Below are positions 1 to 64,000 of a stretch of DNA of 64,000 nucleotides, piece after piece. The translations under genes were made by a program, and so were the position numbers. Numbering within the stretch: the stretch's first letter is position 1; each line of letters begins with the position of its first letter. The notes under the pieces are model-generated. The model did no database searches and was not told the DNA's origin. It worked only from the letters and a program-made list of their open reading frames with translations. Source of the stretch: Mytilus galloprovincialis (Eukaryota; Mollusca; Bivalvia; Mytilida; Mytilidae); contig NC_134838.1 in NCBI RefSeq assembly GCF_965363235.1, forward strand, positions 2,485,001 to 2,549,000, written 5' to 3'.

Positions 1-213
1 GTAATGTAAAACAATTCAAAGGAGAAAACTAACTGCCTAATTTATCCACAAAATAGTGAACGAGAAACTTAGTAACACAGTAACAAACTACAACCACTGA
101 ATCCAGGCTCCTGACTTGGAAATAGGCACATACAGAATGTGACTGCGTCAACTTTAGCATGCTAGTTGGTGTTCAATCCTCCCCTAATCAGGGACAGTGG
201 TGTAATAGTACAA
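1..213 (+). repeat. R1 interspersed repeat, 3' part
   Basis: The first 200 bases match the distal part of the R1 family (compare the fuller copy at 63150-63520): TGTAAAACAATTCAAAGGAG, then GGCTCCTGACTTGGAAATAG and a closing CTCCCCTAATCAGGGACAGT. The copy is cut by the window edge and is diverged. The short minus-strand open frames here are repeat-derived. Confidence 0.75.
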
Positions 214-594
214 CAGTAAGATTATTATGTGGTCATTGAATACAAAATCTATTGGGTGTACCAATGCTTTTTTTATAACAAAATCCATACTATAAGTTAT
301 TGTACAAAATGCTGCATGTTCACAGACAATGGAATTTATTACAAAGGATAATAATAATATATACTGGAATGGTCCTGGGTCCAATTGATTTTATATGTTT
401 ATGTGATGTATGGTACTGAAATTCTTCTGCAAATACAGGGCCACCGATATTACCAGTAGAAAGAACCCAATAGATGTACATTGTAAGAAGATGTGGTAAG
501 CGTGCCAATGAGACTATTATCCATTCAAATCACAATTTTCAATTATCTTCAATTTCTACGGAAGATTGGCTGTCAAAATGCTAACATTCCAATT

Positions 595-770
595 TTCAAT
601 AACAGTTAACAGCAAATAGATTCTCACAATAACAGATAACAAAATAGATAATAGTCATATAACAGCTAACAAAGAATAAGACAATAACAGCTAACAGTAA
701 ATATATTTTCAGAATAACAGATAACAAAGAATTAAAATGCCCCATAACAGCATAACAGTTAAACCCCTTG
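595..770. repeat. AACAG/TAACA-rich degenerate tandem repeat
   Basis: The motif AATAACAG(A/C/T)TAACA recurs at irregular spacing, roughly six to eight times, separated by A/T-rich spacers such as CAAATAGATT and AAAGAATAA. No gene is visible between 214 and 778. Confidence 0.6.
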
Positions 771-778
771 CCCCCCTC

Positions 779-910
779 TTCCTATATACAAGGTGATAGG
801 ACGTTCCGTTGGAATAGGTTACCTGTGCATCAGGAAAAGTTTTAAGGCATAGCGTGAAAAGGTAACCTATTCCAACGGAACCGAACGTCCTATCACCTTG
901 TATATAGGAA
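779..910. mobile_element. Small fold-back (MITE-like) element
   Basis: The two ends are inverted repeats of about 45 bp. The left arm begins TTCCTATATACAAGGTGATA and the right arm ends in its reverse complement TATCACCTTGTATATAGGAA. The arms enclose a loop of about 35 bp containing GTGCATCAGGAAAAG. It has no coding capacity. No clear target-site duplication is visible, so the superfamily is not assigned. Confidence 0.7.
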
Positions 911-2209
911 CCTTAAACATATGTGAATAGGTCGGGAAAAACTCTCTTTTGACACTTAAGTATTGCACTGTTGCATTACACACCAATCAAAACGCAAACA
1001 ATATGGGAAAAGATAACATTTTAACCTACACAATATATGAATAAGGTATACACTTTTGAAATCTAAATTATATGAAAAGGATGGGGTAACCGTAGAAAAC
1101 CAGCGGCAACGACACCCCTTATTTAATGGAGACATGTAGTTGGAACCCCCTTTATCATGGCTGGATCCGCCCATGATTTTACATGTAAATCAAGCCCCGG
1201 GTATTTGTTGGCATAACGGTAACCACGAAAAGGGGGGGGGGGCTAATTAAAAGCACGAGGAATTATAAATATACAATTCAACAGGGGTAGAGTGCATCGA
1301 GGAATGGGAATTAAAATTGTCTCTTCACGATGATCGAAAAAAGTATCTTGCACGTTATTTTCATCATCTTGTCTGAAACACTCTGAATAATGAGCTTCAA
1401 GGCGAAAACAAGGCATGTGAAATACTAATAACATACACTTCTTTTTTTATACGTTGTATGGACAAACCCATAAATCCCTCAACAAAAATTGCTTGATTCA
1501 TGTCATATCAAATAAATTACAGCGCGGAAAGGTAACTTTAATTTAATATCAAAACTAAATTTTTGTTATATTTTTCAATAAATTTATAAATCTTAATTAG
1601 GCATGCGTTGCGTGAGTTCCATTTCATGAGACCTACACAGATTTCTATAAAACAAATCAAAAATTATAAATACAGTTTTTCAATTCTTTCCGGCATAGAT
1701 AAAAAAAAATATGTATATAATCTATATACGATTTGGTTGAATTATTTCACTTCATTTTAATGATAAATCCTTTAGTTCTTAAATTTTTAATTAAAATGAA
1801 TTTATCATTTTGATATCTAACGATAAACTTTTTAAATTGAAGTGACATGGTCAGTAACCTAATTAGTTGCATGGCTGATTACCATATTACAGGTGACCCA
1901 GTAATTTTCCATATGACAGTAGCGTGTACCCTCGGGGTTATATCGGGGTGTGTATAACTTATTTTCTGGGGAACATCCTGTCCACGTGTAGTACTTAGCA
2001 TATATTGCAACAGATGACATTAAACAAATTTTCTTTGTAGCATCGGAGGCAATTTCATGTTCGACCACACAAAATATTTCACAAAAAAGATATGATAAAA
2101 TCAAAAGAAAAAGATAAAGAAATATTAACAAATAAAGGTGGAATTGAGTAAACGGGGATTCGTGTTTTTATGAGCTTATTTTCAGTGGACAACAACAAAT
2201 GGAAGTTTT
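911..2209. other. No gene recognised
   Basis: AT-rich sequence with homopolymer runs (G9 near 1233). The segment around 1130-1175 (ending CATGGCTGGATCCGCCC) resembles a repeat remnant also seen near 7560 and 5170. A 90-codon minus-strand open stretch at 1859-2131 starts at TTG rather than ATG and is not supported as a gene. Confidence 0.5.
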
Positions 2210-2302
2210 TAACGACCTTGTGTGACCTATAGTTGTTAATGTTTGTGTCATTTTGGTCTTTTGTGGATAGTTGTCTCATTGGCAATCATACCACATCTTT
2301 TT
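2210..2302 (-). repeat. R1 interspersed repeat, 5' end fragment
   Basis: Read on the minus strand this is the R1 start: GATGTGGTATGATTGCCAAT, then GAGACAACTATCCACAAAAG and the AACTATAGGTCAC block. Only about 90 bp remain. Confidence 0.8.
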
Positions 2303-2964
2303 GACTGGCTATATACATGATATAATAAATATAGCACTTACACGGTCGGTCCAGTGGACATATTTCATACTAGATAACTTATACAGTAATTCTTTTTATA
2401 TATATGAAAATTATTGTCCGATCTGATACACGTACCTATAATGTACAGAATTTTGAACAGCTTCAAATATATGGGGTCCGTAGAAACACCGCAAAGGACC
2501 TCCTTAGTGCACTAAGAACAAAAATGTGCACTAAGGACCTACTCCTTTCATAATTTTAAATTATATTTTTTCTAATGTTTTCTCGACACGTGCCTCAAAA
2601 AGTTGATTGTCACCTTTAGTATAATCGATAGCAATTCATGTTCGCTCAACCTTGGCCCGTGAATAATCTACTAGTATACTGATTAAACATGTATATGGTA
2701 TTTCAAATTGTTCTCTATTTTTTTTTCATTTGTTTGTTTTTGCCGTATTTATTCTGTCTGCTATATTTTTTACTTCTAAATTAATAGCGAATTTTCAACT
2801 CTTTTCAGTTTGGGATTTTTCATCCTTTTAATTTTAAAAAGACAAATAATTGTGAACACTTCACGGAAAAGTGAGGATTGATATTTGGTTGCTTATTAAC
2901 GTCCAGTTGCCAATACTTCATTCATTTTTCTAATGTTAAGAACTATGCCATTTATCAATATTTC

Positions 2965-3045
2965 GATTTGAGCGTTACTGATGAGTCTTGTGTAGACGAA
3001 ACGCGCGTCTGGCGTACTAAATTATAATCCTGGTACTTTTGATAA
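2965..3045 (-). repeat. Fragment of an interspersed repeat (TTTAGTACGCCAGACGC family)
   Basis: The reverse complement reads AATTTAGTACGCCAGACGCG followed by CGTTTCGTCTACACAAGACT, close to the plus-strand copy at 13490-13545. It is a dispersed repeat fragment without coding potential. The flanks (2303-2964 and 3046-3204) hold no recognisable gene. Confidence 0.65.
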
Positions 3046-3204
3046 CTATCACAGCAATGATTTTAAACATGTTTAGGAAAGGAACATATTTCTGATTCGA
3101 TGTTTATATACAAATGCATTACAAGTATAAATATGTATAGGTTGATGTTTAGTCCCTTCGATGTTTTAGACTGTAAATAAATTATGACCAATTTATTTCT
3201 GACA

Positions 3205-3263
3205 TCTTCTTCATTTTTAACTTTTGTGGATAGGTGTTTCATTGACAGCCGTACCACATCTCC
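3205..3263 (-). repeat. R1 fragment (5' end, diverged)
   Basis: Reverse complement begins GATGTGGTACGGCTGTCAAT and continues GAAACACCTATCCACAAAAG, a mutated version of the R1 5' end. Confidence 0.6.
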
Positions 3264-3322
3264 TTTCGCTTATTTTTGTTGTATATATTTTTTAATTCAC
3301 TTTCCTTGTCTTTTAAAATATA

Positions 3323-3344
3323 AAGTAAGTAAGTAAGTAAGTAA
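3323..3344. repeat. (AAGT)n microsatellite
   Basis: About five and a half perfect copies of AAGT in tandem, directly downstream (minus sense) of the LINE fragment. Confidence 0.9.
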
Positions 3345-3586
3345 ATTGTTTATTATAGTGACATGTGTAAATCAGCATAAATTTGTACAAAATATAATTA
3401 CATATATAATACACCCGGCCCAATGGACCAATAAGTCACCTTTTACTGTTAGTTCAATATAAATGTTCTAATATCACGTGTCAATTGCCAATTTAAATTT
3501 AAATACAGATAATTATAGATTAAGAATTAACGATTGTAAAAGTTCATATATTATTCAACTAATGTTTGTGAAAAAGTTTAAGAATG

Positions 3587-4369
3587 TTAACTAGAGTAAA
3601 CTGTTTGTTTTCTACGGAAAAGTGACGCTGCTAAGTATTTAGCTATTTTCCTTGGATGGTTCACCATTAGAAATGTTAATTTTCCCTGCTCATCTAGTTG
3701 CGTAAAGTCAGGCACCATTAATATCTCGCTAAAAACAGTTTGTCTGATATCATTATAAAATGTGCAGTTTATAAGAAAATGTAGCTCATTTTCAACATTT
3801 TGAGAATTACAAAATCGGCATAGTCTGTTTTCTACTGGTTCCCCAATATATCTACCAGTCTCAATTCTGATCGGTAATAATCCGCATCTAAACTGGGCTA
3901 GCACAGATCGCTCGTGTTTCGTAAGATTTAGTTTTACATAGTGCTCTAGTTCGAAGTTTGTTTTAAAGTTTAAGTAAGATCGTAGCTTTGGTTTATTTAT
4001 CAAGGACTCTCTCCATATATCACTGTAATAAGTTCGTACAATTTGTTCAAAAGATTTTAAATCCACCATTGTTCTACTTTCGTAATAATGTAACATATTA
4101 AGTTTAGTGAAAATATCTTTAGTGTCACTACACCAATTGTTTGTGCAACGATCATAATCCATATTGAACACCACTTTCGTTAATCGGTCGTCTTCAAACG
4201 ATAAAAGCCTATTCCAGTATCGAATAATGTTCACCCAATGCCGAAACTGACTTGGTATCCATCCAGTATCCCCATACAGTGCTAGAATTGGTGCAAATCT
4301 GTGAACGCCTAAGTAATATCGAATTGCTCTGTTCTGTTCGTTGTCTATTGATTGGAACTTCCTATATAT
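3587..4369 (-). pseudogene. LINE reverse-transcriptase C-terminal fragment
   Basis: A minus-strand open frame of about 260 codons; it extends about 45 codons upstream of the first ATG at 4234 to an in-frame stop at 4370-4372. The upstream part reads RYYLGVHRFAPILALYGDTG and then WIPSQFRHWVNIIRYWNRL, which I recognise as the conserved region after the polymerase domain in molluscan non-LTR retrotransposons. Further on is a Cys/His cluster of the zf-RVT type, C-x2-C-x9-H-x4-C (CRFCNSQNVENELHFLINC). No catalytic palm motif is present, so this is a 5'-truncated 3' end of a LINE ORF2 rather than an active gene. It would once have belonged to the element's reverse transcriptase. It is unrelated in detail to the LINE fragment in the 32-49 kb triplication. 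Confidence 0.8.
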
Positions 4370-6519
4370 TTATTCCATTATTTTTATTTGATGCCGAAAA
4401 TAAGAATACGAAGTTAAATGCTATAAATAAGCGAAGTTAAACAACCGTTAATAATTATGTATATGAGCATTATATCTATTTATAAAATATTTTAAATACA
4501 AGCAGACATACAAAAAAATGTACCATTTGTGACACCAATTTCATTTATTTCCAAATCTTAAAATCATACATTTCCGTTCTTTAGCGTTTCTTAATAATGG
4601 CAGAACGGGCTTAAGAGTCATATGATTAAGTTAACTAAATAATTTAGTTTTCCCACATCATTAGCGGATTTAGGGGGTTAAAGCGAGCCCCCCCCCCACC
4701 CCCGGTTGAAAATCTTATATTTTTTGTATTAACCATTTCTTGTTTTAATGTTATCTTTACTATAATTTGAATATCTAGCACTGAATAGGGTGACACGTTG
4801 TCGCTACACTTCTTTAAATATACACAAGTCATAATAACATTGGCCAGAGGGTAACTTGATAATTAGAGGACCAAAGGATTTAATTAAGACAATCCAAGGC
4901 TGCTATCTCTATATTTTATTATATATATCTTTATAAGCCTCCCTTAGAGTGATACAACAATTGCAAAACGGGTAGATACGATCTGTAATCAAATAATTAA
5001 CCTTATAAAATTAATACTTAAAATTTTATTTTTAGAGTAACCATATGCCGGATGAACAAAAAGTGTGCCATTTATTGAAAAACATATGGTTTGGTATAAC
5101 ATGAAAACTTCTCTAGTGTTTTAAACATTTCTCACATAACCCCTCCCCCAAACCCCCACTTCAAGCTCTGGATCCGCGCCTGCCCATAGTGCTTATTACA
5201 TTATAAAATAAAATGGTATTCATCTTCAATTATGGAAATAAAGATGAATTGTTAAAAAAAAAAGCATTGACACCAGTTTAAAGTTATCGTTCATAGAAGA
5301 CAGTTATGATTTATTCTATAATTCTCTTTTTAAAACGTAATATAATTTTACCTCTTGGATTTTTTCTATATGTTACTTCTGTAATCGGATTTTGAAGAAC
5401 CCCATGGACACCACATACTCTCAAATGTCTTTCAAGGAATAATGATAGTATGTAAACTCTTGTATTGTTAGTAAGGAAATGAAATATCAAAAGCATTTGT
5501 TTCTCAATTTTTATCTCAAAATAGGGTTCTTTAAATAAAAAAAAGCTTGCATAGCAATTTCCTTAAAAACTAAATATATATAACAAAGGCAAAGTTTTAA
5601 AACAGAAAATTTATTTTTTATTTTTCTTTCATAAACTTGAATTTATACCACGCTAAACCGTTAGGTTAACAACCATTGATTAATCAATAAGTAACGATCA
5701 AAAGACAATTGTTTATTGGATTAGGTTGATTGAACATGATGATTCGGGAATCTGCAATAAACCGTTGGTCACGTGGCGAGTGGCAGGCGTTGATTAAAAA
5801 GTCATTTAACTTCAAAATTACAAAATCTATTGATACCTAACTTTATAGATTTGAGGTATTTAATCATATCCTCTTATATTCATGTTCGCTGTGATCTTAA
5901 AACATCGTTTTAGTGTCCTTAATGCAAAAACTTTCTTCTTAGTGCACTAAGAAGTCTTTTGCGGTATTTCTACACACCGAAATATATGGCCTTATTATTG
6001 GTAATATACCATATTAGTGTCACTAATGGCTTAACGTGTTACCAAATTAAAAAGAAGAAATAGGCTCAAAACCGCATTTTTAACTTTAGATTTTTTTTCA
6101 ATCCCAAAATAGAGAAGAGGTCCGGTATACAGACTTATTAAAAAGTCCAGATGAGAAGTTTAACTTGCTTTTCTATTCCCGGCACTTTTAACTTAACGCA
6201 TGCAAAAAAAAAATTCAGTACCTGGTTACAGTTGCGCATTGACAAATTATAATCTTTCGATTAAATGATCTTAAATCTTTATGGTCTTTATTTTAAAAGT
6301 TATAAAATCTAAATGTAAAGTGATCTAAAATGTTCAATATAAATGAGTATTTTCGCTGTGAAATGAATCTAAGGTCGTCTAAAAGTGTATACATGTGTAT
6401 TTGACCCGACTACTGACTACATAGTAAACTATTCATTATGTACCTATAAGGGGGGTCTGAGCGGGACTCGGGATTGTCGAGGCGTATTTTTTGTAAACGT
6501 GACACATGAAAGTCAAATT
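4370..6519. other. No gene recognised
   Basis: AT-rich intergenic sequence. C-rich runs near 4690 and 5145-5180 (ending CTCTGGATCCGCGCCTG) look like fragments of an old dispersed repeat. The short open frames here have no recognisable domain. Confidence 0.5.
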
Positions 6520-6725
6520 ATGAGGGAGGGTAGGAGGGGTACTGATCCCGAAATCCCGAGCTTAAAAACACGAAATCACGAAATCCCGGGCTTAAAAAAC
6601 ACGAAATCCAGAGGTCCCGAAAATCGAAAAAAGAATTATCGTATCCCGAAAGGGTCAATCCCGAAATCCAGAGCTTAAAAACACCCGATCCCGCAGTCAT
6701 GATAAAGGTCCTATCCTCCCTCAAA
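6520..6725. repeat. GAAATCCCG-rich internally repeated dispersed element
   Basis: The blocks CCCGAAATCCCGAGCTTAAA and ACACGAAATC recur four times in about 150 bp, closing with AAAGGTCCTATCCTCCCTC. I recognise this as a dispersed bivalve repeat. Open frames on both strands are by-products of the low stop-codon content of the repeat. Confidence 0.6.
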
Positions 6726-7135
6726 TTATTGTGCCGTGAAAACGCGAAATGAAGTTTAGAGGGACATGGGAAATTACAAAAATAGCAGAATTGTTCACTT
6801 ACATAGTGTACGCGGGATGGCATCATGCGAGAATCTAAATAAATAAGTAGTAAGTAAGCGGGATCCGTGAACAGAACCCCCAATGAGACCCCCATTAGTT
6901 GTGGCTTATTTTGGTCTTTTTAGTTAGTTTCTTTCCCCTACATTACTTGACCGTTTTTGTAAAACAACATCACTCGAGGTCTGACAGTATTTTACCAAGA
7001 AATGCACAAAATATTCAAAAAGAAGGCCTAGAAAATTTAAATATTGGTATGCACACATACTCCCCTATCAGCACAGACAATTATATTTTTGTAAAGGCGC
7101 CAAACTCGTTTCTAATATTTATAATAGAACCGAAA

Positions 7136-7665
7136 AGAAAATGGAAATGGAAATGGGGAATGTATCAAAGAGATAACAACATGACCAAAGAGCAGATAAC
7201 AGCCATAGGTCACCGATGGGTCTTCATTGCAACGAGAAAATCCCGCCACCTGAGACTGGGGTGGATCTAGTCATATAAAGGAGGGGTTCCTAACCCAGGA
7301 CAATTTTTTTTTGGGGGGGGGGGGGGGGTGTCCAACTACATGTCCCCATTCAAATGCATTGATCGTCCAATAAAGAAAGGGGGTTCCAACATGTTATTAT
7401 AATAACTACCTACGTATACTGATTTTATGAGTGCCCCATGTGTAAGGGTTAGGGTGCAAATAAGGGTGCAAATTGGAATTACGCTATAGAAGCGAAGCTC
7501 CTGCTAGAGGAGGAAGATAAAGACTAGGTAACAGGTAACAGGTCCAACCTTCAGCCCCCCCCCCCCCCCCCCTGGATCCGGGCCTGTGAGGCATGCTTTA
7601 GCTTGCCATGCTTGCCATTAAACAAAAATGTATACTAGTTGAGTGATAATGGACGTCATACTTAA
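7136..7665 (+). repeat. R2 interspersed repeat split by a second repeat
   Basis: R2 starts with GAAAATGGAAATGGAAATGG, then CAAAGAGATAACAACATGAC and the GGTCACCGATGGGTCTTC block, and breaks near 7265. Its 3' end reappears at about 7625 as ATGTATACTAGTTGAGTGAT and AATGGACGTCATACTTAA. Between them sits about 350 bp containing a G15 run, a C18 run and the CTGGATCCGGGCCTG motif, consistent with a nested insertion. Confidence 0.6.
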
Positions 7666-8499
7666 CTCTTCAATATAAAAAAAAGAAACTAAAATAAAAA
7701 TCATACAAAGGTCACAAAGGCCATAACTTCTGGCTCCTGAATTAGGAAAAGTGCAAAATGCAGTGAGGATAAAAGCCTTTACTGTAAATTCCTGAAATTA
7801 CAATTATATAAATCATCTCACATCTTTGTGCATTTCTTGAAATTGGTCATATTAATAAATGCATGCAATATTTTCAGAAAATTTCAATATATAGGCTTTT
7901 AAAAGTCAATCTTGTGCATGATTATCAATGATTATACTCGCACAATTAACACATGTGGTTCTCATAACTCAGAGGTGTCTATGCTATTTATGACAACATT
8001 TTAATCAAGTATAAATTTACAAAATATGTTTAGAACTATATGATTTTTAGGTTTTTAAGCATAGATATAGTAGGTCAGGATCTGCGAACTCTCACTGACT
8101 GACTGAGCACATGAATTCAACACTAGTTTTTTGGTGATGTTGGTGTTGCTTAGTGTTTTGTTTTGTTTTTCTTTTCTGCATCTTATGTTTTGCCTTGGCA
8201 TTGTCAGTTTCTCTTTCATTGCCTTTGGTTTTTTTTGTTATGTTAAATAACAAGTCACAAGAGAGAAAAAACAAAAAAAATATGTGAAAAAATGGCTTAG
8301 TTCAGTGTATATTAAGGACAGAGATAACAAATAGCTAAATAAGAAAAAAGAAAAAAGAAAATTTCTTTTCTATGTACAGTCAATTGTCTGATAATCTAGA
8401 AGATAGCCTGATTTGGTCTAATTCTCCTGAATTCTAGCAGGTACTTTATTCCAACTTTTTTTAATTCAAACAAACCATGTCTTAGATAGTCTTGGAATT
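7666..8499. other. No gene recognised; repeat remnants
   Basis: AT-rich. A segment at 8090-8280 rich in TTGTTTTG and ending TTGGCATTGTCAGTTTCTCT resembles the 3' part of the repeat at 60240-60340. No supported coding sequence. Confidence 0.45.
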
Positions 8500-9440
8500 A
8501 GAATACATTAATCATAAAATTTTCATAATACTTTGGTGAATTATCTATTGATATAATCATGATAATTAAGCTCCTTTTTAATTTTTAGGGATTTTAAATT
8601 TTTAATTTAAAGTTAGGGATTTTATTCATAAAAGCGGGGATTTTTCCAGTACGTATACTATTAATAATGCTTTGAGCAATTTTCATGAAACTTGGTGAAT
8701 TATTTTTGTATAACATAAACATGATAATTTTCCTTTTAATTTAAAAAAAAATCTGATTTATGTCATTGTACTATCATGACTTGGGATTAGGATAGTCTCA
8801 AGAATGCTTTCACAAATTTTTATGAAACTTTGGTGAATTGTTTTTATATCTTGACAAACTCCCTTTTTATTGTTATGACCCAAAGTGGAGGGGGCATAAT
8901 GTTTAACACTTGTCAGAACATTGTCCGTCTGTCCCAAAGTTGTTTTTTGTTCTCTTACAGTACTTTAGTTTGCCTCAACCAAATTCAATTAAACTTTTAC
9001 AAAAGCTTGTTATCACAATTCTCATATCAAGTTTGAATTTTGGTGATGTCAGTGTTACTGTACTAGAGTATCAGAGTTATGCCCCTTTAGAAATGGGGAA
9101 AATATGCTGAATTTTTGGTTTCCTGTTCTCTAAAATTTAGTTTGTCTCAACCAAATGTTATGAAATCAATACACAATGCTTATCATCACAAAATACAGAT
9201 TAAGTTTGAATTTTGGTAGTGTCTCTTTTACTAAATTCTATAGTTATGTTCTTTAAAAATGGAAAAAAATGTTTCGGCCTTCTAACTTAAGTTTCCCTCA
9301 ACCAAATTTTATTAAACTTTAAAAAAATACTTTTTATCACAATTTTAATCAGATCAATTTCAAATTTTGGTAGTAAAACTTTTACCGTTCTTCAGTTATG
9401 TTCCTTTAAAACTTTGAATGATATGCAAGCTGGAGTATCA
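8500..9440. repeat. Two adjacent groups of diverged tandem repeats (135-170 bp units)
   Basis: The first group (about 8510-8880) repeats TTTTCATGAAACTTGGTGAA and CATGATAATT three times. The second group (about 8930-9430) repeats a unit with TTTAGTTTGCCTCAACCAAA, ATCAAGTTTGAATTTTGGT and AGTTATGCCCCTTTA(G)AAATGG three times at spacings of about 170 and 150 bp. The units are diverged, so the arrays are old. This arrangement resembles the tandem cores of molluscan pearl/Helentron-type elements, but ends were not identified. Confidence 0.65.
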
Positions 9441-11547
9441 TTCCCTATTTATCATGTATATTTTTTTTATAAGATGCAGAGTTAAGGAACTTTAGTTGTT
9501 GCAAAGTTATTTTAAAATTGTCCATTTTCAAAAACTTTGAAAGGTTTTAGAAATTTATGGATTTGTTAAAAAAATCACAGCCTTAAACTTATAGTCACTT
9601 GAGATATATATCTATAAATGGAGCCAAATTATATACATGTTTTATGTCAATAAATACCACTGTTTGTGCATGTTTTGTTTTTTTTGGAGGGCAGGGGTCT
9701 TATTTGCACAGTGCTCATAGTTTTTTAGTCGATCATTAAAATTAATTTAAAGCTTAAAGACCAGCTATAAGGGCAAGAAGCTTATCAAGCACTCATGGTT
9801 TAGATTTTTATTAAACACACATTAATATACATAATGTACATTAAACAGAAAAAAATATTGATGCAAGATGTCATTCAACTTTTACTCTTTTATGTATAGG
9901 ACAAGAACTATAGAAGATACAGAGAAATTTTATACAGCAGAAATGATAGGCAATGTAAAATTTGCAGAAGCCAACTAAACCTAAATGGTAAGGCACCTTT
10001 TAATTTTAAAAAAGTTATTGAACTTGAAAGATGATTACTAGTATCATGATTACTATAAAAATTAAAAGATGTGGTATATTAAATATGAAAACTATCATGG
10101 CTTTGAGAAAGCAACTGTAGGCCTGTTACGACCTTCAATAATGAGAAAATCCATACCCTATACTATAGTCAAAGTAGGCAGCTATAAAAGACCTAAAGAT
10201 GAAACATTGAAACAATCCAAACTGTAAAACTAATCATGGTAATTGCCTAGTTTATAACAAAATAAATTACAAAAAATAAATATGACCGGTATGAAACAAC
10301 AACAACAACAACCACTAAATTTTAGTGTCAGACTAAACTGACAAAAGCTACAGGCTCTGAACTTTGGACAGGCACAATAGGAATATGGCAAGGTTATATA
10401 AAAATAAGATGTGGTATGATTGCCAATAAGACAACTCTCCACCAGACAACCAATGATGTAAATTTCCTGCAAACAGGGACTTGACTTCTGTAAATCAACT
10501 AATTTTTCGTGAATACTTTATTTGGCATTTTATACTTTCTAGTCTACATCGCAGTTATTTATTTTTCTCGAGTTCAAGTTTACTTAATGTATTTTAATAA
10601 GGAAAGATACACATGAAAAACATTTATTGCTGTTTCTCTCTCCATTTATAACATTTTATTTGTTTATTTTGTGTATTTATAGGTGATCAGACATCTTGGT
10701 TTTCATGATCAATAGGTCATTACTGAAGAGGAAACTTATAGTTGAAATTTATTTACATAGTGCATAATTGGATTAATTTGAAATGGAATGTGTGCTTTCC
10801 TGCAAAAAAGAAATAGGAAATTTCAACATTATCACATGATAATGACCATAAACAAAATGGAGTTCTATCATAGATACACAAAAACACTATTGCATAAAAG
10901 CAACAACATATCTTAATCAAAAGAAAGGAGAATGCTGAACAAATACTATTTTGTTGTTGAAAAAAGGAACACCAGTTTTATCCACTCATTTACATTGCTC
11001 CCTCATATCAAATATACAGAAGAAGATCATTGAAGAACAATTTGCAAAAATGATTTCTCTTAGAATTGAAGGGAATTGTTTAGTGAATGGAATAATGTAT
11101 TCACTGAATTCTTACGTAGTGGATTGAATAACTGTACACAAGCTGAAACAGAAGAAATTGTAATTTAAAATAACACGAAAAGTGTTTATTTTATTATTTA
11201 ATCTGCAAATATATAAACAAATTCTTTAGAACACCACAAATGGTATGACATTCAAATTGGTTGCTTATTAATGTATCGCATTGAAACAATTACAAAGAAA
11301 ATAGAAGCATTTGCTCCAAAAAAAATTATAAATCAAAGTTAAATTTATAAAAAAAGTATAAACAATACCTAGATCTAAACAGTCAGACTGTATTATTTTC
11401 AATGTCATTAAAATGTTGAGTCAAACATTTATTAAAGTTTTAAATATCATTTGCATCAATTATACAGTCTTGTTATTATTATATTCATACTGTTTGTATA
11501 CATGGTGTAGTGAAGAAATGTTCAACAAGTAAAAATAAGGGAAAACA
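9441..11547. other. No gene recognised; two R1 remnants
   Basis: Mostly AT-rich single-copy-looking sequence. Plus-strand R1 remnants occur at about 10060-10220 (AAAGATGTGGTATATTAAAT, later CTTCAATAATGAGAAAATCC and GGCAGCTATAAAAGACCTA) and at 10409-10462 (AGATGTGGTATGATTGCCAA). No coding exon could be supported. Confidence 0.5.
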
Positions 11548-12049
11548 TTTCCTTAAGGGAAATTTGATCTTCAGAAATTTCCTTAGAGGAAATTTGAAGA
11601 ACAATGATTTCCCTAGAGGAAATTTGTTGTCTTGAATTTTCCTCCAAGGAAAAGTGTTTGTCAAGAAATTTGAAGAACAATGATTTCCCTAGAGGAAATT
11701 TGTTGTCTTGAATTTTCCTCCAAGGAAAAGTGTTTGTCAAAAATTTCCTCACAGGAAAAAGTATTTCCTCCAAGGAAAATTTGAAGCTACAAATTTCCTC
11801 ACAGGAAAAAGTATTTCCTCCAAGGAAAATTTGAAGCTGCAAATTTCCTCAAAGGAAAAAGAATTTCCTCTAAGGAAAAAGAATTTCCTCTAAGGAAATA
11901 GAATTTCCTCAAAGGAAATAATTATGCAGCAAATTCCCTAAGGGAAATCTTTTTCCCTTGAGGAAAAAACAATTTCCCTTGAGGAAAAATCTTTTTCCTT
12001 CAGGGAAATTTGATTTCCCTTGAGGAAAAGTACTTTTCCTCTGAGGAAA
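11548..12049. repeat. Array of 20 short palindromes, TTTCC(N5)GGAAA
   Basis: Twenty near-perfect palindromes with half-sites TTTCC and GGAAA lie in 500 bp. Examples are TTTCCTCAAAGGAAA, TTTCCTCTAAGGAAA, TTTCCCTTGAGGAAA and TTTTCCTCCAAGGAAAA. Spacing is about 20-50 bp, with poorly conserved linkers apart from a few local duplications (AATTTGAAGCT, TTGTTGTCTTGAA). The palindrome is kept while its centre varies (CTCAA, CTCTA, CTCCA, CTTGA, CTAGA, TTAAG). Minus- and plus-strand open frames here are only translations of the repeat. Confidence 0.9.
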
Positions 12050-12346
12050 TTGTTGAAAAAAGGGGCATAACTTTTTCAACAGTGGTGCTAGATCCAAAAA
12101 ATTTTAGGACAAATATCAGGGAACCAATACCAACCAAGTTATCAACTTTGTTTTGACTTAACTCCAAAAATTAAGGTGACAACTTTTGCACTCAGCGGAA
12201 TTGCAAACTTATATAATGTTTTTAATTCTAAGACTTTAATTTCTAACAGGAATTACAATTGTCCCACTTTGAAATATGTAATTATGTAAAGACAGTAGAA
12301 GTACAAAATATGTCCGAGTTAGAATAATATATATTTAATATGCGTG

Positions 12347-12370
12347 TTTTTTTTTTTTTTTTTTTTTTTT
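12347..12370. repeat. Poly(T) tract, 24 bases
   Basis: An uninterrupted run of 24 T between the palindrome array and the 444-bp fold-back element. It may be the tail of a minus-strand retroposed sequence, but no body was recognised. Confidence 0.85.
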
Positions 12371-12486
12371 GTTTTCTTCTTTTATATAAGTCTATATTCT
12401 TCATATTCGTAAGGATGTCCATATTTTATAAATGAGACATATATAGAAGTCATCCCTTGCAGATGTATGACAAGAAAAAAGATATA

Positions 12487-12930
12487 GAATGAAATTCAAA
12501 ACAGTGTGGCTGTGGCCATTGATTGACACATGAAATTCATCCATTGACTGGGACAATTTAGGTGAACGTTTGTATGTAACGACCACTGTTCACTATGTAC
12601 TTTTTAAAAACACTTAAACTATGGGGTCACCAAAGGTTTTCAACACCTTAATAAAGTAATTCGAAAAATTAATCAGAAATAACACGATGTTTTGATTTAT
12701 ATCAATTATATAAATCAAAACTTAAAAGGTTATTCCTGATTAATTTTTCGAATTATTTTATAATTAAAGGCGTTAAGAAACCTTTGGTGACCCCTCAGTT
12801 TAAATGTCTATCGTAGGTACGTCGTGAACAGTGGTCGTTACAGACAAACGTTCACGTAAATTGTCCCAGTCAATGGATGAATTTCATGTGTCAATCAATG
12901 GCCACAGCCACACTGTTTTGAATTTCATTC
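12487..12930. mobile_element. 444-bp palindromic (fold-back) element, copy 1
   Basis: The element is almost a complete palindrome. The left end GAATGAAATTCAAAACAGTG is mirrored by the right end CACTGTTTTGAATTTCATTC, and the symmetry runs inward about 200 bp on each side to a centre near ATATAAATCAAAAC. It is flanked on both sides by TA, as expected for a TA-duplicating (Tc1/mariner-type) non-autonomous element; the superfamily is an inference. A second, nearly identical copy lies at 28320-28762. No coding sequence. A transcript would fold into a hairpin of about 200 bp. Confidence 0.85.
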
Positions 12931-13084
12931 TACTAGTACACAGTTAACTCGTAGTTATTGACAAATTCATATCTACAATGATTGTAAATCATTCAGAAAC
13001 AGATTTACCCTTGTTCCGTTACTAGTCTAAAATCATGCAAACATCGTAATAATGCTCCAAAATACCAAATCACATATGAAAAAA

Positions 13085-13640
13085 TGGAAAACAACACGTT
13101 TAATAATTTATTGCGTCCAAAGTGCTTTTATGAATATACCTTCATCAGGAACGCTCAAACGCAAATATTTGAAATCCGAAGATGTATAAGTACCGAAAAT
13201 CGTTGAAGAGCTATATGTCAAAAATACCTAAATAAATAGCCAAATTCATATAAAGCCAACTTTGTCTGAGGGAGTTGAAACCTTAGTTTCATAATAATTT
13301 AAAAATTTAAAAACGGACAATTTTAGTAAAGTGTGTTAAATCATGTCGGTACCGAAGCACTGACTACTGAGCTGATGATACCCTCGGAGACTGATAGTCC
13401 ACCAGCAGAAGTATCGACCCCGTGATGTAAAAAGTGGAACACAACACGTTTAATAATTTATTGCGTCCGATATAAGGTACAAGGATTATAATTTAGTACG
13501 CCAGACGCACGTTTCGTCCACATATGACTCATCAGTGACGCTCAGATAAAAAAGTTATAAAGCCAAACAAAGTTGAAGAGTATGAGTACCCAAAATTCCA
13601 AAAAAATGTGCCAAATTCGGGTAAGGTAATGGGAATTAGA
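13085..13640 (+). repeat. Two related interspersed repeat copies in direct orientation
   Basis: The phrase CAACACGTTTAATAATTTAT followed by TGCGTCC occurs at about 13094 and 13441. After the first it leads into CCTTCATCAGGAACGCTCAA, after the second into TAGTACGCCAGACGCACGTT and ACTCATCAGTGACGCTC. Both then share AAAGCCAA and GTTGAAGAG blocks. They look like two diverged members of one dispersed family placed about 345 bp apart. Confidence 0.6.
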
Positions 13641-15472
13641 AGTATACTTGTACTAGTCATTTTGTAATACTTATATGAAGGGAAAGGGCATTACAGAAAT
13701 TATATGCAACCATGTATATGTATATCAACCAAAAGATTACACTGCATGTATATTTTTTTTTCTCAAGTACATGTATTGAACATTTTGGTTATTAAAATTA
13801 TATTTTCAATGTGTTACCTCGTATATATGTGGACGATGTTAATGTATTGTCTATTGACTAAGTTTCATGGGCGTATTAGTTCAAGGCAAAAATTTGATCA
13901 GTCAAATAGCTAGGTGGAACCCCGTATATTTTGAAAAATTTGTAAAACTAATCCAGAATTTTTTAGAATGATATTGAAATTTCCGACACGTGTTTTTTTC
14001 CACATTTCTTTCAAATGATAATTAATGTCTCGTGATAGATTATACAATGCTGTCAAGATATATTATCCGCCATCATTATGGGAGCATACAAATAAATAGC
14101 AATTTATTAATCAAGATCTGTTTAATATGATTACACATGAAATACAAAGATATTGCCAATATAGATAATTCGTAAATCATTTTAAAATGGTTAGATATCA
14201 AAATCAGAGAAAAATGTCAGTGATCCATATCGTCATGGTTCACAATTGTGTCCATTGTCTACATTTCTAAGAACTCCCTGGGATTGTGACTTATCGCTTA
14301 TCTCAAAGGCAAAGGTCAGCACCTAAATACAATAACACTCGTTATGCTCAAGGGAATTTCTGAAAACAAAAGTTCTGTGTATTCACATTATTTGTACAAC
14401 TCTCCTTACTGATGCCATATTTTGGAATTTCTGTGACCTAAATGGTTCGTGAAAATAAATATTTTATTATACTAGTATAGTATAGAAATAAATGTTAATA
14501 TAATGTTCATCTTATGAAGAATATTCAATAACAAAAAAAATCTTAGCTTTCGTAATCCAAATTTACCAAATCAGGCATTTAAAAGATAATTGTGACAAAA
14601 GGGGGTAAACCAGGATAACACCAATATTTTTCTCTCGTTTATTTTTTTATATATATTTACATCAATGAAAAGGTAGGGGTCCATGCATCATCTGCCGAAG
14701 TCTTGGTGAAATTCACCGTTTCATTTTATGTTAAGGGTATATTGAATATAACCATTTTTGGGGTACCCTAAAAGACGGTTGAAACACTAGTTGGTATATA
14801 TGAATGTGTGTTTTTGCAAATTTTGTCATTAGAAATACCCATGACTGTTTAAGCATACAGAAGAAACACATTTTTAATTAAATCTGAAATATTATCCATA
14901 ATGGTACTTATAGTCTGAATGTAAAAAAAAAAAAATTTTTATTATAATTATTGATAAGACGAAAATTCTAGCCACCTCAGGTAACTTTTTTTTTTCAACC
15001 CTTTCCAGAAAAAAGATATCGTTTAATACCTACCAAAAAATTGCTTAAATTTCATTGGTTATCAATCTTGAAAATTGTATATTTTTATCAGATTTGACCG
15101 TTTGAAATTTTCAAAATTTTTAGACAAGTCAACTCACAACGCACAAGAAAAAGAAAAGTTTTAGGACAAAATTCATTTTCGACCTGCAAAACCTTTTACA
15201 GGCTGTCGCACCTACAAAACATTCTACAGGTTGTCTTTGCATTCTTTTAATGTGCATAAGTCAAAATTGAACTGTCCCAATCATAATTGTAAAATCAATA
15301 ATATTCAATATGGGACGAGTACCCTTGGGACGAATTTACATATCACAAATATATAGTGGTTTCTTTCTAATCAGTATTTAAATCACTAATATGTTAAAAC
15401 GCATGAATGATTTTCAATACATGTGTACGAGTTGTCTCCCATGTACCATGTCTACCGTCTTAAATATGCTCT
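13641..15472. other. No gene recognised; region downstream of gene A
   Basis: AT-rich, 3' to gene A on the minus strand. It contains short homopolymers and no recognisable exon or repeat with clear ends. The 3' untranslated region of gene A must begin here; no confident poly(A) signal was chosen. Confidence 0.4.
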
Positions 15473-15974
15473 TTATTTTGTACTTGTATTGATTTTCCTC
15501 ACAGGCTTTGAAAACGGTTTCCATGCATTAACGTCAACTGCAACTTTTCCAACACTTAACGTAGAATCTTGTTTGTTGTTAGACATATCATTTTCTTTAT
15601 TCTTGTTGACAAAATTGTCATTTTTGTTTTTCTTTGGTTGTTTCTTTCGAATGTTAACTGTTTTCTTTTTAACGTTCAAACCTTTAGCTTTTGTCAATGT
15701 CTTCTTAGATTTATTCTTTATTGATAGATCATCGTTTTTATTATTTTTGACTTGTTTGTCCTTTCCTTTATTATTTTTGACTTGTTTGTCCTTTCTTTTA
15801 TTATTTTTGTCATTTTTGTCTTTTCCTTTATTATTTTTATCTTCTTTGTCCTTTCCGGTCTTACGTTTAGCAGAATTTTCTTTTGTGTCACTTGATGTAT
15901 CACGTGAATTTGACCTGCAACATCTACAACACCCAGACTGTGATTCAACATCATCATCGTCTTGAACCCTGTTT
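15473..15974 (-). CDS. Gene A exon 3: cytoplasmic tail and stop
   Basis: Acceptor TTTTTTTTCAG precedes AAACAGGGTT. The exon enters in phase 2, so AA from the previous exon plus A makes Lys, then NRVQDDDDVESQSGCCRCC. The middle is a run of Lys/Asn/Asp-rich units (GKDK, NNK, QVKNNKGKDK twice) that may be disordered and contains basic stretches. The end reads WKPFSKPVRKINTSTK followed by TAA. The plus-strand open frame over the same bases is a shadow. Confidence 0.75.
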
Positions 15975-18900
15975 CTGAAAAAAAAATTATAAGGTTATTG
16001 ACTATTCAAAACACACTCAAACTTATTAATTGCTAGCGTTTATAAAATCTGCTGCAAAAAATACCAAAAGAAAATCCAAACTCATAAGTCGTCGATAAAT
16101 TGAAAATGCCATGGCTAAAACGAAAATCACCAAAAGACAAACAGCAGTATAAAACAAATAAAAACAAAATACAACATACAAAACAAAAAGAAAAAAAAAC
16201 ACACACAAAAAATTACAACTGTACAGCACATAAAGAGTTATGGTTAGAATATTAGACTATGCCATTCAAAAGAAAAGGCAGCAATAGCTAATATTAACAC
16301 CACAATTATATTCATCATTTGACCGAATTTAGACTGCTTATTACCTTTTGATTTAAGTAGTCGTACATTTGTTATTTAGAATTACTTTATATGTTTTCTG
16401 TCTATGAAGAAATACATAAAATTCAGTTGCACCCTGATTAACCTGCGTAGCGGGCTATTTTTAAGAGTGCACCACATTTTTAATGTTGTTTCGAATAGAC
16501 AGAGAAAAAAATTACTGGCATTCCTTACAATTAAATTCTTAATTCCATTTTAAGACGGAGTAAATCGTGAAAAAAATCTTGATGACGTCACGGTCACATG
16601 ACAAAATTATGTCTATGAGCTGATAGACAAAACACTGGCAGCCAATCAGAAGACGTGTTACAACCAAATTTAAATTATATTCAATTATTTGCAACTTTAC
16701 CTTTTTTTGTATATATGAATAAAGATAACAAATATTTCAGATTTGGTTTATCGGATCATACTTTGATCTTCAAAATTTCTTTTTCCAACGCTTGGTAATT
16801 GGTTGCTTCATTTTGATGATTCATTCTGTTTTGATCTGTAGTCACTTTAGTATTCTAATCAATTGTAATCTTTGATTCTTAATTCTTATATTGAAAATAC
16901 TCACTTGCGACAAGAATATCTGCAGCAAAACACACAGAGTATTGCCAATACCACTATAAACAATATCAAAACAACGGCTCCTATGATGTAAAAGTAAGCT
17001 ACAAAAAGATAAAATTACTAAAATACTGAACTCCAAGGAAAAGTCTAGACGGAAAGTCCCTAATCAAATCGTAAAATTAAAAGCCTAAACACATCAAATG
17101 AATGGATTACAACTGTCGTATTTCTAGCTAGGTACACGCATTTTCTTATGTAGAAAAAAATCATATGAGTTTAGAAAATTTACTCGATTTCTTTTTCACA
17201 CTATTGAATAAGAACTATAAGATTGTATGTAAATTAAGAAATAATTCATGGAAGCCATAGCTTTGTTTGAAATTTACACATGGACTGGGCCGTGATATTC
17301 GAATTTTATCCTGAGCGTTAGCGAGGGATAAAACTAACGAATATCACGGCCCAGGCCATGTGTAAATTTACAACAAATCTAGGGCTTCCATGAATTATAA
17401 TTAATTTTGATTATAATAGGACATATAAGTTCATTCAAATACTAAAGCGAGAGTGGGTATGCCGTGTGTGAAGCTGTTCTTTTTTACTCCTTGTTAGATA
17501 AAGCTCAAATATTCTCATAAATCTTTAGCTTGCATTGATTATTTCGTTAATAACCGCTTGAAAAAAATATGTTTACTTCTCAAACCCAATATTTCCGATT
17601 TTTTAATTTACATATTTTCTCGTGAGCTACGGTAACCGTCAAATCCAAAATTGACATTTCGTAACGAAGGAGCTGCCATGTTGACTCGCTGAAATCAATT
17701 GCAATAGAATAGAAAACAAAACAAAACCTACCTCAGAATTCCATTTTAATACAATATTATACGAATTTCGATGGTTACAAAAAAGTTTATATTTTTGTGA
17801 CATTGACTAAACATTGTTTTTATACTGCAACTTAAATTAGTATATTGATAGCTTTTAAAATCGTAACATAAATATCAAGTAATAGTCAGGTTTTCATTCC
17901 TTAATGAACCCCTGATTGTAGAGAAAGTGTTCCATGATGAAATTGGCATTGCACAAAGTATAGCTGTGTTACTATATTTAGGAAATAAACAAAACTAGTT
18001 GCAATATATTAATTCTTTTTATCATGCATCCGAATAAGAATAAAAGTTCTTTAAATTTGTTTTATTACAATTTCTTATACAATAAAATTGGCAAAGCGTT
18101 TGCAAAGTAGGTTCAAATACATGTGGATTTACGTGGGAGGTATATTGTAACATCCATTTATCTCTGAGTCGGCGCTGAGTATAGATATATCGAGAATTTT
18201 CACACAGTGTTGTTTACAAAGCGAAAGAAGCACGTCATATTAGAATGAATAATAACTATTGTACTTATGCTGCTTATGAATCAATACTAAAAGTTAAGCT
18301 GAGTCTCCACTCTCGTATTCTTATCATGTTTATTTAAATTACGAGGAAAGCAAAATGTCGATCTTAAAATACCACGATTTATGAATTGTGGCTTATAAAG
18401 CAATGGAATGGCCACAGATGGGTTCTGTATAAAATTAATAATTTTTTAAGGGCAAACGGTGGCCTATACATGTAGCTGCTATGATTGGCATTCATACCAC
18501 ATTATAAATAAATAAGAATCATGTTTGTGTGTAGCTTTGTTATGCACTACTCACACTAAACAATTTAAATACTTCAGACTTCAAGTTTAATTTTACATGT
18601 TGACATTTGGTCTAAAGAATTGATCGTTGCGTTACAATTCATCTGCAGATATGTTATTGCGTAGTGAAATAAATATAAGCTTCACTTTTGTAAGTTATCA
18701 CAAAAATATATAATTCCAATTGCATTCTTCTTAGATGTAGACAAGTATACGAAACAATGGATGTTATCAGTAGATTGAATTCAACTGAATACTATTTTTA
18801 TATACATACGCACATGCATGGTCTACAATTTGTCGATACCTGTATCTCGGCATAACAAAAGGTAATTTTGTTCTCCGACTGTTAATCACGTTTTGGATGT

Positions 18901-19705
18901 CGGATGTGTACTGATTGACACTTTTGTCTTACATGCATTATTTTTTAATTAGTCATAATTGACTTTGAACAAGCTTTCAGTAACAGCGAGTACTCTCAGG
19001 GGTTTCCTTGGTACCTTTTTGTTATGGGGAGGTATAAGTATCCGTCCACGTCTACTGTTTTTGCTAATGTATTTCTGCTTTTCATCTATCTGACTATTAA
19101 AGTCTTTTCAACTGATTTGTAAACATGTAGTTTGTTTATATTCTTTACTGTTACACCACTGTCCCAGGTTGTGGGAGGGTTCGCGTTCAATCTAGTTTTA
19201 CCCCGCCACATCCTGTATGTGCCTGTCCTAAGTCAGGAGCCTGTTACAAGTATTTAATTGTAGTCATTTATATACGGTATAATATTTGTTTTTCGTTCAT
19301 TATTTTATACATAAATCAAGCTTTTTAATTTTATTTGAATTGTTTCAATTTTGACATTTCGATGCATTTTCTAGCTGCCTATGCAGTATTGGTTTAACTG
19401 TTCGGTAATCTCTGGTTGTTAATCTCTGTGTTATTTGGTGTCTTGTGGATTGTTTTTTCATTGGTAATAATACCACATCTTGTTATTCTTATATACATAT
19501 ATATCTTACCATTTGACAAGAATGATAGACTGCAGGACGGATATTCTCCAACCCAGGCACCGGAAGTGCACGTGACCGTGGGGCTTCCCGACATAACATA
19601 GTTTTGTGAACAGACGTAAAAAACTTGTTCTCCAGCACTATACGATGATTTTACTGGAACATAATACCCATTAGAAATACTTTCTGGCACAGTTGTGCAC
19701 GCCAT
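15473..19705 (-). CDS. Gene A: sushi-domain single-pass membrane protein, Lys-rich tail
   Basis: I assembled three minus-strand exons (19510-19705, 16905-16998, 15473-15974) into a 263-residue protein. Exon 1 is one sushi/CCP domain with cysteines at residues 3, 32, 46 and 58 and the conserved Trp at 51. Exon 2 is a hydrophobic membrane segment starting YFYIIGAVVLILFIVVLAIL and ending in a cysteine cluster (CVFCCRYSC). Exon 3 is a 166-residue cytoplasmic tail with DDDD, CCRCC and many NNKGKDK-like Lys/Asn/Asp units, ending RKINTSTK. Junctions are in phase: exon 1 ends with G before GTAAGA, and G+CT gives Ala; exon 2 ends AA before GTGAGT, and AA+A gives Lys. It is the downstream member of a three-gene array with genes B and C and shares their C-terminal motif. 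No signal peptide follows the ATG, so an upstream exon may be missing. Ligand and function are unknown. Confidence 0.72.
16905..16998 (-). CDS. Gene A exon 2: transmembrane segment
   Basis: 94 nt between acceptor TTTTTGTAG and donor GTGAGT. It encodes a hydrophobic stretch of about 23 residues followed by CVFCCRYSCR. Entry phase 1 and exit phase 2 match the equivalent 97-nt exons of genes B and C. The cysteines beside the membrane are candidate palmitoylation sites (inference). Confidence 0.78.
17241..17398. mobile_element. Fold-back element in gene A intron
   Basis: Inverted arms of roughly 65-70 bp. The left arm ATAATTCATGGAAGCC... is mirrored by ...GGCTTCCATGAATTAT. The inner arms CTGGGCCGTGATATTCG and CGAATATCACGGCCCAG are perfect complements, around a small centre with CTGAGCGTTAGCGAG. 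Non-coding MITE-like hairpin. Confidence 0.75.
18880..19490 (-). repeat. Composite repeat in gene A intron, ending in an R1 copy
   Basis: 18880-19130 carries GTCGGATGTGTACTGATTGA and TACTCTCAGGGGTTTCC, repeated in diverged form at about 53410-53500. From about 19140 to 19485 it is a minus-strand R1 copy: reverse complement starts AAGATGTGGTATTATTACCA and ends in CCTGGGACAGTGGTGTAACA. It lies within 20 bases of the sushi exon donor. Confidence 0.65.
19510..19705 (-). CDS. Gene A exon 1: sushi (CCP) domain
   Basis: Encodes a single sushi domain, MACTTVPESISNGYYVPVKS and onward, with the four cysteines, a Gly-Ser-Pro turn and the Trp expected of the fold. It ends CSLSFLSN plus a G before donor GTAAGATATA. 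The ATG lies two residues before the first cysteine. The frame stays open upstream (S-S-V-I-S-K before Met) and possible acceptors TTCAAAG or AAAGTAG lie there, so this may be an internal exon whose signal-peptide exon was not found. Confidence 0.72.
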
Positions 19706-21747
19706 TTTGGAAATTACACTACTTTGAAAATATCATTAATATAGTCCAGATATTGATATGAATACTGATTCACAAGATAGCTGAGACCTACCGATAAAAA
19801 CCTACGTCTTCTTTTGAAATAAAAGTTAAGAAAATTGATTTTTGTAATTATACATATTATTAAAAATTCAATAAATTTGTATGTGGTATTAAAGTTTAAA
19901 AGAATGAAAGAAATAATATTTTAATGACTTGATAAATACAATATCACAGTATAAGAACAAATAGCCACAAAATTTCTTTTCAAAATGAAAGAAACATATT
20001 CAAATTGATCATTGTTTATGTTTGCAAAACGAAATTTAAATAAATATATGTATTGGTATCTATTCATTTAATTTAGTATACAGAAATAGACTGTGTGTAT
20101 TTAAACCTATGTCAAACAAGAAACAAAACTAAAACAAGCTGATCATATTTCATTGTTATCGATCCATATAACATTGGGCTTTTTGTCGTCATCTGTGCAT
20201 TAAATATATACAAAAAAAGAAGACGTGGTATCATTGCCAATGAGACAACCGTCCACAAGAGACCAAAATGACACAGAAATTAACAACTATAGGTCACCGT
20301 TCATCCTTCAATAATGAGCAAAGCCAATACCGCATAGTCAGCTATAAAAGGCCCCGACATGACAATGTAAAACAATTCAAACGAGAAAACTAACGGCCTT
20401 ATTCATATAAAAAAAATAAACGAAAAACAAATATATAACATATAAACAAACGACAACCATTGAATTGCATGCTCCTGACTTGAGACAGGGACATACATAT
20501 ATATTATCTCCCTTTGGTGCAAAAATGGTATTTTTTGTAATTAAAATTGAAATATCTTTTTTTACTCATCGGTGACCAATATTTTTTATTATTGTTTTCA
20601 AATAAGCTATAGATTAACTAAATAATTGTAAAATTTAAGCGATTTCTGTAATTAAATTCGTTTTTTATTTCGATATTACCTCTTTTTCTCCTATTAGTTC
20701 AACAGAAAAAAGTACCTTTACAAAAATGTATGCTTCTTTCGAAGGCAGATTGTGAGCGTAAATGATCGGTGACCCCCCTTTTTTATTTTTACTTTTTTCT
20801 ATTAGGTATAAGATAAAGTTCATTTATAGAAAACTTTAGCGAAATCTTATATTAAATAAAAAATTTGATTTAGACCCGCGAGCCCCTTTAACTCATCAGA
20901 TTGACAAAAATACAAGTGGACGTAGCCGGGTACTTGTACAGCTCGACAACAAAAAGACACTAAAGCCTATTACGAAACTAAAATCCCTTAACTGATGGTT
21001 TGTTACTAAGTTTGTGATTATGGTGTTCGTATAAGTTCCGTGAACATGGAAATCATTGCATACATTAGAGTTTTACTAAAGAGATTTTTGCAAATAGATA
21101 TAGGAAGATGTAGTGTGAGTGCCAATGAGACAACTCTCCATCCAAATAACAATTTAAAAAAAGTAAACCACTATAGGTCAATGTACGGCCTTCAACACGA
21201 AGCCTTGGCTCACACCGAACAACAAGCTATAAAGGGCCCCAAAATAACTAGTGTAAAACCATTCAAACGGGAAAACCAACGGTCTAATCTATATAAAATA
21301 AAAAAAACGAGAAACACGTATAAATTACATAAACAAACGACAGCTATTGTACATCAGATTCCTTTTGTCAGATTTAGAAAATGAAACTAAGACAAGGATG
21401 CAACTGCACCACATTGTACACCAAAATTTCGTAAAGTAAATATGCAAAACATATAAATCTCTAAAATATTATTGTACTGATAGAACCAAGTGTTGAAATT
21501 TCAAGTCAAACAATAGAAATCAATATATTTTTATTATTCGTATCTATTAACTAAAATACAAGTAGATACAATCCCACTTTATACATTTTTTTTTAATAAC
21601 AAGTTACTAGTAGTTTTTTTTTTTTTTGGGGGGGGGGGGACATTTGACAAAAAAGAAATGGAACTTCAAGAGTTAAATCTAGTTTGACAAATATAACGTA
21701 AAATTCACCAATAAATTAAATCTACATATTTACAGTCACAAAATGAC
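19706..21747. repeat. Intergenic A-B: two plus-strand R1 copies, no gene
   Basis: R1 copies occur at about 20217-20500 (AGACGTGGTATCATTGCCAA to GGCTCC-like TGCTCCTGACTTGAGACAGG) and 21100-21365 (a variant starting AGATGTAGTGTGAGTGCCAA). The rest is AT-rich. The sequence AATAAA read on the minus strand at 21530-21535, about 215 bases after the gene B stop, is a possible poly(A) signal. No exon was found that could start gene A. Confidence 0.6.
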
Positions 21748-21963
21748 TTATTTTGTACTAGTATTGATATTTCTGATATCATGTGTATGTGGAAGCCATA
21801 TTCTACGAGGAACTACTTTCTGTCGGCGTCGTTCTACTATGAGTAAATCACGAACGGGTAGAGTAGAATCAAACGTCGTCATAGCGTCCTGTCGTCGATT
21901 ACATCTTTTCACTTGATGGAAATATTCTTGTACTATTGCCCAACCTCTGGTTTGTGTCTCTAC
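21748..21963 (-). CDS. Gene B exon 5: terminal exon with conserved C-terminus
   Basis: Acceptor CTCTTTTTAAAG precedes GTAGAGACAC; phase 0 entry. It encodes 71 residues beginning VETQTRGWAIVQEYFHQVKR, then a basic stretch (VERRRQKVVPRR) and the end WLPHTHDIRNINTSTK with stop TAA. The last 16 residues match the ends of genes A and C. Confidence 0.75.
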   Translation of the reverse strand, partial: VETQTRGWAIVQEYFHQVKRCNRRQDAMTTFDSTLPVRDLLIVERRRQKVVPRRIWLPHTHDIRNINTSTK

Positions 21964-24900
21964 CTTTAAAAAGAGATTTAACAAACAAGTTGAAACAGTT
22001 TTAAGCCTTCCTTTTGTTAATTTTACTACATCTATGCTGATTTACAAAACAACTACACGAGAAAATCTAAATACAAGTGAAAACACATATATATTGAAAC
22101 AATTTGTCAAGTGACATTTTTAAAATTCAATGTTTTGGAGTTTAGTATGACGTCCATTATCACTGAACTAGTATACATATTTGTTTAGGGGCTAGCCGAA
22201 GCACGCCTCCGGTGCTGGCCGGCAGTTTCTCGCTGCATTGAAGACCATTTAGTGGCCTTCGGCAGTTGTCTGCTTTTTGGTCTGGTTGTTGTCTCTTTGA
22301 CACATTCCTCATTTCAATTCTCAATTTCATATTTCCTTTTTTTTTTTTTACTTTTCGTCGAAAGGGGATTGTGCGGCAAAATGCTTACATTTCTGAGATC
22401 GTTCCGAGTTTTTGGTAGGATTCGTGTTGCACAGTTTTAACTTTCTATGTATTATACTTTCGACTGCTTGTATTTTGTCATAGCATTGTCAGTCCCTCTT
22501 CTGCATATGAGTGATCAAAGTTGATACTTCCGCAATATGTATTCTTATGTAGATAGGTTTCAATATGACGTAGTTTGAATTTGAAATTCAGTTATTTCTA
22601 ATTTCTAATGGCCGCTAGTTTGGAGGGGTGAATGGTGAATTGTCCATTATGACGAAACAAATTAAAATATGAGGTATACACAATTCTAAGAAGAGATCCT
22701 TATTAAATCAATCAAGTTGGTTTCTGCTGACTTGTGGTTGTAAAATAAAACATCAAAATGACCACATAAGGGAAGTAACTGCTGCATAATTGTGCCAATC
22801 GATACCTATCTAGTATTAGGCAGCAACCATTTGATTTTCTGGGGGGGGCTATGGTTTTTTTTTCTGGACAAATTTTTTTTTTCGCCTGTGGCGAAAAACA
22901 ATCTATTTTTTTCGCGACAAGTCAAAAACAATTTTTTTCTTTCAATTTTAGCATTACATATAGTGGCAGCTGAGGGTGAAACAAACAATTTTTTTTTCTC
23001 AGAATCAAAAACAAATTATTTTTTTCTCCAAAAACTGGAAACAAACTTTTTTTTCCAAAAAAAACCATAGCCCCCCCCAGAAAATCAAATGGTTGCTGCC
23101 TTAATAGAAGAGATACTGATGTAGTTTACTTACTTACATGCTGCTTCAGGTTGGAATTATTGTTATCCTTCACTTCAAACATTTGAGAGATTGCTTGATT
23201 CTGTAAACAGGGGAAAATTATAATTCAAGCTATATATATGATATTTATATCTTTCATATATACTTGAACACACCCGTGATATCGCGGGTCCGTGACTGAA
23301 TTAAAGTATATAACTATGCGCAAGCCTTATTTTAGTATTAGTATTGTCATCTGATAAAGTCATGCCGATTATAAGATACACAGTTTTCTCTGCTTTCAAA
23401 TCGTTCTGTTTGAACACGTCGAACTGGAACTTATCAATTATTGGTAATATTAATTATTTGGAAAACAAAAGGTCCAGGAATGGAGTATTTTTTAATCAAC
23501 AGCATTGTCCTATATTAGTTATAAATAAAGTTGAATTCTTTGATTCGCTGTTTTACGTCATGCCCGCTAACAAATTGAAAACTGTACCTATACGCCTTAT
23601 TTTTAGTCCAGATTTTTAGTATTGTTATCTTAGAAAGTCTTACTGATTAAAATACTACAGTAGGTAACAATTTGACAATTTAGTAGTGTCAATCCTGTGA
23701 TTATGACCCGTGTATATAGCATATTAATCCTGAATACACCGTTTGGTGGTGTGCCTGTCAGATGCGGAACGTACAGATAAGGTAATATGTAACAGGTGAA
23801 TATACTATTGGTATCGGTATCGGACTCGACTCGGAACTTCTTAATTATTGGCAATATTAATTACGTGGAAAACAAAAGGGCCTTGAGTGGTGTAATTTTT
23901 AATCTACACCTTTGTACTATATTAGTTATATATAAATTTGAATTCTTTGATTCGTCGTTATTACGTGATGACGGCTGACAAATTGGACCTCGTAATATAT
24001 TATAGATGTGTCATTTCACCTTATTGACAGTTAAAACTAGTTATTCTACATCATAAGTATTCAAACAGTATGGTTGAAATAGAGCTTTTCTACACTCGGA
24101 ATTCTAACATAACAGATCTGCATTAAGTATTTATTTATGTTTTGCTCCGTTTAAGAGGTCTCGCTGTGACTATGAGATGAAGCAGTAATTTAAGTGCTGC
24201 CCCTTAGCTTTTGAGTGAAGGTTGCTGATGTATTCATTAAGTGTCATGGATTGATAACCAAAACCTATATGTACCAATTCAGTAAACGATACATAATATA
24301 AAAAAAGAAGATGTGGTATGATTGCCAATGAGACAACTCTCCACAAGAGACCAAAATGACACAGAAATTAACAATACAAGATCATTATTGAATTTCATCC
24401 GCTATTTTTGGATGTGTCTATTACTTTTCTCTGTTCTTCGCAGTTATTTCTTGCACACTCTAATTCTTATAGTCATACGTGTGTAAACTAACATTGTCAA
24501 AATTGTCAAAACTGTTGAATATGTGTGTATAACAATGGAAACTGCTATTTTGTGTGTTAATGTTTAAAGAAATGCTAACCTTAGTTGGTGTTTCTTGTAC
24601 CATATTCATTTTATCAGACATCGATGTTACACTATTACTCGCTACTTTTTGCTCATTTCTCGGACGCTTCCTTCGACAACATCCAGCATAACGATAGCAA
24701 CATGAACAGCCTTTACCTGCTCCTCCACCTGTGTGGTCAATCATTAAATTAGGGTCTACTTTTGGACTGCTGAAATAAAATGAGAAAGAATCTGGTCGTT
24801 CATTTCAACATTTAGTTACAATAGTTCATTACAATATTATATTATTAGAATGTATTACATTTTTGTTATATCCCTGCCATGCCCATACTAACCTATAAGT

Positions 24901-26177
24901 AAAGACATTATTTATGATTTAATAACTGCTTATTAATGCAAGGATAGATATTTCGTGCTTCCTTTATATTCGCCATTCGAAACAATCAATATGTTTTAAT
25001 CACGACAATTAAGTCCACTGATACTGACATTCTCGGCACGTACACTTGAAAGGACAAATGTCCAAATAACCAAAACAAAAATATAACGTTATTACACATA
25101 CCCAAACAACTTCCATAGAACTGCGGCTAAACAAGCCAGGAGTAAAATCACCGCTAGGACTGCTGCCAAGCCAACCATTGCAATCAACCAAACAGGTACT
25201 ACAAAAAATTCACAAAACGGATAACAACTAATCTTTGATGCATGCGGATAATATAGTTGAACATTCTCTAAATATACATGATATGGCGTCACCTTCACAT
25301 ACGTCTTTTCATGTTTACACGAATGTATGTAATTGTCAAGGACATTTAATTATGACAATGTTAGCACTGTCAAAAGTGATAACGGAATGACAAATTTCAA
25401 AATATCTTAAAAAAATATTTCTGACATCATTTAGAGGAATCTTGTATTTAGACGTCTGGATAGAAAGCAACAGCACCCTGTCTACTCTGAATTCTTCTTT
25501 CTGTTGAAGGTTACGCATCTAGTGAACACGGAGCAGATTTCAGTTTTAAAGTCCCCATGACCTTACAAACTCAGAAGGACGTTGATGTCCTATTTTTTTC
25601 TAGTAAAAACAACTAAACTTTATTCATTGACCTCAAATATTTTTGGCTGCTCAGATTGGAACTAAAAGAAATATTTTTAAGAATTGCATAAGTTTCTTTT
25701 AGTTGCACCATTAAATGAGTCGCGTTGTGCGTATTAAGTTGCAAGGGTGTATCCACATTTGCATTCAGAGCGGAAATTTTAATCATGTGACAGTTTGCAT
25801 TCAACCAGTTATTTGAACATTTGTGTTTTGTGTCATTGAACCTTGTATGGAATGTTATATGTTTGGTTGAACCTGTTAATAAGGACATAATTAAAGAAAA
25901 TCATGACAAGAATTTTTTTTTTTTACATGACCTTATTTGTAAATAAAATACAATAAATGACTGTACTTTCATCTTGGTTATTGGTGATATCTAACCAATA
26001 CTGGTTGGCTGAGTTTATTAGCGAACATTCAGGAAGTGGGCTTGACCATTGTCCATTGTAACAGCCGATCTGTGGACTACCATTGATTTTGTATCCAGTA
26101 TTACAGGTATAAGTGGCCACATCGTTAACAACCTCGCTGGTGCCACCTGATATAGCTGGCGGGTGTGGACAACTCAT
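21748..26177 (-). CDS. Gene B: sushi-domain single-pass membrane protein
   Basis: Five minus-strand exons: 25967-26177 (donor uncertain), 25102-25198, 24580-24769, 23138-23200 and 21748-21963. The protein is about 258 residues. It has one sushi domain (Cys 3, 25, 39, 51; Trp 44), a membrane segment PVWLIAMVGLAAVLAVILLL, and a cysteine-rich juxtamembrane exon (GKGCSCCYRYAGCCRRKR). A 21-codon micro-exon follows, then a basic terminal exon ending WLPHTHDIRNINTSTK. Exons 2-5 join in frame with good consensus sites. The exon 1 donor is unresolved: only GTACAG at 25961-25966 gives the required phase 1. The membrane exon is the same length (97 nt) as that of gene C and the two align closely. Gene A follows downstream. 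No signal peptide is visible, and function is not known. Confidence 0.68.
22140..22335 (-). repeat. R2 copy in gene B intron
   Basis: Read on the plus strand it has TTGGAGTTTAGTATGACGTC, GAACTAGTATACATATTTG, GCACGCCTCCGGTGCTGGCC, TCTCGCTGCATTGAAGACC and TTGTTGTCTCTTTGACACAT, the reverse of R2 at 62815-63015. Confidence 0.7.
22819..23100. mobile_element. Harbinger-like MITE in gene B intron
   Basis: Terminal inverted repeats of about 45 bp: left GGCAGCAACCATTTGATTTT, right AAAATCAAATGGTTGCTGCC. They are flanked by a perfect TTA duplication (22816-22818 and 23101-23103). A 3-bp TTA/TAA target duplication is typical of PIF/Harbinger elements. The interior is poly(T)-rich with a small TTCGCCTGTGGCGAAAAAC hairpin. 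The open frames crossing it are artefacts of the T-runs. It ends only 37 bases from gene B exon 4. Confidence 0.8.
23138..23200 (-). CDS. Gene B exon 4: 21-codon micro-exon
   Basis: Acceptor CCCTGTTTACAG and donor GTAAGTAAG enclose exactly 63 nt, read as NQAISQMFEVKDNNNSNLKQ-H. It is phase 0 at both ends, so it could be included or skipped without changing the frame. It was found only from its splice sites; genes A and C show no counterpart. Confidence 0.6.
23370..24000 (+). repeat. Diverged direct duplication in gene B intron
   Basis: A block of about 165 bp occurs twice, at about 23430-23600 and 23835-24000. Both have AACTT..TTAATTATTGG(C/T)AATATTAATTA, GGAAAACAAAAGG, CTATATTAGTTATA and TTGAATTCTTTGATTCG. 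The copies are clearly diverged. It may be part of a dispersed element beginning near 23270 (CACCCGTGATATCGCGGGTC). Confidence 0.6.
24303..24385 (+). repeat. R1 5' fragment in gene B intron
   Basis: AGAAGATGTGGTATGATTGC followed by CAATGAGACAACTCTCCACA and ACACAGAAATTAACAA: a well-preserved but truncated R1 start. Confidence 0.85.
24580..24769 (-). CDS. Gene B exon 3: cysteine-rich juxtamembrane segment
   Basis: Acceptor ATTTTATTTCAG precedes CAGTCCAAAAG; entry phase 2 completes a Gly codon (GG+C). It encodes SPKVDPNLMIDHTGGGAGKG, then CSCCYRYAGCCRRKR and a polar segment ending ETPTK before donor GTTAGC. The acceptor is a tandem NAGNAG (CAGCAG), so one Ser can be gained or lost. Six cysteines in eleven residues suggest lipid anchoring or metal binding (inference). 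Confidence 0.72.
25102..25198 (-). CDS. Gene B exon 2: transmembrane segment
   Basis: 97 nt between acceptor TTTTTTGTAG and donor GTATGT. It encodes PVWLIAMVGLAAVLAVILLL plus ACLAAVLWKLF. Length, phases (1 in, 2 out) and sequence align with gene C exon 2 (PLWLLIILGAVGVCAALLFL). The other two frames also stay open over this stretch but are not membrane-like. Confidence 0.8.
25199..25966. other. Gene B intron 1, no further exon supported
   Basis: AT-rich, with a 91-codon minus-strand open frame at 25613-25888 that starts with ATG but has no recognisable domain and no fitting splice sites. An extra exon here would solve the uncertain donor of exon 1, but none was found. Confidence 0.4.
25967..26177 (-). 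CDS. Gene B exon 1: sushi (CCP) domain
   Basis: Starts MSCPHPPAISGGTSEVVNDV and carries four cysteines plus GYKINGSP and NGQWSSPLPEC, a textbook CCP pattern in 51 residues. As in gene A, Met lies two residues before the first Cys. The tail CSLINSANQYW aligns with gene A CSLSFLSN. The 3' limit given uses GTACAG as donor; GTATTG and GTTAGA just upstream give the wrong phase for the membrane exon. A possible acceptor GACTAG lies just before the ATG, so this may be internal. Confidence 0.65.
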
Positions 26178-26540
26178 CGTGACTAGTCAGCTTATCTAAA
26201 AGTATGTTGTACTGTCTGTAAAACGTTACAAATAAACATGTTTAATTATTATATATATCATACTTGTAACTTAATGAGGAGGCCTTTCTATATATTCGTG
26301 TTTTGCATATTATATTTTTACTTTAATTGTTTGTTGGTTACTTTAAGTCATATAGCATATTTTTTTGGGGGGGTGGGGGAGGGGGGGGTTGAAATGTCCT
26401 TCTTTTTTTTTTTTAATCTGAAAACACCCTAAATTCCGCATATTTGACTTTCATCCTTTTTGAGGGTTGAATTAACTATCTTTCACACATATTATGAGAT
26501 ATAAAAATCGAGATATTGATCAAAAAGCATCTTTATTTTA
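26178..26540. other. Upstream flank of gene B, no exon found
   Basis: AT-rich with a G-rich run at 26367-26389 (G7-T-G5-A-G8) and a T12 run. A signal-peptide exon for gene B might lie here or further up, but I could not identify one. Confidence 0.4.
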
Positions 26541-27333
26541 ACTCACCTGGCCCAAAGGGCCAAGTGAGCTTTTCCCATCACTTTGCGTCCGGCGTCCGTC
26601 GTCCGTCGTCCGTCGTTCGTCGTCGTTAACTTTTACAAAAATCTTCTCCTCTGAAACTACTGGGCCAAATTAAACCAAACTTGGCCACAATAATCATTGG
26701 GGTATCTAGTTTAAAAAATGTGTGGCGTGACCCGGCCAACCAACCAAGATGGCCCCCATGGCTAAAAATAGAACATAGGGGTAAAATGCAGTTTTTGGCT
26801 TATAACTCAAAAACCAAAGCATTTAGAGCAAATCTGACATTGGTTAAAATTGTTTATCAGGTCAAAATCTATCTGCCCTGAAATTTTCAGATGAATTGGA
26901 CAACCCGTTGTTGGGTTGCTGCCCCTAAATTGGTAATTTTAAGGAAATTTTACTGTTTTGGGTTATTATCTTGAATATTATTATAGATAAAGATAAACTT
27001 TAAACAGCAATAATGTACAGCAAAGTAAGATTTACAAATAAGTCAACATGACTGAAATGGTCAATTGACCCCCTAAGGAGTTATTGTCCTTTATAGTCAA
27101 TTTTTAACAATTTTTATAAAATTTGTAAATTTTTACTAACATTTTCCACTGAAACTACTGGGCAAAGTTCATTATAGATAGAGATAACTGTATGCAGCAA
27201 GAATGTTCAGTAAAGTAAGACGTACAAACACATCACATCACCAAAACACAATTTTGTCATGAATCCATCTGCTTCCTTTGTTTAATATTCACATAGACCA
27301 AGGTGAGCGACACAGGCTCTTTAGAGCCTCTAG
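26541..27333. mobile_element. Rolling-circle-like (Helitron/HINE-type) non-autonomous element
   Basis: The 5' end is a hairpin, CTCACCTGGCCC-AAA-GGGCCAAGTGAG, followed by a microsatellite of GTCCGTC units. The 3' end has GGTGAG (inverse of the starting CTCACC), a hairpin AGGCTC-TTTA-GAGCCT and then CTAG, fitting the CTRR terminus of Helitrons. The body contains two related blocks (TCTGAAACTACTGGGCCAAA and CACTGAAACTACTGGGCAAA). I recognise it as a dispersed bivalve repeat; assignment to the Helitron/HINE class is an inference from structure. Confidence 0.65.
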
Positions 27334-28319
27334 TTTGTTTTTAAAGTAAATTTTATTCTTTCAGCACTTTTGAAATTGGCCCTTTTGTGATGTATGGAAT
27401 TATGGAGTGCATATTAATTTAAACAAAAAAAGATACTTACAGTTTTACGAATATGGAGACTGTTTGTTAATCGTTTATGATATGATTAATTCGCACACTG
27501 AAAGTTTTCTATATTTTGAACATCCTGTTCATTTTACTCCTTGTAAGGGTTTGAAATAAAAAAAAATGTTTCAGGTTTTAAATAATATTTTCGTTTTTAA
27601 ATTAATTTCATATTATTTTTGACATTTGGACTCTGATTGCGTTTATAATATCCAGTTGAATTAACCGTAAAATTTTAACTTACTATCTCCTATTTTGGTT
27701 TCAAATGAGAATCTGCAAATTCGTTAAAATTAAAGATTTTACGTAAAATGTCTTAGTGTCTTTTTCTTTAATACTATAATAATTTCTCTGTATTTGTACG
27801 TATACAGTTATATGTCCAACATGGAAACGCCTTTAGCTCGTTATGGCCATGAAATAGTCATTTTGTTAGTTTCGTTAGTGGTATTTTTAAATTTTACAAT
27901 ATACTGAATTGAAATACGAAAATCGTTTTTTAAATGTTCAAAGACATGGAAATTGTATCTTTATCTTCTTTTGCTAATTTGAAGCTACGTATTTGCTTAA
28001 TAACTACTGCATGAAATTGTTTTTCATGGTTAATGTTTCCTTTTGATCCCATAGAATTTAATCTAGTCATATATTGCACGGTCATGTTGTCTGATGCATA
28101 CACATTATTTTGCCTATTATTTAAAGGACAATCGAGGTTAAAGATGATTCAGTAAAAACGGCAAAGTTCCTTTTGTTGTGCTCAACTACTAAAATTCAGA
28201 TACAATAACATTTAAAATATACATTATTGTCCCGCTAAACTTTGACACTCTTGATTCAAGGAACTAATTGGAAAATTATTTAATGTAAAATTAAACACAA
28301 TAACAGATATCTACATATA
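27334..28319. other. No gene recognised
   Basis: AT-rich sequence between the rolling-circle-like element and the palindromic element. No splice-flanked open segment or known repeat could be supported. Confidence 0.4.
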
Positions 28320-28762
28320 GAATGAAATTCAAAACAGTGTGGCTGTGGCCATTGATTGACACATTAAATTCATCCATTGACTGGGACAATTTAGGTGAAC
28401 GTTTGTATGTAACGACCACTGCTTACTATGTACTTTTTAAAGAAACTTAAACTATGGGGTCACCAAAGGTTCTCAACACCTTAATAAAGTAATTCGAAAA
28501 ATTAATGAGAAATAACACGATGTTTTGATTTATATCAATTATATAAATCAAAACATAAAGGTTATTCCTGATTGATTTTTCGAATTATTTTATAATTAAA
28601 GGCGTTAAGAAACCTTTGGTGACCCCACAGTTTAAATGTCTATCGTAGGTACGTCGTGAACAGTGGTCGTTACAAACAAACGTTCACGTAAATTGTCCCA
28701 GTCAATGGATGAATTTAATGTGTCAATCAATGGCCACAGCCACACTGTTTTGAATTTCATTC
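28320..28762. mobile_element. 443-bp palindromic (fold-back) element, copy 2
   Basis: Nearly identical to 12487-12930, with the same ends GAATGAAATTC and GAATTTCATTC and TA on both sides. Differences are a handful of substitutions and one or two single-base indels (for example CAAAACATAAAGG against CAAAACTTAAAAGG at the centre). Two copies in one window suggest recent activity. Confidence 0.85.
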
Positions 28763-29519
28763 TAATACTTTTTTTAAAAGTTTCCCACAGTTCAAACGTT
28801 GTAGTTGAAAGAACCATGACATGCAAATTGTGGTAATCTTGTACCAGCTATAATATCAGAAAAAAGAAAGGATATGGCGTCTCCATTCATGACACGCGTT
28901 CAGTACATGCACAGCAAAAACTCACAAAAAGGACAGATTATTTAGAAAGAATATTTGAATAATAAACATATTTATTTCATATATTTGTATCTTAAACTGC
29001 GGTATAGTTATGTCATATTTGATATTCAGTCAGGAATGGTGCGTTTATTAGTACATAAAGCACCAAGTGGTTGTTTTCTGTTATTAAAAATGTTGTATCA
29101 TCATGAATCATCCATGCATATACATACTTTTAATTCTTCTTTAAACTTTATACCTACTACAAGTTATACGTATGTTGAATCTATTTTAGATCTAAAATAA
29201 TTTCTAGTGAACTTCTTTTTTACTTTTGCTTTGGATCCAATTTTGCAGATTGTTGGCCAACTGTTTGTATTCGTTTCCAATCTGTATAGACTTTCCTGTT
29301 CTTCTGAAACGTCATAATGTCGAGCAGGTACTTGTACCAAGAAGCCTTTCTAACAGTAACAACGTAATCTAATACACTAATACAGCAAATACAAAATCAA
29401 CAACGTAAAGCTTTAATTATCTACCGAACCATCAACTACTTTAAAATGTTAAATATGTCCCCTGAATAATAAGAAGGCTACGCTCAATGAAATTGATGAA
29501 ACTTAAGCGCCAAATACCA
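28763..29519. other. No gene recognised
   Basis: Unassigned AT-rich sequence. An 81-codon plus-strand open frame at 28955-29200 has no recognisable features. From about 29480 the sequence grades into the satellite. Confidence 0.4.
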
Positions 29520-31068
29520 ACATGAACTACTTCAGCAGAGAACAGATGAAACGCCGATATAAACTACTTCAGCACATCACAGATGATAGGTCAACGCCAA
29601 CATTTCAGCACAGAACAGATGATAGGTCAACGCCAACTACCTCAGAACAGAACAGATGATAGGTCAACGCCAACTACTTCAGCATAGAATAGATGATAGG
29701 CCAACGCCAATTACTTCAGCATAGAACAGGTAAGGGGCCAACGTCAACTACCTCAGCAATGCACATGTGAAATGTAAACACGAACTACCTCAGCACAGAA
29801 CAGGTAATGGGCCAACGTTAACTACCTCAGCAGTGCACAGGTGAAACGTAAACATGAACTACTTCAGTACAAAACAGATGATTGGTCAACGTTAACTACC
29901 TCAGCAGTGCACAGGTGAAACGTAAACATGAACTACTTCAGTACAAAACAGATGATTGGTCAACGTTAACTACCTCAGCAGTGCACAGGTGAAACGTAAA
30001 CATGAACTACTTCAGCACAGAACAGGTAATGGGTCAACGTCAACTACCTCAGCAGTGCACAGGTGAAACGTAACATGAACTACTTCAGCACAAAACAGGT
30101 AATGGGCCAACGTCAACTACCTCAGCAGTGCACAGGTGAAATATAAACATGAACTACTTCATCACAGAACAGGTAATGGGCCAACGTTAGCTACCTCAGC
30201 AGTGCACAGGTGAAACGTAAACATGACCTACTGCAGCACAGAACAGGTAATGGACCAACGTTAACTACCTCAGCAGTGCACCTGTGAAACGTAAACATGA
30301 ACTACTTCAGCACAGAACAGGTAAGGGGACAACGTCAACTACCTCAGCAGTGCAAAGATGAAACGTAAACATGAACTACTTCAGCACAGAACAGGTAATG
30401 GGCTAACGTTAACTACCTCAGCAATGTACAGGTGAAACGTAAACATGAACTACTTCAGCTCAGAACAGGTGATGGGCCAACGTTAACTACCTTAGCAGTG
30501 CACAGGTGAAACGTAAACATGAACTACTTCAGCACAAAACAGATAATGGGCCAACGTTAACTACCTCAGCACAGAACAGGTAATGGGCCAACGTTAACTA
30601 CCTCAGCAGTGCACAGGTGAAACGTAAACATAAACTACTTCAGTACAAAACAGATGATTGGTCAACGTAAACTACCTCAGCAGAGCACAGGTGAAACGTA
30701 AACTTCAGCACAGAACAGGTTTTGAGCCCGCTTCAACTTCTTCATCTCAGTATAGGTGTTGGGCCAATTTCAGCACATAACAGGTGTTCGACCAACTTTA
30801 AAACCCTCAGCGCAGTACATGTGTTTGGCCAACGCTAAATTCTTCAGCACAGTACAGCAGGTGATGGGCCAACATCAACTACGTCAGCACGTTACTCGTG
30901 ATGGGCCAATGTCAATTATTTCAGTACGGTGCAGTCGATGGACCAACGTCAAATATATCAGCATGGTATAAGTTATAGGCCAACGTCAACATACTTTAGC
31001 ACGGTACATGTAATGGGATAACGTGAACTACTTCAGTACAGCTAGTACAGGTTATAGCCCAACGTTTC
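29520..31068. repeat. 37/74-bp satellite array
   Basis: About 40 half-units of roughly 37 bp with the core AACTAC(C/T)TCAGCA and CCAACGT. In the middle they form a 74-bp higher-order unit: AACTACCTCAGCAGTGCACA, GGTGAAACGTAAACATGAAC, TACTTCAGCACAGAACAGGT, AATGGGCCAACGTT. The central units are the most alike, while both edges are more diverged, as expected when unequal crossing-over homogenises the middle. No coding sequence. Confidence 0.88.
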
Positions 31069-32044
31069 AAAACGAAAGGTTCTATAGATTTACCTAAATA
31101 TTGCTTCCATTAATGGTGAATACAACAAATGACGAAATGTAAACATGATGAGAGTATTATAACGTTTAAAGGCAAGGCGTATTTTCAAATCACAACACTG
31201 GCCATGAAAGCCACAAAAAAACGGAGATCAGATGTGGATGCTAGCAAATCACATGTTAACTACATTCGGTATATATATGTGTATCCAGACAGATATCGAT
31301 GCCACATTAACACCTTCCCAATAATGATATAAAAAGGTACCACCGAAAGAGAAGAACTAAACGATAAAGAATACCATGTCTAAACAAACAATTCCTTTAC
31401 TTCAGCAGATAAAAGCTCACATTAACGTTTACATAACGAGTATACGTCCCCGAACGTAATCTTTAAATCTAAAAACACAAGAATGATGTCGTGTATCTGC
31501 AGCATGGTAGACAAAATATTAACTGAATGTCCTGACAACAATGACTGAATATAGTACAGTTCAAGCGCTGAAACTGGCCAAGTTCTCGCATATCTGCGTC
31601 CTCCTAAGGCTACAGCTGATTGTACTATCGGTATGTGGTGTATGCATCGCGCTGACCATTACACTCAGAAACACTGTTACAACCACCAATATTTCATTAG
31701 AGTTTCATTTTAAATGGAAAATTGACACTCGGCTACATTAATAGCTTATATATTTATTTTGCTTTGTTATTAATTTATCTGATCTGGTAGGCAAGTCATT
31801 AGTTAATGTCCCTGTGATGATATACTTTTTACTGCTATATTTTGTATGGTATTGCTTGAATACTTTTTTTAGTTCATTGTACAAGGATTCTGTTGGTTAC
31901 TTATTCGAATTTTTATGGATGAAGAAGAGGTATTTTTATTGTTCCTGCATGAGTGTGTTGCAGTTGTCTCTCTTCGTTAACTTTAAATTATAAACACGGT
32001 GAAACATTCTGGTAAATGACTAGTCTCGATCAGTTCAGTTCAGT
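31069..32044. other. No gene recognised; left flank of the triplication
   Basis: Two 66-67-codon open frames on the plus strand (31129-31332 and 31541-31741) have no domain and no splice context. The last bases, GATCAGTTCAGTTCAGT, precede the first triplication unit. Confidence 0.45.
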
Positions 32045-32774
32045 TTCTTGTATATTCCTCTATTAATTGTGGAGCACTACCCAAAGGGTATAGTTTTAGC
32101 AACTATGTACACCTTAAAACATAAGGAAACATTTAATTATATACAGATGACTGAATTTTGTGATAATAATAAATATACTAAATAATAAATATCATAGTTA
32201 ATTCATAGGATTGTCATCATACATTTTTAAAAAATATATAATAATTCATATGTGCTGGGGTGTAAGAAAACGTTAGGTAACAACTGCATATATTTACAAA
32301 TAAGAATTAAAATGGTCTCAAATTAAACTTACTTATAATTATTAGTTATTAAGAGTGCTATACATACATCGGAATCTACAATGAAAAGGTTATTTTATAA
32401 GACTTATGTAAAAGGGTTGGGGTTTGAGAAAAAATAAGCTATAATATTAAAATAATTTTTCTTCACAGCTTAATTTACTATAAGGAGATCTTGTCATTAT
32501 TCTTTAAATTATAACTGTTATCTTAAAACATTTAAAAAGAGCAGATTTATTTTAAGATCTTATAAGTAATAAAATAGTAAGATGATATACTATTAGTAAG
32601 GAACTATTTTATTTTTAAAAGGTTTTCTTATACTGTACTTGTGATCAAGTTTTTTTTTATCCTTTTCGTGCGCAGCAAGTGCATCTCATAACACATATTT
32701 CTAGCCTGTCCCAAGTCAGGAGCCTCTGGCCTTTGTTAGTCTTGTATTATTTTAATTTTAATTTCTTGTGTACA

Positions 32775-32967
32775 ATTTGGAAATTAGTATGGCGTTCATT
32801 ATCACCGGACTAGTATATATTTGTTTAGGGGCCAGCTGAAGGACGCCTCCGGGTGCGGGAATTTCTCGCTACATTGAAGACCTGTTGGTGACCTTCTGCT
32901 GTTGTTTTTTATTTGGTCGGGTTGTTGTCTCTTTGACACATTCCCCATTTCCATTCTCAATTTTATT
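32775..32967 (-). repeat. R2 copy in unit 1
   Basis: Reads on the plus strand as GGAAATTAGTATGGCGTTCA, GACTAGTATATATTTGTTTA, GGACGCCTCCGGGTGCGGGA and TTGTTGTCTCTTTGACACAT. It directly abuts the LINE fragment, so the long minus-strand frame reads from LINE into R2 and ends there. Confidence 0.8.
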
Positions 32968-33405
32968 AGAGTTTCAATGTTTTCATACACAGTTGAGTTG
33001 TCCTTGCTAGTACAGTCCATTATGAGCTGCAGTAAATTCCCTTGTTGTATGATATTCTTGTATGTTGAGGTATCAATTTCATCCATTGTCTGTTCGATTT
33101 TTGAGCAATACTTAGATCTTATTTGCTCTAATTCTTTGCAGTGTAGAATAAAATGTTCTAGATCTTCATTTCCCTGTTCACAGATTGTACACATCGGGTT
33201 AACTTTTGGATCGAACTTAGCTTTTTTGGCTTGGAATATGTACGTTTGAGTACTTATTCTTGCTTTTATTTCTCCTGCCTTTACATCTTTACTATTGTTT
33301 TCACACTTTTCCATATATAATGAGCTTCATTTAATGGATCACCCAGACGCATTATGAATATACTTTGATTTGTAAAATTCAAGCGTCTGAATAACCGAGA
33401 CTAGT
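32968..33405 (-). pseudogene. LINE reverse-transcriptase C-terminal fragment, unit 1
   Basis: The minus strand encodes GEIKARISTQTYIFQAKKAK, then a zf-RVT-like cluster CTICEQGNEDLEHFILHC (C-x2-C-x8-H-x4-C) and a helical tail. Upstream, in another frame, is MRLGDPLNEAHYIWKSVK, clearly the same protein continued, so there is a frameshift near 33290. The frame opens only a few codons before 33385. It is a dead 3' end of a LINE ORF2, unrelated in sequence to that at 3587-4369. The frameshift is shared by all three units and so predates the triplication. The 170-codon open frame (32802-33314) fuses this remnant to R2 sequence. Confidence 0.78.
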
Positions 33406-33744
33406 AAATGACAGGCAACCTTCACCCTATATAACCCCGATACAGATGAATCCGGACGTTGACGAGTTCGAATCGAACACACCCTGTACCACTGAGTTCA
33501 GACAGTAAAGAATTGATACTTTTTAAGAAAATCCAATATCTATTCTTCGGATGTTTTGCTCCAATATATTCTTTCCCATAATACTCATTACATACTAAAA
33601 GGTTTTTCAAATACGTGACATTTTATACACAAACGTAAAAACAAAATGCACGACGATATCAATGATAAAACGTGCTCGGTATTATTAAATATTCAAAACT
33701 TAATGTATCTCGTGCCTCATAATTTTTTAAACATACATTTTTGT

Positions 33745-34058
33745 GTATACAGGTTGTGTGTTCGCTAATTCATGTTTAATGTCGCCATATTATGTATGTG
33801 CCTGTCCGAAGCCAGGAACGTGTAATACAGTGGTAATACCTTTTTGTTTACCATTTTGTGCACAAATTAGACCGAAGTTTTCTCGTTTGAATTGTTTTAC
33901 ATTTGTCATTTCGATGTGTTTAAAAGCTGACTATGCGGTGTGGGCTTTTCTCATTATTGAAGGCCGTACGGTGACCTATAGCTGTTCACTTTTGTGTCGT
34001 GCGATTTCTTGTGGAGTGTTGTCTCAATATCCACATCTTTTTTTATATAGACAGCAAT
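33745..34058 (-). repeat. R1 copy in unit 1
   Basis: On the plus strand: TGTATGTGCCTGTCCGAAGC, TGACTATGCGGTGTGGGCTT, AGGCCGTACGGTGACCTATA and TGTTGTCTCAATATCCACAT, the reverse of R1. The plus-strand open frame here is repeat-derived. Confidence 0.8.
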
Positions 34059-34396
34059 CAAAAACAATCAATGAACTATAGGCTTTTGGCCTGAATCTCA
34101 GAGGCGGGTACAAGGGGGTCAAGGATGACAACAGAGTGACATTAAGGCTAAATAATATATATATACAATGAAGATGTAACTTATAACCAGCACTAATACT
34201 GTTTTCTTAATGTGGAGATATAACGATGAAGAGATAATTCTTAATATTAGCTGGTTTGCTTTCTTCGATTATGTTTTTTTTTATATTTGTAAACGTTTCA
34301 AAGTTGATACTGAACATTTGCTGGATCCCTGTATTTGTTAATGACACGCGTACGTAATGGTTGATTATTGATTGCTTAACGTAAGCCCTGGAAAGA

Positions 34397-34548
34397 GGCT
34401 CTCTGGAATCACGTCAGGGAAGTTTGAAGTTCCAGGCTCTCTGGAATCACGTCAGGGAGGTTTGAAGTTCCAGGCTCTCTGGAATCACGTCAGGGAGGTT
34501 TGAAGTTCCAGGCTCTCTGGAATCACGTCAGGGAAGTTTGAAGTTCCA
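34397..34548. repeat. 38-bp x4 minisatellite, unit 1
   Basis: Four copies of a 38-bp unit, GGCTCTCTGGAATCACGTCA plus GGGA(A/G)GTTTGAAGTTCCA. The unit ends are complementary (TGGAAC against GTTCCA across the junction). The minus-strand 109-codon open frame 34485-34814 runs into it and is not a supported gene. Confidence 0.9.
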
Positions 34549-36280
34549 CTGGATAAAATAAGGACACAAATATTGTCTTGAAACAGACCATTTATGGACC
34601 CCTCATAATGTTTTTGCAAGGGTTCGTACAGTGTAGTGAGCATGGTGCTCTTATTACACAAGACATTGGATCTTGTTAAAATGTATTCCCATTCCGACCA
34701 GACGTGATGGCGTACTTTTACGTCCCACATAGCTATAGGGTTGACCAACTTCGACCAGGTTTTACTACCGGTCGGAAAAAGAAAATTTGTTATTTGGATG
34801 GAGAGTTGTCTCATTGGTACTCAAACCACATCTTCCTATATCTATATCTACTAGTAAATTTCTCACTCACTCTAGGCCTTTGCAAACTTTTTCATAGATA
34901 AAAAAAATGGCTACAATGTAGAAAGTTTTGCTGTACCTGTTAAATAAGAACATCACTTAACATTTTTACAATATATACACGCTTATGAGACCACAAAGAT
35001 CGTACGTCTTCTTGATACTGTTTGCTTATATTTGGCATTGCATCAATCTAATTAAAAACCGATCTCTCATCGCTCCCGTTTTCTGATATGTCGCGTGGGA
35101 GATCTAACGAAACCCACTTTGAGGTCACATGTTCAACTTCTTTGACTATAAGTTAACAAAAAAAAATACAATAAAATACAGAAAAAGGGTAACCAATGAC
35201 ATCTCAAATACCAAAGTAAGAAAGTGATTTGTGACGGTTTTGTCAACGAACTGTACAGCGATTATTTAAAAACGCACAACAAAGTCGACACATTTGGAGG
35301 AACGAACAATACAGTTAGAGAAAACTTATTTAGTATGATATTGCGTTTATTCTAAGTTCTAGGGAACATTTGAAGGCACGTACATGTAGTAATTCAACGT
35401 ATAGTTTTTTTTTTATTATTGCTTAAGGTATTAATACGCAAAGATGTATCCACGAAAAGATATTCAGCATTGTTTATCGCATAAAACGTATGAAATTGCA
35501 CCATGTCCGTGCGTTTGCATCTAGCAGTTTTATTAGACAGATAATTTATGTGGCAATTTTTTGAAGCAAAATCAGTCAATGTACAGAGACACACACACAG
35601 TTTTCCGTACATACAAATTTTCGCTAGTACCTTGCAAAATAAATGTCAGTGCGAAAATTTAACAAAACTAAACATTTAGAAGAAAAATGTGGAGGAATCT
35701 ATCTGTTTGTGACAAAGCTCTGATACCGTACCCAGGTTTCGGCTATTTTGCTGGGGTTTTGTTAATATTATTCTGTGTAAACACACACTAATTGAATTTT
35801 CTGACCAATAACTTTAGAAATTAAAACTGTATTTTTTGTGTAAGCGTATGATCATAAAGCGTGTAAACAGAATAGTCAAAAATGCTTTGAGCTCAGATTT
35901 GCGTTTGAGAGTTGAAATCTTAATTTCATCACTTTGGACAGTTCCACTATATACACTGAAAATTCAAATCGAGCTTTAATATTCTAAACATGTCGGAGCA
36001 GAGCTGTTACTATTTGGCTAGCCGCTTCCTTATGGACTGATAACCATTCTTGAAGTATCATAATGTATGATACAAGTACTATTTTGGTATTTTTGTCGGT
36101 TAAAACACTTTATTCAAGTTGTTTAACTTGAGAAGAATTTTTAAAAATTGAAATAGAAAATAAATGAAACTGATTTCTTGTAAAATCAATCTCTTAAAGT
36201 GTTACTATTTTTCAATTAATATGATAATTTCATTTGCCTAAAAAGGAACTGATGATTAATGAATTCGGTGTAAAAAATAA

Positions 36281-36345
36281 AAATCCACAGGCATACACCT
36301 TTGTGTCATTAAAAATCCACAGGCATACACCTTTGTGTCAATTTG
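36281..36345. repeat. 32-bp minisatellite, 2 copies, unit 1
   Basis: Two copies of AAAAATCCACAGGCATACAC plus CTTTGTGTCA(T/A)T. The same locus has five copies in unit 2 and two in unit 3. Confidence 0.9.
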
Positions 36346-36694
36346 GTATTAATGTAGTTTTAATTTGATCCTGAGTCCGTCATTCGTTGATTTCAAAATT
36401 CGTTGATTTCAAAATAAATTTTCATTAAAATTTAAGATTAATACTACTACGCGAATGGAATAATTGTGTCGTTTGACGTTCAAATTATTATTAAATTTAT
36501 CATCGAACAATACATAATGTCATATAATAGAACAATAACATAATGCCGGGATCTTTAAAAGTACAGCGAAATAATGAACCACAAAAAGTCGCATATACTA
36601 AACACACCAGCAAAAATGAAAGATAATACAAACACATTCATTTTGTATAGGTACCAAGCCACGTCAAATGGATATCACATAAAACAGACCATGC

Positions 36695-36825
36695 TATGCG
36701 GAATGGGCTTTGCTCATTGTTGAAGGCCGTACGGTGACCTATAGTTGTTAATTTCTGTGTCATTTTGGTCTCTTGTGAAGAGTTGTCTCATTGGCAATCA
36801 TACCACATCTTCTTTTTTATATATA
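36695..36825 (-). repeat. R1 5' fragment in unit 1
   Basis: Reverse complement starts AAGAAGATGTGGTATGATTG and runs to GGCCTTCAACAATGAGCAAA. The 73-codon plus-strand open frame starting inside it is not a gene. Confidence 0.85.
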
Positions 36826-38266
36826 CAAACAGTAAAAGTAATATTAACAATTGATAAACATGAAAGACAAATAACACAAGATTATAAACAACGTCAGTAC
36901 GCAGAATCTATAATACATCAAGACCGTCATGTATTATTTGTGAAGTTGATACGGAATATTTATTAGCAAGGTCTTGGTACCTTCCGATGATTTTTTTTAG
37001 AAAAGGACGAGACGTTCTTTGACATACCGCTGGTTAGTCAACTTTCTGGTAAGACACTGGTAATGTTTTACAAAGTCTGAGTAGGGCTGCAAGCTCTTGA
37101 ATATCGAAGAAGTTTGGAAATGTATATCCCATATACAGGTGAAGTTGGTATATTGCTACTAAGGTCACTAAGGGGAAAGCGGTCGTCCGTAAATTCCGTT
37201 ACGGACCGCCCAATAAGGTAGATGGCAGTATCGATCAGATTTTATATTTCTTAAATTCTTTTGATCGGAAGCATTGTTGATAGAGAAAATTGGTAGTTGT
37301 CTGTGAGATATATAGAACAACACAAATATCAAGTGTTCTGGAGATAAAACAACGATATAATGGTTATATACGTCTTTTAAAAAAACGAGAAGCCGTACGT
37401 AACTTTAAGAATGAAAATGGAACAGCTGTTCGTAATGGATCTTACGGCCGTGCGTAACTCACTAATTATTTTATCGATTTGTCAAATGTATACCACTAAC
37501 TTCTATCAATTTAACAATTTAATGGTCATATTGCATATTCTTGTATATTCCTCTATTAATTGTGAAGCACTACCCAAAGGGTATAGTTTAAGCAACTATG
37601 TACACCTTAAAACATAAGGAAACATTTAATTATATACAGATGACTGAATTTTGTGATAATAATAAATATACTAAATAATAAATATCATAGTTAATTCATA
37701 GGATTGTCATCATAAAATTTTAAAAAATATATAATAATTCATATGTGCTGGGGTGTAAGAAAACGTTAGGTAACAACTGCATATATTTACAAATAAGAAT
37801 TAAAATGGTCTCAAATTAAACTTACTTATGATTATTAGTTATTAAGAGTGCTATACATACATCGGGATCTACAATGAAAAGGTTATTTTATAAGACTTAT
37901 GTAAAAGGGTTGGGGTTTGAGAAAAAATAAGCTATAATATTAAAATAAATTTTCTTCACAGCTTAATTTACTATATGGAAATCTTGTCATTATTCTTTAA
38001 ATTATAACTGTTATCTTAAAACATTTAAAAAGAGCAGATTTATTTTAAGATCTTATAAGTAATAAAATAGTAAGATGATATACTATTAGTAAGGAACTAT
38101 TTTATTTTTAAAAGGTTTTCTTATACTGTACTTGTGATCAAGTTTTTTTTATCCTTTTCGTGCGCAGCAAGTGCATCTCATAACACATATTTCTAGCCTG
38201 TCCCAAGTCAGGAGCCTCTGGCCTTTGTTAGTCTTGTATTATTTTAATTTTAATTTCTCGTGTACA

Positions 38267-38459
38267 ATTTGGAAATTAGTATGGCGTTCATTATTACTGG
38301 ACTAGTATATATTTGTTTAGGGGCCAGCTGAAGGACGCCTCCGGGTGCGGGAATTTCTCGCTACATTGAAGACCTGTTGGTGACCTTCTGCTGTTGTTTT
38401 TTATTTGGTCGGGTTGTTGTCTCTTTGACACATTCCCCATTTCCATTCTCAATTTTATT
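38267..38459 (-). repeat. R2 copy in unit 2
   Basis: Equivalent of 32775-32967, differing by isolated substitutions such as TTCATTATTACTGGACTAGT. Confidence 0.8.
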
Positions 38460-38897
38460 AGAGTTTCAATGTTTTCATACACAGTTGAGTTGTCCTTGCT
38501 AGTACAGTCCATTATGAGCTGCAGTAAATTCCCTTGTTGTATGATATTCTTGTATGTTGAGGTATCAATTTCATCCATTGTCTGTTCGATTTTTGAGCAA
38601 TACTTAGATCTTATTTGCTCTAATTCTTTGCAGTGTAGAATAAAATGTTCTAGATCTTCATTTCCCTGTTCACAGATTGTACACATCGGGTTAACTTTTG
38701 GATCGAACTTATCTTTTTTGGCTTGGAATATGTACGTTTGAGTACTTATTCTTGCTTTTATTTCTCCTGCCTTTACATCTTTACTATTGTTTTCACACTT
38801 TTCCATATATAATGAGCTTCATTTAATGGATCACCCAGACGCATTATGAATATACTTTGATTTGTAAAATTCAAGCGTCTGGATAACCGAGACTAGT
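38460..38897 (-). pseudogene. LINE reverse-transcriptase fragment, unit 2
   Basis: Equivalent to the unit 1 fragment with the same frameshift. The open part differs by one residue near the cysteine cluster (KKDKF for KKAKF). Not functional. Confidence 0.78.
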
Positions 38898-39236
38898 AAA
38901 TGACAGGCAACCTTCACCCTATATAACCCCGATACAGATGAATCCGGACGTTGACGAGTTCGAATCGAACACACCCTGTACCACTGAGTTCAGACAGTAA
39001 AGAATTGATACTTTTTAAGAAAATCCAATATCTATTCTTCGGATATTTTGCTCCAATATATTCTTTCCCATAATACTCATTACATACTAAAAGGTTTTTC
39101 AAATACGTGACATTTTATACACAAACGTAAAAACAAAATGCACGACGATATCAATGATAAAACGTGCTCGGTATTATTAAATATTCAAAACTTAATGTAT
39201 CTCGTGCCTCATAATTTTTTAAACATACATTTTTGT

Positions 39237-39547
39237 GTATACAGGTTGTGTGTTCGCTAATTCATGTTTAATGTCGCCATATTATGTATGTGCCTGTCCG
39301 AAGCCAGGAACGTGTAATACAGTGGTAATACCTTTTTGTTTACCATTTTGTGCACAAATTAGACCGAAGTTTTCTCGTTTGAATTGTTTTACATTTGTCA
39401 TTTCGATGTGTTTAAAAGCTGACTATGCGGTATGGGCTTCTCATTATTGAAGGCCGTACGGTGACCTATAGCTGTTCACTTTTGTGTCGTGCGATTTCTT
39501 GTGGAGTGTTGTCTCAATATCCACATCTTTTTTTATATAGACAGCAA
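39237..39547 (-). repeat. R1 copy in unit 2
   Basis: Equivalent of 33745-34058. A two-base loss (GGGCTTCTCATT against GGGCTTTTCTCATT) shortens the chance plus-strand frame from 112 to 71 codons, as expected for non-coding sequence. Confidence 0.8.
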
Positions 39548-39892
39548 TCAAAAACAATCAATGAATTACATGTATAGGCTTTTCGCCTGAATCTCAGAGG
39601 CGGGTACAAGGGGGTCAAGGATGACAACAGAGTTACATTAAGGCTAAATAATATATATATACAATGAAGATGTAACTTATAACCAGCACTAATACTGTTT
39701 TCTTAATGTGGAGATATAACGATGAAGAGATAATTCTTAATATTAGCTGGTTTGCTTTCTTCGATTATGTTTTTTTTTATATTTGTAAACGTTTCAAAGT
39801 TGATACTGAACATTTGCTGGATCCCTGTATTTGTTAATGACACGCGTACGTAATGGTTGATTATTGATTGCTTAACGTAAGCCCTGGAAAGA

Positions 39893-40044
39893 GGCTCTCT
39901 GGAATCACGTCAGGGAAGTTTGAAGTTCCAGGCTCTCTGGAATCACGTCAGGGAGGTTTGAAGTTCCAGGCTCTCTGGAATCACGTCAGGGAGGTTTGAA
40001 GTTCCAGGCTCTCTGGAATCACGTCAGGGAAGTTTGAAGTTCCA
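39893..40044. repeat. 38-bp x4 minisatellite, unit 2
   Basis: Four copies, same unit and same copy number as in units 1 and 3. Confidence 0.9.
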
Positions 40045-41782
40045 CTGGATAAAATAAGGACACAAATATTGTCTTGAAACAGGCCATTTATGGACCCCTC
40101 ATAAAGTTTTTGCAAGGGTTCGTACAGTGTAGTGAGCATGGTGCTCTTATTACACAAGACATTGGATCTTGTTAAAATGTATTCCCATTCCGACCAGACG
40201 TGATGGCGTACTTTTACGTCCCACATAGCTATAGGGTTGACCAACTTCGACCAGGTTTTACTACCGGTCGGAAAAAGAAAATTTGTTATTTGGATGGAGA
40301 GTTGTCTCATTGGTACTCAAACCACATCTTCATATATCTATATCTACTAGTAAATTTCTCACTCACTCTAGGCCTTTGCAAACTTTTTCATAGATAAAAA
40401 AAATGGCTACAATGTAGAAAGTTTTGCTGTACCTGTTAAATAAGAACATCACTTAACATTTTTACAATATATACACGCTTATGAGACCACAAAGATCGTA
40501 CGTCTTCTTGATACTGTTTGCTTATATTTGGCATTGCATCAATCTAATTAAAAACCGATCTCTCATCGCTCCCGTTTTCTGATATGTCGCGTGGGAGATC
40601 TAACGAAACCCGCTTTGAGGTCACATTTTCAACTTCTTTGACGATAAGTTAACAAAAAAAAATACAATAAAATACAGAAAAAGGGTAACCAATGACATCT
40701 CAAATACCAAAGTAAGGAAGTGATTTGTGACGGTTTTGTTAACGAACTGTACAGCGATTATTTAAAAACGCACAACAAAGTCGACACATTTGGAGGAACG
40801 AACAATACAGTTAGAGAAAACTTATTTAGTATGATATTGCGATTATTCTAAGTTCTAGGAAACATTTGAAGGCACGTACATGTAGTAATTCAACGTATAG
40901 TTTTTTTTTATTATAGCTTAAGGTATTTTAAAATACGCAAAGATGTATCCACGAAAAGATATTCAGCATTGTTTATCGCATAAAACGTATCATTGAAATT
41001 GCACCATGTCCGTGCGTTTGCATCTAGCAGTTTTATTAGACAGATAATTTATGTGGCAATTTTTTGAAGCAAAATCAGTCAATGTACAGAGAGACACACA
41101 CACAGTTTTCCGTACATACAAATTTTCGCTAGTACCTTGCAAAATAAATGTCAGTGCGAAAATTTAACAAAACTAAACATTTAGAAGAAAAATGTGGAGG
41201 AATCTATCTGTTTGTGACAAAGCTCTGATACCGTACCCAGGTTTCGGCTATTTTGCTGGGGTTTTGTTAATATTATTCTGTGTAAACACACACTAATTGA
41301 ATTTTCTGACCAATAACTTTAGAAATTAAAACTGTATTTTTTGTGTAAGCGTATGATCATAAAGCGTGTAAACAGAATAGTCAAAAATGCTTTGAGCTCA
41401 GATTTGCGTTTGAGAGTTGAAATCTTAATTTCATCACTTTGGACAGTTCCACTATATACACTGAAAATTCAAATCGAGCTTTAATATTCTAAACATGTCG
41501 GAGCAGAGCTGTTACTATTTGGCTAGCCGCTTCCTATTGAACTGATAATCATTCTTGAAGTATCATAATGTATGCTACAAGTACTATTTGGGTATTTTTG
41601 TCGGTTAAAACACTTTATTCAAGTTGTTTAACTTGAGAAGAATTTTTAAAAATTGAAATAGAAAATAAATGAAACTGATTTCTTGTAAAATCAATCTGTT
41701 AAAGTGTTACTATTTTTCAATTAATATGATAATTTCATTTGCCTAAAAAGGAACTGATGATTAATGAATTCGGTGTAAAAAA

Positions 41783-41943
41783 TAAAAATCCACAGACATA
41801 CACCTTTGTGTCAATAAAAATCCACAGGCATACACCTTTGTGTCAATAAAAATCCACAGACATACACCTTTGTGTCAATAAAAATCCACAGACATACACC
41901 TTTGTGTCAATAAAAATCCACAGGCATACACCTTTGTGTCAAT
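41783..41943. repeat. 32-bp minisatellite, 5 copies, unit 2
   Basis: Five copies at exact 32-bp spacing, alternating CCACAGACATAC and CCACAGGCATAC versions, against two copies in the flanking units. Confidence 0.92.
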
Positions 41944-42292
41944 TTGTTAATAAGGTAGTTTTAATGTGATCCTGAGTCCGTCATTCGTTGATTTCAAAAT
42001 TCGTTGATTTCAAAATAAATTTTCATTAAAATTTAAGATTAATACTACTACGCGAATGGAATAATTGTGTCGTTTGACGTTCAAATTATTATTAAATTTA
42101 TCATCGAACAATACATAATGTCATATAATAGACAATAACATAATGCCGGGATCTTTAAAAGTACAGCGAAATAATGAACCACAAAAAGTCGCATATACTA
42201 AACACACCAGCAAAAATGAAAGATAATACAAACACATTCATTTTGTATAGGTACCAAGCCACGTCAAATGGATATCACATAAAACAGACCAT

Positions 42293-42424
42293 GCTATGCG
42301 GAATGGGCTTTGCTCATTGTTGAAGGCCGTACGGTGACCTATAGTTGTTAATTTCTGTGTCATTTTGGTCTCTTGTGAAGAGTTGTCTCATTGGCAATCA
42401 TACCACATCTTCTTTTTTATATAT
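42293..42424 (-). repeat. R1 5' fragment in unit 2
   Basis: Equivalent of 36695-36825 and virtually identical to it. Confidence 0.85.
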
Positions 42425-43866
42425 ACAAACAGTAAAAGTAATATTAACAATTGATAAACATGAAAGACAAATAACACAAGATTATAAACAACGTCAGTAC
42501 GCAGAATCTATAATACATCAAGACCGTCATGTATTATTTGTGAAGTTGATACGGAATATTTATTAGCAAGGTCTTGGTACCTTCCGATGATTTTTTTTAG
42601 AAAAGGACGAGACGTTCTTTGACATACCGCTGGTTAGTCAACTTTCTGGTAAGACACTGGTGATGTTTTACAAAGTCTGAGTAGGGCTGCAAGCTCTTGA
42701 ATATCGAAGAAGTTTGGAAATGTATATCCCATATACAGGTGAAGTTGGTATATTGCTACTAAGGTCACTAAGGGGAAAGCGGTCGTCCGTAAATTCCGTT
42801 ACGGACCGCCCAATAAGGTAGATGGCAGTATCGATCAGATTTTATATTTCTTAAATTCTTTTGATCGGAAGCATTGTTGATAGAGAAAATTGGTAGTTGT
42901 CTGTGAGATATATAGAACAACACAAATATCAAGTGTTCTGGAGATAAAACAACGATATAATGGTTATATACGTCTTTTAAAAAAACGAGATGCCGTACGT
43001 AACTTTAAGAATGAAAATGGAACAGCTGTTCGTAATGGATCTTACGGCCGTGCGTAACTCACTAATTATTTTATCGATTTGTCAAATGTATACCACTAAC
43101 TTCTATCAATTTAACAATTTAATGGTCATATTGCATATTCTTGTATATTCCTCTATTAATTGTGAAGCACTACCCAAAGGGTATAGTTTTAGCAACTATG
43201 TACACCTTAAAACATAAGGAAACATTTAATTATATACAGATGACTGAATTTTGTGATAATAATAAATATACTAAATAATAAATATCATAGTTAATTCATA
43301 GGATTGTCATCATAAAATTTTAAAAAATATATAATAATTCATATGTGCTGGGGTGTAAGAAAACGTTATGTAACAACTGCATATATTTACAAATAAGAAT
43401 TAAAATGGTCTCAAATTAAACTTACTTATAATTATTAGTTATTAAGAGTGCTATACATACATCGGGATCTACAATGAAAAGGTTATTTTATAAGACTTAT
43501 GTAAAAGGGTTGGGGTTTGAGAAAAAATAAGCTATAATATTAAAATAAATTTTCTTCACAGCTTAATTTACTATATGGAAATCTTGTCATTATTCTTTAA
43601 ATTATAACTGTTATCTTAAAACATTTAAAAAGAGCAGATTTATTTTAAGATCTTATAAGTAATAAAATAGTAAGATGATATACTATTAGTAAGGAACTAT
43701 TTTATTTTTAAAAGGTTTTCTTATACTGTACTTGTGATCAAGTTTTTTTTATCCTTTTCGTGCGCAGCAAGTGCATCTCATAACACATATTTCTAGCCTG
43801 TCCCAAGTCAGGAGCCTCTGGCCTTTGTTAGTCTTGTATTATTTTAATTTTAATTTCTTGTGTACA

Positions 43867-44056
43867 ATTTGGAAATTAGTATGGCGTTCATTATCACTGG
43901 ACTAGTATTTATTTGTTTAGGGGCCAGCTGAAGGACGCCTCCGGGTGCGGGTCTCGCTATATTGAAGACCTGTTGGTGACCTTCTGCTGTTGTTTTTTAT
44001 TTGGTCGGGTTGTTGTCTCTTTGACACATTCCCCATTTCCATTCTCAATTTTATTA
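43867..44056 (-). repeat. R2 copy in unit 3
   Basis: Equivalent of 32775-32967 with a short deletion (GGGTGCGGGTCTCGCTATAT in place of GGGTGCGGGAATTTCTCGCT). Confidence 0.8.
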
Positions 44057-44494
44057 GAGTTTCAATGTTTTCATACACAGTTGAGTTGTCCTTGCTAGTA
44101 CAGTCCATTATGAGCTGCAGTAAATTCCCTTGTTGTATGATATTCTTGTATGTTGAGGTATCAATTTCATCCATTGTCTGTTCGATTTTTGAGCAATACT
44201 TAGATCTTATTTGCTCTAATTCTTTGCAGTGTAGAATAAAATGTTCTAGATCTTCATTTCCCTGTTGACAGATTGTACACATCGGGTTAACTTTTGGATC
44301 GAACTTAGCTTTTTTTGGCTTGGAATATGTACGTTTGAGTACTTATTCTTGCTTTTATTTCTCCTGCCTTTACATCTTAACTATTGTTTTCACACTTTTC
44401 CATATATAATGAGCTTCATTTAATGGATCACCCAGACGCATTATGAATATACTTTGATTTGTAAAATTCAAGCGTCTGGATAACCGAGACTAGT
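44057..44494 (-). pseudogene. LINE reverse-transcriptase fragment, unit 3, extra frameshift
   Basis: Same fragment as units 1 and 2 with an additional T in the run AGCTTTTTTTGGC, which breaks the frame just upstream of the cysteine cluster. The open part shrinks to 121 codons. One change alters the cluster context (CQQGNED for CEQGNED). Confidence 0.78.
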
Positions 44495-44832
44495 AAATGA
44501 CAGGCAACTTCACCCTATATAACCCCGATACAGATGAATCCGGACGTTGACGAGTTCGAATCGAACACACCCTGTACCACTGAGTTCAGACAGTAAAGAA
44601 TTGATACTTTTTAAGAAAATCCAATATCTATTCTTCGGATATTTTGCTCCAATATATTCTTTCCCATAATACTCATTACATACTAAAAGGTTTTTCAAAT
44701 ACGTGACATTTTATACACAAACGTAAAAACAAAATGCACGACGATATCAATGATAAAACGTGCTCGGTATTATTAAATATTCAAAACTTAATGTATCTCG
44801 TGCCTCATAATTTTTTAAACATACATTTTTGT

Positions 44833-45138
44833 GTATACAGGTTGTGTGTTCGCTAATTCATGTTTAATGTCGCCATATTATGTATGTGCCTGTCCGAAGC
44901 CAGGAACGTGTAATACAGTGGTTATACCTTTTGGTTTACCATTTTGTGCACAAATTAGACCGAAGTTTTCTCGTTTGAATTGTTTTACATTTGTCATTTC
45001 GATGTGTTTAAAAGCTGACTATGCGGTATGGGCTTCTCATTATTGAAGGCCGTACGGTGACCTATAGCTGTTCACTTTTGTGTCGTGCGATTTCTTGTGG
45101 AGTGTTGTCTCAATATCCACATCTTTTTTTATATAGAC
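44833..45138 (-). repeat. R1 copy in unit 3
   Basis: Equivalent of 33745-34058, carrying the same two-base loss as unit 2 plus private substitutions (CCTTTTGGTTTACC). Confidence 0.8.
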
Positions 45139-45484
45139 AGCAATCAAAAACAATCAATGAATTATAGGCTTTTGGCCTGAATCTCAGAGGCGGGTATAAG
45201 GGGGTCAAGGATGACAACAGAGTTACATTAAGGCTAAATAATATATATATACAATGAAGATGTAACTTATAACCAGCACTAATACTTTTTTCTTAATGTG
45301 GAGATATAACGATGAAGAGATAATTCTTAATATTAGCTGGTTTGCTTTCTTCGATTATGTTTTTTTTTTTATATTTGTAAACGTTTCAAAGTTGATACTG
45401 AACATTTGCTGGATCCCTGTATTTGTTAATGACACGCGTACGTAATGGTTGATTATTGATTGCTTAACGTAAGCCCTGGAAAGA

Positions 45485-45636
45485 GGCTCTCTGGAATCAC
45501 GTCAGGGAAGTTTGAAGTTCCAGGCTCTCTGGAATCACGTCAGGGAGATTTGAAGTTCCAGGCTCTCTGGAATCACGTCAGGGAGGTTTGAAGTTCCAGG
45601 CTCTCTGGAATCACGTCAGGGAAGTTTGAAGTTCCA
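45485..45636. repeat. 38-bp x4 minisatellite, unit 3
   Basis: Four copies; the second has a private change (GGGAGATTTGAAG). Confidence 0.9.
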
Positions 45637-47319
45637 CTGGATAAAATAAGGACACAAATATTGTCTTGAAACAGGCCATTTATGGACCCCTCATAAAGTT
45701 TTTGCAAGGGTTCGTACAGTGTAGTGAGCATGGTGCTCTTATTACACAAGACATTGGATCTTGTTAAAATGTATTCCCATTCCGACCAGACGTGATGGCG
45801 TACTTTTACGTCCCACATAGCTATAGGGTTGACCAACTTCGACCAGGTTTTACTACCGGTCGGAAAAAGAAAATTTGTTATTTGGATGGAGAGTTGTCTC
45901 ATTGGTACTCAAACCACATCTTCCTATATCTATATCTACTAGTAAATTTCTCACTCACTCTAGGCCTTTGCAAACTTTTTCATAGATAAAAAAAATGGCT
46001 ACAATGTAGAAAGTTTTGCTGTACCTGTTAAATAAGAACATCACTTAACATTTTTACAATATATACACGCTTATGAGACCACAAAGATCGTACGTCCTCT
46101 TGATACTGTTTGCTTATATTTGGCATTGCATCAATCTAATTAAAAACCGATCTCTCATCGCTCCCGTTTTCTGATATGTCGCGTGGGAGATCTAACGAAA
46201 CCCACTTTGAGGTCACATGTTCAACTTCTTTGACTATAAGTTAACAAAAAAATACAATAAAATACAGAAAAAGGGTAACCAATGACATCTCAAATACCAA
46301 AGTAAGAAAGTGATTTGTGACGGTTTTGTCAACGAACTGTACAGCGATTATTTAAAAACGCACAACAAAGTCGACATATTTGGAGGAACGAACAATACAG
46401 TTAGAGAAAACTTATTTAGTATGATATTGCGTTTATTCTAAGTTCTAGGGAAGATTTGAAGGCACGTACATGTAGTAATTCAACGTATAGTTTTTTTTAT
46501 TATTGCTTAAGGTATTTTAAAATACGCAAAGATGTATCCACGAAAAGATATTCAGCATTGTTTATCGCATAAAACGTATGAAATTGCACCATGTCCGTGC
46601 GTTTGCATCTAGCAGTTTTATTAGACAGATAATTTATGTGGCAATTTTTTGAAGCAAAATCAGTCAATGTACAGAGAGACACACACACAGTTTTCCGTAC
46701 ATACAAATGTTCGCTAGTACCTTGCAAAATAAATGTCAGTGCGAAAATTTAACAAAACTAAACATTTAGAAGAAAAATGTGGAGGAATCTATCTGTTTGT
46801 GACAAAGCTCTGATACCGTACCCAGGTTTCGGCTATTTTGCTGGGGTTTTGTTAATATTATTCTGTGTAAACACACACTAATTGAATTTTCTGACCAATA
46901 ACTTTAGAAATTAAAACTGTATTTTTTGTGTAAGCGTATGATCATAAAGCGTGTAAACAGAATAGTCAAAAATGCTTTGAGCTCAGATTTGCGTTTGAGA
47001 GTTGAAATCTTAATTTCATCACTTTGGACAGTTCCACTATATACACTGAAAATTCAAATCGAGCTTTAATATTCTAAACATGTCGGAGCAGAGCTGTTAC
47101 TATTTGGCTAGCCGCTTCCTTATGGACTGATAATCATTCTTGAAGTATCATAATGTATGATACAAGTACTTTTTTGGTATTTTTGTCGGTTAAAACACTT
47201 TATTCAAGTTGTTTAACTTGAGAAGAATTTTTAAAAATTGAAATAGAAAATAAATGAAACTGATTTCTTGTAAAATCAATCTCTTAAAGTGTTACTATTT
47301 TTCAATTAATATGATAATT

Positions 47320-48319
47320 ATACCCCCGCTTTAAAAAAGGGGGGGTATACTGTTTTACCTCTGTCTGTCAGTCCGTCCGTCCGTCCATCAGTCCGTCAGT
47401 CCGTCCGTCAGTCAGTCAGTCCGTCCCATGAAACTTTCGTCACATTTTTCTCAGGAACTACACATCCACCCTTTCTGTAATTTGGTATCAACATTTATAT
47501 ATGTCAGCCATACCGTGTGATGCGTTTTCAGATTCATCACTTGACAACTTCCTGTTTACCGAACACTTGTCTGATTTTACACATGATAGCCAAGTTGAAA
47601 ATTTTCGTCACATTTTTCTCAGGAACTACAATACAAGGATTTCTGAAATTTGGTTTCAGGATTTATATAAGTCAGCTATACCGTGTGATGCGTTTTCAGA
47701 TTCATCACTTGACAACTTCCTGTTTACCGAACACTTGTCTGATTTTACACATGATAGCCAAGTTGAAAATTTTCGTCACATTTTTCTCAGGAACTACAAT
47801 ACAAGGATTTCTGAAATTTGGTTTCAGGATTTATATAAGTCAGCTATACCGTGTGATGCGTTTTCAGATTCATCACTCGACAACTTTCTGTTTACCGAAC
47901 ACTTGTATGATTTTACACATGATAGCCAAGTTGAAAATTTTCGTCACATTTTTCTCAGGAACTACAATACAAGGATTTCTGAAATTTGGTTTCAGGATTT
48001 ATATAAGTCAGCTATACCGTGTGATGCGTTTTCAGATTCATCACTCGACAACTTCCTATTTACCGAACACTTGTATGATTTTACACATGATAACCAAGTT
48101 AAAAATTTTCGTCACATTTTTCTCAGGAACTACAATACAAGGATTTCTGAAATTTGGTTTCAGGATTTTTATAAGTCAGCTATACCGTGTGATGCGTTTT
48201 CAGATTCATCACTCGACAACTTCCTGTTTACCGAACACTTGCATATTTTTACACTATTAATATTATCCACTTGCGGCGGGGGTATCATCAGTGAGCAGTA
48301 GCTCGCAGTTTCACTTGTT
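47320..48319. mobile_element. HINE/pearl-like element with five 168-bp tandem repeats
   Basis: It is absent from the matching place in units 1 and 2, where ATAATT runs straight into TCATTTGCC, so this is a clean insertion between two T. The left end is a hairpin, TACCCCCGCTTT-AAAA-AAGGGGGGGTA; the right part carries GCGGGGGTA, the inverse of TACCCCCGC, then a small hairpin GAGC-AGTA-GCTC near the end. A (GTCC)n microsatellite follows the left end. Five repeats start at 47513, 47681, 47849, 48017 and 48185, spacing exactly 168 bp. Sub-terminal inverted repeats, microsatellite, tandem core, 3' hairpin and insertion between T and T are features of Helentron-associated (HINE, including bivalve pearl) elements; the class is an inference. 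Confidence 0.8.
47513..48260 (+). repeat. 168-bp tandem repeat core
   Basis: Because 168 is a multiple of 3 and the unit lacks stops in two frames, long plus-strand frames of 266 and 247 codons run across it. Changes between copies are about as often replacing (S to Y, S to N, E to K, L to F) as silent, which does not suggest protein selection. Regarded as non-coding. Confidence 0.85.
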
Positions 48320-48365
48320 TCATTTGCCTAAAAAGGAACTGATGATTAATGAATTCGCTGTAAAA

Positions 48366-48432
48366 AATAAAAATCCACAGGCATACACCTTTGTGTCATT
48401 AAAAATCCACAGGCATACACCTTTGTGTCAAT
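48366..48432. repeat. 32-bp minisatellite, 2 copies, unit 3
   Basis: Two copies of the unit AAAAATCCACAGGCATACAC plus CTTTGTGTCA. Confidence 0.9.
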
Positions 48433-48761
48433 TTGGTATTAATGTAGTTCGAATGTGATCCTGAGTCCGTCATTCGTTGATTTAAAAATAATTTTTCATT
48501 AAAATTTATGATTAATACTACTACGCGAATGGAATAATTCGTTCAAATTATTATCAAATTTATCATCGAACAATACATAATGACATATAATAGAACAATA
48601 ACATAATGCCGGGATCTTTAAAAGTACAGCGAAACAATGAACCACACAAAAGTCGCATATACTAAACACACCAGCAAAAATGAAAGATAATACAAACACA
48701 TTCATTTTGTATACAATGTAGGTACCAAGCCACGTCAAATGAATATCACATAAAACAGACC

Positions 48762-48862
48762 ATGCGTACGGTGACCTATAGTTGTTAATTTTGTGTCATT
48801 GTGGTCTCTTGTGAAGAGTTGTCTCATTGGCAATCATACCACATCTTCTTTTTTATATATAC
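48762..48862 (-). repeat. R1 5' fragment in unit 3
   Basis: Equivalent of 36695-36825 but missing about 30 bp at one side (CATGCGTACGGTGACCTATA), so the GGCCTTCAACAATGAGC part is deleted. Confidence 0.8.
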
Positions 48863-49596
48863 AAACAGTAAAAGTAATATTAATAATTAAACAACTTGAA
48901 AGACAAATAAAAGGACAATATAAAACGTAGTTAAGATTATAAACAACGTCAGTACGCAGAATCTACACATCAAGACCGTCATGTATTATTTGTGAAGTTG
49001 ATACGGAAAATTTATCAGCAAGGTCTTGGTACCTTCCGATGAACTTTTTTAGAAAAGGACGAGACGTTAATTCTTTGACATACCCCTGGTTCGTCAACTT
49101 TCTGGTCAGACACTAATGACGTTTTACAAAGTCTGAGAAGGAGCTGCAAGCTCTTGAATAGCGAATAAGTTTGGAAATGTATATCCCATATACAGGTGAA
49201 GTTGGTATATTGCTACTAAGGTCACTGGGGGAAAGCGGTCGTCCGTACATTCCGTTACGGACCGCCCAATATGGTAGATGGCAGTATCGATAAGATTTTA
49301 TGTTTCTCAAATTCTTTTGATCGGAAGCATTGTCGATAGAGAAAATTGGTAATTGTCTGTGAGATATATAGAACAACACAAATATCAAGTGTTCTGGAGA
49401 TAAAATAACGATATAATGGTAATATATACAACTTTTTTTAAAAAAACGAGAAGCTGTACGTAACTTTAAAAATGAAAATAGAACAGCTGTTCGTAACGGA
49501 TCTTACGGTCGTGCTTAACTCACTTATAATTTTATCGATTTGTCAAATGTATACCACTAACTTCTATCAATGTAACAATTTGATGGTCATATTGCA

Positions 49597-50954
49597 CTGT
49601 TTACAGAATACATAAAAGTCTTGGAATACAGATACAAAACAACATAATATGTACGTAAGTTTCTAGTCATGGATATAATGTAATTCCGTGACAAAATATA
49701 TTTTATTATTTTTGGGGGATTTTCCTAGTATTAAGGCCACCCACTGTCCGGCCCCATTCCCCCATGTTTTTGACACTTCCTTCGAAAATATGCATCTTAA
49801 CAAACTCTGATGAGTAGAATTAATCTTCTATAATATTTTTTTTTCCGAAATCCTTTAAAGAAATAAGTACGTTTTTTTAACGCACTATTTCAACTGATTG
49901 CATGCTGATAAATTGTCCTGTTGAATTGTCATTCGCGGACTTCATATGCATGATCAAAATATGAATCTGTGTGGATATATTGTTGGACAAAAGAAACGTT
50001 ACATTTATAAATACAAAAACAAACCCGTCTATGTAACGTTTCTTTTGTCCAGTGTTTAGTATATTTTGCTTGTTTCGTGTCGGTGTTTTATAGAATAAAA
50101 AACAACAAATGAAGAATTATCTATAATTTATTTCTTTAATGAGAAGAAAAAAAAATACTAAAAGAAAGAAAAGTGATTCCGTATCTTTAGATTTTTTTTT
50201 TTTAATTTTATTCAAATCTCAACTACATGTACATATCTAAAAAAAAAAAAAAGTTAACATATACAGCGTCCAATGTATATAACGTATACTTTTCATTTGT
50301 ATATATATTTCTATAAAACAGTATACGTCTATTAGAACGGTGGTATTGTCTTGAAGTGCCATCCGTAATCTATATAATTGCTCTGTTTTTACTTAGTAAA
50401 ATGTCTTATTGTTATCTGTCATATGATATAACAATACAACATTACGTACATTTTGTTGATGTAGTAAAATTACAACTTTCAAAATTTTATGTTCCAAAAT
50501 ACAAAGTCATACAAGTCATAAAGTCATAAACATGATGATGTACGCTATTCCTGAAGACCCTCTTTCACTACGGACAGAATTTTAGTCAATCTAATGGACA
50601 ATTCTCTAGTGGAACATGCAGATGAGCCGGCAATGTACCATTGTTTGAACGGAATTTTGTGAATTTTAGGTATTCAATACAAACAAGGTAAGATTTGCTG
50701 TTCAATGTAATGTTCATTGAAGCCATGAAGGACTTGTTATTTGCCAAAATCTCATCTTTGTCAAATGGTATGTCTTTGTATGTGTGTTCGCAAGTGTTCG
50801 CAAAACAATACCTTAAAAGCAGGTTAGCGAGCGTTTTGTTGTTTGATTTGGGTTTTCGATTTAACGGATGCATTAAATGAAGAAATGAATAGGAATTGCT
50901 ATAGAGAAGACCTGTATTCAAAATATGATTTAGGGAGACCCAGATACAGTAAAA
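49597..50954. other. No gene recognised; contains a short hairpin
   Basis: Right flank of the triplication. At 49984-50051 there are perfect 21-bp inverted arms, TGGACAAAAGAAACGTTACA-T and its complement, around a 26-bp loop. A minus-strand open frame at 50586-50921 (95 codons from its first ATG) has no domain and no splice support. Confidence 0.45.
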
Positions 50955-51140
50955 TATACTTTGCTCATTGTAAAAGGCTGTACGGTGACTTATATGGCAT
51001 TTTATTTCTGGTGGGGACTAAGAGTTGTCTCATTGGCAATCATATCTCATCCTCGTATTCTTGTATCATTTGTGGGAAGGTCAAGAAATGTTTATATGCC
51101 TGGTGAGGTGTCTCATTTGTAATCTTACCACACCTTCTAA
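50955..51140 (-). repeat. Diverged R1 copy
   Basis: Plus-strand reading: TTTGCTCATTGTAAAAGGCT, GTACGGTGACTTATATGGCA, AGTTGTCTCATTGGCAATCA and a second, poorer GTCTCATTTGTAATCTTACC nearby. Repeat remnant. From 51141 to 51737 nothing else is supported, apart from a 51240-51370 segment resembling the repeat at 60240-60340. Confidence 0.6.
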
Positions 51141-51737
51141 TTTTAATGTTTAGCGACACATTAAAATAAAAAGACCAAATGAACCAGGGCGTCATGTAAG
51201 CACAACATAATTATTCGGCCTTCATTTTTTATGTTGTTTTTTTTTTTTTCAATTGCTGCGTCGTTAGTTTTCTAGGTTTGGTTTTGTATAGTGTTGTTTG
51301 TCTTCTCCTTTTTTCTTCCCTCTCTTTATGCCCTGTCGTTGTCAGTTTCTTTTTGACTTATGATCAGTTTGATTAGATATCCATAATAAGCTTGTTGTAT
51401 CTTATGCCACTCTTTAATCGTTGTATAGTTTCATATAAATATTTTTGAATGATTCATTTTCGTCCGAACGTGAAATTTCAATTCATGTTCGGCGGTATTT
51501 CAGAAGAGGTAGTGAAACAAATTTCACAGATGTTCATCACACAAGAGCCATTTTCCTGCTTTTCATATCAAATTTCTGAAATTACTTCAGATGTTGATCC
51601 TTTGAGTGAAACAAATACTTTTTTTAAACATTTTTAATTTAAGTGACTGAACTGATCAGAAAAGTCAGTATTTTATTTATTTTATTTTTATTTTAAACAT
51701 ATAAATTTATAGTGTATTAGGAAATAAGTTTTGCAAC

Positions 51738-52010
51738 TTATATTAATCCCTTTCCACTTTGCGGGTGCGAATGCTGCCTTGTAGCGGCATTACCCTGCTC
51801 ATTTTCGAAATCTACAAGGGTGTCTTTTACGTGCAAGAGATATGGCTCTCTCTTAACATGGGTCAGCCATTTATCGTCCCATTCCGACGGACTATCATAG
51901 TTTCCTCAAGACCATACTCGCAAATGGTGTCAAGGAAGAGACTGACCGGGAATCGAACAAGGAACCTTTGTGTTAGACGTCCGATACACTAACCACTACA
52001 CCAATGTCAG
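51738..52010 (-). mobile_element. tRNA-derived SINE
   Basis: Read on the minus strand it begins CTGACATTGGTGTAGTGGTT with an A-box (TGGTGTAGTGG), and about 45 bases later has a B-box (TGTTCGATTCCC). These are the internal RNA polymerase III promoter elements of a tRNA. The T-stem and acceptor stem pair poorly, so it is not a working tRNA gene. The body continues GGCTGACCCATGTTAAGAGA, GCCATATCTCTTGCACGTAA, CTTGTAGATTTCGAAAATGA and ends near GGGATTAATATAAGTTGC. I recognise the body as a SINE found widely in molluscs, without being able to name it. Confidence 0.72.
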
Positions 52011-53041
52011 TAGACGCTGCTGAAACATCAACAATCAATATATCTAGAACAAAAAAATAACAATAACAACGCTTTAAATCAAAATTGAATTACTAATACT
52101 GATTTTGCTCTCAAACTACTGACGCTAGAGTAATATAACTATAAGTGTTTTCATTGTTTTCATAAATGATTGTTTATTGATACAAACAATTTGTCGTTTA
52201 AACAATAAATAAAACGACATTCTCTTGAAGTAGAATTCGATTGATGAACAGGAAAAAGGATAAGTTAATTTATCAATGCTATACACCCATATTTGACTTT
52301 TCAAATATCGACAATTCTAGGGAAGGTCAAGTATCGGAAACTAAATTAACATCAATAGAGTACAATATTTCCTGGATTTCATCGTACAACTTCTTCTTCT
52401 GTATATGTTATCTGTGTCTCTAACCCGGTTACGTTAAATGATGTTAAACACAAATTACAGCTGGAATTATCATAAAACACACATTTTTTTATGTTTATAT
52501 CAAAATTCGTTTACATAAATTACATATCATGATCAGTCAAATTGAATTTATCTTACGAAAAAGACCACTACAAAGTGATTTGGCATAAATAAGCTCCCAT
52601 ATATACATTAGCAGTTCTACATATTTACAATTCATTAAGAATTTTTAGAACTATTTTTCATTAGGGAGCTTCCATTTGATTTTAAGGGGATAAGGGAAGT
52701 CTAGGATGAAACTTCGGAAAAAAAAGCAGGAAAGGATGACATTTATGTAAAATATGTTAGAATAATCTTATAAAAAAATCAAGACCGATTAGAGTAGAAA
52801 ATAATATGAAGGATATAGATTACAACTAAACAAAATGTAGAAAAACATTTTTCATCCTACCTCTCTCCTCCCTTGCTCGAGACTAAAAACTATAACAATT
52901 TGGCACTCTCTCACTAAACGAGACTTTACATATATACAGGCATTCGCTCATCATTTCTGAAATCACACTATAGAATAAATCAAGGAACAACGTTCCATAA
53001 GGTCAATAAGCCTAAAATACAGATACACTTGTAAATCTAAA
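52011..53041. other. Downstream flank of gene C, no gene recognised
   Basis: AT-rich, 3' to gene C on the minus strand, so it should include that gene's 3' untranslated region. No repeat with clear ends and no other exon were found. Confidence 0.4.
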
Positions 53042-53254
53042 TCATTTAGTACTTGTATTGTTAGGCCGCACATCTTTTTTGTGTGGCATCCATTTGTCTG
53101 CCGGTGGTTTTGCTGCTCTTTGTTTCGCTTCAATAAATTTCGCGTATCCTGGTGGTTGGTAAGCAGTAGAAAGTTTCTTCTCAGGAACAATACTAGTATT
53201 TGTCAATTGTGAATTCTTATTGGATTTAAGATTTCCATGTACAGTTTTTGTTGT
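53042..53254 (-). CDS. Gene C exon 4: terminal cytoplasmic exon
   Basis: Acceptor TTTTTTTTCAG precedes ACAACAAAAAC; phase 0. It encodes 70 residues: TTKTVHGNLKSNKNSQLTNT, then YQPPGYAKFIEAKQRAAKPP, ending KWMPHKKDVRPNNTSTK and TGA. The last 16 residues share W, P, R and NTSTK at fixed spacing with genes A and B. Confidence 0.78.
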   Translation of the reverse strand, partial: TTKTVHGNLKSNKNSQLTNTSIVPEKKLSTAYQPPGYAKFIEAKQRAAKPPADKWMPHKKDVRPNNTSTK

Positions 53255-54485
53255 CTGAAAAAAAAATCATCAATAGAGTCTCACGTATCACTTAATGTGA
53301 TGCAAAGCTTTTTTTCTCTCTGTTGTCAAGAACATTGATTTTGAAAGTTATCACTTATATGTAAATAGCTTACTTGCCATTGTTTATGATGTTTTTATAC
53401 TAAATCCGTCGGATGTGTACTGATTGATATTTAAGTTTTGTACAACTTCATTACTTCATTAGTTGTTATCATCTTTGAACTAGCTTACAGGGGATGCGAA
53501 TACTCTCAAATCGGTACTGTATGAGGTTTTGATTGTCATTTTTAAATTGTTTTCATTTTCTCCATGTTAATATAATGAGTTTGGTACTTTCAAATGGATG
53601 TTTTACGGTTTATTATACTGTTTTGCTGTTACTGCATTGTCTAGCTATATATAGGGTTATGAGAAAGTTAAACGCTCATCAACGCGTTTAGCCCGGCTAC
53701 ACTCGTTATGGACCTGTAATTTAGTGGTTGTCGTTGATTACTGTGTGTCGTGCTTATTAATTAAGCATAACTCAAATGGTCGATTTGAATTGTTTCACAT
53801 TTTCTCATGCCGAGCCTTTGTAAACCCAGGAAACGATTCCGGTCCGAATAAAAAGTTAAGGTTCTTTGGCATTTCAGATGTATAGTTCGTGCTGTAATAA
53901 CGATTCGTTTGTTATGGTTGATTGTTGGTTGTTCAACGTCCAGTGGCAAATATTGAATTCATGTTGCGGACAGAAAAAAATTAACAATACATGTAATGTT
54001 AAATTCCAGTAATAGGGGCGAGAAGGATGAAGGACGGGACATTTTGACCACCACTGGAAAATGAGGTGTATTGGATAGGGATAGAAAATTGGCAATGCAA
54101 CAGACGAGAGAAGTTGCATGGGTTCTTACCAAAAGAAAATGACAATTTTTCTATTCCCAGTCACCATTGTTGGGCTTGGTACTATGTGGATGCAAATTGC
54201 GTCCAATAGATAAATTCATAAGTCTAGTATTGTTTTAATGAATTGTTACCTTGTTCTTCGCGGTCGCCATATTGTTTGTCCTATTCGAGGGGTCATTATG
54301 TATTCGGTTGTCACGTCGACTCCAAAAGCTACCTTTATCTCCATTAGATCTCATATGCCAACACCTGAATTCAATATGTGAAAAATAAATAAGAAAATAA
54401 TGTTGACATCTGTATTGGAGGATTGAGCAATTTTTTAGTGATGTTTTTTTTTAAGACTCTCATACACCACCTATCAAACGAATTA

Positions 54486-54564
<79 letters not shown>

Positions 54565-57500
54565 ATTATTTGTCGGTACAAATATCATATATTGTATTTT
54601 CCATATATTCTGCATAAAAGTCTATAAAACGTAAGAACTTTGTTATAATACACTAAATCTCAAGGGTCACATTTAACCATCAAATGCATGAACATTAGTA
54701 AACAACATTTGATAATGGCAAATTACAAAATTACAGAAATTATCAATTTTATCTAACTTGTACTCTAGTATAGGGATGTATAAATTCACAGTGTTCTACA
54801 TATTAAAGTACACAAAACATTTGTAAATGATCTTCTTTGACATGTTGAAAGATCGGAATGATATTTGAATCTGTAAACCTAATGACAGAATTTGATATAA
54901 TTACCCCAAACATTTGAGACAACATGCTAACATACAGCACAAAAATAACAAGGCCGCACACACGCCAACTGCTCCAAGAATAATCAACAACCATAAAGGA
55001 ACTGAAAGATAAATAAATACTTTATATCATGAACAATTAACTTCAACAAAGCATATTTTAATCTAAGAACAAATTAATACCTCTTAAACAAACAATATAC
55101 CAGTTACTTATAGCATGGTATTGGTTGCAAAAACTTTTCATTTAAATGCAATATGTTTTATTCAACTGGTATATTTCTTCATTTAAACGAGCTTAATAAT
55201 AATAAATCTTAGTATAACGATTAACTAATTCGTTGTAACGAGGAATTGAAATATATAACTCCACCCTGACATTGATCGGCTTCTTTAAAATCTATCATAC
55301 ATATAAAAAATGAAGAAAATTATTGAGAAGACGATGATTTCGATAGCCAGACAAATGCTATTAGGAGGAAGATGTTATCGGTAGACAATAAGTCTGTAAA
55401 GAGACTATGTTATCGATAGCCAGGAGAAGTCTATAAAGAGACGATGTTATCGATAGCCAGGAGAAGTCTATTAAGAGGAAGATGTTATCGATAGCCAGGA
55501 GAAGTCTATTAAGAGGAAGATGTTATCGATAGCCAGAAGAATTCTATAAAGAGACGATGTTATCGATAGCCAGGAGAAGTCTATTAAGAGGAAGATGTTA
55601 TCGATTTACCGATAGCCAGAAGTCTATTAAGAGGAAGATGTTATCGATAGCCAGGAGAAGTCTATTAAGAAGAGGATGTTATCGATAGCCAGGAGAAGTC
55701 TATTAAGAGGAAGATGTTATCGATAGCCAGGAGAAGTCTATTAAGAGGAAGATGTTATCGATAGCCAGGAGAAGTCTATTAAGAGGAAGATGTTATCGAT
55801 AGCCAGAAGAAGTCTATTAAGAGGAAGATGTTATCGATAGCCAGGAGAAGTCTATTCAGAGGAAGATGTTATCGATAGCCAGGAGAAGTCTATTAAGAGA
55901 AAGATGTTATCGATAGCAAGGAGAATTCTATAAAGAGACGATGTTATCGATAACCAGGAGAAGTCTATTAAAAGGAAGATGTTATCGATAGCCAGGAGAA
56001 GTCTATTAAGAGGAAGATGTTATCGATAGCCAGGAGAATTCTATAAAGAAGCGATGTTATCGATAGCCAGGAGAATTCTATAAAGAGACGATGTTATCGA
56101 TAGCCAGGATAATTCTATAAAGAGACGATGTTATCGATAACCAGATGAAGTCTATTAAAAGGAAGATGTTATCGATAGCCAGTAGAAGTCTATTAAGAGG
56201 AAGATGTTATCGATAGCCAGAAGAAGTCTATTAAGAGGAAGATGTTCTTGGTAGACAAAATAAGTCTATTAAGATGTAGATGTTATCGAAAGCCAGGAGA
56301 AGTTTATTAAGGGGGAGATGTAATCGATATCCAGGAGAAGTCTATTAAGAGGACGATCATATCGATATCCAGAAGAAGTCTATAAAGAGACGATGTTATC
56401 GATAGCCAGGAGAATTCTATAAAGAGACGATTTTATCGATAACCAGGAGAAGTCTATTAAAAGGAAAATGTTATCGATAGCCAGGAAAAATCTATTAAGA
56501 GGAAGATGTTATCGATAGTAAAAAATCTATTAAGAGGAAGATGTTATCGATAGCCAGGAGAAGTCTATTAAGAGGAAGATGTAATCGATAGCCAGGAGAA
56601 GTCTATTAAGAGGAAGATGTTATCGATTTATCGATAGCCAGAAGTCTATTAAGAAGATGTTATCAAAAGCCAGAAGAATTCTATAAAGAGGAAGAAGATA
56701 TCGATAGCCAGTAGAAGTCTATTAAGAGGAAGATGTTATCGATAGCCAGGACAAGTCTATGAAGAGGAAGATGTTATCGATAGCCAGGAGAAGTCTATTA
56801 AGAGGAAGATGTTATCGATAGCAAGAAGAATTATATAAAGAGTCGATGTTATCGATAACCAGGAGAGGTCTATTAAAAGGAAGATGTTATCGATAGCCAG
56901 GAGAAGTCTATTAAAAGGAAAATGTTATCGTTAACCAGGAAAAGTCTATTAAAAGGAAGATGTTATCGATAGCCAGGAGAAGTCTATTAAGAGGAAGATG
57001 TTATCAATAGCCAGGAGAATTCTATAAAGAGGCGATGTTATCGATAACCAGGAGAATTCTATAAAGAGACGATGTTATCGATAGCCAGGATAATTCTATA
57101 AAGAGACGATTTTATCGATAAGCAGATGAAGACTATTAAAAGGAAGATGTTATCGATAGCCAGTAGAAGTCTATTAAGAGGAAGATGTTATCGATGGCCA
57201 GAAGAAGTCTTTTAAGAGGAAGATGTTATCGATAGCCAGAAGTCTATTAAGAAGAAGATGTTATCGAAAGCCAGAAGAATTCTATAAAGAGGAAAATGAT
57301 ACCGATAGCCAGGAGAAGTATATTAAGAGGAAGATGTTATCGATAGCCAGGAGAAGTCTATTAAGAGGAAGATGTTATCGATTGCCCAGAAGAAGTCTAT
57401 TAAGAGGAAGATGTTATCGATAGACAGATTAAGTCTATTAAGAGGAAGATGTTATCAATAGCCAGAACAATTCTATAAAGAGGCGATGTTATCGATAGCC

Positions 57501-58804
57501 AGACAAAGTCTATTGTGGACAATGTTATCGATAGAGAAGAAGAGGTCTATAAGCCGGACGGTGATATCGATAAACAGAAGAAGTCTATCAAGAGGAAGAT
57601 GTTATCGATAGCTAGAAGAATGCATCACTTACCAGACTGAATATGGTTGTTAATTTCCGGTTTGTTGTCAATTGTTATAGGTTTGATGGCAATCCCTATA
57701 GGTGTGGTAACAATTATTTTAGGTGTGGTAACAGTTCCTATAGGTTGTATGTTTTGCAATTTGCAGATTGGTAAGTTGCCTCTCCAATCCCCATTGAAAC
57801 ATACAAGGTTATTAAAACGTCCCGCCAAAATATATCCCGTGTAACACTTGTATATCGCTTGATTACGGTTAATTGCAACATTTGCTGCATTAACATAGGG
57901 CGCGGCACCGCATGCATTACTGATTTTGCCGAACAAAAGTGTCGTCAAAATTGTGGAAGTCTCGCTTAATGAATACGGCAGGGATTCTGTTGTTGAATCT
58001 TGACTACCTGTATCAGGCAGAAAGTCGGTTGTTGAATCCTGACTACCTGTATCAGGTAGAGAGTCGGATGTTGAATCCTGACTACCTGTATCAGGTAGAG
58101 AGTCGGTTGTTGAATCCTGACTACCTGTATCAGGCAGAAAGTCGGTTGTTGAATCCTGACTACCTGTATCAGGTATAGAGTCGGATGTTGAATCCTGACT
58201 ACCTGTATCAGGTATAGAGTCGGTTGTTGAATCCTGACTATCTGTATCAGGTAGAGAGTCGGTTGTTGAATCCTGACTACCTGTTTCAAGTAGAAAGTCG
58301 GTTGTTGAATCCTGACTACCTGTATCAGGCAGAAAGTAGGTTGTTGAATCCTGACTACCTGTATCAGGTAGAGAGTTGGTTGTTGAATCCTGACTACCTG
58401 TATCCGGCAGAGAGTCGGTTGTTGAATCCTGACTACCTGTATCAGATAGAGAGATGGTTGTTGAATCCTGACTACCTGTATCAGGCGGATAGTTTGATGT
58501 GGAATTCTGACTACTTGTATAAGGCAGAAAGTTTGTTTTGGAATTCTGACTTCCTGTATTAGGCAGATAGTCTGTTGTGGAATTCTGACTACCTGTATAA
58601 GGCACGGAGTTTGTTGTGGAATTCTGTTTAGCTGTGTAAGGTGTTAATTCTGTTGTGGAACTATGTCTACCTGTGTAAGGTGTAAATTCTGTTGTGGAAT
58701 TCTGACTACCTGTATATGGCGGATAGTTTGATGTTGAATTCTGGCTACCTGAATAAGGCAGATAGATTGTTGTGAAATTGATCAACATTAGCAACGTCGT
58801 CATT
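53042..58804 (-). CDS. Gene C: mucin-like stalk, sushi domain, single-pass membrane protein
   Basis: Four minus-strand exons (57633-58804, 54905-55001, 54250-54364, 53042-53254) give 531 residues. Order: a short hydrophobic N-terminus (MTTLLMLINFTTIYL, possible signal peptide), twenty 13-residue Ser/Thr-rich repeats (residues 20-279), a sushi domain with Cys 298, 320, 335, 347 and Trp 340, and a Pro/Ile/Thr stalk. Then come a membrane segment PLWLLIILGAVGVCAALLFL with CC, CC and C beside it, and a 108-residue tail ending WMPHKKDVRPNNTSTK. Junctions are in phase: G+TT gives Val, GG+G gives Gly, and the last joint is phase 0. The gene is the upstream and most elaborate member of the array with B and A. 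It is probably a heavily glycosylated surface protein; its ligand is unknown. An upstream 5'UTR exon is implied by the CAG acceptor just before the ATG. Confidence 0.75.
53390..54110 (-). repeat. Old composite repeat in gene C intron 3
   Basis: 53400-53500 resembles 18890-19000 (GTCGGATGTGTACTGATTGA, then ACTAGCTTACAGGGGATGCG against CAAGCTTTCAGTAACAGCG). The next 400 bp contain degraded R1-like phrases (GTTATGGACCTGTAATTTAG, GATTTGAATTGTTTCACATT). No coding potential. Confidence 0.45.
54250..54364 (-). CDS. Gene C exon 3: cytoplasmic segment
   Basis: Acceptor ATTGAATTCAG and donor GTAACA enclose 115 nt (1 + 38 codons). It reads CWHMRSNGDKGSFWSRRDNR, then IHNDPSNRTNNMATAKNK. Frame is set by exon 2 (GG+G). 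Polar and basic, without a known domain. Confidence 0.7.
54489..54560. repeat. (AT)n dinucleotide repeat, about 36 units
   Basis: A perfect TA/AT run in gene C intron 2. The open frame across it (YIYIYI) is meaningless. Confidence 0.95.
54905..55001 (-). CDS. Gene C exon 2: transmembrane segment
   Basis: Acceptor CTTTCAG and donor GTAATT enclose 97 nt. It encodes PLWLLIILGAVGVCAALLFL and then CCMLACCLKCL. Same length and phases as gene B exon 2. The longer minus-strand open frame over this stretch is in another frame and is a shadow. Confidence 0.8.
55325..57621. repeat. 38-bp satellite filling gene C intron 1
   Basis: About 60 copies of GATGTTATCGATAGCCAGGA plus GAAGTCTATTAAGAGGAA. Variants include AGAATTCTATAAAGAGACGA and occasional 8-15 bp gains (ATCGATTTATCGATAGCC). 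It covers almost the whole 2.6-kb intron and stops about 12 bases from the exon 1 donor. Open frames inside it are by-products. Confidence 0.92.
57633..58804 (-). CDS. Gene C exon 1: N-terminus, 13-residue repeats, sushi domain
   Basis: ATG at 58803 follows an acceptor TTTCTTTCTAAAACAG-A, and the exon closes CAGTCTG before donor GTAAGTG. It holds 390 codons plus one base. The first 15 residues are hydrophobic and may act as a signal peptide, though without the usual positive charge. Then twenty 13-residue units, a linker, one sushi domain (CGAAPYVNAANVAINRNQAI..., four Cys, Trp in NGDW) and a 43-residue stalk rich in Pro, Ile and Thr. Other open frames on both strands of this exon are shadows of the 39-bp repeat. 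Confidence 0.8.
57967..58746 (-). repeat. 39-bp coding minisatellite, 20 units
   Basis: Each 39-bp unit encodes one 13-residue repeat, for example SQDSTTDSLPDTG. All 20 units keep the frame. Units 1, 2, 4, 5 and 7 from the N-terminus contain the N-glycosylation sequon N-S-T, while units 8-20 have D-S-T instead. The DNA of units 8-20 is the more uniform. Confidence 0.92.
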
Positions 58805-59399
58805 CTGTTTTAGAAAGAAATAGAGTTCCAGTTAATATACCAATTATGTTTTAGTTTATATAGAAAACACAGTCATCTGATTATGTTTCAAAAGAAGTTT
58901 GTGAATTCAATAATAATATTTGGCTCGAGAACACAGTTATTTCGAAGGGCATTTCCAATAGACAATGAATTCAAATTAACAAAATCGCACCTGCTCTATC
59001 TCAAAAGAGTTTTATAGTGTAGTGTACTACTATTGGGACAAATAATATTAAATTATAGAAATTTTTATCAGCTCTAACTCAAAATATTAACAATTCTGTG
59101 TTAAAGGGGTGTAAAATTCAGTTTGGCAACTTCTGATATACTAATTGTTGACCTTTTTTAACTGCACCAAATCACTACTTAACATAAAGATTTAGCACCC
59201 AAATATTTTCAACATGTAATTCCATCCCCTTACTTTATATTGCATGCATTAAGCATTTAGAAATAAATTGGGAAAGTGAATCAAAACAAATGTAATACAC
59301 TGTTCAACTAGGGAATATATTCATGTCAACGAAAACCAAAGAACGATAACTGTGTCCTTGAACTACAAATAAACGTCCGACGGTAAAGTAATGACTGAA
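58805..59399. other. Upstream flank of gene C
   Basis: AT-rich. It should contain the 5'UTR exon and promoter of gene C, but I could not place either from the sequence. Confidence 0.4.
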
Positions 59400-59640
59400 G
59401 TTTGTTTAAACGAAAGAAGAGTTACCACAGAGGAAAAAACTAACCGAAAGTCACTAATGGGTCTTCAACACAGCGACACAATCCAACAGTACAGTGATTT
59501 TGAACGTCATACTAAACATTCAAATGAACTAAAAATCATACAAGACTTACAAAGACCGGTAAAAGCTCCTGACTTGGGACAGACGCAAAAATGCAGCGGG
59601 GTTAAACATGTTTTGTGAGATATCAACCCCCCCCCCCCTA
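59400..59640 (+). repeat. Diverged R1-like copy
   Basis: AGAGTTACCACAGAGGAAAA, GGGTCTTCAACACAGCGACA, AAAGCTCCTGACTTGGGACA and GCAGCGGGGTTAAACATGTT follow R1 order, with large losses in the middle; a C9 run follows. Confidence 0.55.
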
Positions 59641-59809
59641 TACTTCTTGCAAATGTAAAAAAAAGACAACCACAAACAGCAAAACGTACAGTAAAACTCA
59701 GTTGAAAAGGAGTCCGAGTATGATGTCAGAATACGTAACAAAAGAAAGTAGCAAAATGACAATAATACATTAATAACAAAGGACAACTAGCAGTAACTGT
59801 AACTAATAT

Positions 59810-60375
59810 GCCAGTTTCAGACCTCAATTAAGCTATTAAACAAGGAAGCTATTAAACCAAGAGTTCCAAATGGTAAAGTTGAAATCATCCCTTCGTTAAT
59901 TTTACGGACGCCATCACGAGTTGGTTGACCGTTATGGCCACGAGCATCACTGAAGAGACATGTATTGTCGAAATGCGCATAGGGTGAAAGAACATTCAAT
60001 TTGGTACCGTTAATTTTATTATGGAATAACCGTTTCACAAATGATATCGGATGTGTTCTTTACGTCGTAACTACAATCCCCTTCCCTTTCATGAATGTGA
60101 CCTACCGAATTAGACTATTTACCGGATTTGTTATCACATAAGCAACACGACGGGTGCCTCGTGTGGAGCAGGATATGCTTACCCTTCCGGAGCACCTGAG
60201 ATCACCCCTAGTTTTTTGTGGGTTCGTGTTGCTTATTCTTTAGTTTTGTATGTTGTGTCATGAGTACTATTGTTTGTCTGTTTGTCTTTTTTCATTTTTA
60301 GCCATGGCGTTGTCAGTTTATTTGCGATTTATGAGTTTGACTGTCATTCTGGTATCTTTCGTCGCTCTTTTTAGC
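59810..60375. repeat. Dispersed bivalve repeat (TTCCAAATGGTAAAGTTGAA ... GGTATCTTTCGTCGCTC)
   Basis: Contains AGAGTTCCAAATGGTAAAGT, GCCATCACGAGTTGGTTGAC, GACGGGTGCCTCGTGTGGAG, TTCCGGAGCACCTGAGATCA and GTGGGTTCGTGTTGCTTATT. A diverged partial copy lies at 61945-62215, and a fragment of its end lies inverted at 63960-64000. The minus-strand 73-codon open frame inside it is repeat-derived. Confidence 0.65.
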
Positions 60376-61944
60376 TGATTGAAAGGTCATATGATCATAT
60401 GAAGATCAAGCACGGTCTCTCCCTATATTAATAGGGGTCTAGTGAACATGTACTTACATACAGTGTTTAACAACATTACAACACATCATTTGACGGTTAA
60501 TTAACTTTTTTATAACACCATATATATTTTATAATTGTACTTCAATTAAACAGCAGCCCAACAACACAAGTTGTTTGTACCGTGAGTTAGTCGTTGTAAT
60601 TTTGTCTTTTTATTGCTGTTTTTTCGGAGAAATCTGGCGGTTGATATGGTGTGTTGTACTGTACCGCGTCTTATACGATTCCTGGTAATACCCTTTTTAT
60701 GTATAAATATAAGACATTGTATACTTACTTCATTGTCTTCTGTTTCTAGTATATTTATAAAGTTGTATATCCTTATGACTGTAATGCTATAGTTTAAAAG
60801 TAAATATCAAAAAAAAGATGTGGTATGATTGCCAATGAGACAACTCTCCTGTTCTCTTATAAAATGGCAATTTGAATGTCAGATACGATAAGTGTTAGTC
60901 ATGTTTGCAGATAATTGGTTAGTTGTTTCACATTAACTTTGTGCATTTCGAACTATTGGCTATCAAAACATGTTCTCTAAGACTCGGGAACTATAATATA
61001 AACTATTATTATGTTTTTGTTGATCGAATGATATTGATACAAAACAATAGAAGTTTTGAGTACGTGATGTTGTTTGGTTTTATCTAGAAAATATGTATAT
61101 ATTGATTAGAATTATGAAACAAACCTCGTGTTTGGAATGAGTGTTGTTACTATTCATGTAATGTGAGGCCTACTTACTGTGAGAAAGTTATTAAAAGGAT
61201 TAACTGAAATAATATAAAATACATGTAGGTCATGAATTAAAAGTAGTTCCAAATACAATAATAATTCCAACTGAAATAAAACAAGAAAAGAATTGACGAT
61301 GATATTTTATAAAGAAGTTTCGATCGCATCATTTTGCAGCAGGTTAATATGAAAGAATGAATGGAAATGACATCAAACAGAATAATGGTGACCATCTAAA
61401 CTGGTTAGCCGAAACAAATTTTCTGTAACTCAAAACACGGGACCTGAAATACGTTGAATGCATATAGTACAAGAGGATTTTGTGTCAAATCGCTCGCTTG
61501 AAATATCTCCATTTGGAAATCATGCGACTCTCAATCTCTTTAGGGTTTTATTCTTTTATGTTTTTTTGTGTTTGTTCATTCATTAGACGTATAATGAACT
61601 TAACAGTTCGACACGGTCTGTTATGGCTCCCTAAATGGTATGTACGGGCTTTGCTCAGCATTAAATGCCCTAAAATTATCCGTTTTTCTTCACAAGAAGG
61701 AATGAAAGGAAGGCAGTTCATGTATATGTATTATCGAACATAAATTGAAATATAAAAGGCAACAGATACACTTACTTCTGTTGTATCTTAACTTTTAACT
61801 TAACTTATCAAAACTTACACAGATAGATTTTTTTTCAGTTTTTTTTTCGATTTTCAAATTGTGAACTTTCAATTTCTATGTACATTACAGGGACAGTACT
61901 GCAGAGCATATTAATTATTATATGATATCATTAACTAAGATTTC
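60376..61944. other. No gene recognised
   Basis: AT-rich; one R1 5' fragment on the plus strand at about 60812-60850 (AAGATGTGGTATGATTGCCA). An 87-codon plus-strand open frame at 61480-61743 has no domain. Confidence 0.45.
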
Positions 61945-62215
61945 TTTTGGTAAAGTTAAAAGCATCCCTGAGAAAGTTTCATGGCCTTCGTCATGAGTTG
62001 GTTGACAGTTATTAAATGTTCGTGTCACAAATAACCACAGGTATGTTATAATTCTCGGAGTAATTTTTCATTCCTTTAACCCCTTGCATGGCTTCACTGA
62101 ATGAGATTTATCACCGAATTTGTATTCCCCATGAACGACACGGCAGGTTTAACATGTGAAGAAGGAACAGTTTACACGTTGTCAGCTACTAGTATTTATA
62201 CTCATTTTAACTCTT
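61945..62215. repeat. Diverged partial copy of the 59810-60375 repeat
   Basis: Shares GGTAAAGTTAAAAGCATCCC, CGTCATGAGTTGGTTGACAG, TTTATCACCGAATTTGTATT and ACGACACGGCAGGTTTAACA with that repeat in the same order. Nothing further is supported from 62216 to 62814. Confidence 0.55.
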
Positions 62216-62814
62216 ACCAATGCGTGCCCTTCTTTGTGTACACTTTCGAAAGCCATCTCGAAAGGGGTAGGACCCGGTTGATCTTTTTCGGGGTTCATAC
62301 ACGAATTTGTGCAATAGTAATTTTTAAATCATTTTAAATATGCAAACATACTTTTCACGCGAAATTATCAATCAATTTTTTCCCCGGATTATCTATCTTT
62401 ATTTCATTAAAATCCTGAACTTGACAATGCAGCTATGTTACAGTATCATTCACAAAAGATTTTAATCAGGTCAATGACCCTACTTTTTTATCTAAATATA
62501 TCAATACACTATAACTATATCATATATAAAATTATTTTATTAATATAAAAGATATTATAATATGAGAAAACTGTTTGACCGTTTGCAGGCCAGGAGATGA
62601 ATTCGTGACTCTTAGTAGGCTAAAGAATTAAAAGTTTGTACAATCATATTCTTTTCTTTAATTTAAATTCAATTTTAACTTTATGACGGTATCATAAAAT
62701 AGCTTAATTTGAATAGTTGATATAAAAAGTAACGAGAGAATGTTTTTGATGAAAATATATAAAAGTAATCGGACATTAGCGATGAAATACAACACCGAGA
62801 TTATATGCTGCCCG

Positions 62815-63015
62815 TGAACGTCAGTGATAACAATATAAAATTGAGAATAGAAACGGGGAATATGCCTAAGAGACAACAATCCGACCAAAAACAGAAAACA
62901 ACCGAAGGTCATCGAATGGTCTTCAATACAGCGAGAAAATCCCGCACCCGGAGGTGTTGTGCTTCTTCTGTTCTTAAACAAAAATATGTACTAGTTTAGT
63001 GATAATGAAAGTTTA
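62815..63015 (+). repeat. R2 copy
   Basis: AATAGAAACGGGGAATATGC, CTAAGAGACAACAATCCGAC, ACAACCGAAGGTCATCGAAT, AATACAGCGAGAAAATCCCG and ATATGTACTAGTTTAGTGAT in R2 order. The 64-codon frame across it is not a gene. Confidence 0.75.
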
Positions 63016-63149
63016 TGACAATAAATACTAGTGGGCAGGAGTTTTTTTTCGCTTTCCGATTTTTTCAAAAATCAGTTGATATTAGTTTTATTTGAAATCA
63101 ATTATTAGTTCGTTTTTCTGTAGTGTATTTTAAATACAAATATACCATA

Positions 63150-63525
63150 TAAAAAAGAAGATGTGGTATGATTGCCAATGAGACAACTATCCACAAAAGA
63201 CCAAAATGACACAGACATTAACAACTATAGGTCACCGTACGGCCTTCAACAATGAGCAAAGCCCATACCGCATAGTCAGCCATAAAAGGCCCTGATCAGA
63301 CAATGTAAAACAATTCAAACGAGAAAACTAACGGCATTATATATGTAAAAAAAAATGAACGAAAAACAAATATGTAACACATAAACAAACGACAACCACT
63401 GAATTACAGGCTCCTGACTTGGGACAGGCACATACATAAATAATGTATAATGTGGCGGGGTTAAACATGTTAGCGGGATCCCAACCCTCCCCCTAACCTG
63501 GGACAGTTGGTATAACAGTATTGTA
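63150..63525 (+). repeat. R1 interspersed repeat, most complete copy
   Basis: Starts AAGAAGATGTGGTATGATTG and continues ACAACTATAGGTCACCGTAC, GGCCTTCAACAATGAGCAAA, CATACCGCATAGTCAGCCAT, ACAATTCAAACGAGAAAACT, CAGGCTCCTGACTTGGGACA and TGTGGCGGGGTTAAACATGT, closing CCCTAACCTGGGACAGTTGG. It is the reference used here for all other R1 copies. No protein coding or clear terminal repeats. Confidence 0.9.
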
Positions 63526-64000
63526 TACTTGAAATGAGTTGTATTTACTATTTACTATCAAAAAACAAAAATAACGGGTTTAAGAAAAGAAAAGGGGAAG
63601 TCAGCTAAAACAAAGGGTCCTGTGCACAAGTACCCATGTTTGTTATCTACCAATAGTACACGGGTCTGTTGTCATACGATAAACATGTTCATGTTTACTA
63701 TGAATAAATCAAATCAGAGTTAAGTGTGTCTTTGTACGATGGTTCGGACAGGTAATTCGCGATAAATATTTACGTTGAAAATCTATTTTCTTATTTTGAC
63801 CATTCGAGGGTAATTCTTATTGCTTGCAGTACAATTTCCTCACCCGTCCATATGAATCTTTTTGTATTATATTTTTAAGGTTCTAAACCACCCACCGATG
63901 TGAAACCTTTTGTAATATTCTTTTTATTTATTGTACATCATTTAAAATGATGTCTACATCTCTTAAAAGAGGGACGAAAGATACTAGAGGGACAGCCAAA
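63526..64000. other. No gene recognised; repeat fragment at the edge
   Basis: AT-rich. The last 40 bases (GAGGGACGAAAGATACTAGA) are the inverse of the 3' end of the repeat at 59810-60375, so another copy probably starts at the window edge. Confidence 0.5.

Follow-up and report, generated by a model that had tools for sequence, protein, structure and literature searches.

Genes and Features of the Window

The window, i.e., the whole stretch of DNA analysed, comprises 64,000 nucleotides of Mytilus galloprovincialis (contig C1:2485001-2549000, in a genome of 1.38 Gb and 331 contigs). The pattern W-x-P-x5-R-x2-NTSTK with an adjoining stop codon was found at three minus-strand sites, all in frame, at the ends of three predicted genes named A, B and C. 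Splice sites of these genes were picked by eye, and membrane exons were joined to terminal exons on the basis of splice sites and phases.

Gene A
15476..15523, minus strand: conserved C-terminus WKPFSKPVRKINTSTK, stop at 15473-15475, read directly
15473..15974, minus strand: single tail exon, phase 2 to stop, splice sites by eye
16905..16998, minus strand: transmembrane exon, 94 nt, phase 1 to 2, splice sites by eye
19511..19705, minus strand: sushi match to PF00084, E 1.3e-11, exon ends not fixed

Gene B
21751..21798, minus strand: conserved C-terminus WLPHTHDIRNINTSTK, stop at 21748-21750, read directly
21748..21963, minus strand: last exon, phase 0 to stop, splice sites by eye
24580..24769, minus strand: Cys-rich tail exon (CSCCYRYAGCC), phase 2 to 0
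25102..25198, minus strand: transmembrane exon, 97 nt, phase 1 to 2
26004..26177, minus strand: sushi match to PF00084, E 4.8e-10, exon ends not fixed

Gene C
53045..53092, minus strand: conserved C-terminus WMPHKKDVRPNNTSTK, stop at 53042-53044, read directly
53042..53254, minus strand: last exon, phase 0 to stop, splice sites by eye
54250..54364 (alternative start 54409), minus strand: weak candidate for a middle tail exon, phase 2 to 0
54905..55001, minus strand: transmembrane exon, 97 nt, phase 1 to 2
57736..57918, minus strand: sushi match, E 8.5e-4, 20.1 bits against a Pfam cutoff of 20.7
57977..58779, minus strand: mucin-like Ser/Thr-rich tandem repeats, 39-nt unit

The tail exon of gene A encodes a juxtamembrane NRVQDDDD box, the string GCCRCC, a Lys/Asn-rich stretch and the terminus. 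Splice sites and phases agree for the joins between membrane exon and tail in genes A and B. For the middle exon of gene C, a strict scan gave no candidates and a relaxed scan gave nine, the two best-scoring of which have the common donor 54250; since this exon is a weak candidate, the join from membrane exon to last exon in gene C is presumptive. The Ser/Thr-rich repeats of the same gene are N-terminal to its sushi match, and one open frame runs through both. In a simple scan, no exon of A, B or C could be convincingly assigned to a signal peptide, and therefore the topology of the three proteins is a presumed one.

The earlier note on this DNA had reported the three ends, and the exact readings in A, B and C, each with an immediate stop, confirm them. 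It had also described Trp, Pro, Arg and NTSTK as invariant at fixed spacing, which holds for 3/3 ends in the window and for 7/7 genome-wide. With a model of independent residues at the six-frame frequencies of the window, the pattern plus stop is expected 1.2e-7 times per window and 0.0025 times in the whole genome, while 3 and 7 were found, respectively. NTSTK-like codons alone, sought with a loose DNA pattern, were uninformative (5043 forward and 5202 reverse matches vs. 4928 and 4878 in the control). Rarity is a property of the full motif adjoining a stop, as opposed to the common NTSTK-like codons.

The window also holds several repeats and open frames. The stretch 32045-47319, between genes B and C, is a tandem array of a roughly 5.5-5.6-kb unit, with two copies and the greater part of a third (98.7-98.8% identity); parts of the unit turn up again at 48318-49596 (89-91%). 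A satellite repeated in tandem every 74 bp or so occupies 29517-30703, and 2.3 kb between the sushi and membrane exons of gene C (55321-57620) are a minisatellite of roughly 37-bp units. Two copies of an element of about 450 bp, 97% identical, are found at 12475-12938 and 28312-28774; the element also aligns with its own inverted sequence at about 87%, in a foldback-like manner. On the plus strand, 168-bp repeats at 47431-48254 form an open frame of 289 codons (47432-48298). On the minus strand, an open frame of 260 codons at 3590-4369 resembles the C-terminal part of a LINE-type retrotransposon protein.

Relatives Across the Genome

Protein searches of the mussel's own genome were run at E up to 10 with the tails of A, B, C, D2 and F and one consensus as queries. 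All matches fell in a single set of seven ends, and no match outside it was obtained in the 1.38 Gb with these five tails and the consensus. The queries returned different parts of the set (A 4, B 5, C 2, D2 6, F 6, consensus 6), none of them all seven. Since the genome search scores the best candidates only, seven is a lower bound and more diverged ends are possible. In addition to the ends of A, B and C, the set includes the following, each found in the own-genome search and read in sequence:

C1:82140035: end D1
C1:82141038: end D2
C1:51520966: end E
C1:53035446: end F

The seven termini belong to six loci (A, B, C, D with two, E and F), all on contig C1. The full motif plus stop is present in 7/7 ends, a count that is not independent of the search, as the six loci were found via this terminus. 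Upstream of their ends, loci D, E and F show the arrangement of A, B and C, with sushi exons followed by a membrane exon. The gathering cutoff of PF00084 was passed by 8/9 scanned sushi stretches, namely those of A, B, D (three, one beside the membrane exon and two upstream), E and F (two); the stretch of gene C, just below it, was the only exception. In these matches the proteins resemble known sushi/CCP (SCR) proteins, from which they differ in cytoplasmic tails that match no Pfam family. Membrane exons measure 88-97 nt and run from phase 1 to phase 2 in 6/6 loci, and the next tail exon begins in phase 2 in 5/5 of those found (A, B and D, and on visual reading also E and F).

One exon encodes the tail in A, E, F and D1; in B and C, the last exon is a separate one that begins in phase 0. 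At locus D, two possible terminal exons lie 1 kb apart, both with the terminus, and D2 has a phase-0 acceptor resembling those of B and C. Locus D thus seems to carry both kinds of end, the one-exon type and the phase-0 type, each with the same terminus. Among sushi sequences, the closest relative of A is E (63% identical), which indicates that the cluster in the window is not a simple recent tandem array.

Judged by this common structure, A, B, C, D, E and F are one small paralogous family with a sushi, transmembrane and tail layout. The earlier note had suggested that varied ectodomains might be found with this end. That suggestion found no support in this genome, as all six loci found are sushi-transmembrane paralogues. 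A tag carried by varied ectodomains was accordingly rejected for this genome, each terminus having a sushi match and a membrane exon at its locus.

Upstream of the membrane exon of D, three similar sushi exons are located at C1:82033359, 82080655 and 82130468, with a spacing of about 47-50 kb. The 9-10 kb downstream of each of the first two showed a few hydrophobic stretches, none of them a convincing membrane exon, and no convincing tail exon. These two may be extra sushi exons of D, which would make it a very long multi-sushi gene. At C1:110310312-110317454, many sushi matches fall within one open frame of 2821 codons. Weaker sushi matches in the genome were set aside, and relatives that lack the terminus may be among them.

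The Remainder of the Tail

The tails had been described in the earlier note as impossible to align by eye beyond the terminus. This does not hold throughout, since a juxtamembrane [RK]-x-R-V box is common to A, D, E and F, and Cys-Cys pairs occur in the tails of A, B, D and F. After the box, the tails of A, E and F run on with acidic residues and that of D with a Ser/Glu-rich stretch. Cysteines number 5 in the tail of A, 6 in B, 16 in D1, 1 in E, 16 in F and 0 in the last exon of C; Cys clusters are therefore common in these tails, not universal. The Cys cluster of D, used as a genome query, returned D and F only.

The seven terminal segments gave no match to a Pfam family at E up to 10, nor did seven longer tail pieces at E up to 0.1. 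Comparison with solved structures gave insignificant matches only (best E 0.089 for the C tail and 0.42 for the seven-end alignment). When viral contigs were scanned with the alignment of seven sequences, 19 stretches had the peptide pattern and none passed tblastn, so that no viral relative was confirmed.

Comparison with Known C-Terminal Signals

Conserved C-terminal motifs on receptor tails are already known as a kind. The terminus was compared with established signals using approximate regular expressions on six tails: A, B, C (last exon only), D (D1 only), E and F. In these six sequences, no match was found to KKxx, KDEL, PTS1, NPxY or di-Leu signals, to Gly, Arg or acidic C-degrons, or to the Tyr-based ITIM and ITAM half-site of immune receptors. 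The expressions for PDZ ligands of classes 1-3 also failed in 6/6 tails, and position 0, where such ligands have a hydrophobic residue, is Lys in 7/7 ends. The statement of the earlier note that this is not a class I PDZ ligand was therefore correct and can be widened, as a C-terminal Lys fits no PDZ class tried. An approximate expression for C-terminal 14-3-3 sites, in which a phospho-Ser/Thr near the end has a basic residue close by, failed in 6/6 tails as well. The terminus resembles PDZ ligands and C-terminal 14-3-3 sites as a short motif at the extreme C-terminus, more conserved than the rest of the tail; it differs from them in ending in Lys and in not matching the 14-3-3 pattern. YxxPhi is present in the last exon of C and in F only, outside the terminus, and the termini have no Tyr. 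The only pattern tried that fits the tip was a loose PKC-like site, [ST]-x-[RK], formed by Ser at -3 and Lys at -1 in 6/6 tails, which would be weak evidence for phosphorylation. Apart from this loose site, these expressions assign the terminus to no docking or sorting class among those tried.

The main rival to docking is sorting or stability: instead of docking an effector, the terminus could direct trafficking or stability, by sorting to cilia or the apical surface, by endocytic retention or by shielding from C-degron pathways. A C-terminal position is common among sorting signals, and the place of this segment at the extreme end, its invariant Lys and its conservation within the distal tail in 7/7 ends would all suit such a role. 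The absence of the sorting and degron patterns from the six tails and the restriction of YxxPhi to two of them, away from the termini, speak against it, and sixteen residues with eight invariant positions are long for a simple sorting signal. On balance we regard it as rather unlikely, though a serious contender.

A phosphorylation switch has a poorer prospect and is considered distinctly improbable. The Thr/Ser/Thr-Lys end would be phosphorylated, for example at the PKC-like S-T-K, and would thereby switch the binding of a phospho-reader such as 14-3-3 on or off, in line with the loose match just described and with Thr, Ser and Thr at -4, -3 and -2, invariant in 7/7 ends. Nevertheless, the C-terminal 14-3-3 pattern is unmatched because Arg lies six residues from the penultimate Thr, and phosphorylation alone leaves the invariance of Trp, Pro and Arg unexplained.

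Constraint on the Terminus

Over the last 16 codons of the seven ends, pairwise identity is 0.72, 0.82 and 0.51 at codon positions 1, 2 and 3. The preceding 16 codons, aligned from the stop without gaps, give 0.36, 0.33 and 0.37, and the 57 nt after the stop (3' UTR) give 0.27, both near background identity. Pairwise differences at the eight invariant positions are all synonymous, 78 against 0 non-synonymous (105.5 and 398.5 sites, respectively, pS 0.74), and all 16 codons pooled give pS 0.74 and pN 0.21; these values are descriptive, as the pairs among seven paralogous sequences of 16 codons each are non-independent and the depth comes from paralogues only. For single pairs, pS ranges from 0.37 (A-E and B-E) to 1.11 (D1-D2). 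Silent divergence is only moderate in the former two and in A-B (0.42), and silent sites are saturated in D1-D2, with a raw pS that exceeds 1 from small counts and a pN of 0.08.

The terminus is held by purifying selection at the amino-acid level in the seven paralogous ends. Besides the invariant positions, residues are restricted to K/L/M at -15, F/H at -13, V/I at -9 and I/N at -6, and -7 is free, so that the family consensus reads W-[KLM]-P-[FH]-x3-[VI]-R-x-[IN]-N-T-S-T-K-COOH.

The 78 to 0 differences and the codon-position identities argue strongly against two explanations of the likeness that dispense with protein function. Recent duplication, gene conversion or terminal-exon shuffling, with no functional constraint, could be suspected from the location of all seven ends on one contig, the two D ends 1 kb apart and the silent divergence of 0.37-0.42 in a few pairs. 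It would require high synonymous identity, though, and is contradicted by the pooled pS, by a 3' UTR near background and by eight positions free of amino-acid change, which make it very improbable. A conserved nucleotide element, such as an RNA-processing or regulatory site overlapping the stop codon, is barely credible. In its favour, all copies of the terminus adjoin the stop, and NTSTK is written with few codons (Lys AAA 7/7, Ser AGY 7/7). Against it, third positions are variable (identity 0.51 for the 16 codons and 0.65 for NTSTK), four ends stop with TAA and three with TGA, and past the stop identity falls to 0.27; the conservation by codon position contradicts such an element.

Proposed Role of the Terminus

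The shared gene layout, the one set of seven termini obtained from all queries and the amino-acid constraint were observed here and form the basis of the reading that we favour with some confidence, namely that the terminus may be a family docking motif for one shared cytoplasmic partner, docking being meant in a wide sense that covers signalling or trafficking. The earlier note had proposed a docking or sorting signal recognised by a common partner. The constraint that this implies is strengthened by the selection on the tip and by its presence in both D ends, while docking and sorting or stability are inseparable with these data.

In the proposed mechanism, the family would consist of single-pass membrane proteins with a sushi ectodomain, one transmembrane helix and, on the presumed topology, a cytoplasmic tail of roughly 130-175 residues (that of C being uncertain) in which Cys clusters are frequent. 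A short linear motif, which came from the family ancestor and was kept by purifying selection, would make up the final 16 residues, and the remaining tail would have drifted while the tip stayed. The tip, including its free C-terminal Lys, would dock to one cytoplasmic partner common to the family, which would act in signalling or trafficking. Putative S-acylation of the Cys clusters would keep the tail at the membrane, with the variable stretch as a tether whose length differs between members. Judging from the sequences, all members probably have one partner that recognises the tip.

A molluscan system with a comparable layout has been described in Biomphalaria. The TM1 proteins of the Guadeloupe Resistance Complex are reported to be single-pass, with a membrane domain more than 50 residues from either end, and a layout of recognition outside and signalling inside was proposed for them (PMC4361660). 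The likeness to the present family is one of layout, and the difference is that most TM1 proteins have fibronectin III domains, as opposed to sushi here. Neither 'sushi' nor 'motif' appears in that paper's main text, and a term search of a second Biomphalaria paper (PMC7494358) gave no hit. In the open-licence literature, the letter strings NTSTK and INTSTK led to no relevant paper, and nothing specific on bivalve sushi receptors or conserved sushi-receptor tails was evident.

The set of six loci keeps a functional search tractable. The 16-residue peptide, with its eight fixed positions, is a ready-made bait, and a pull-down could identify the cytoplasmic partner of the sushi-receptor family. 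More tentatively, the tip might represent a new class among C-terminal linear motifs, recognised by a dedicated reader and serving an invertebrate sushi receptor family. If so, one cytoplasmic adaptor would collect signals from freely diverging ectodomains.
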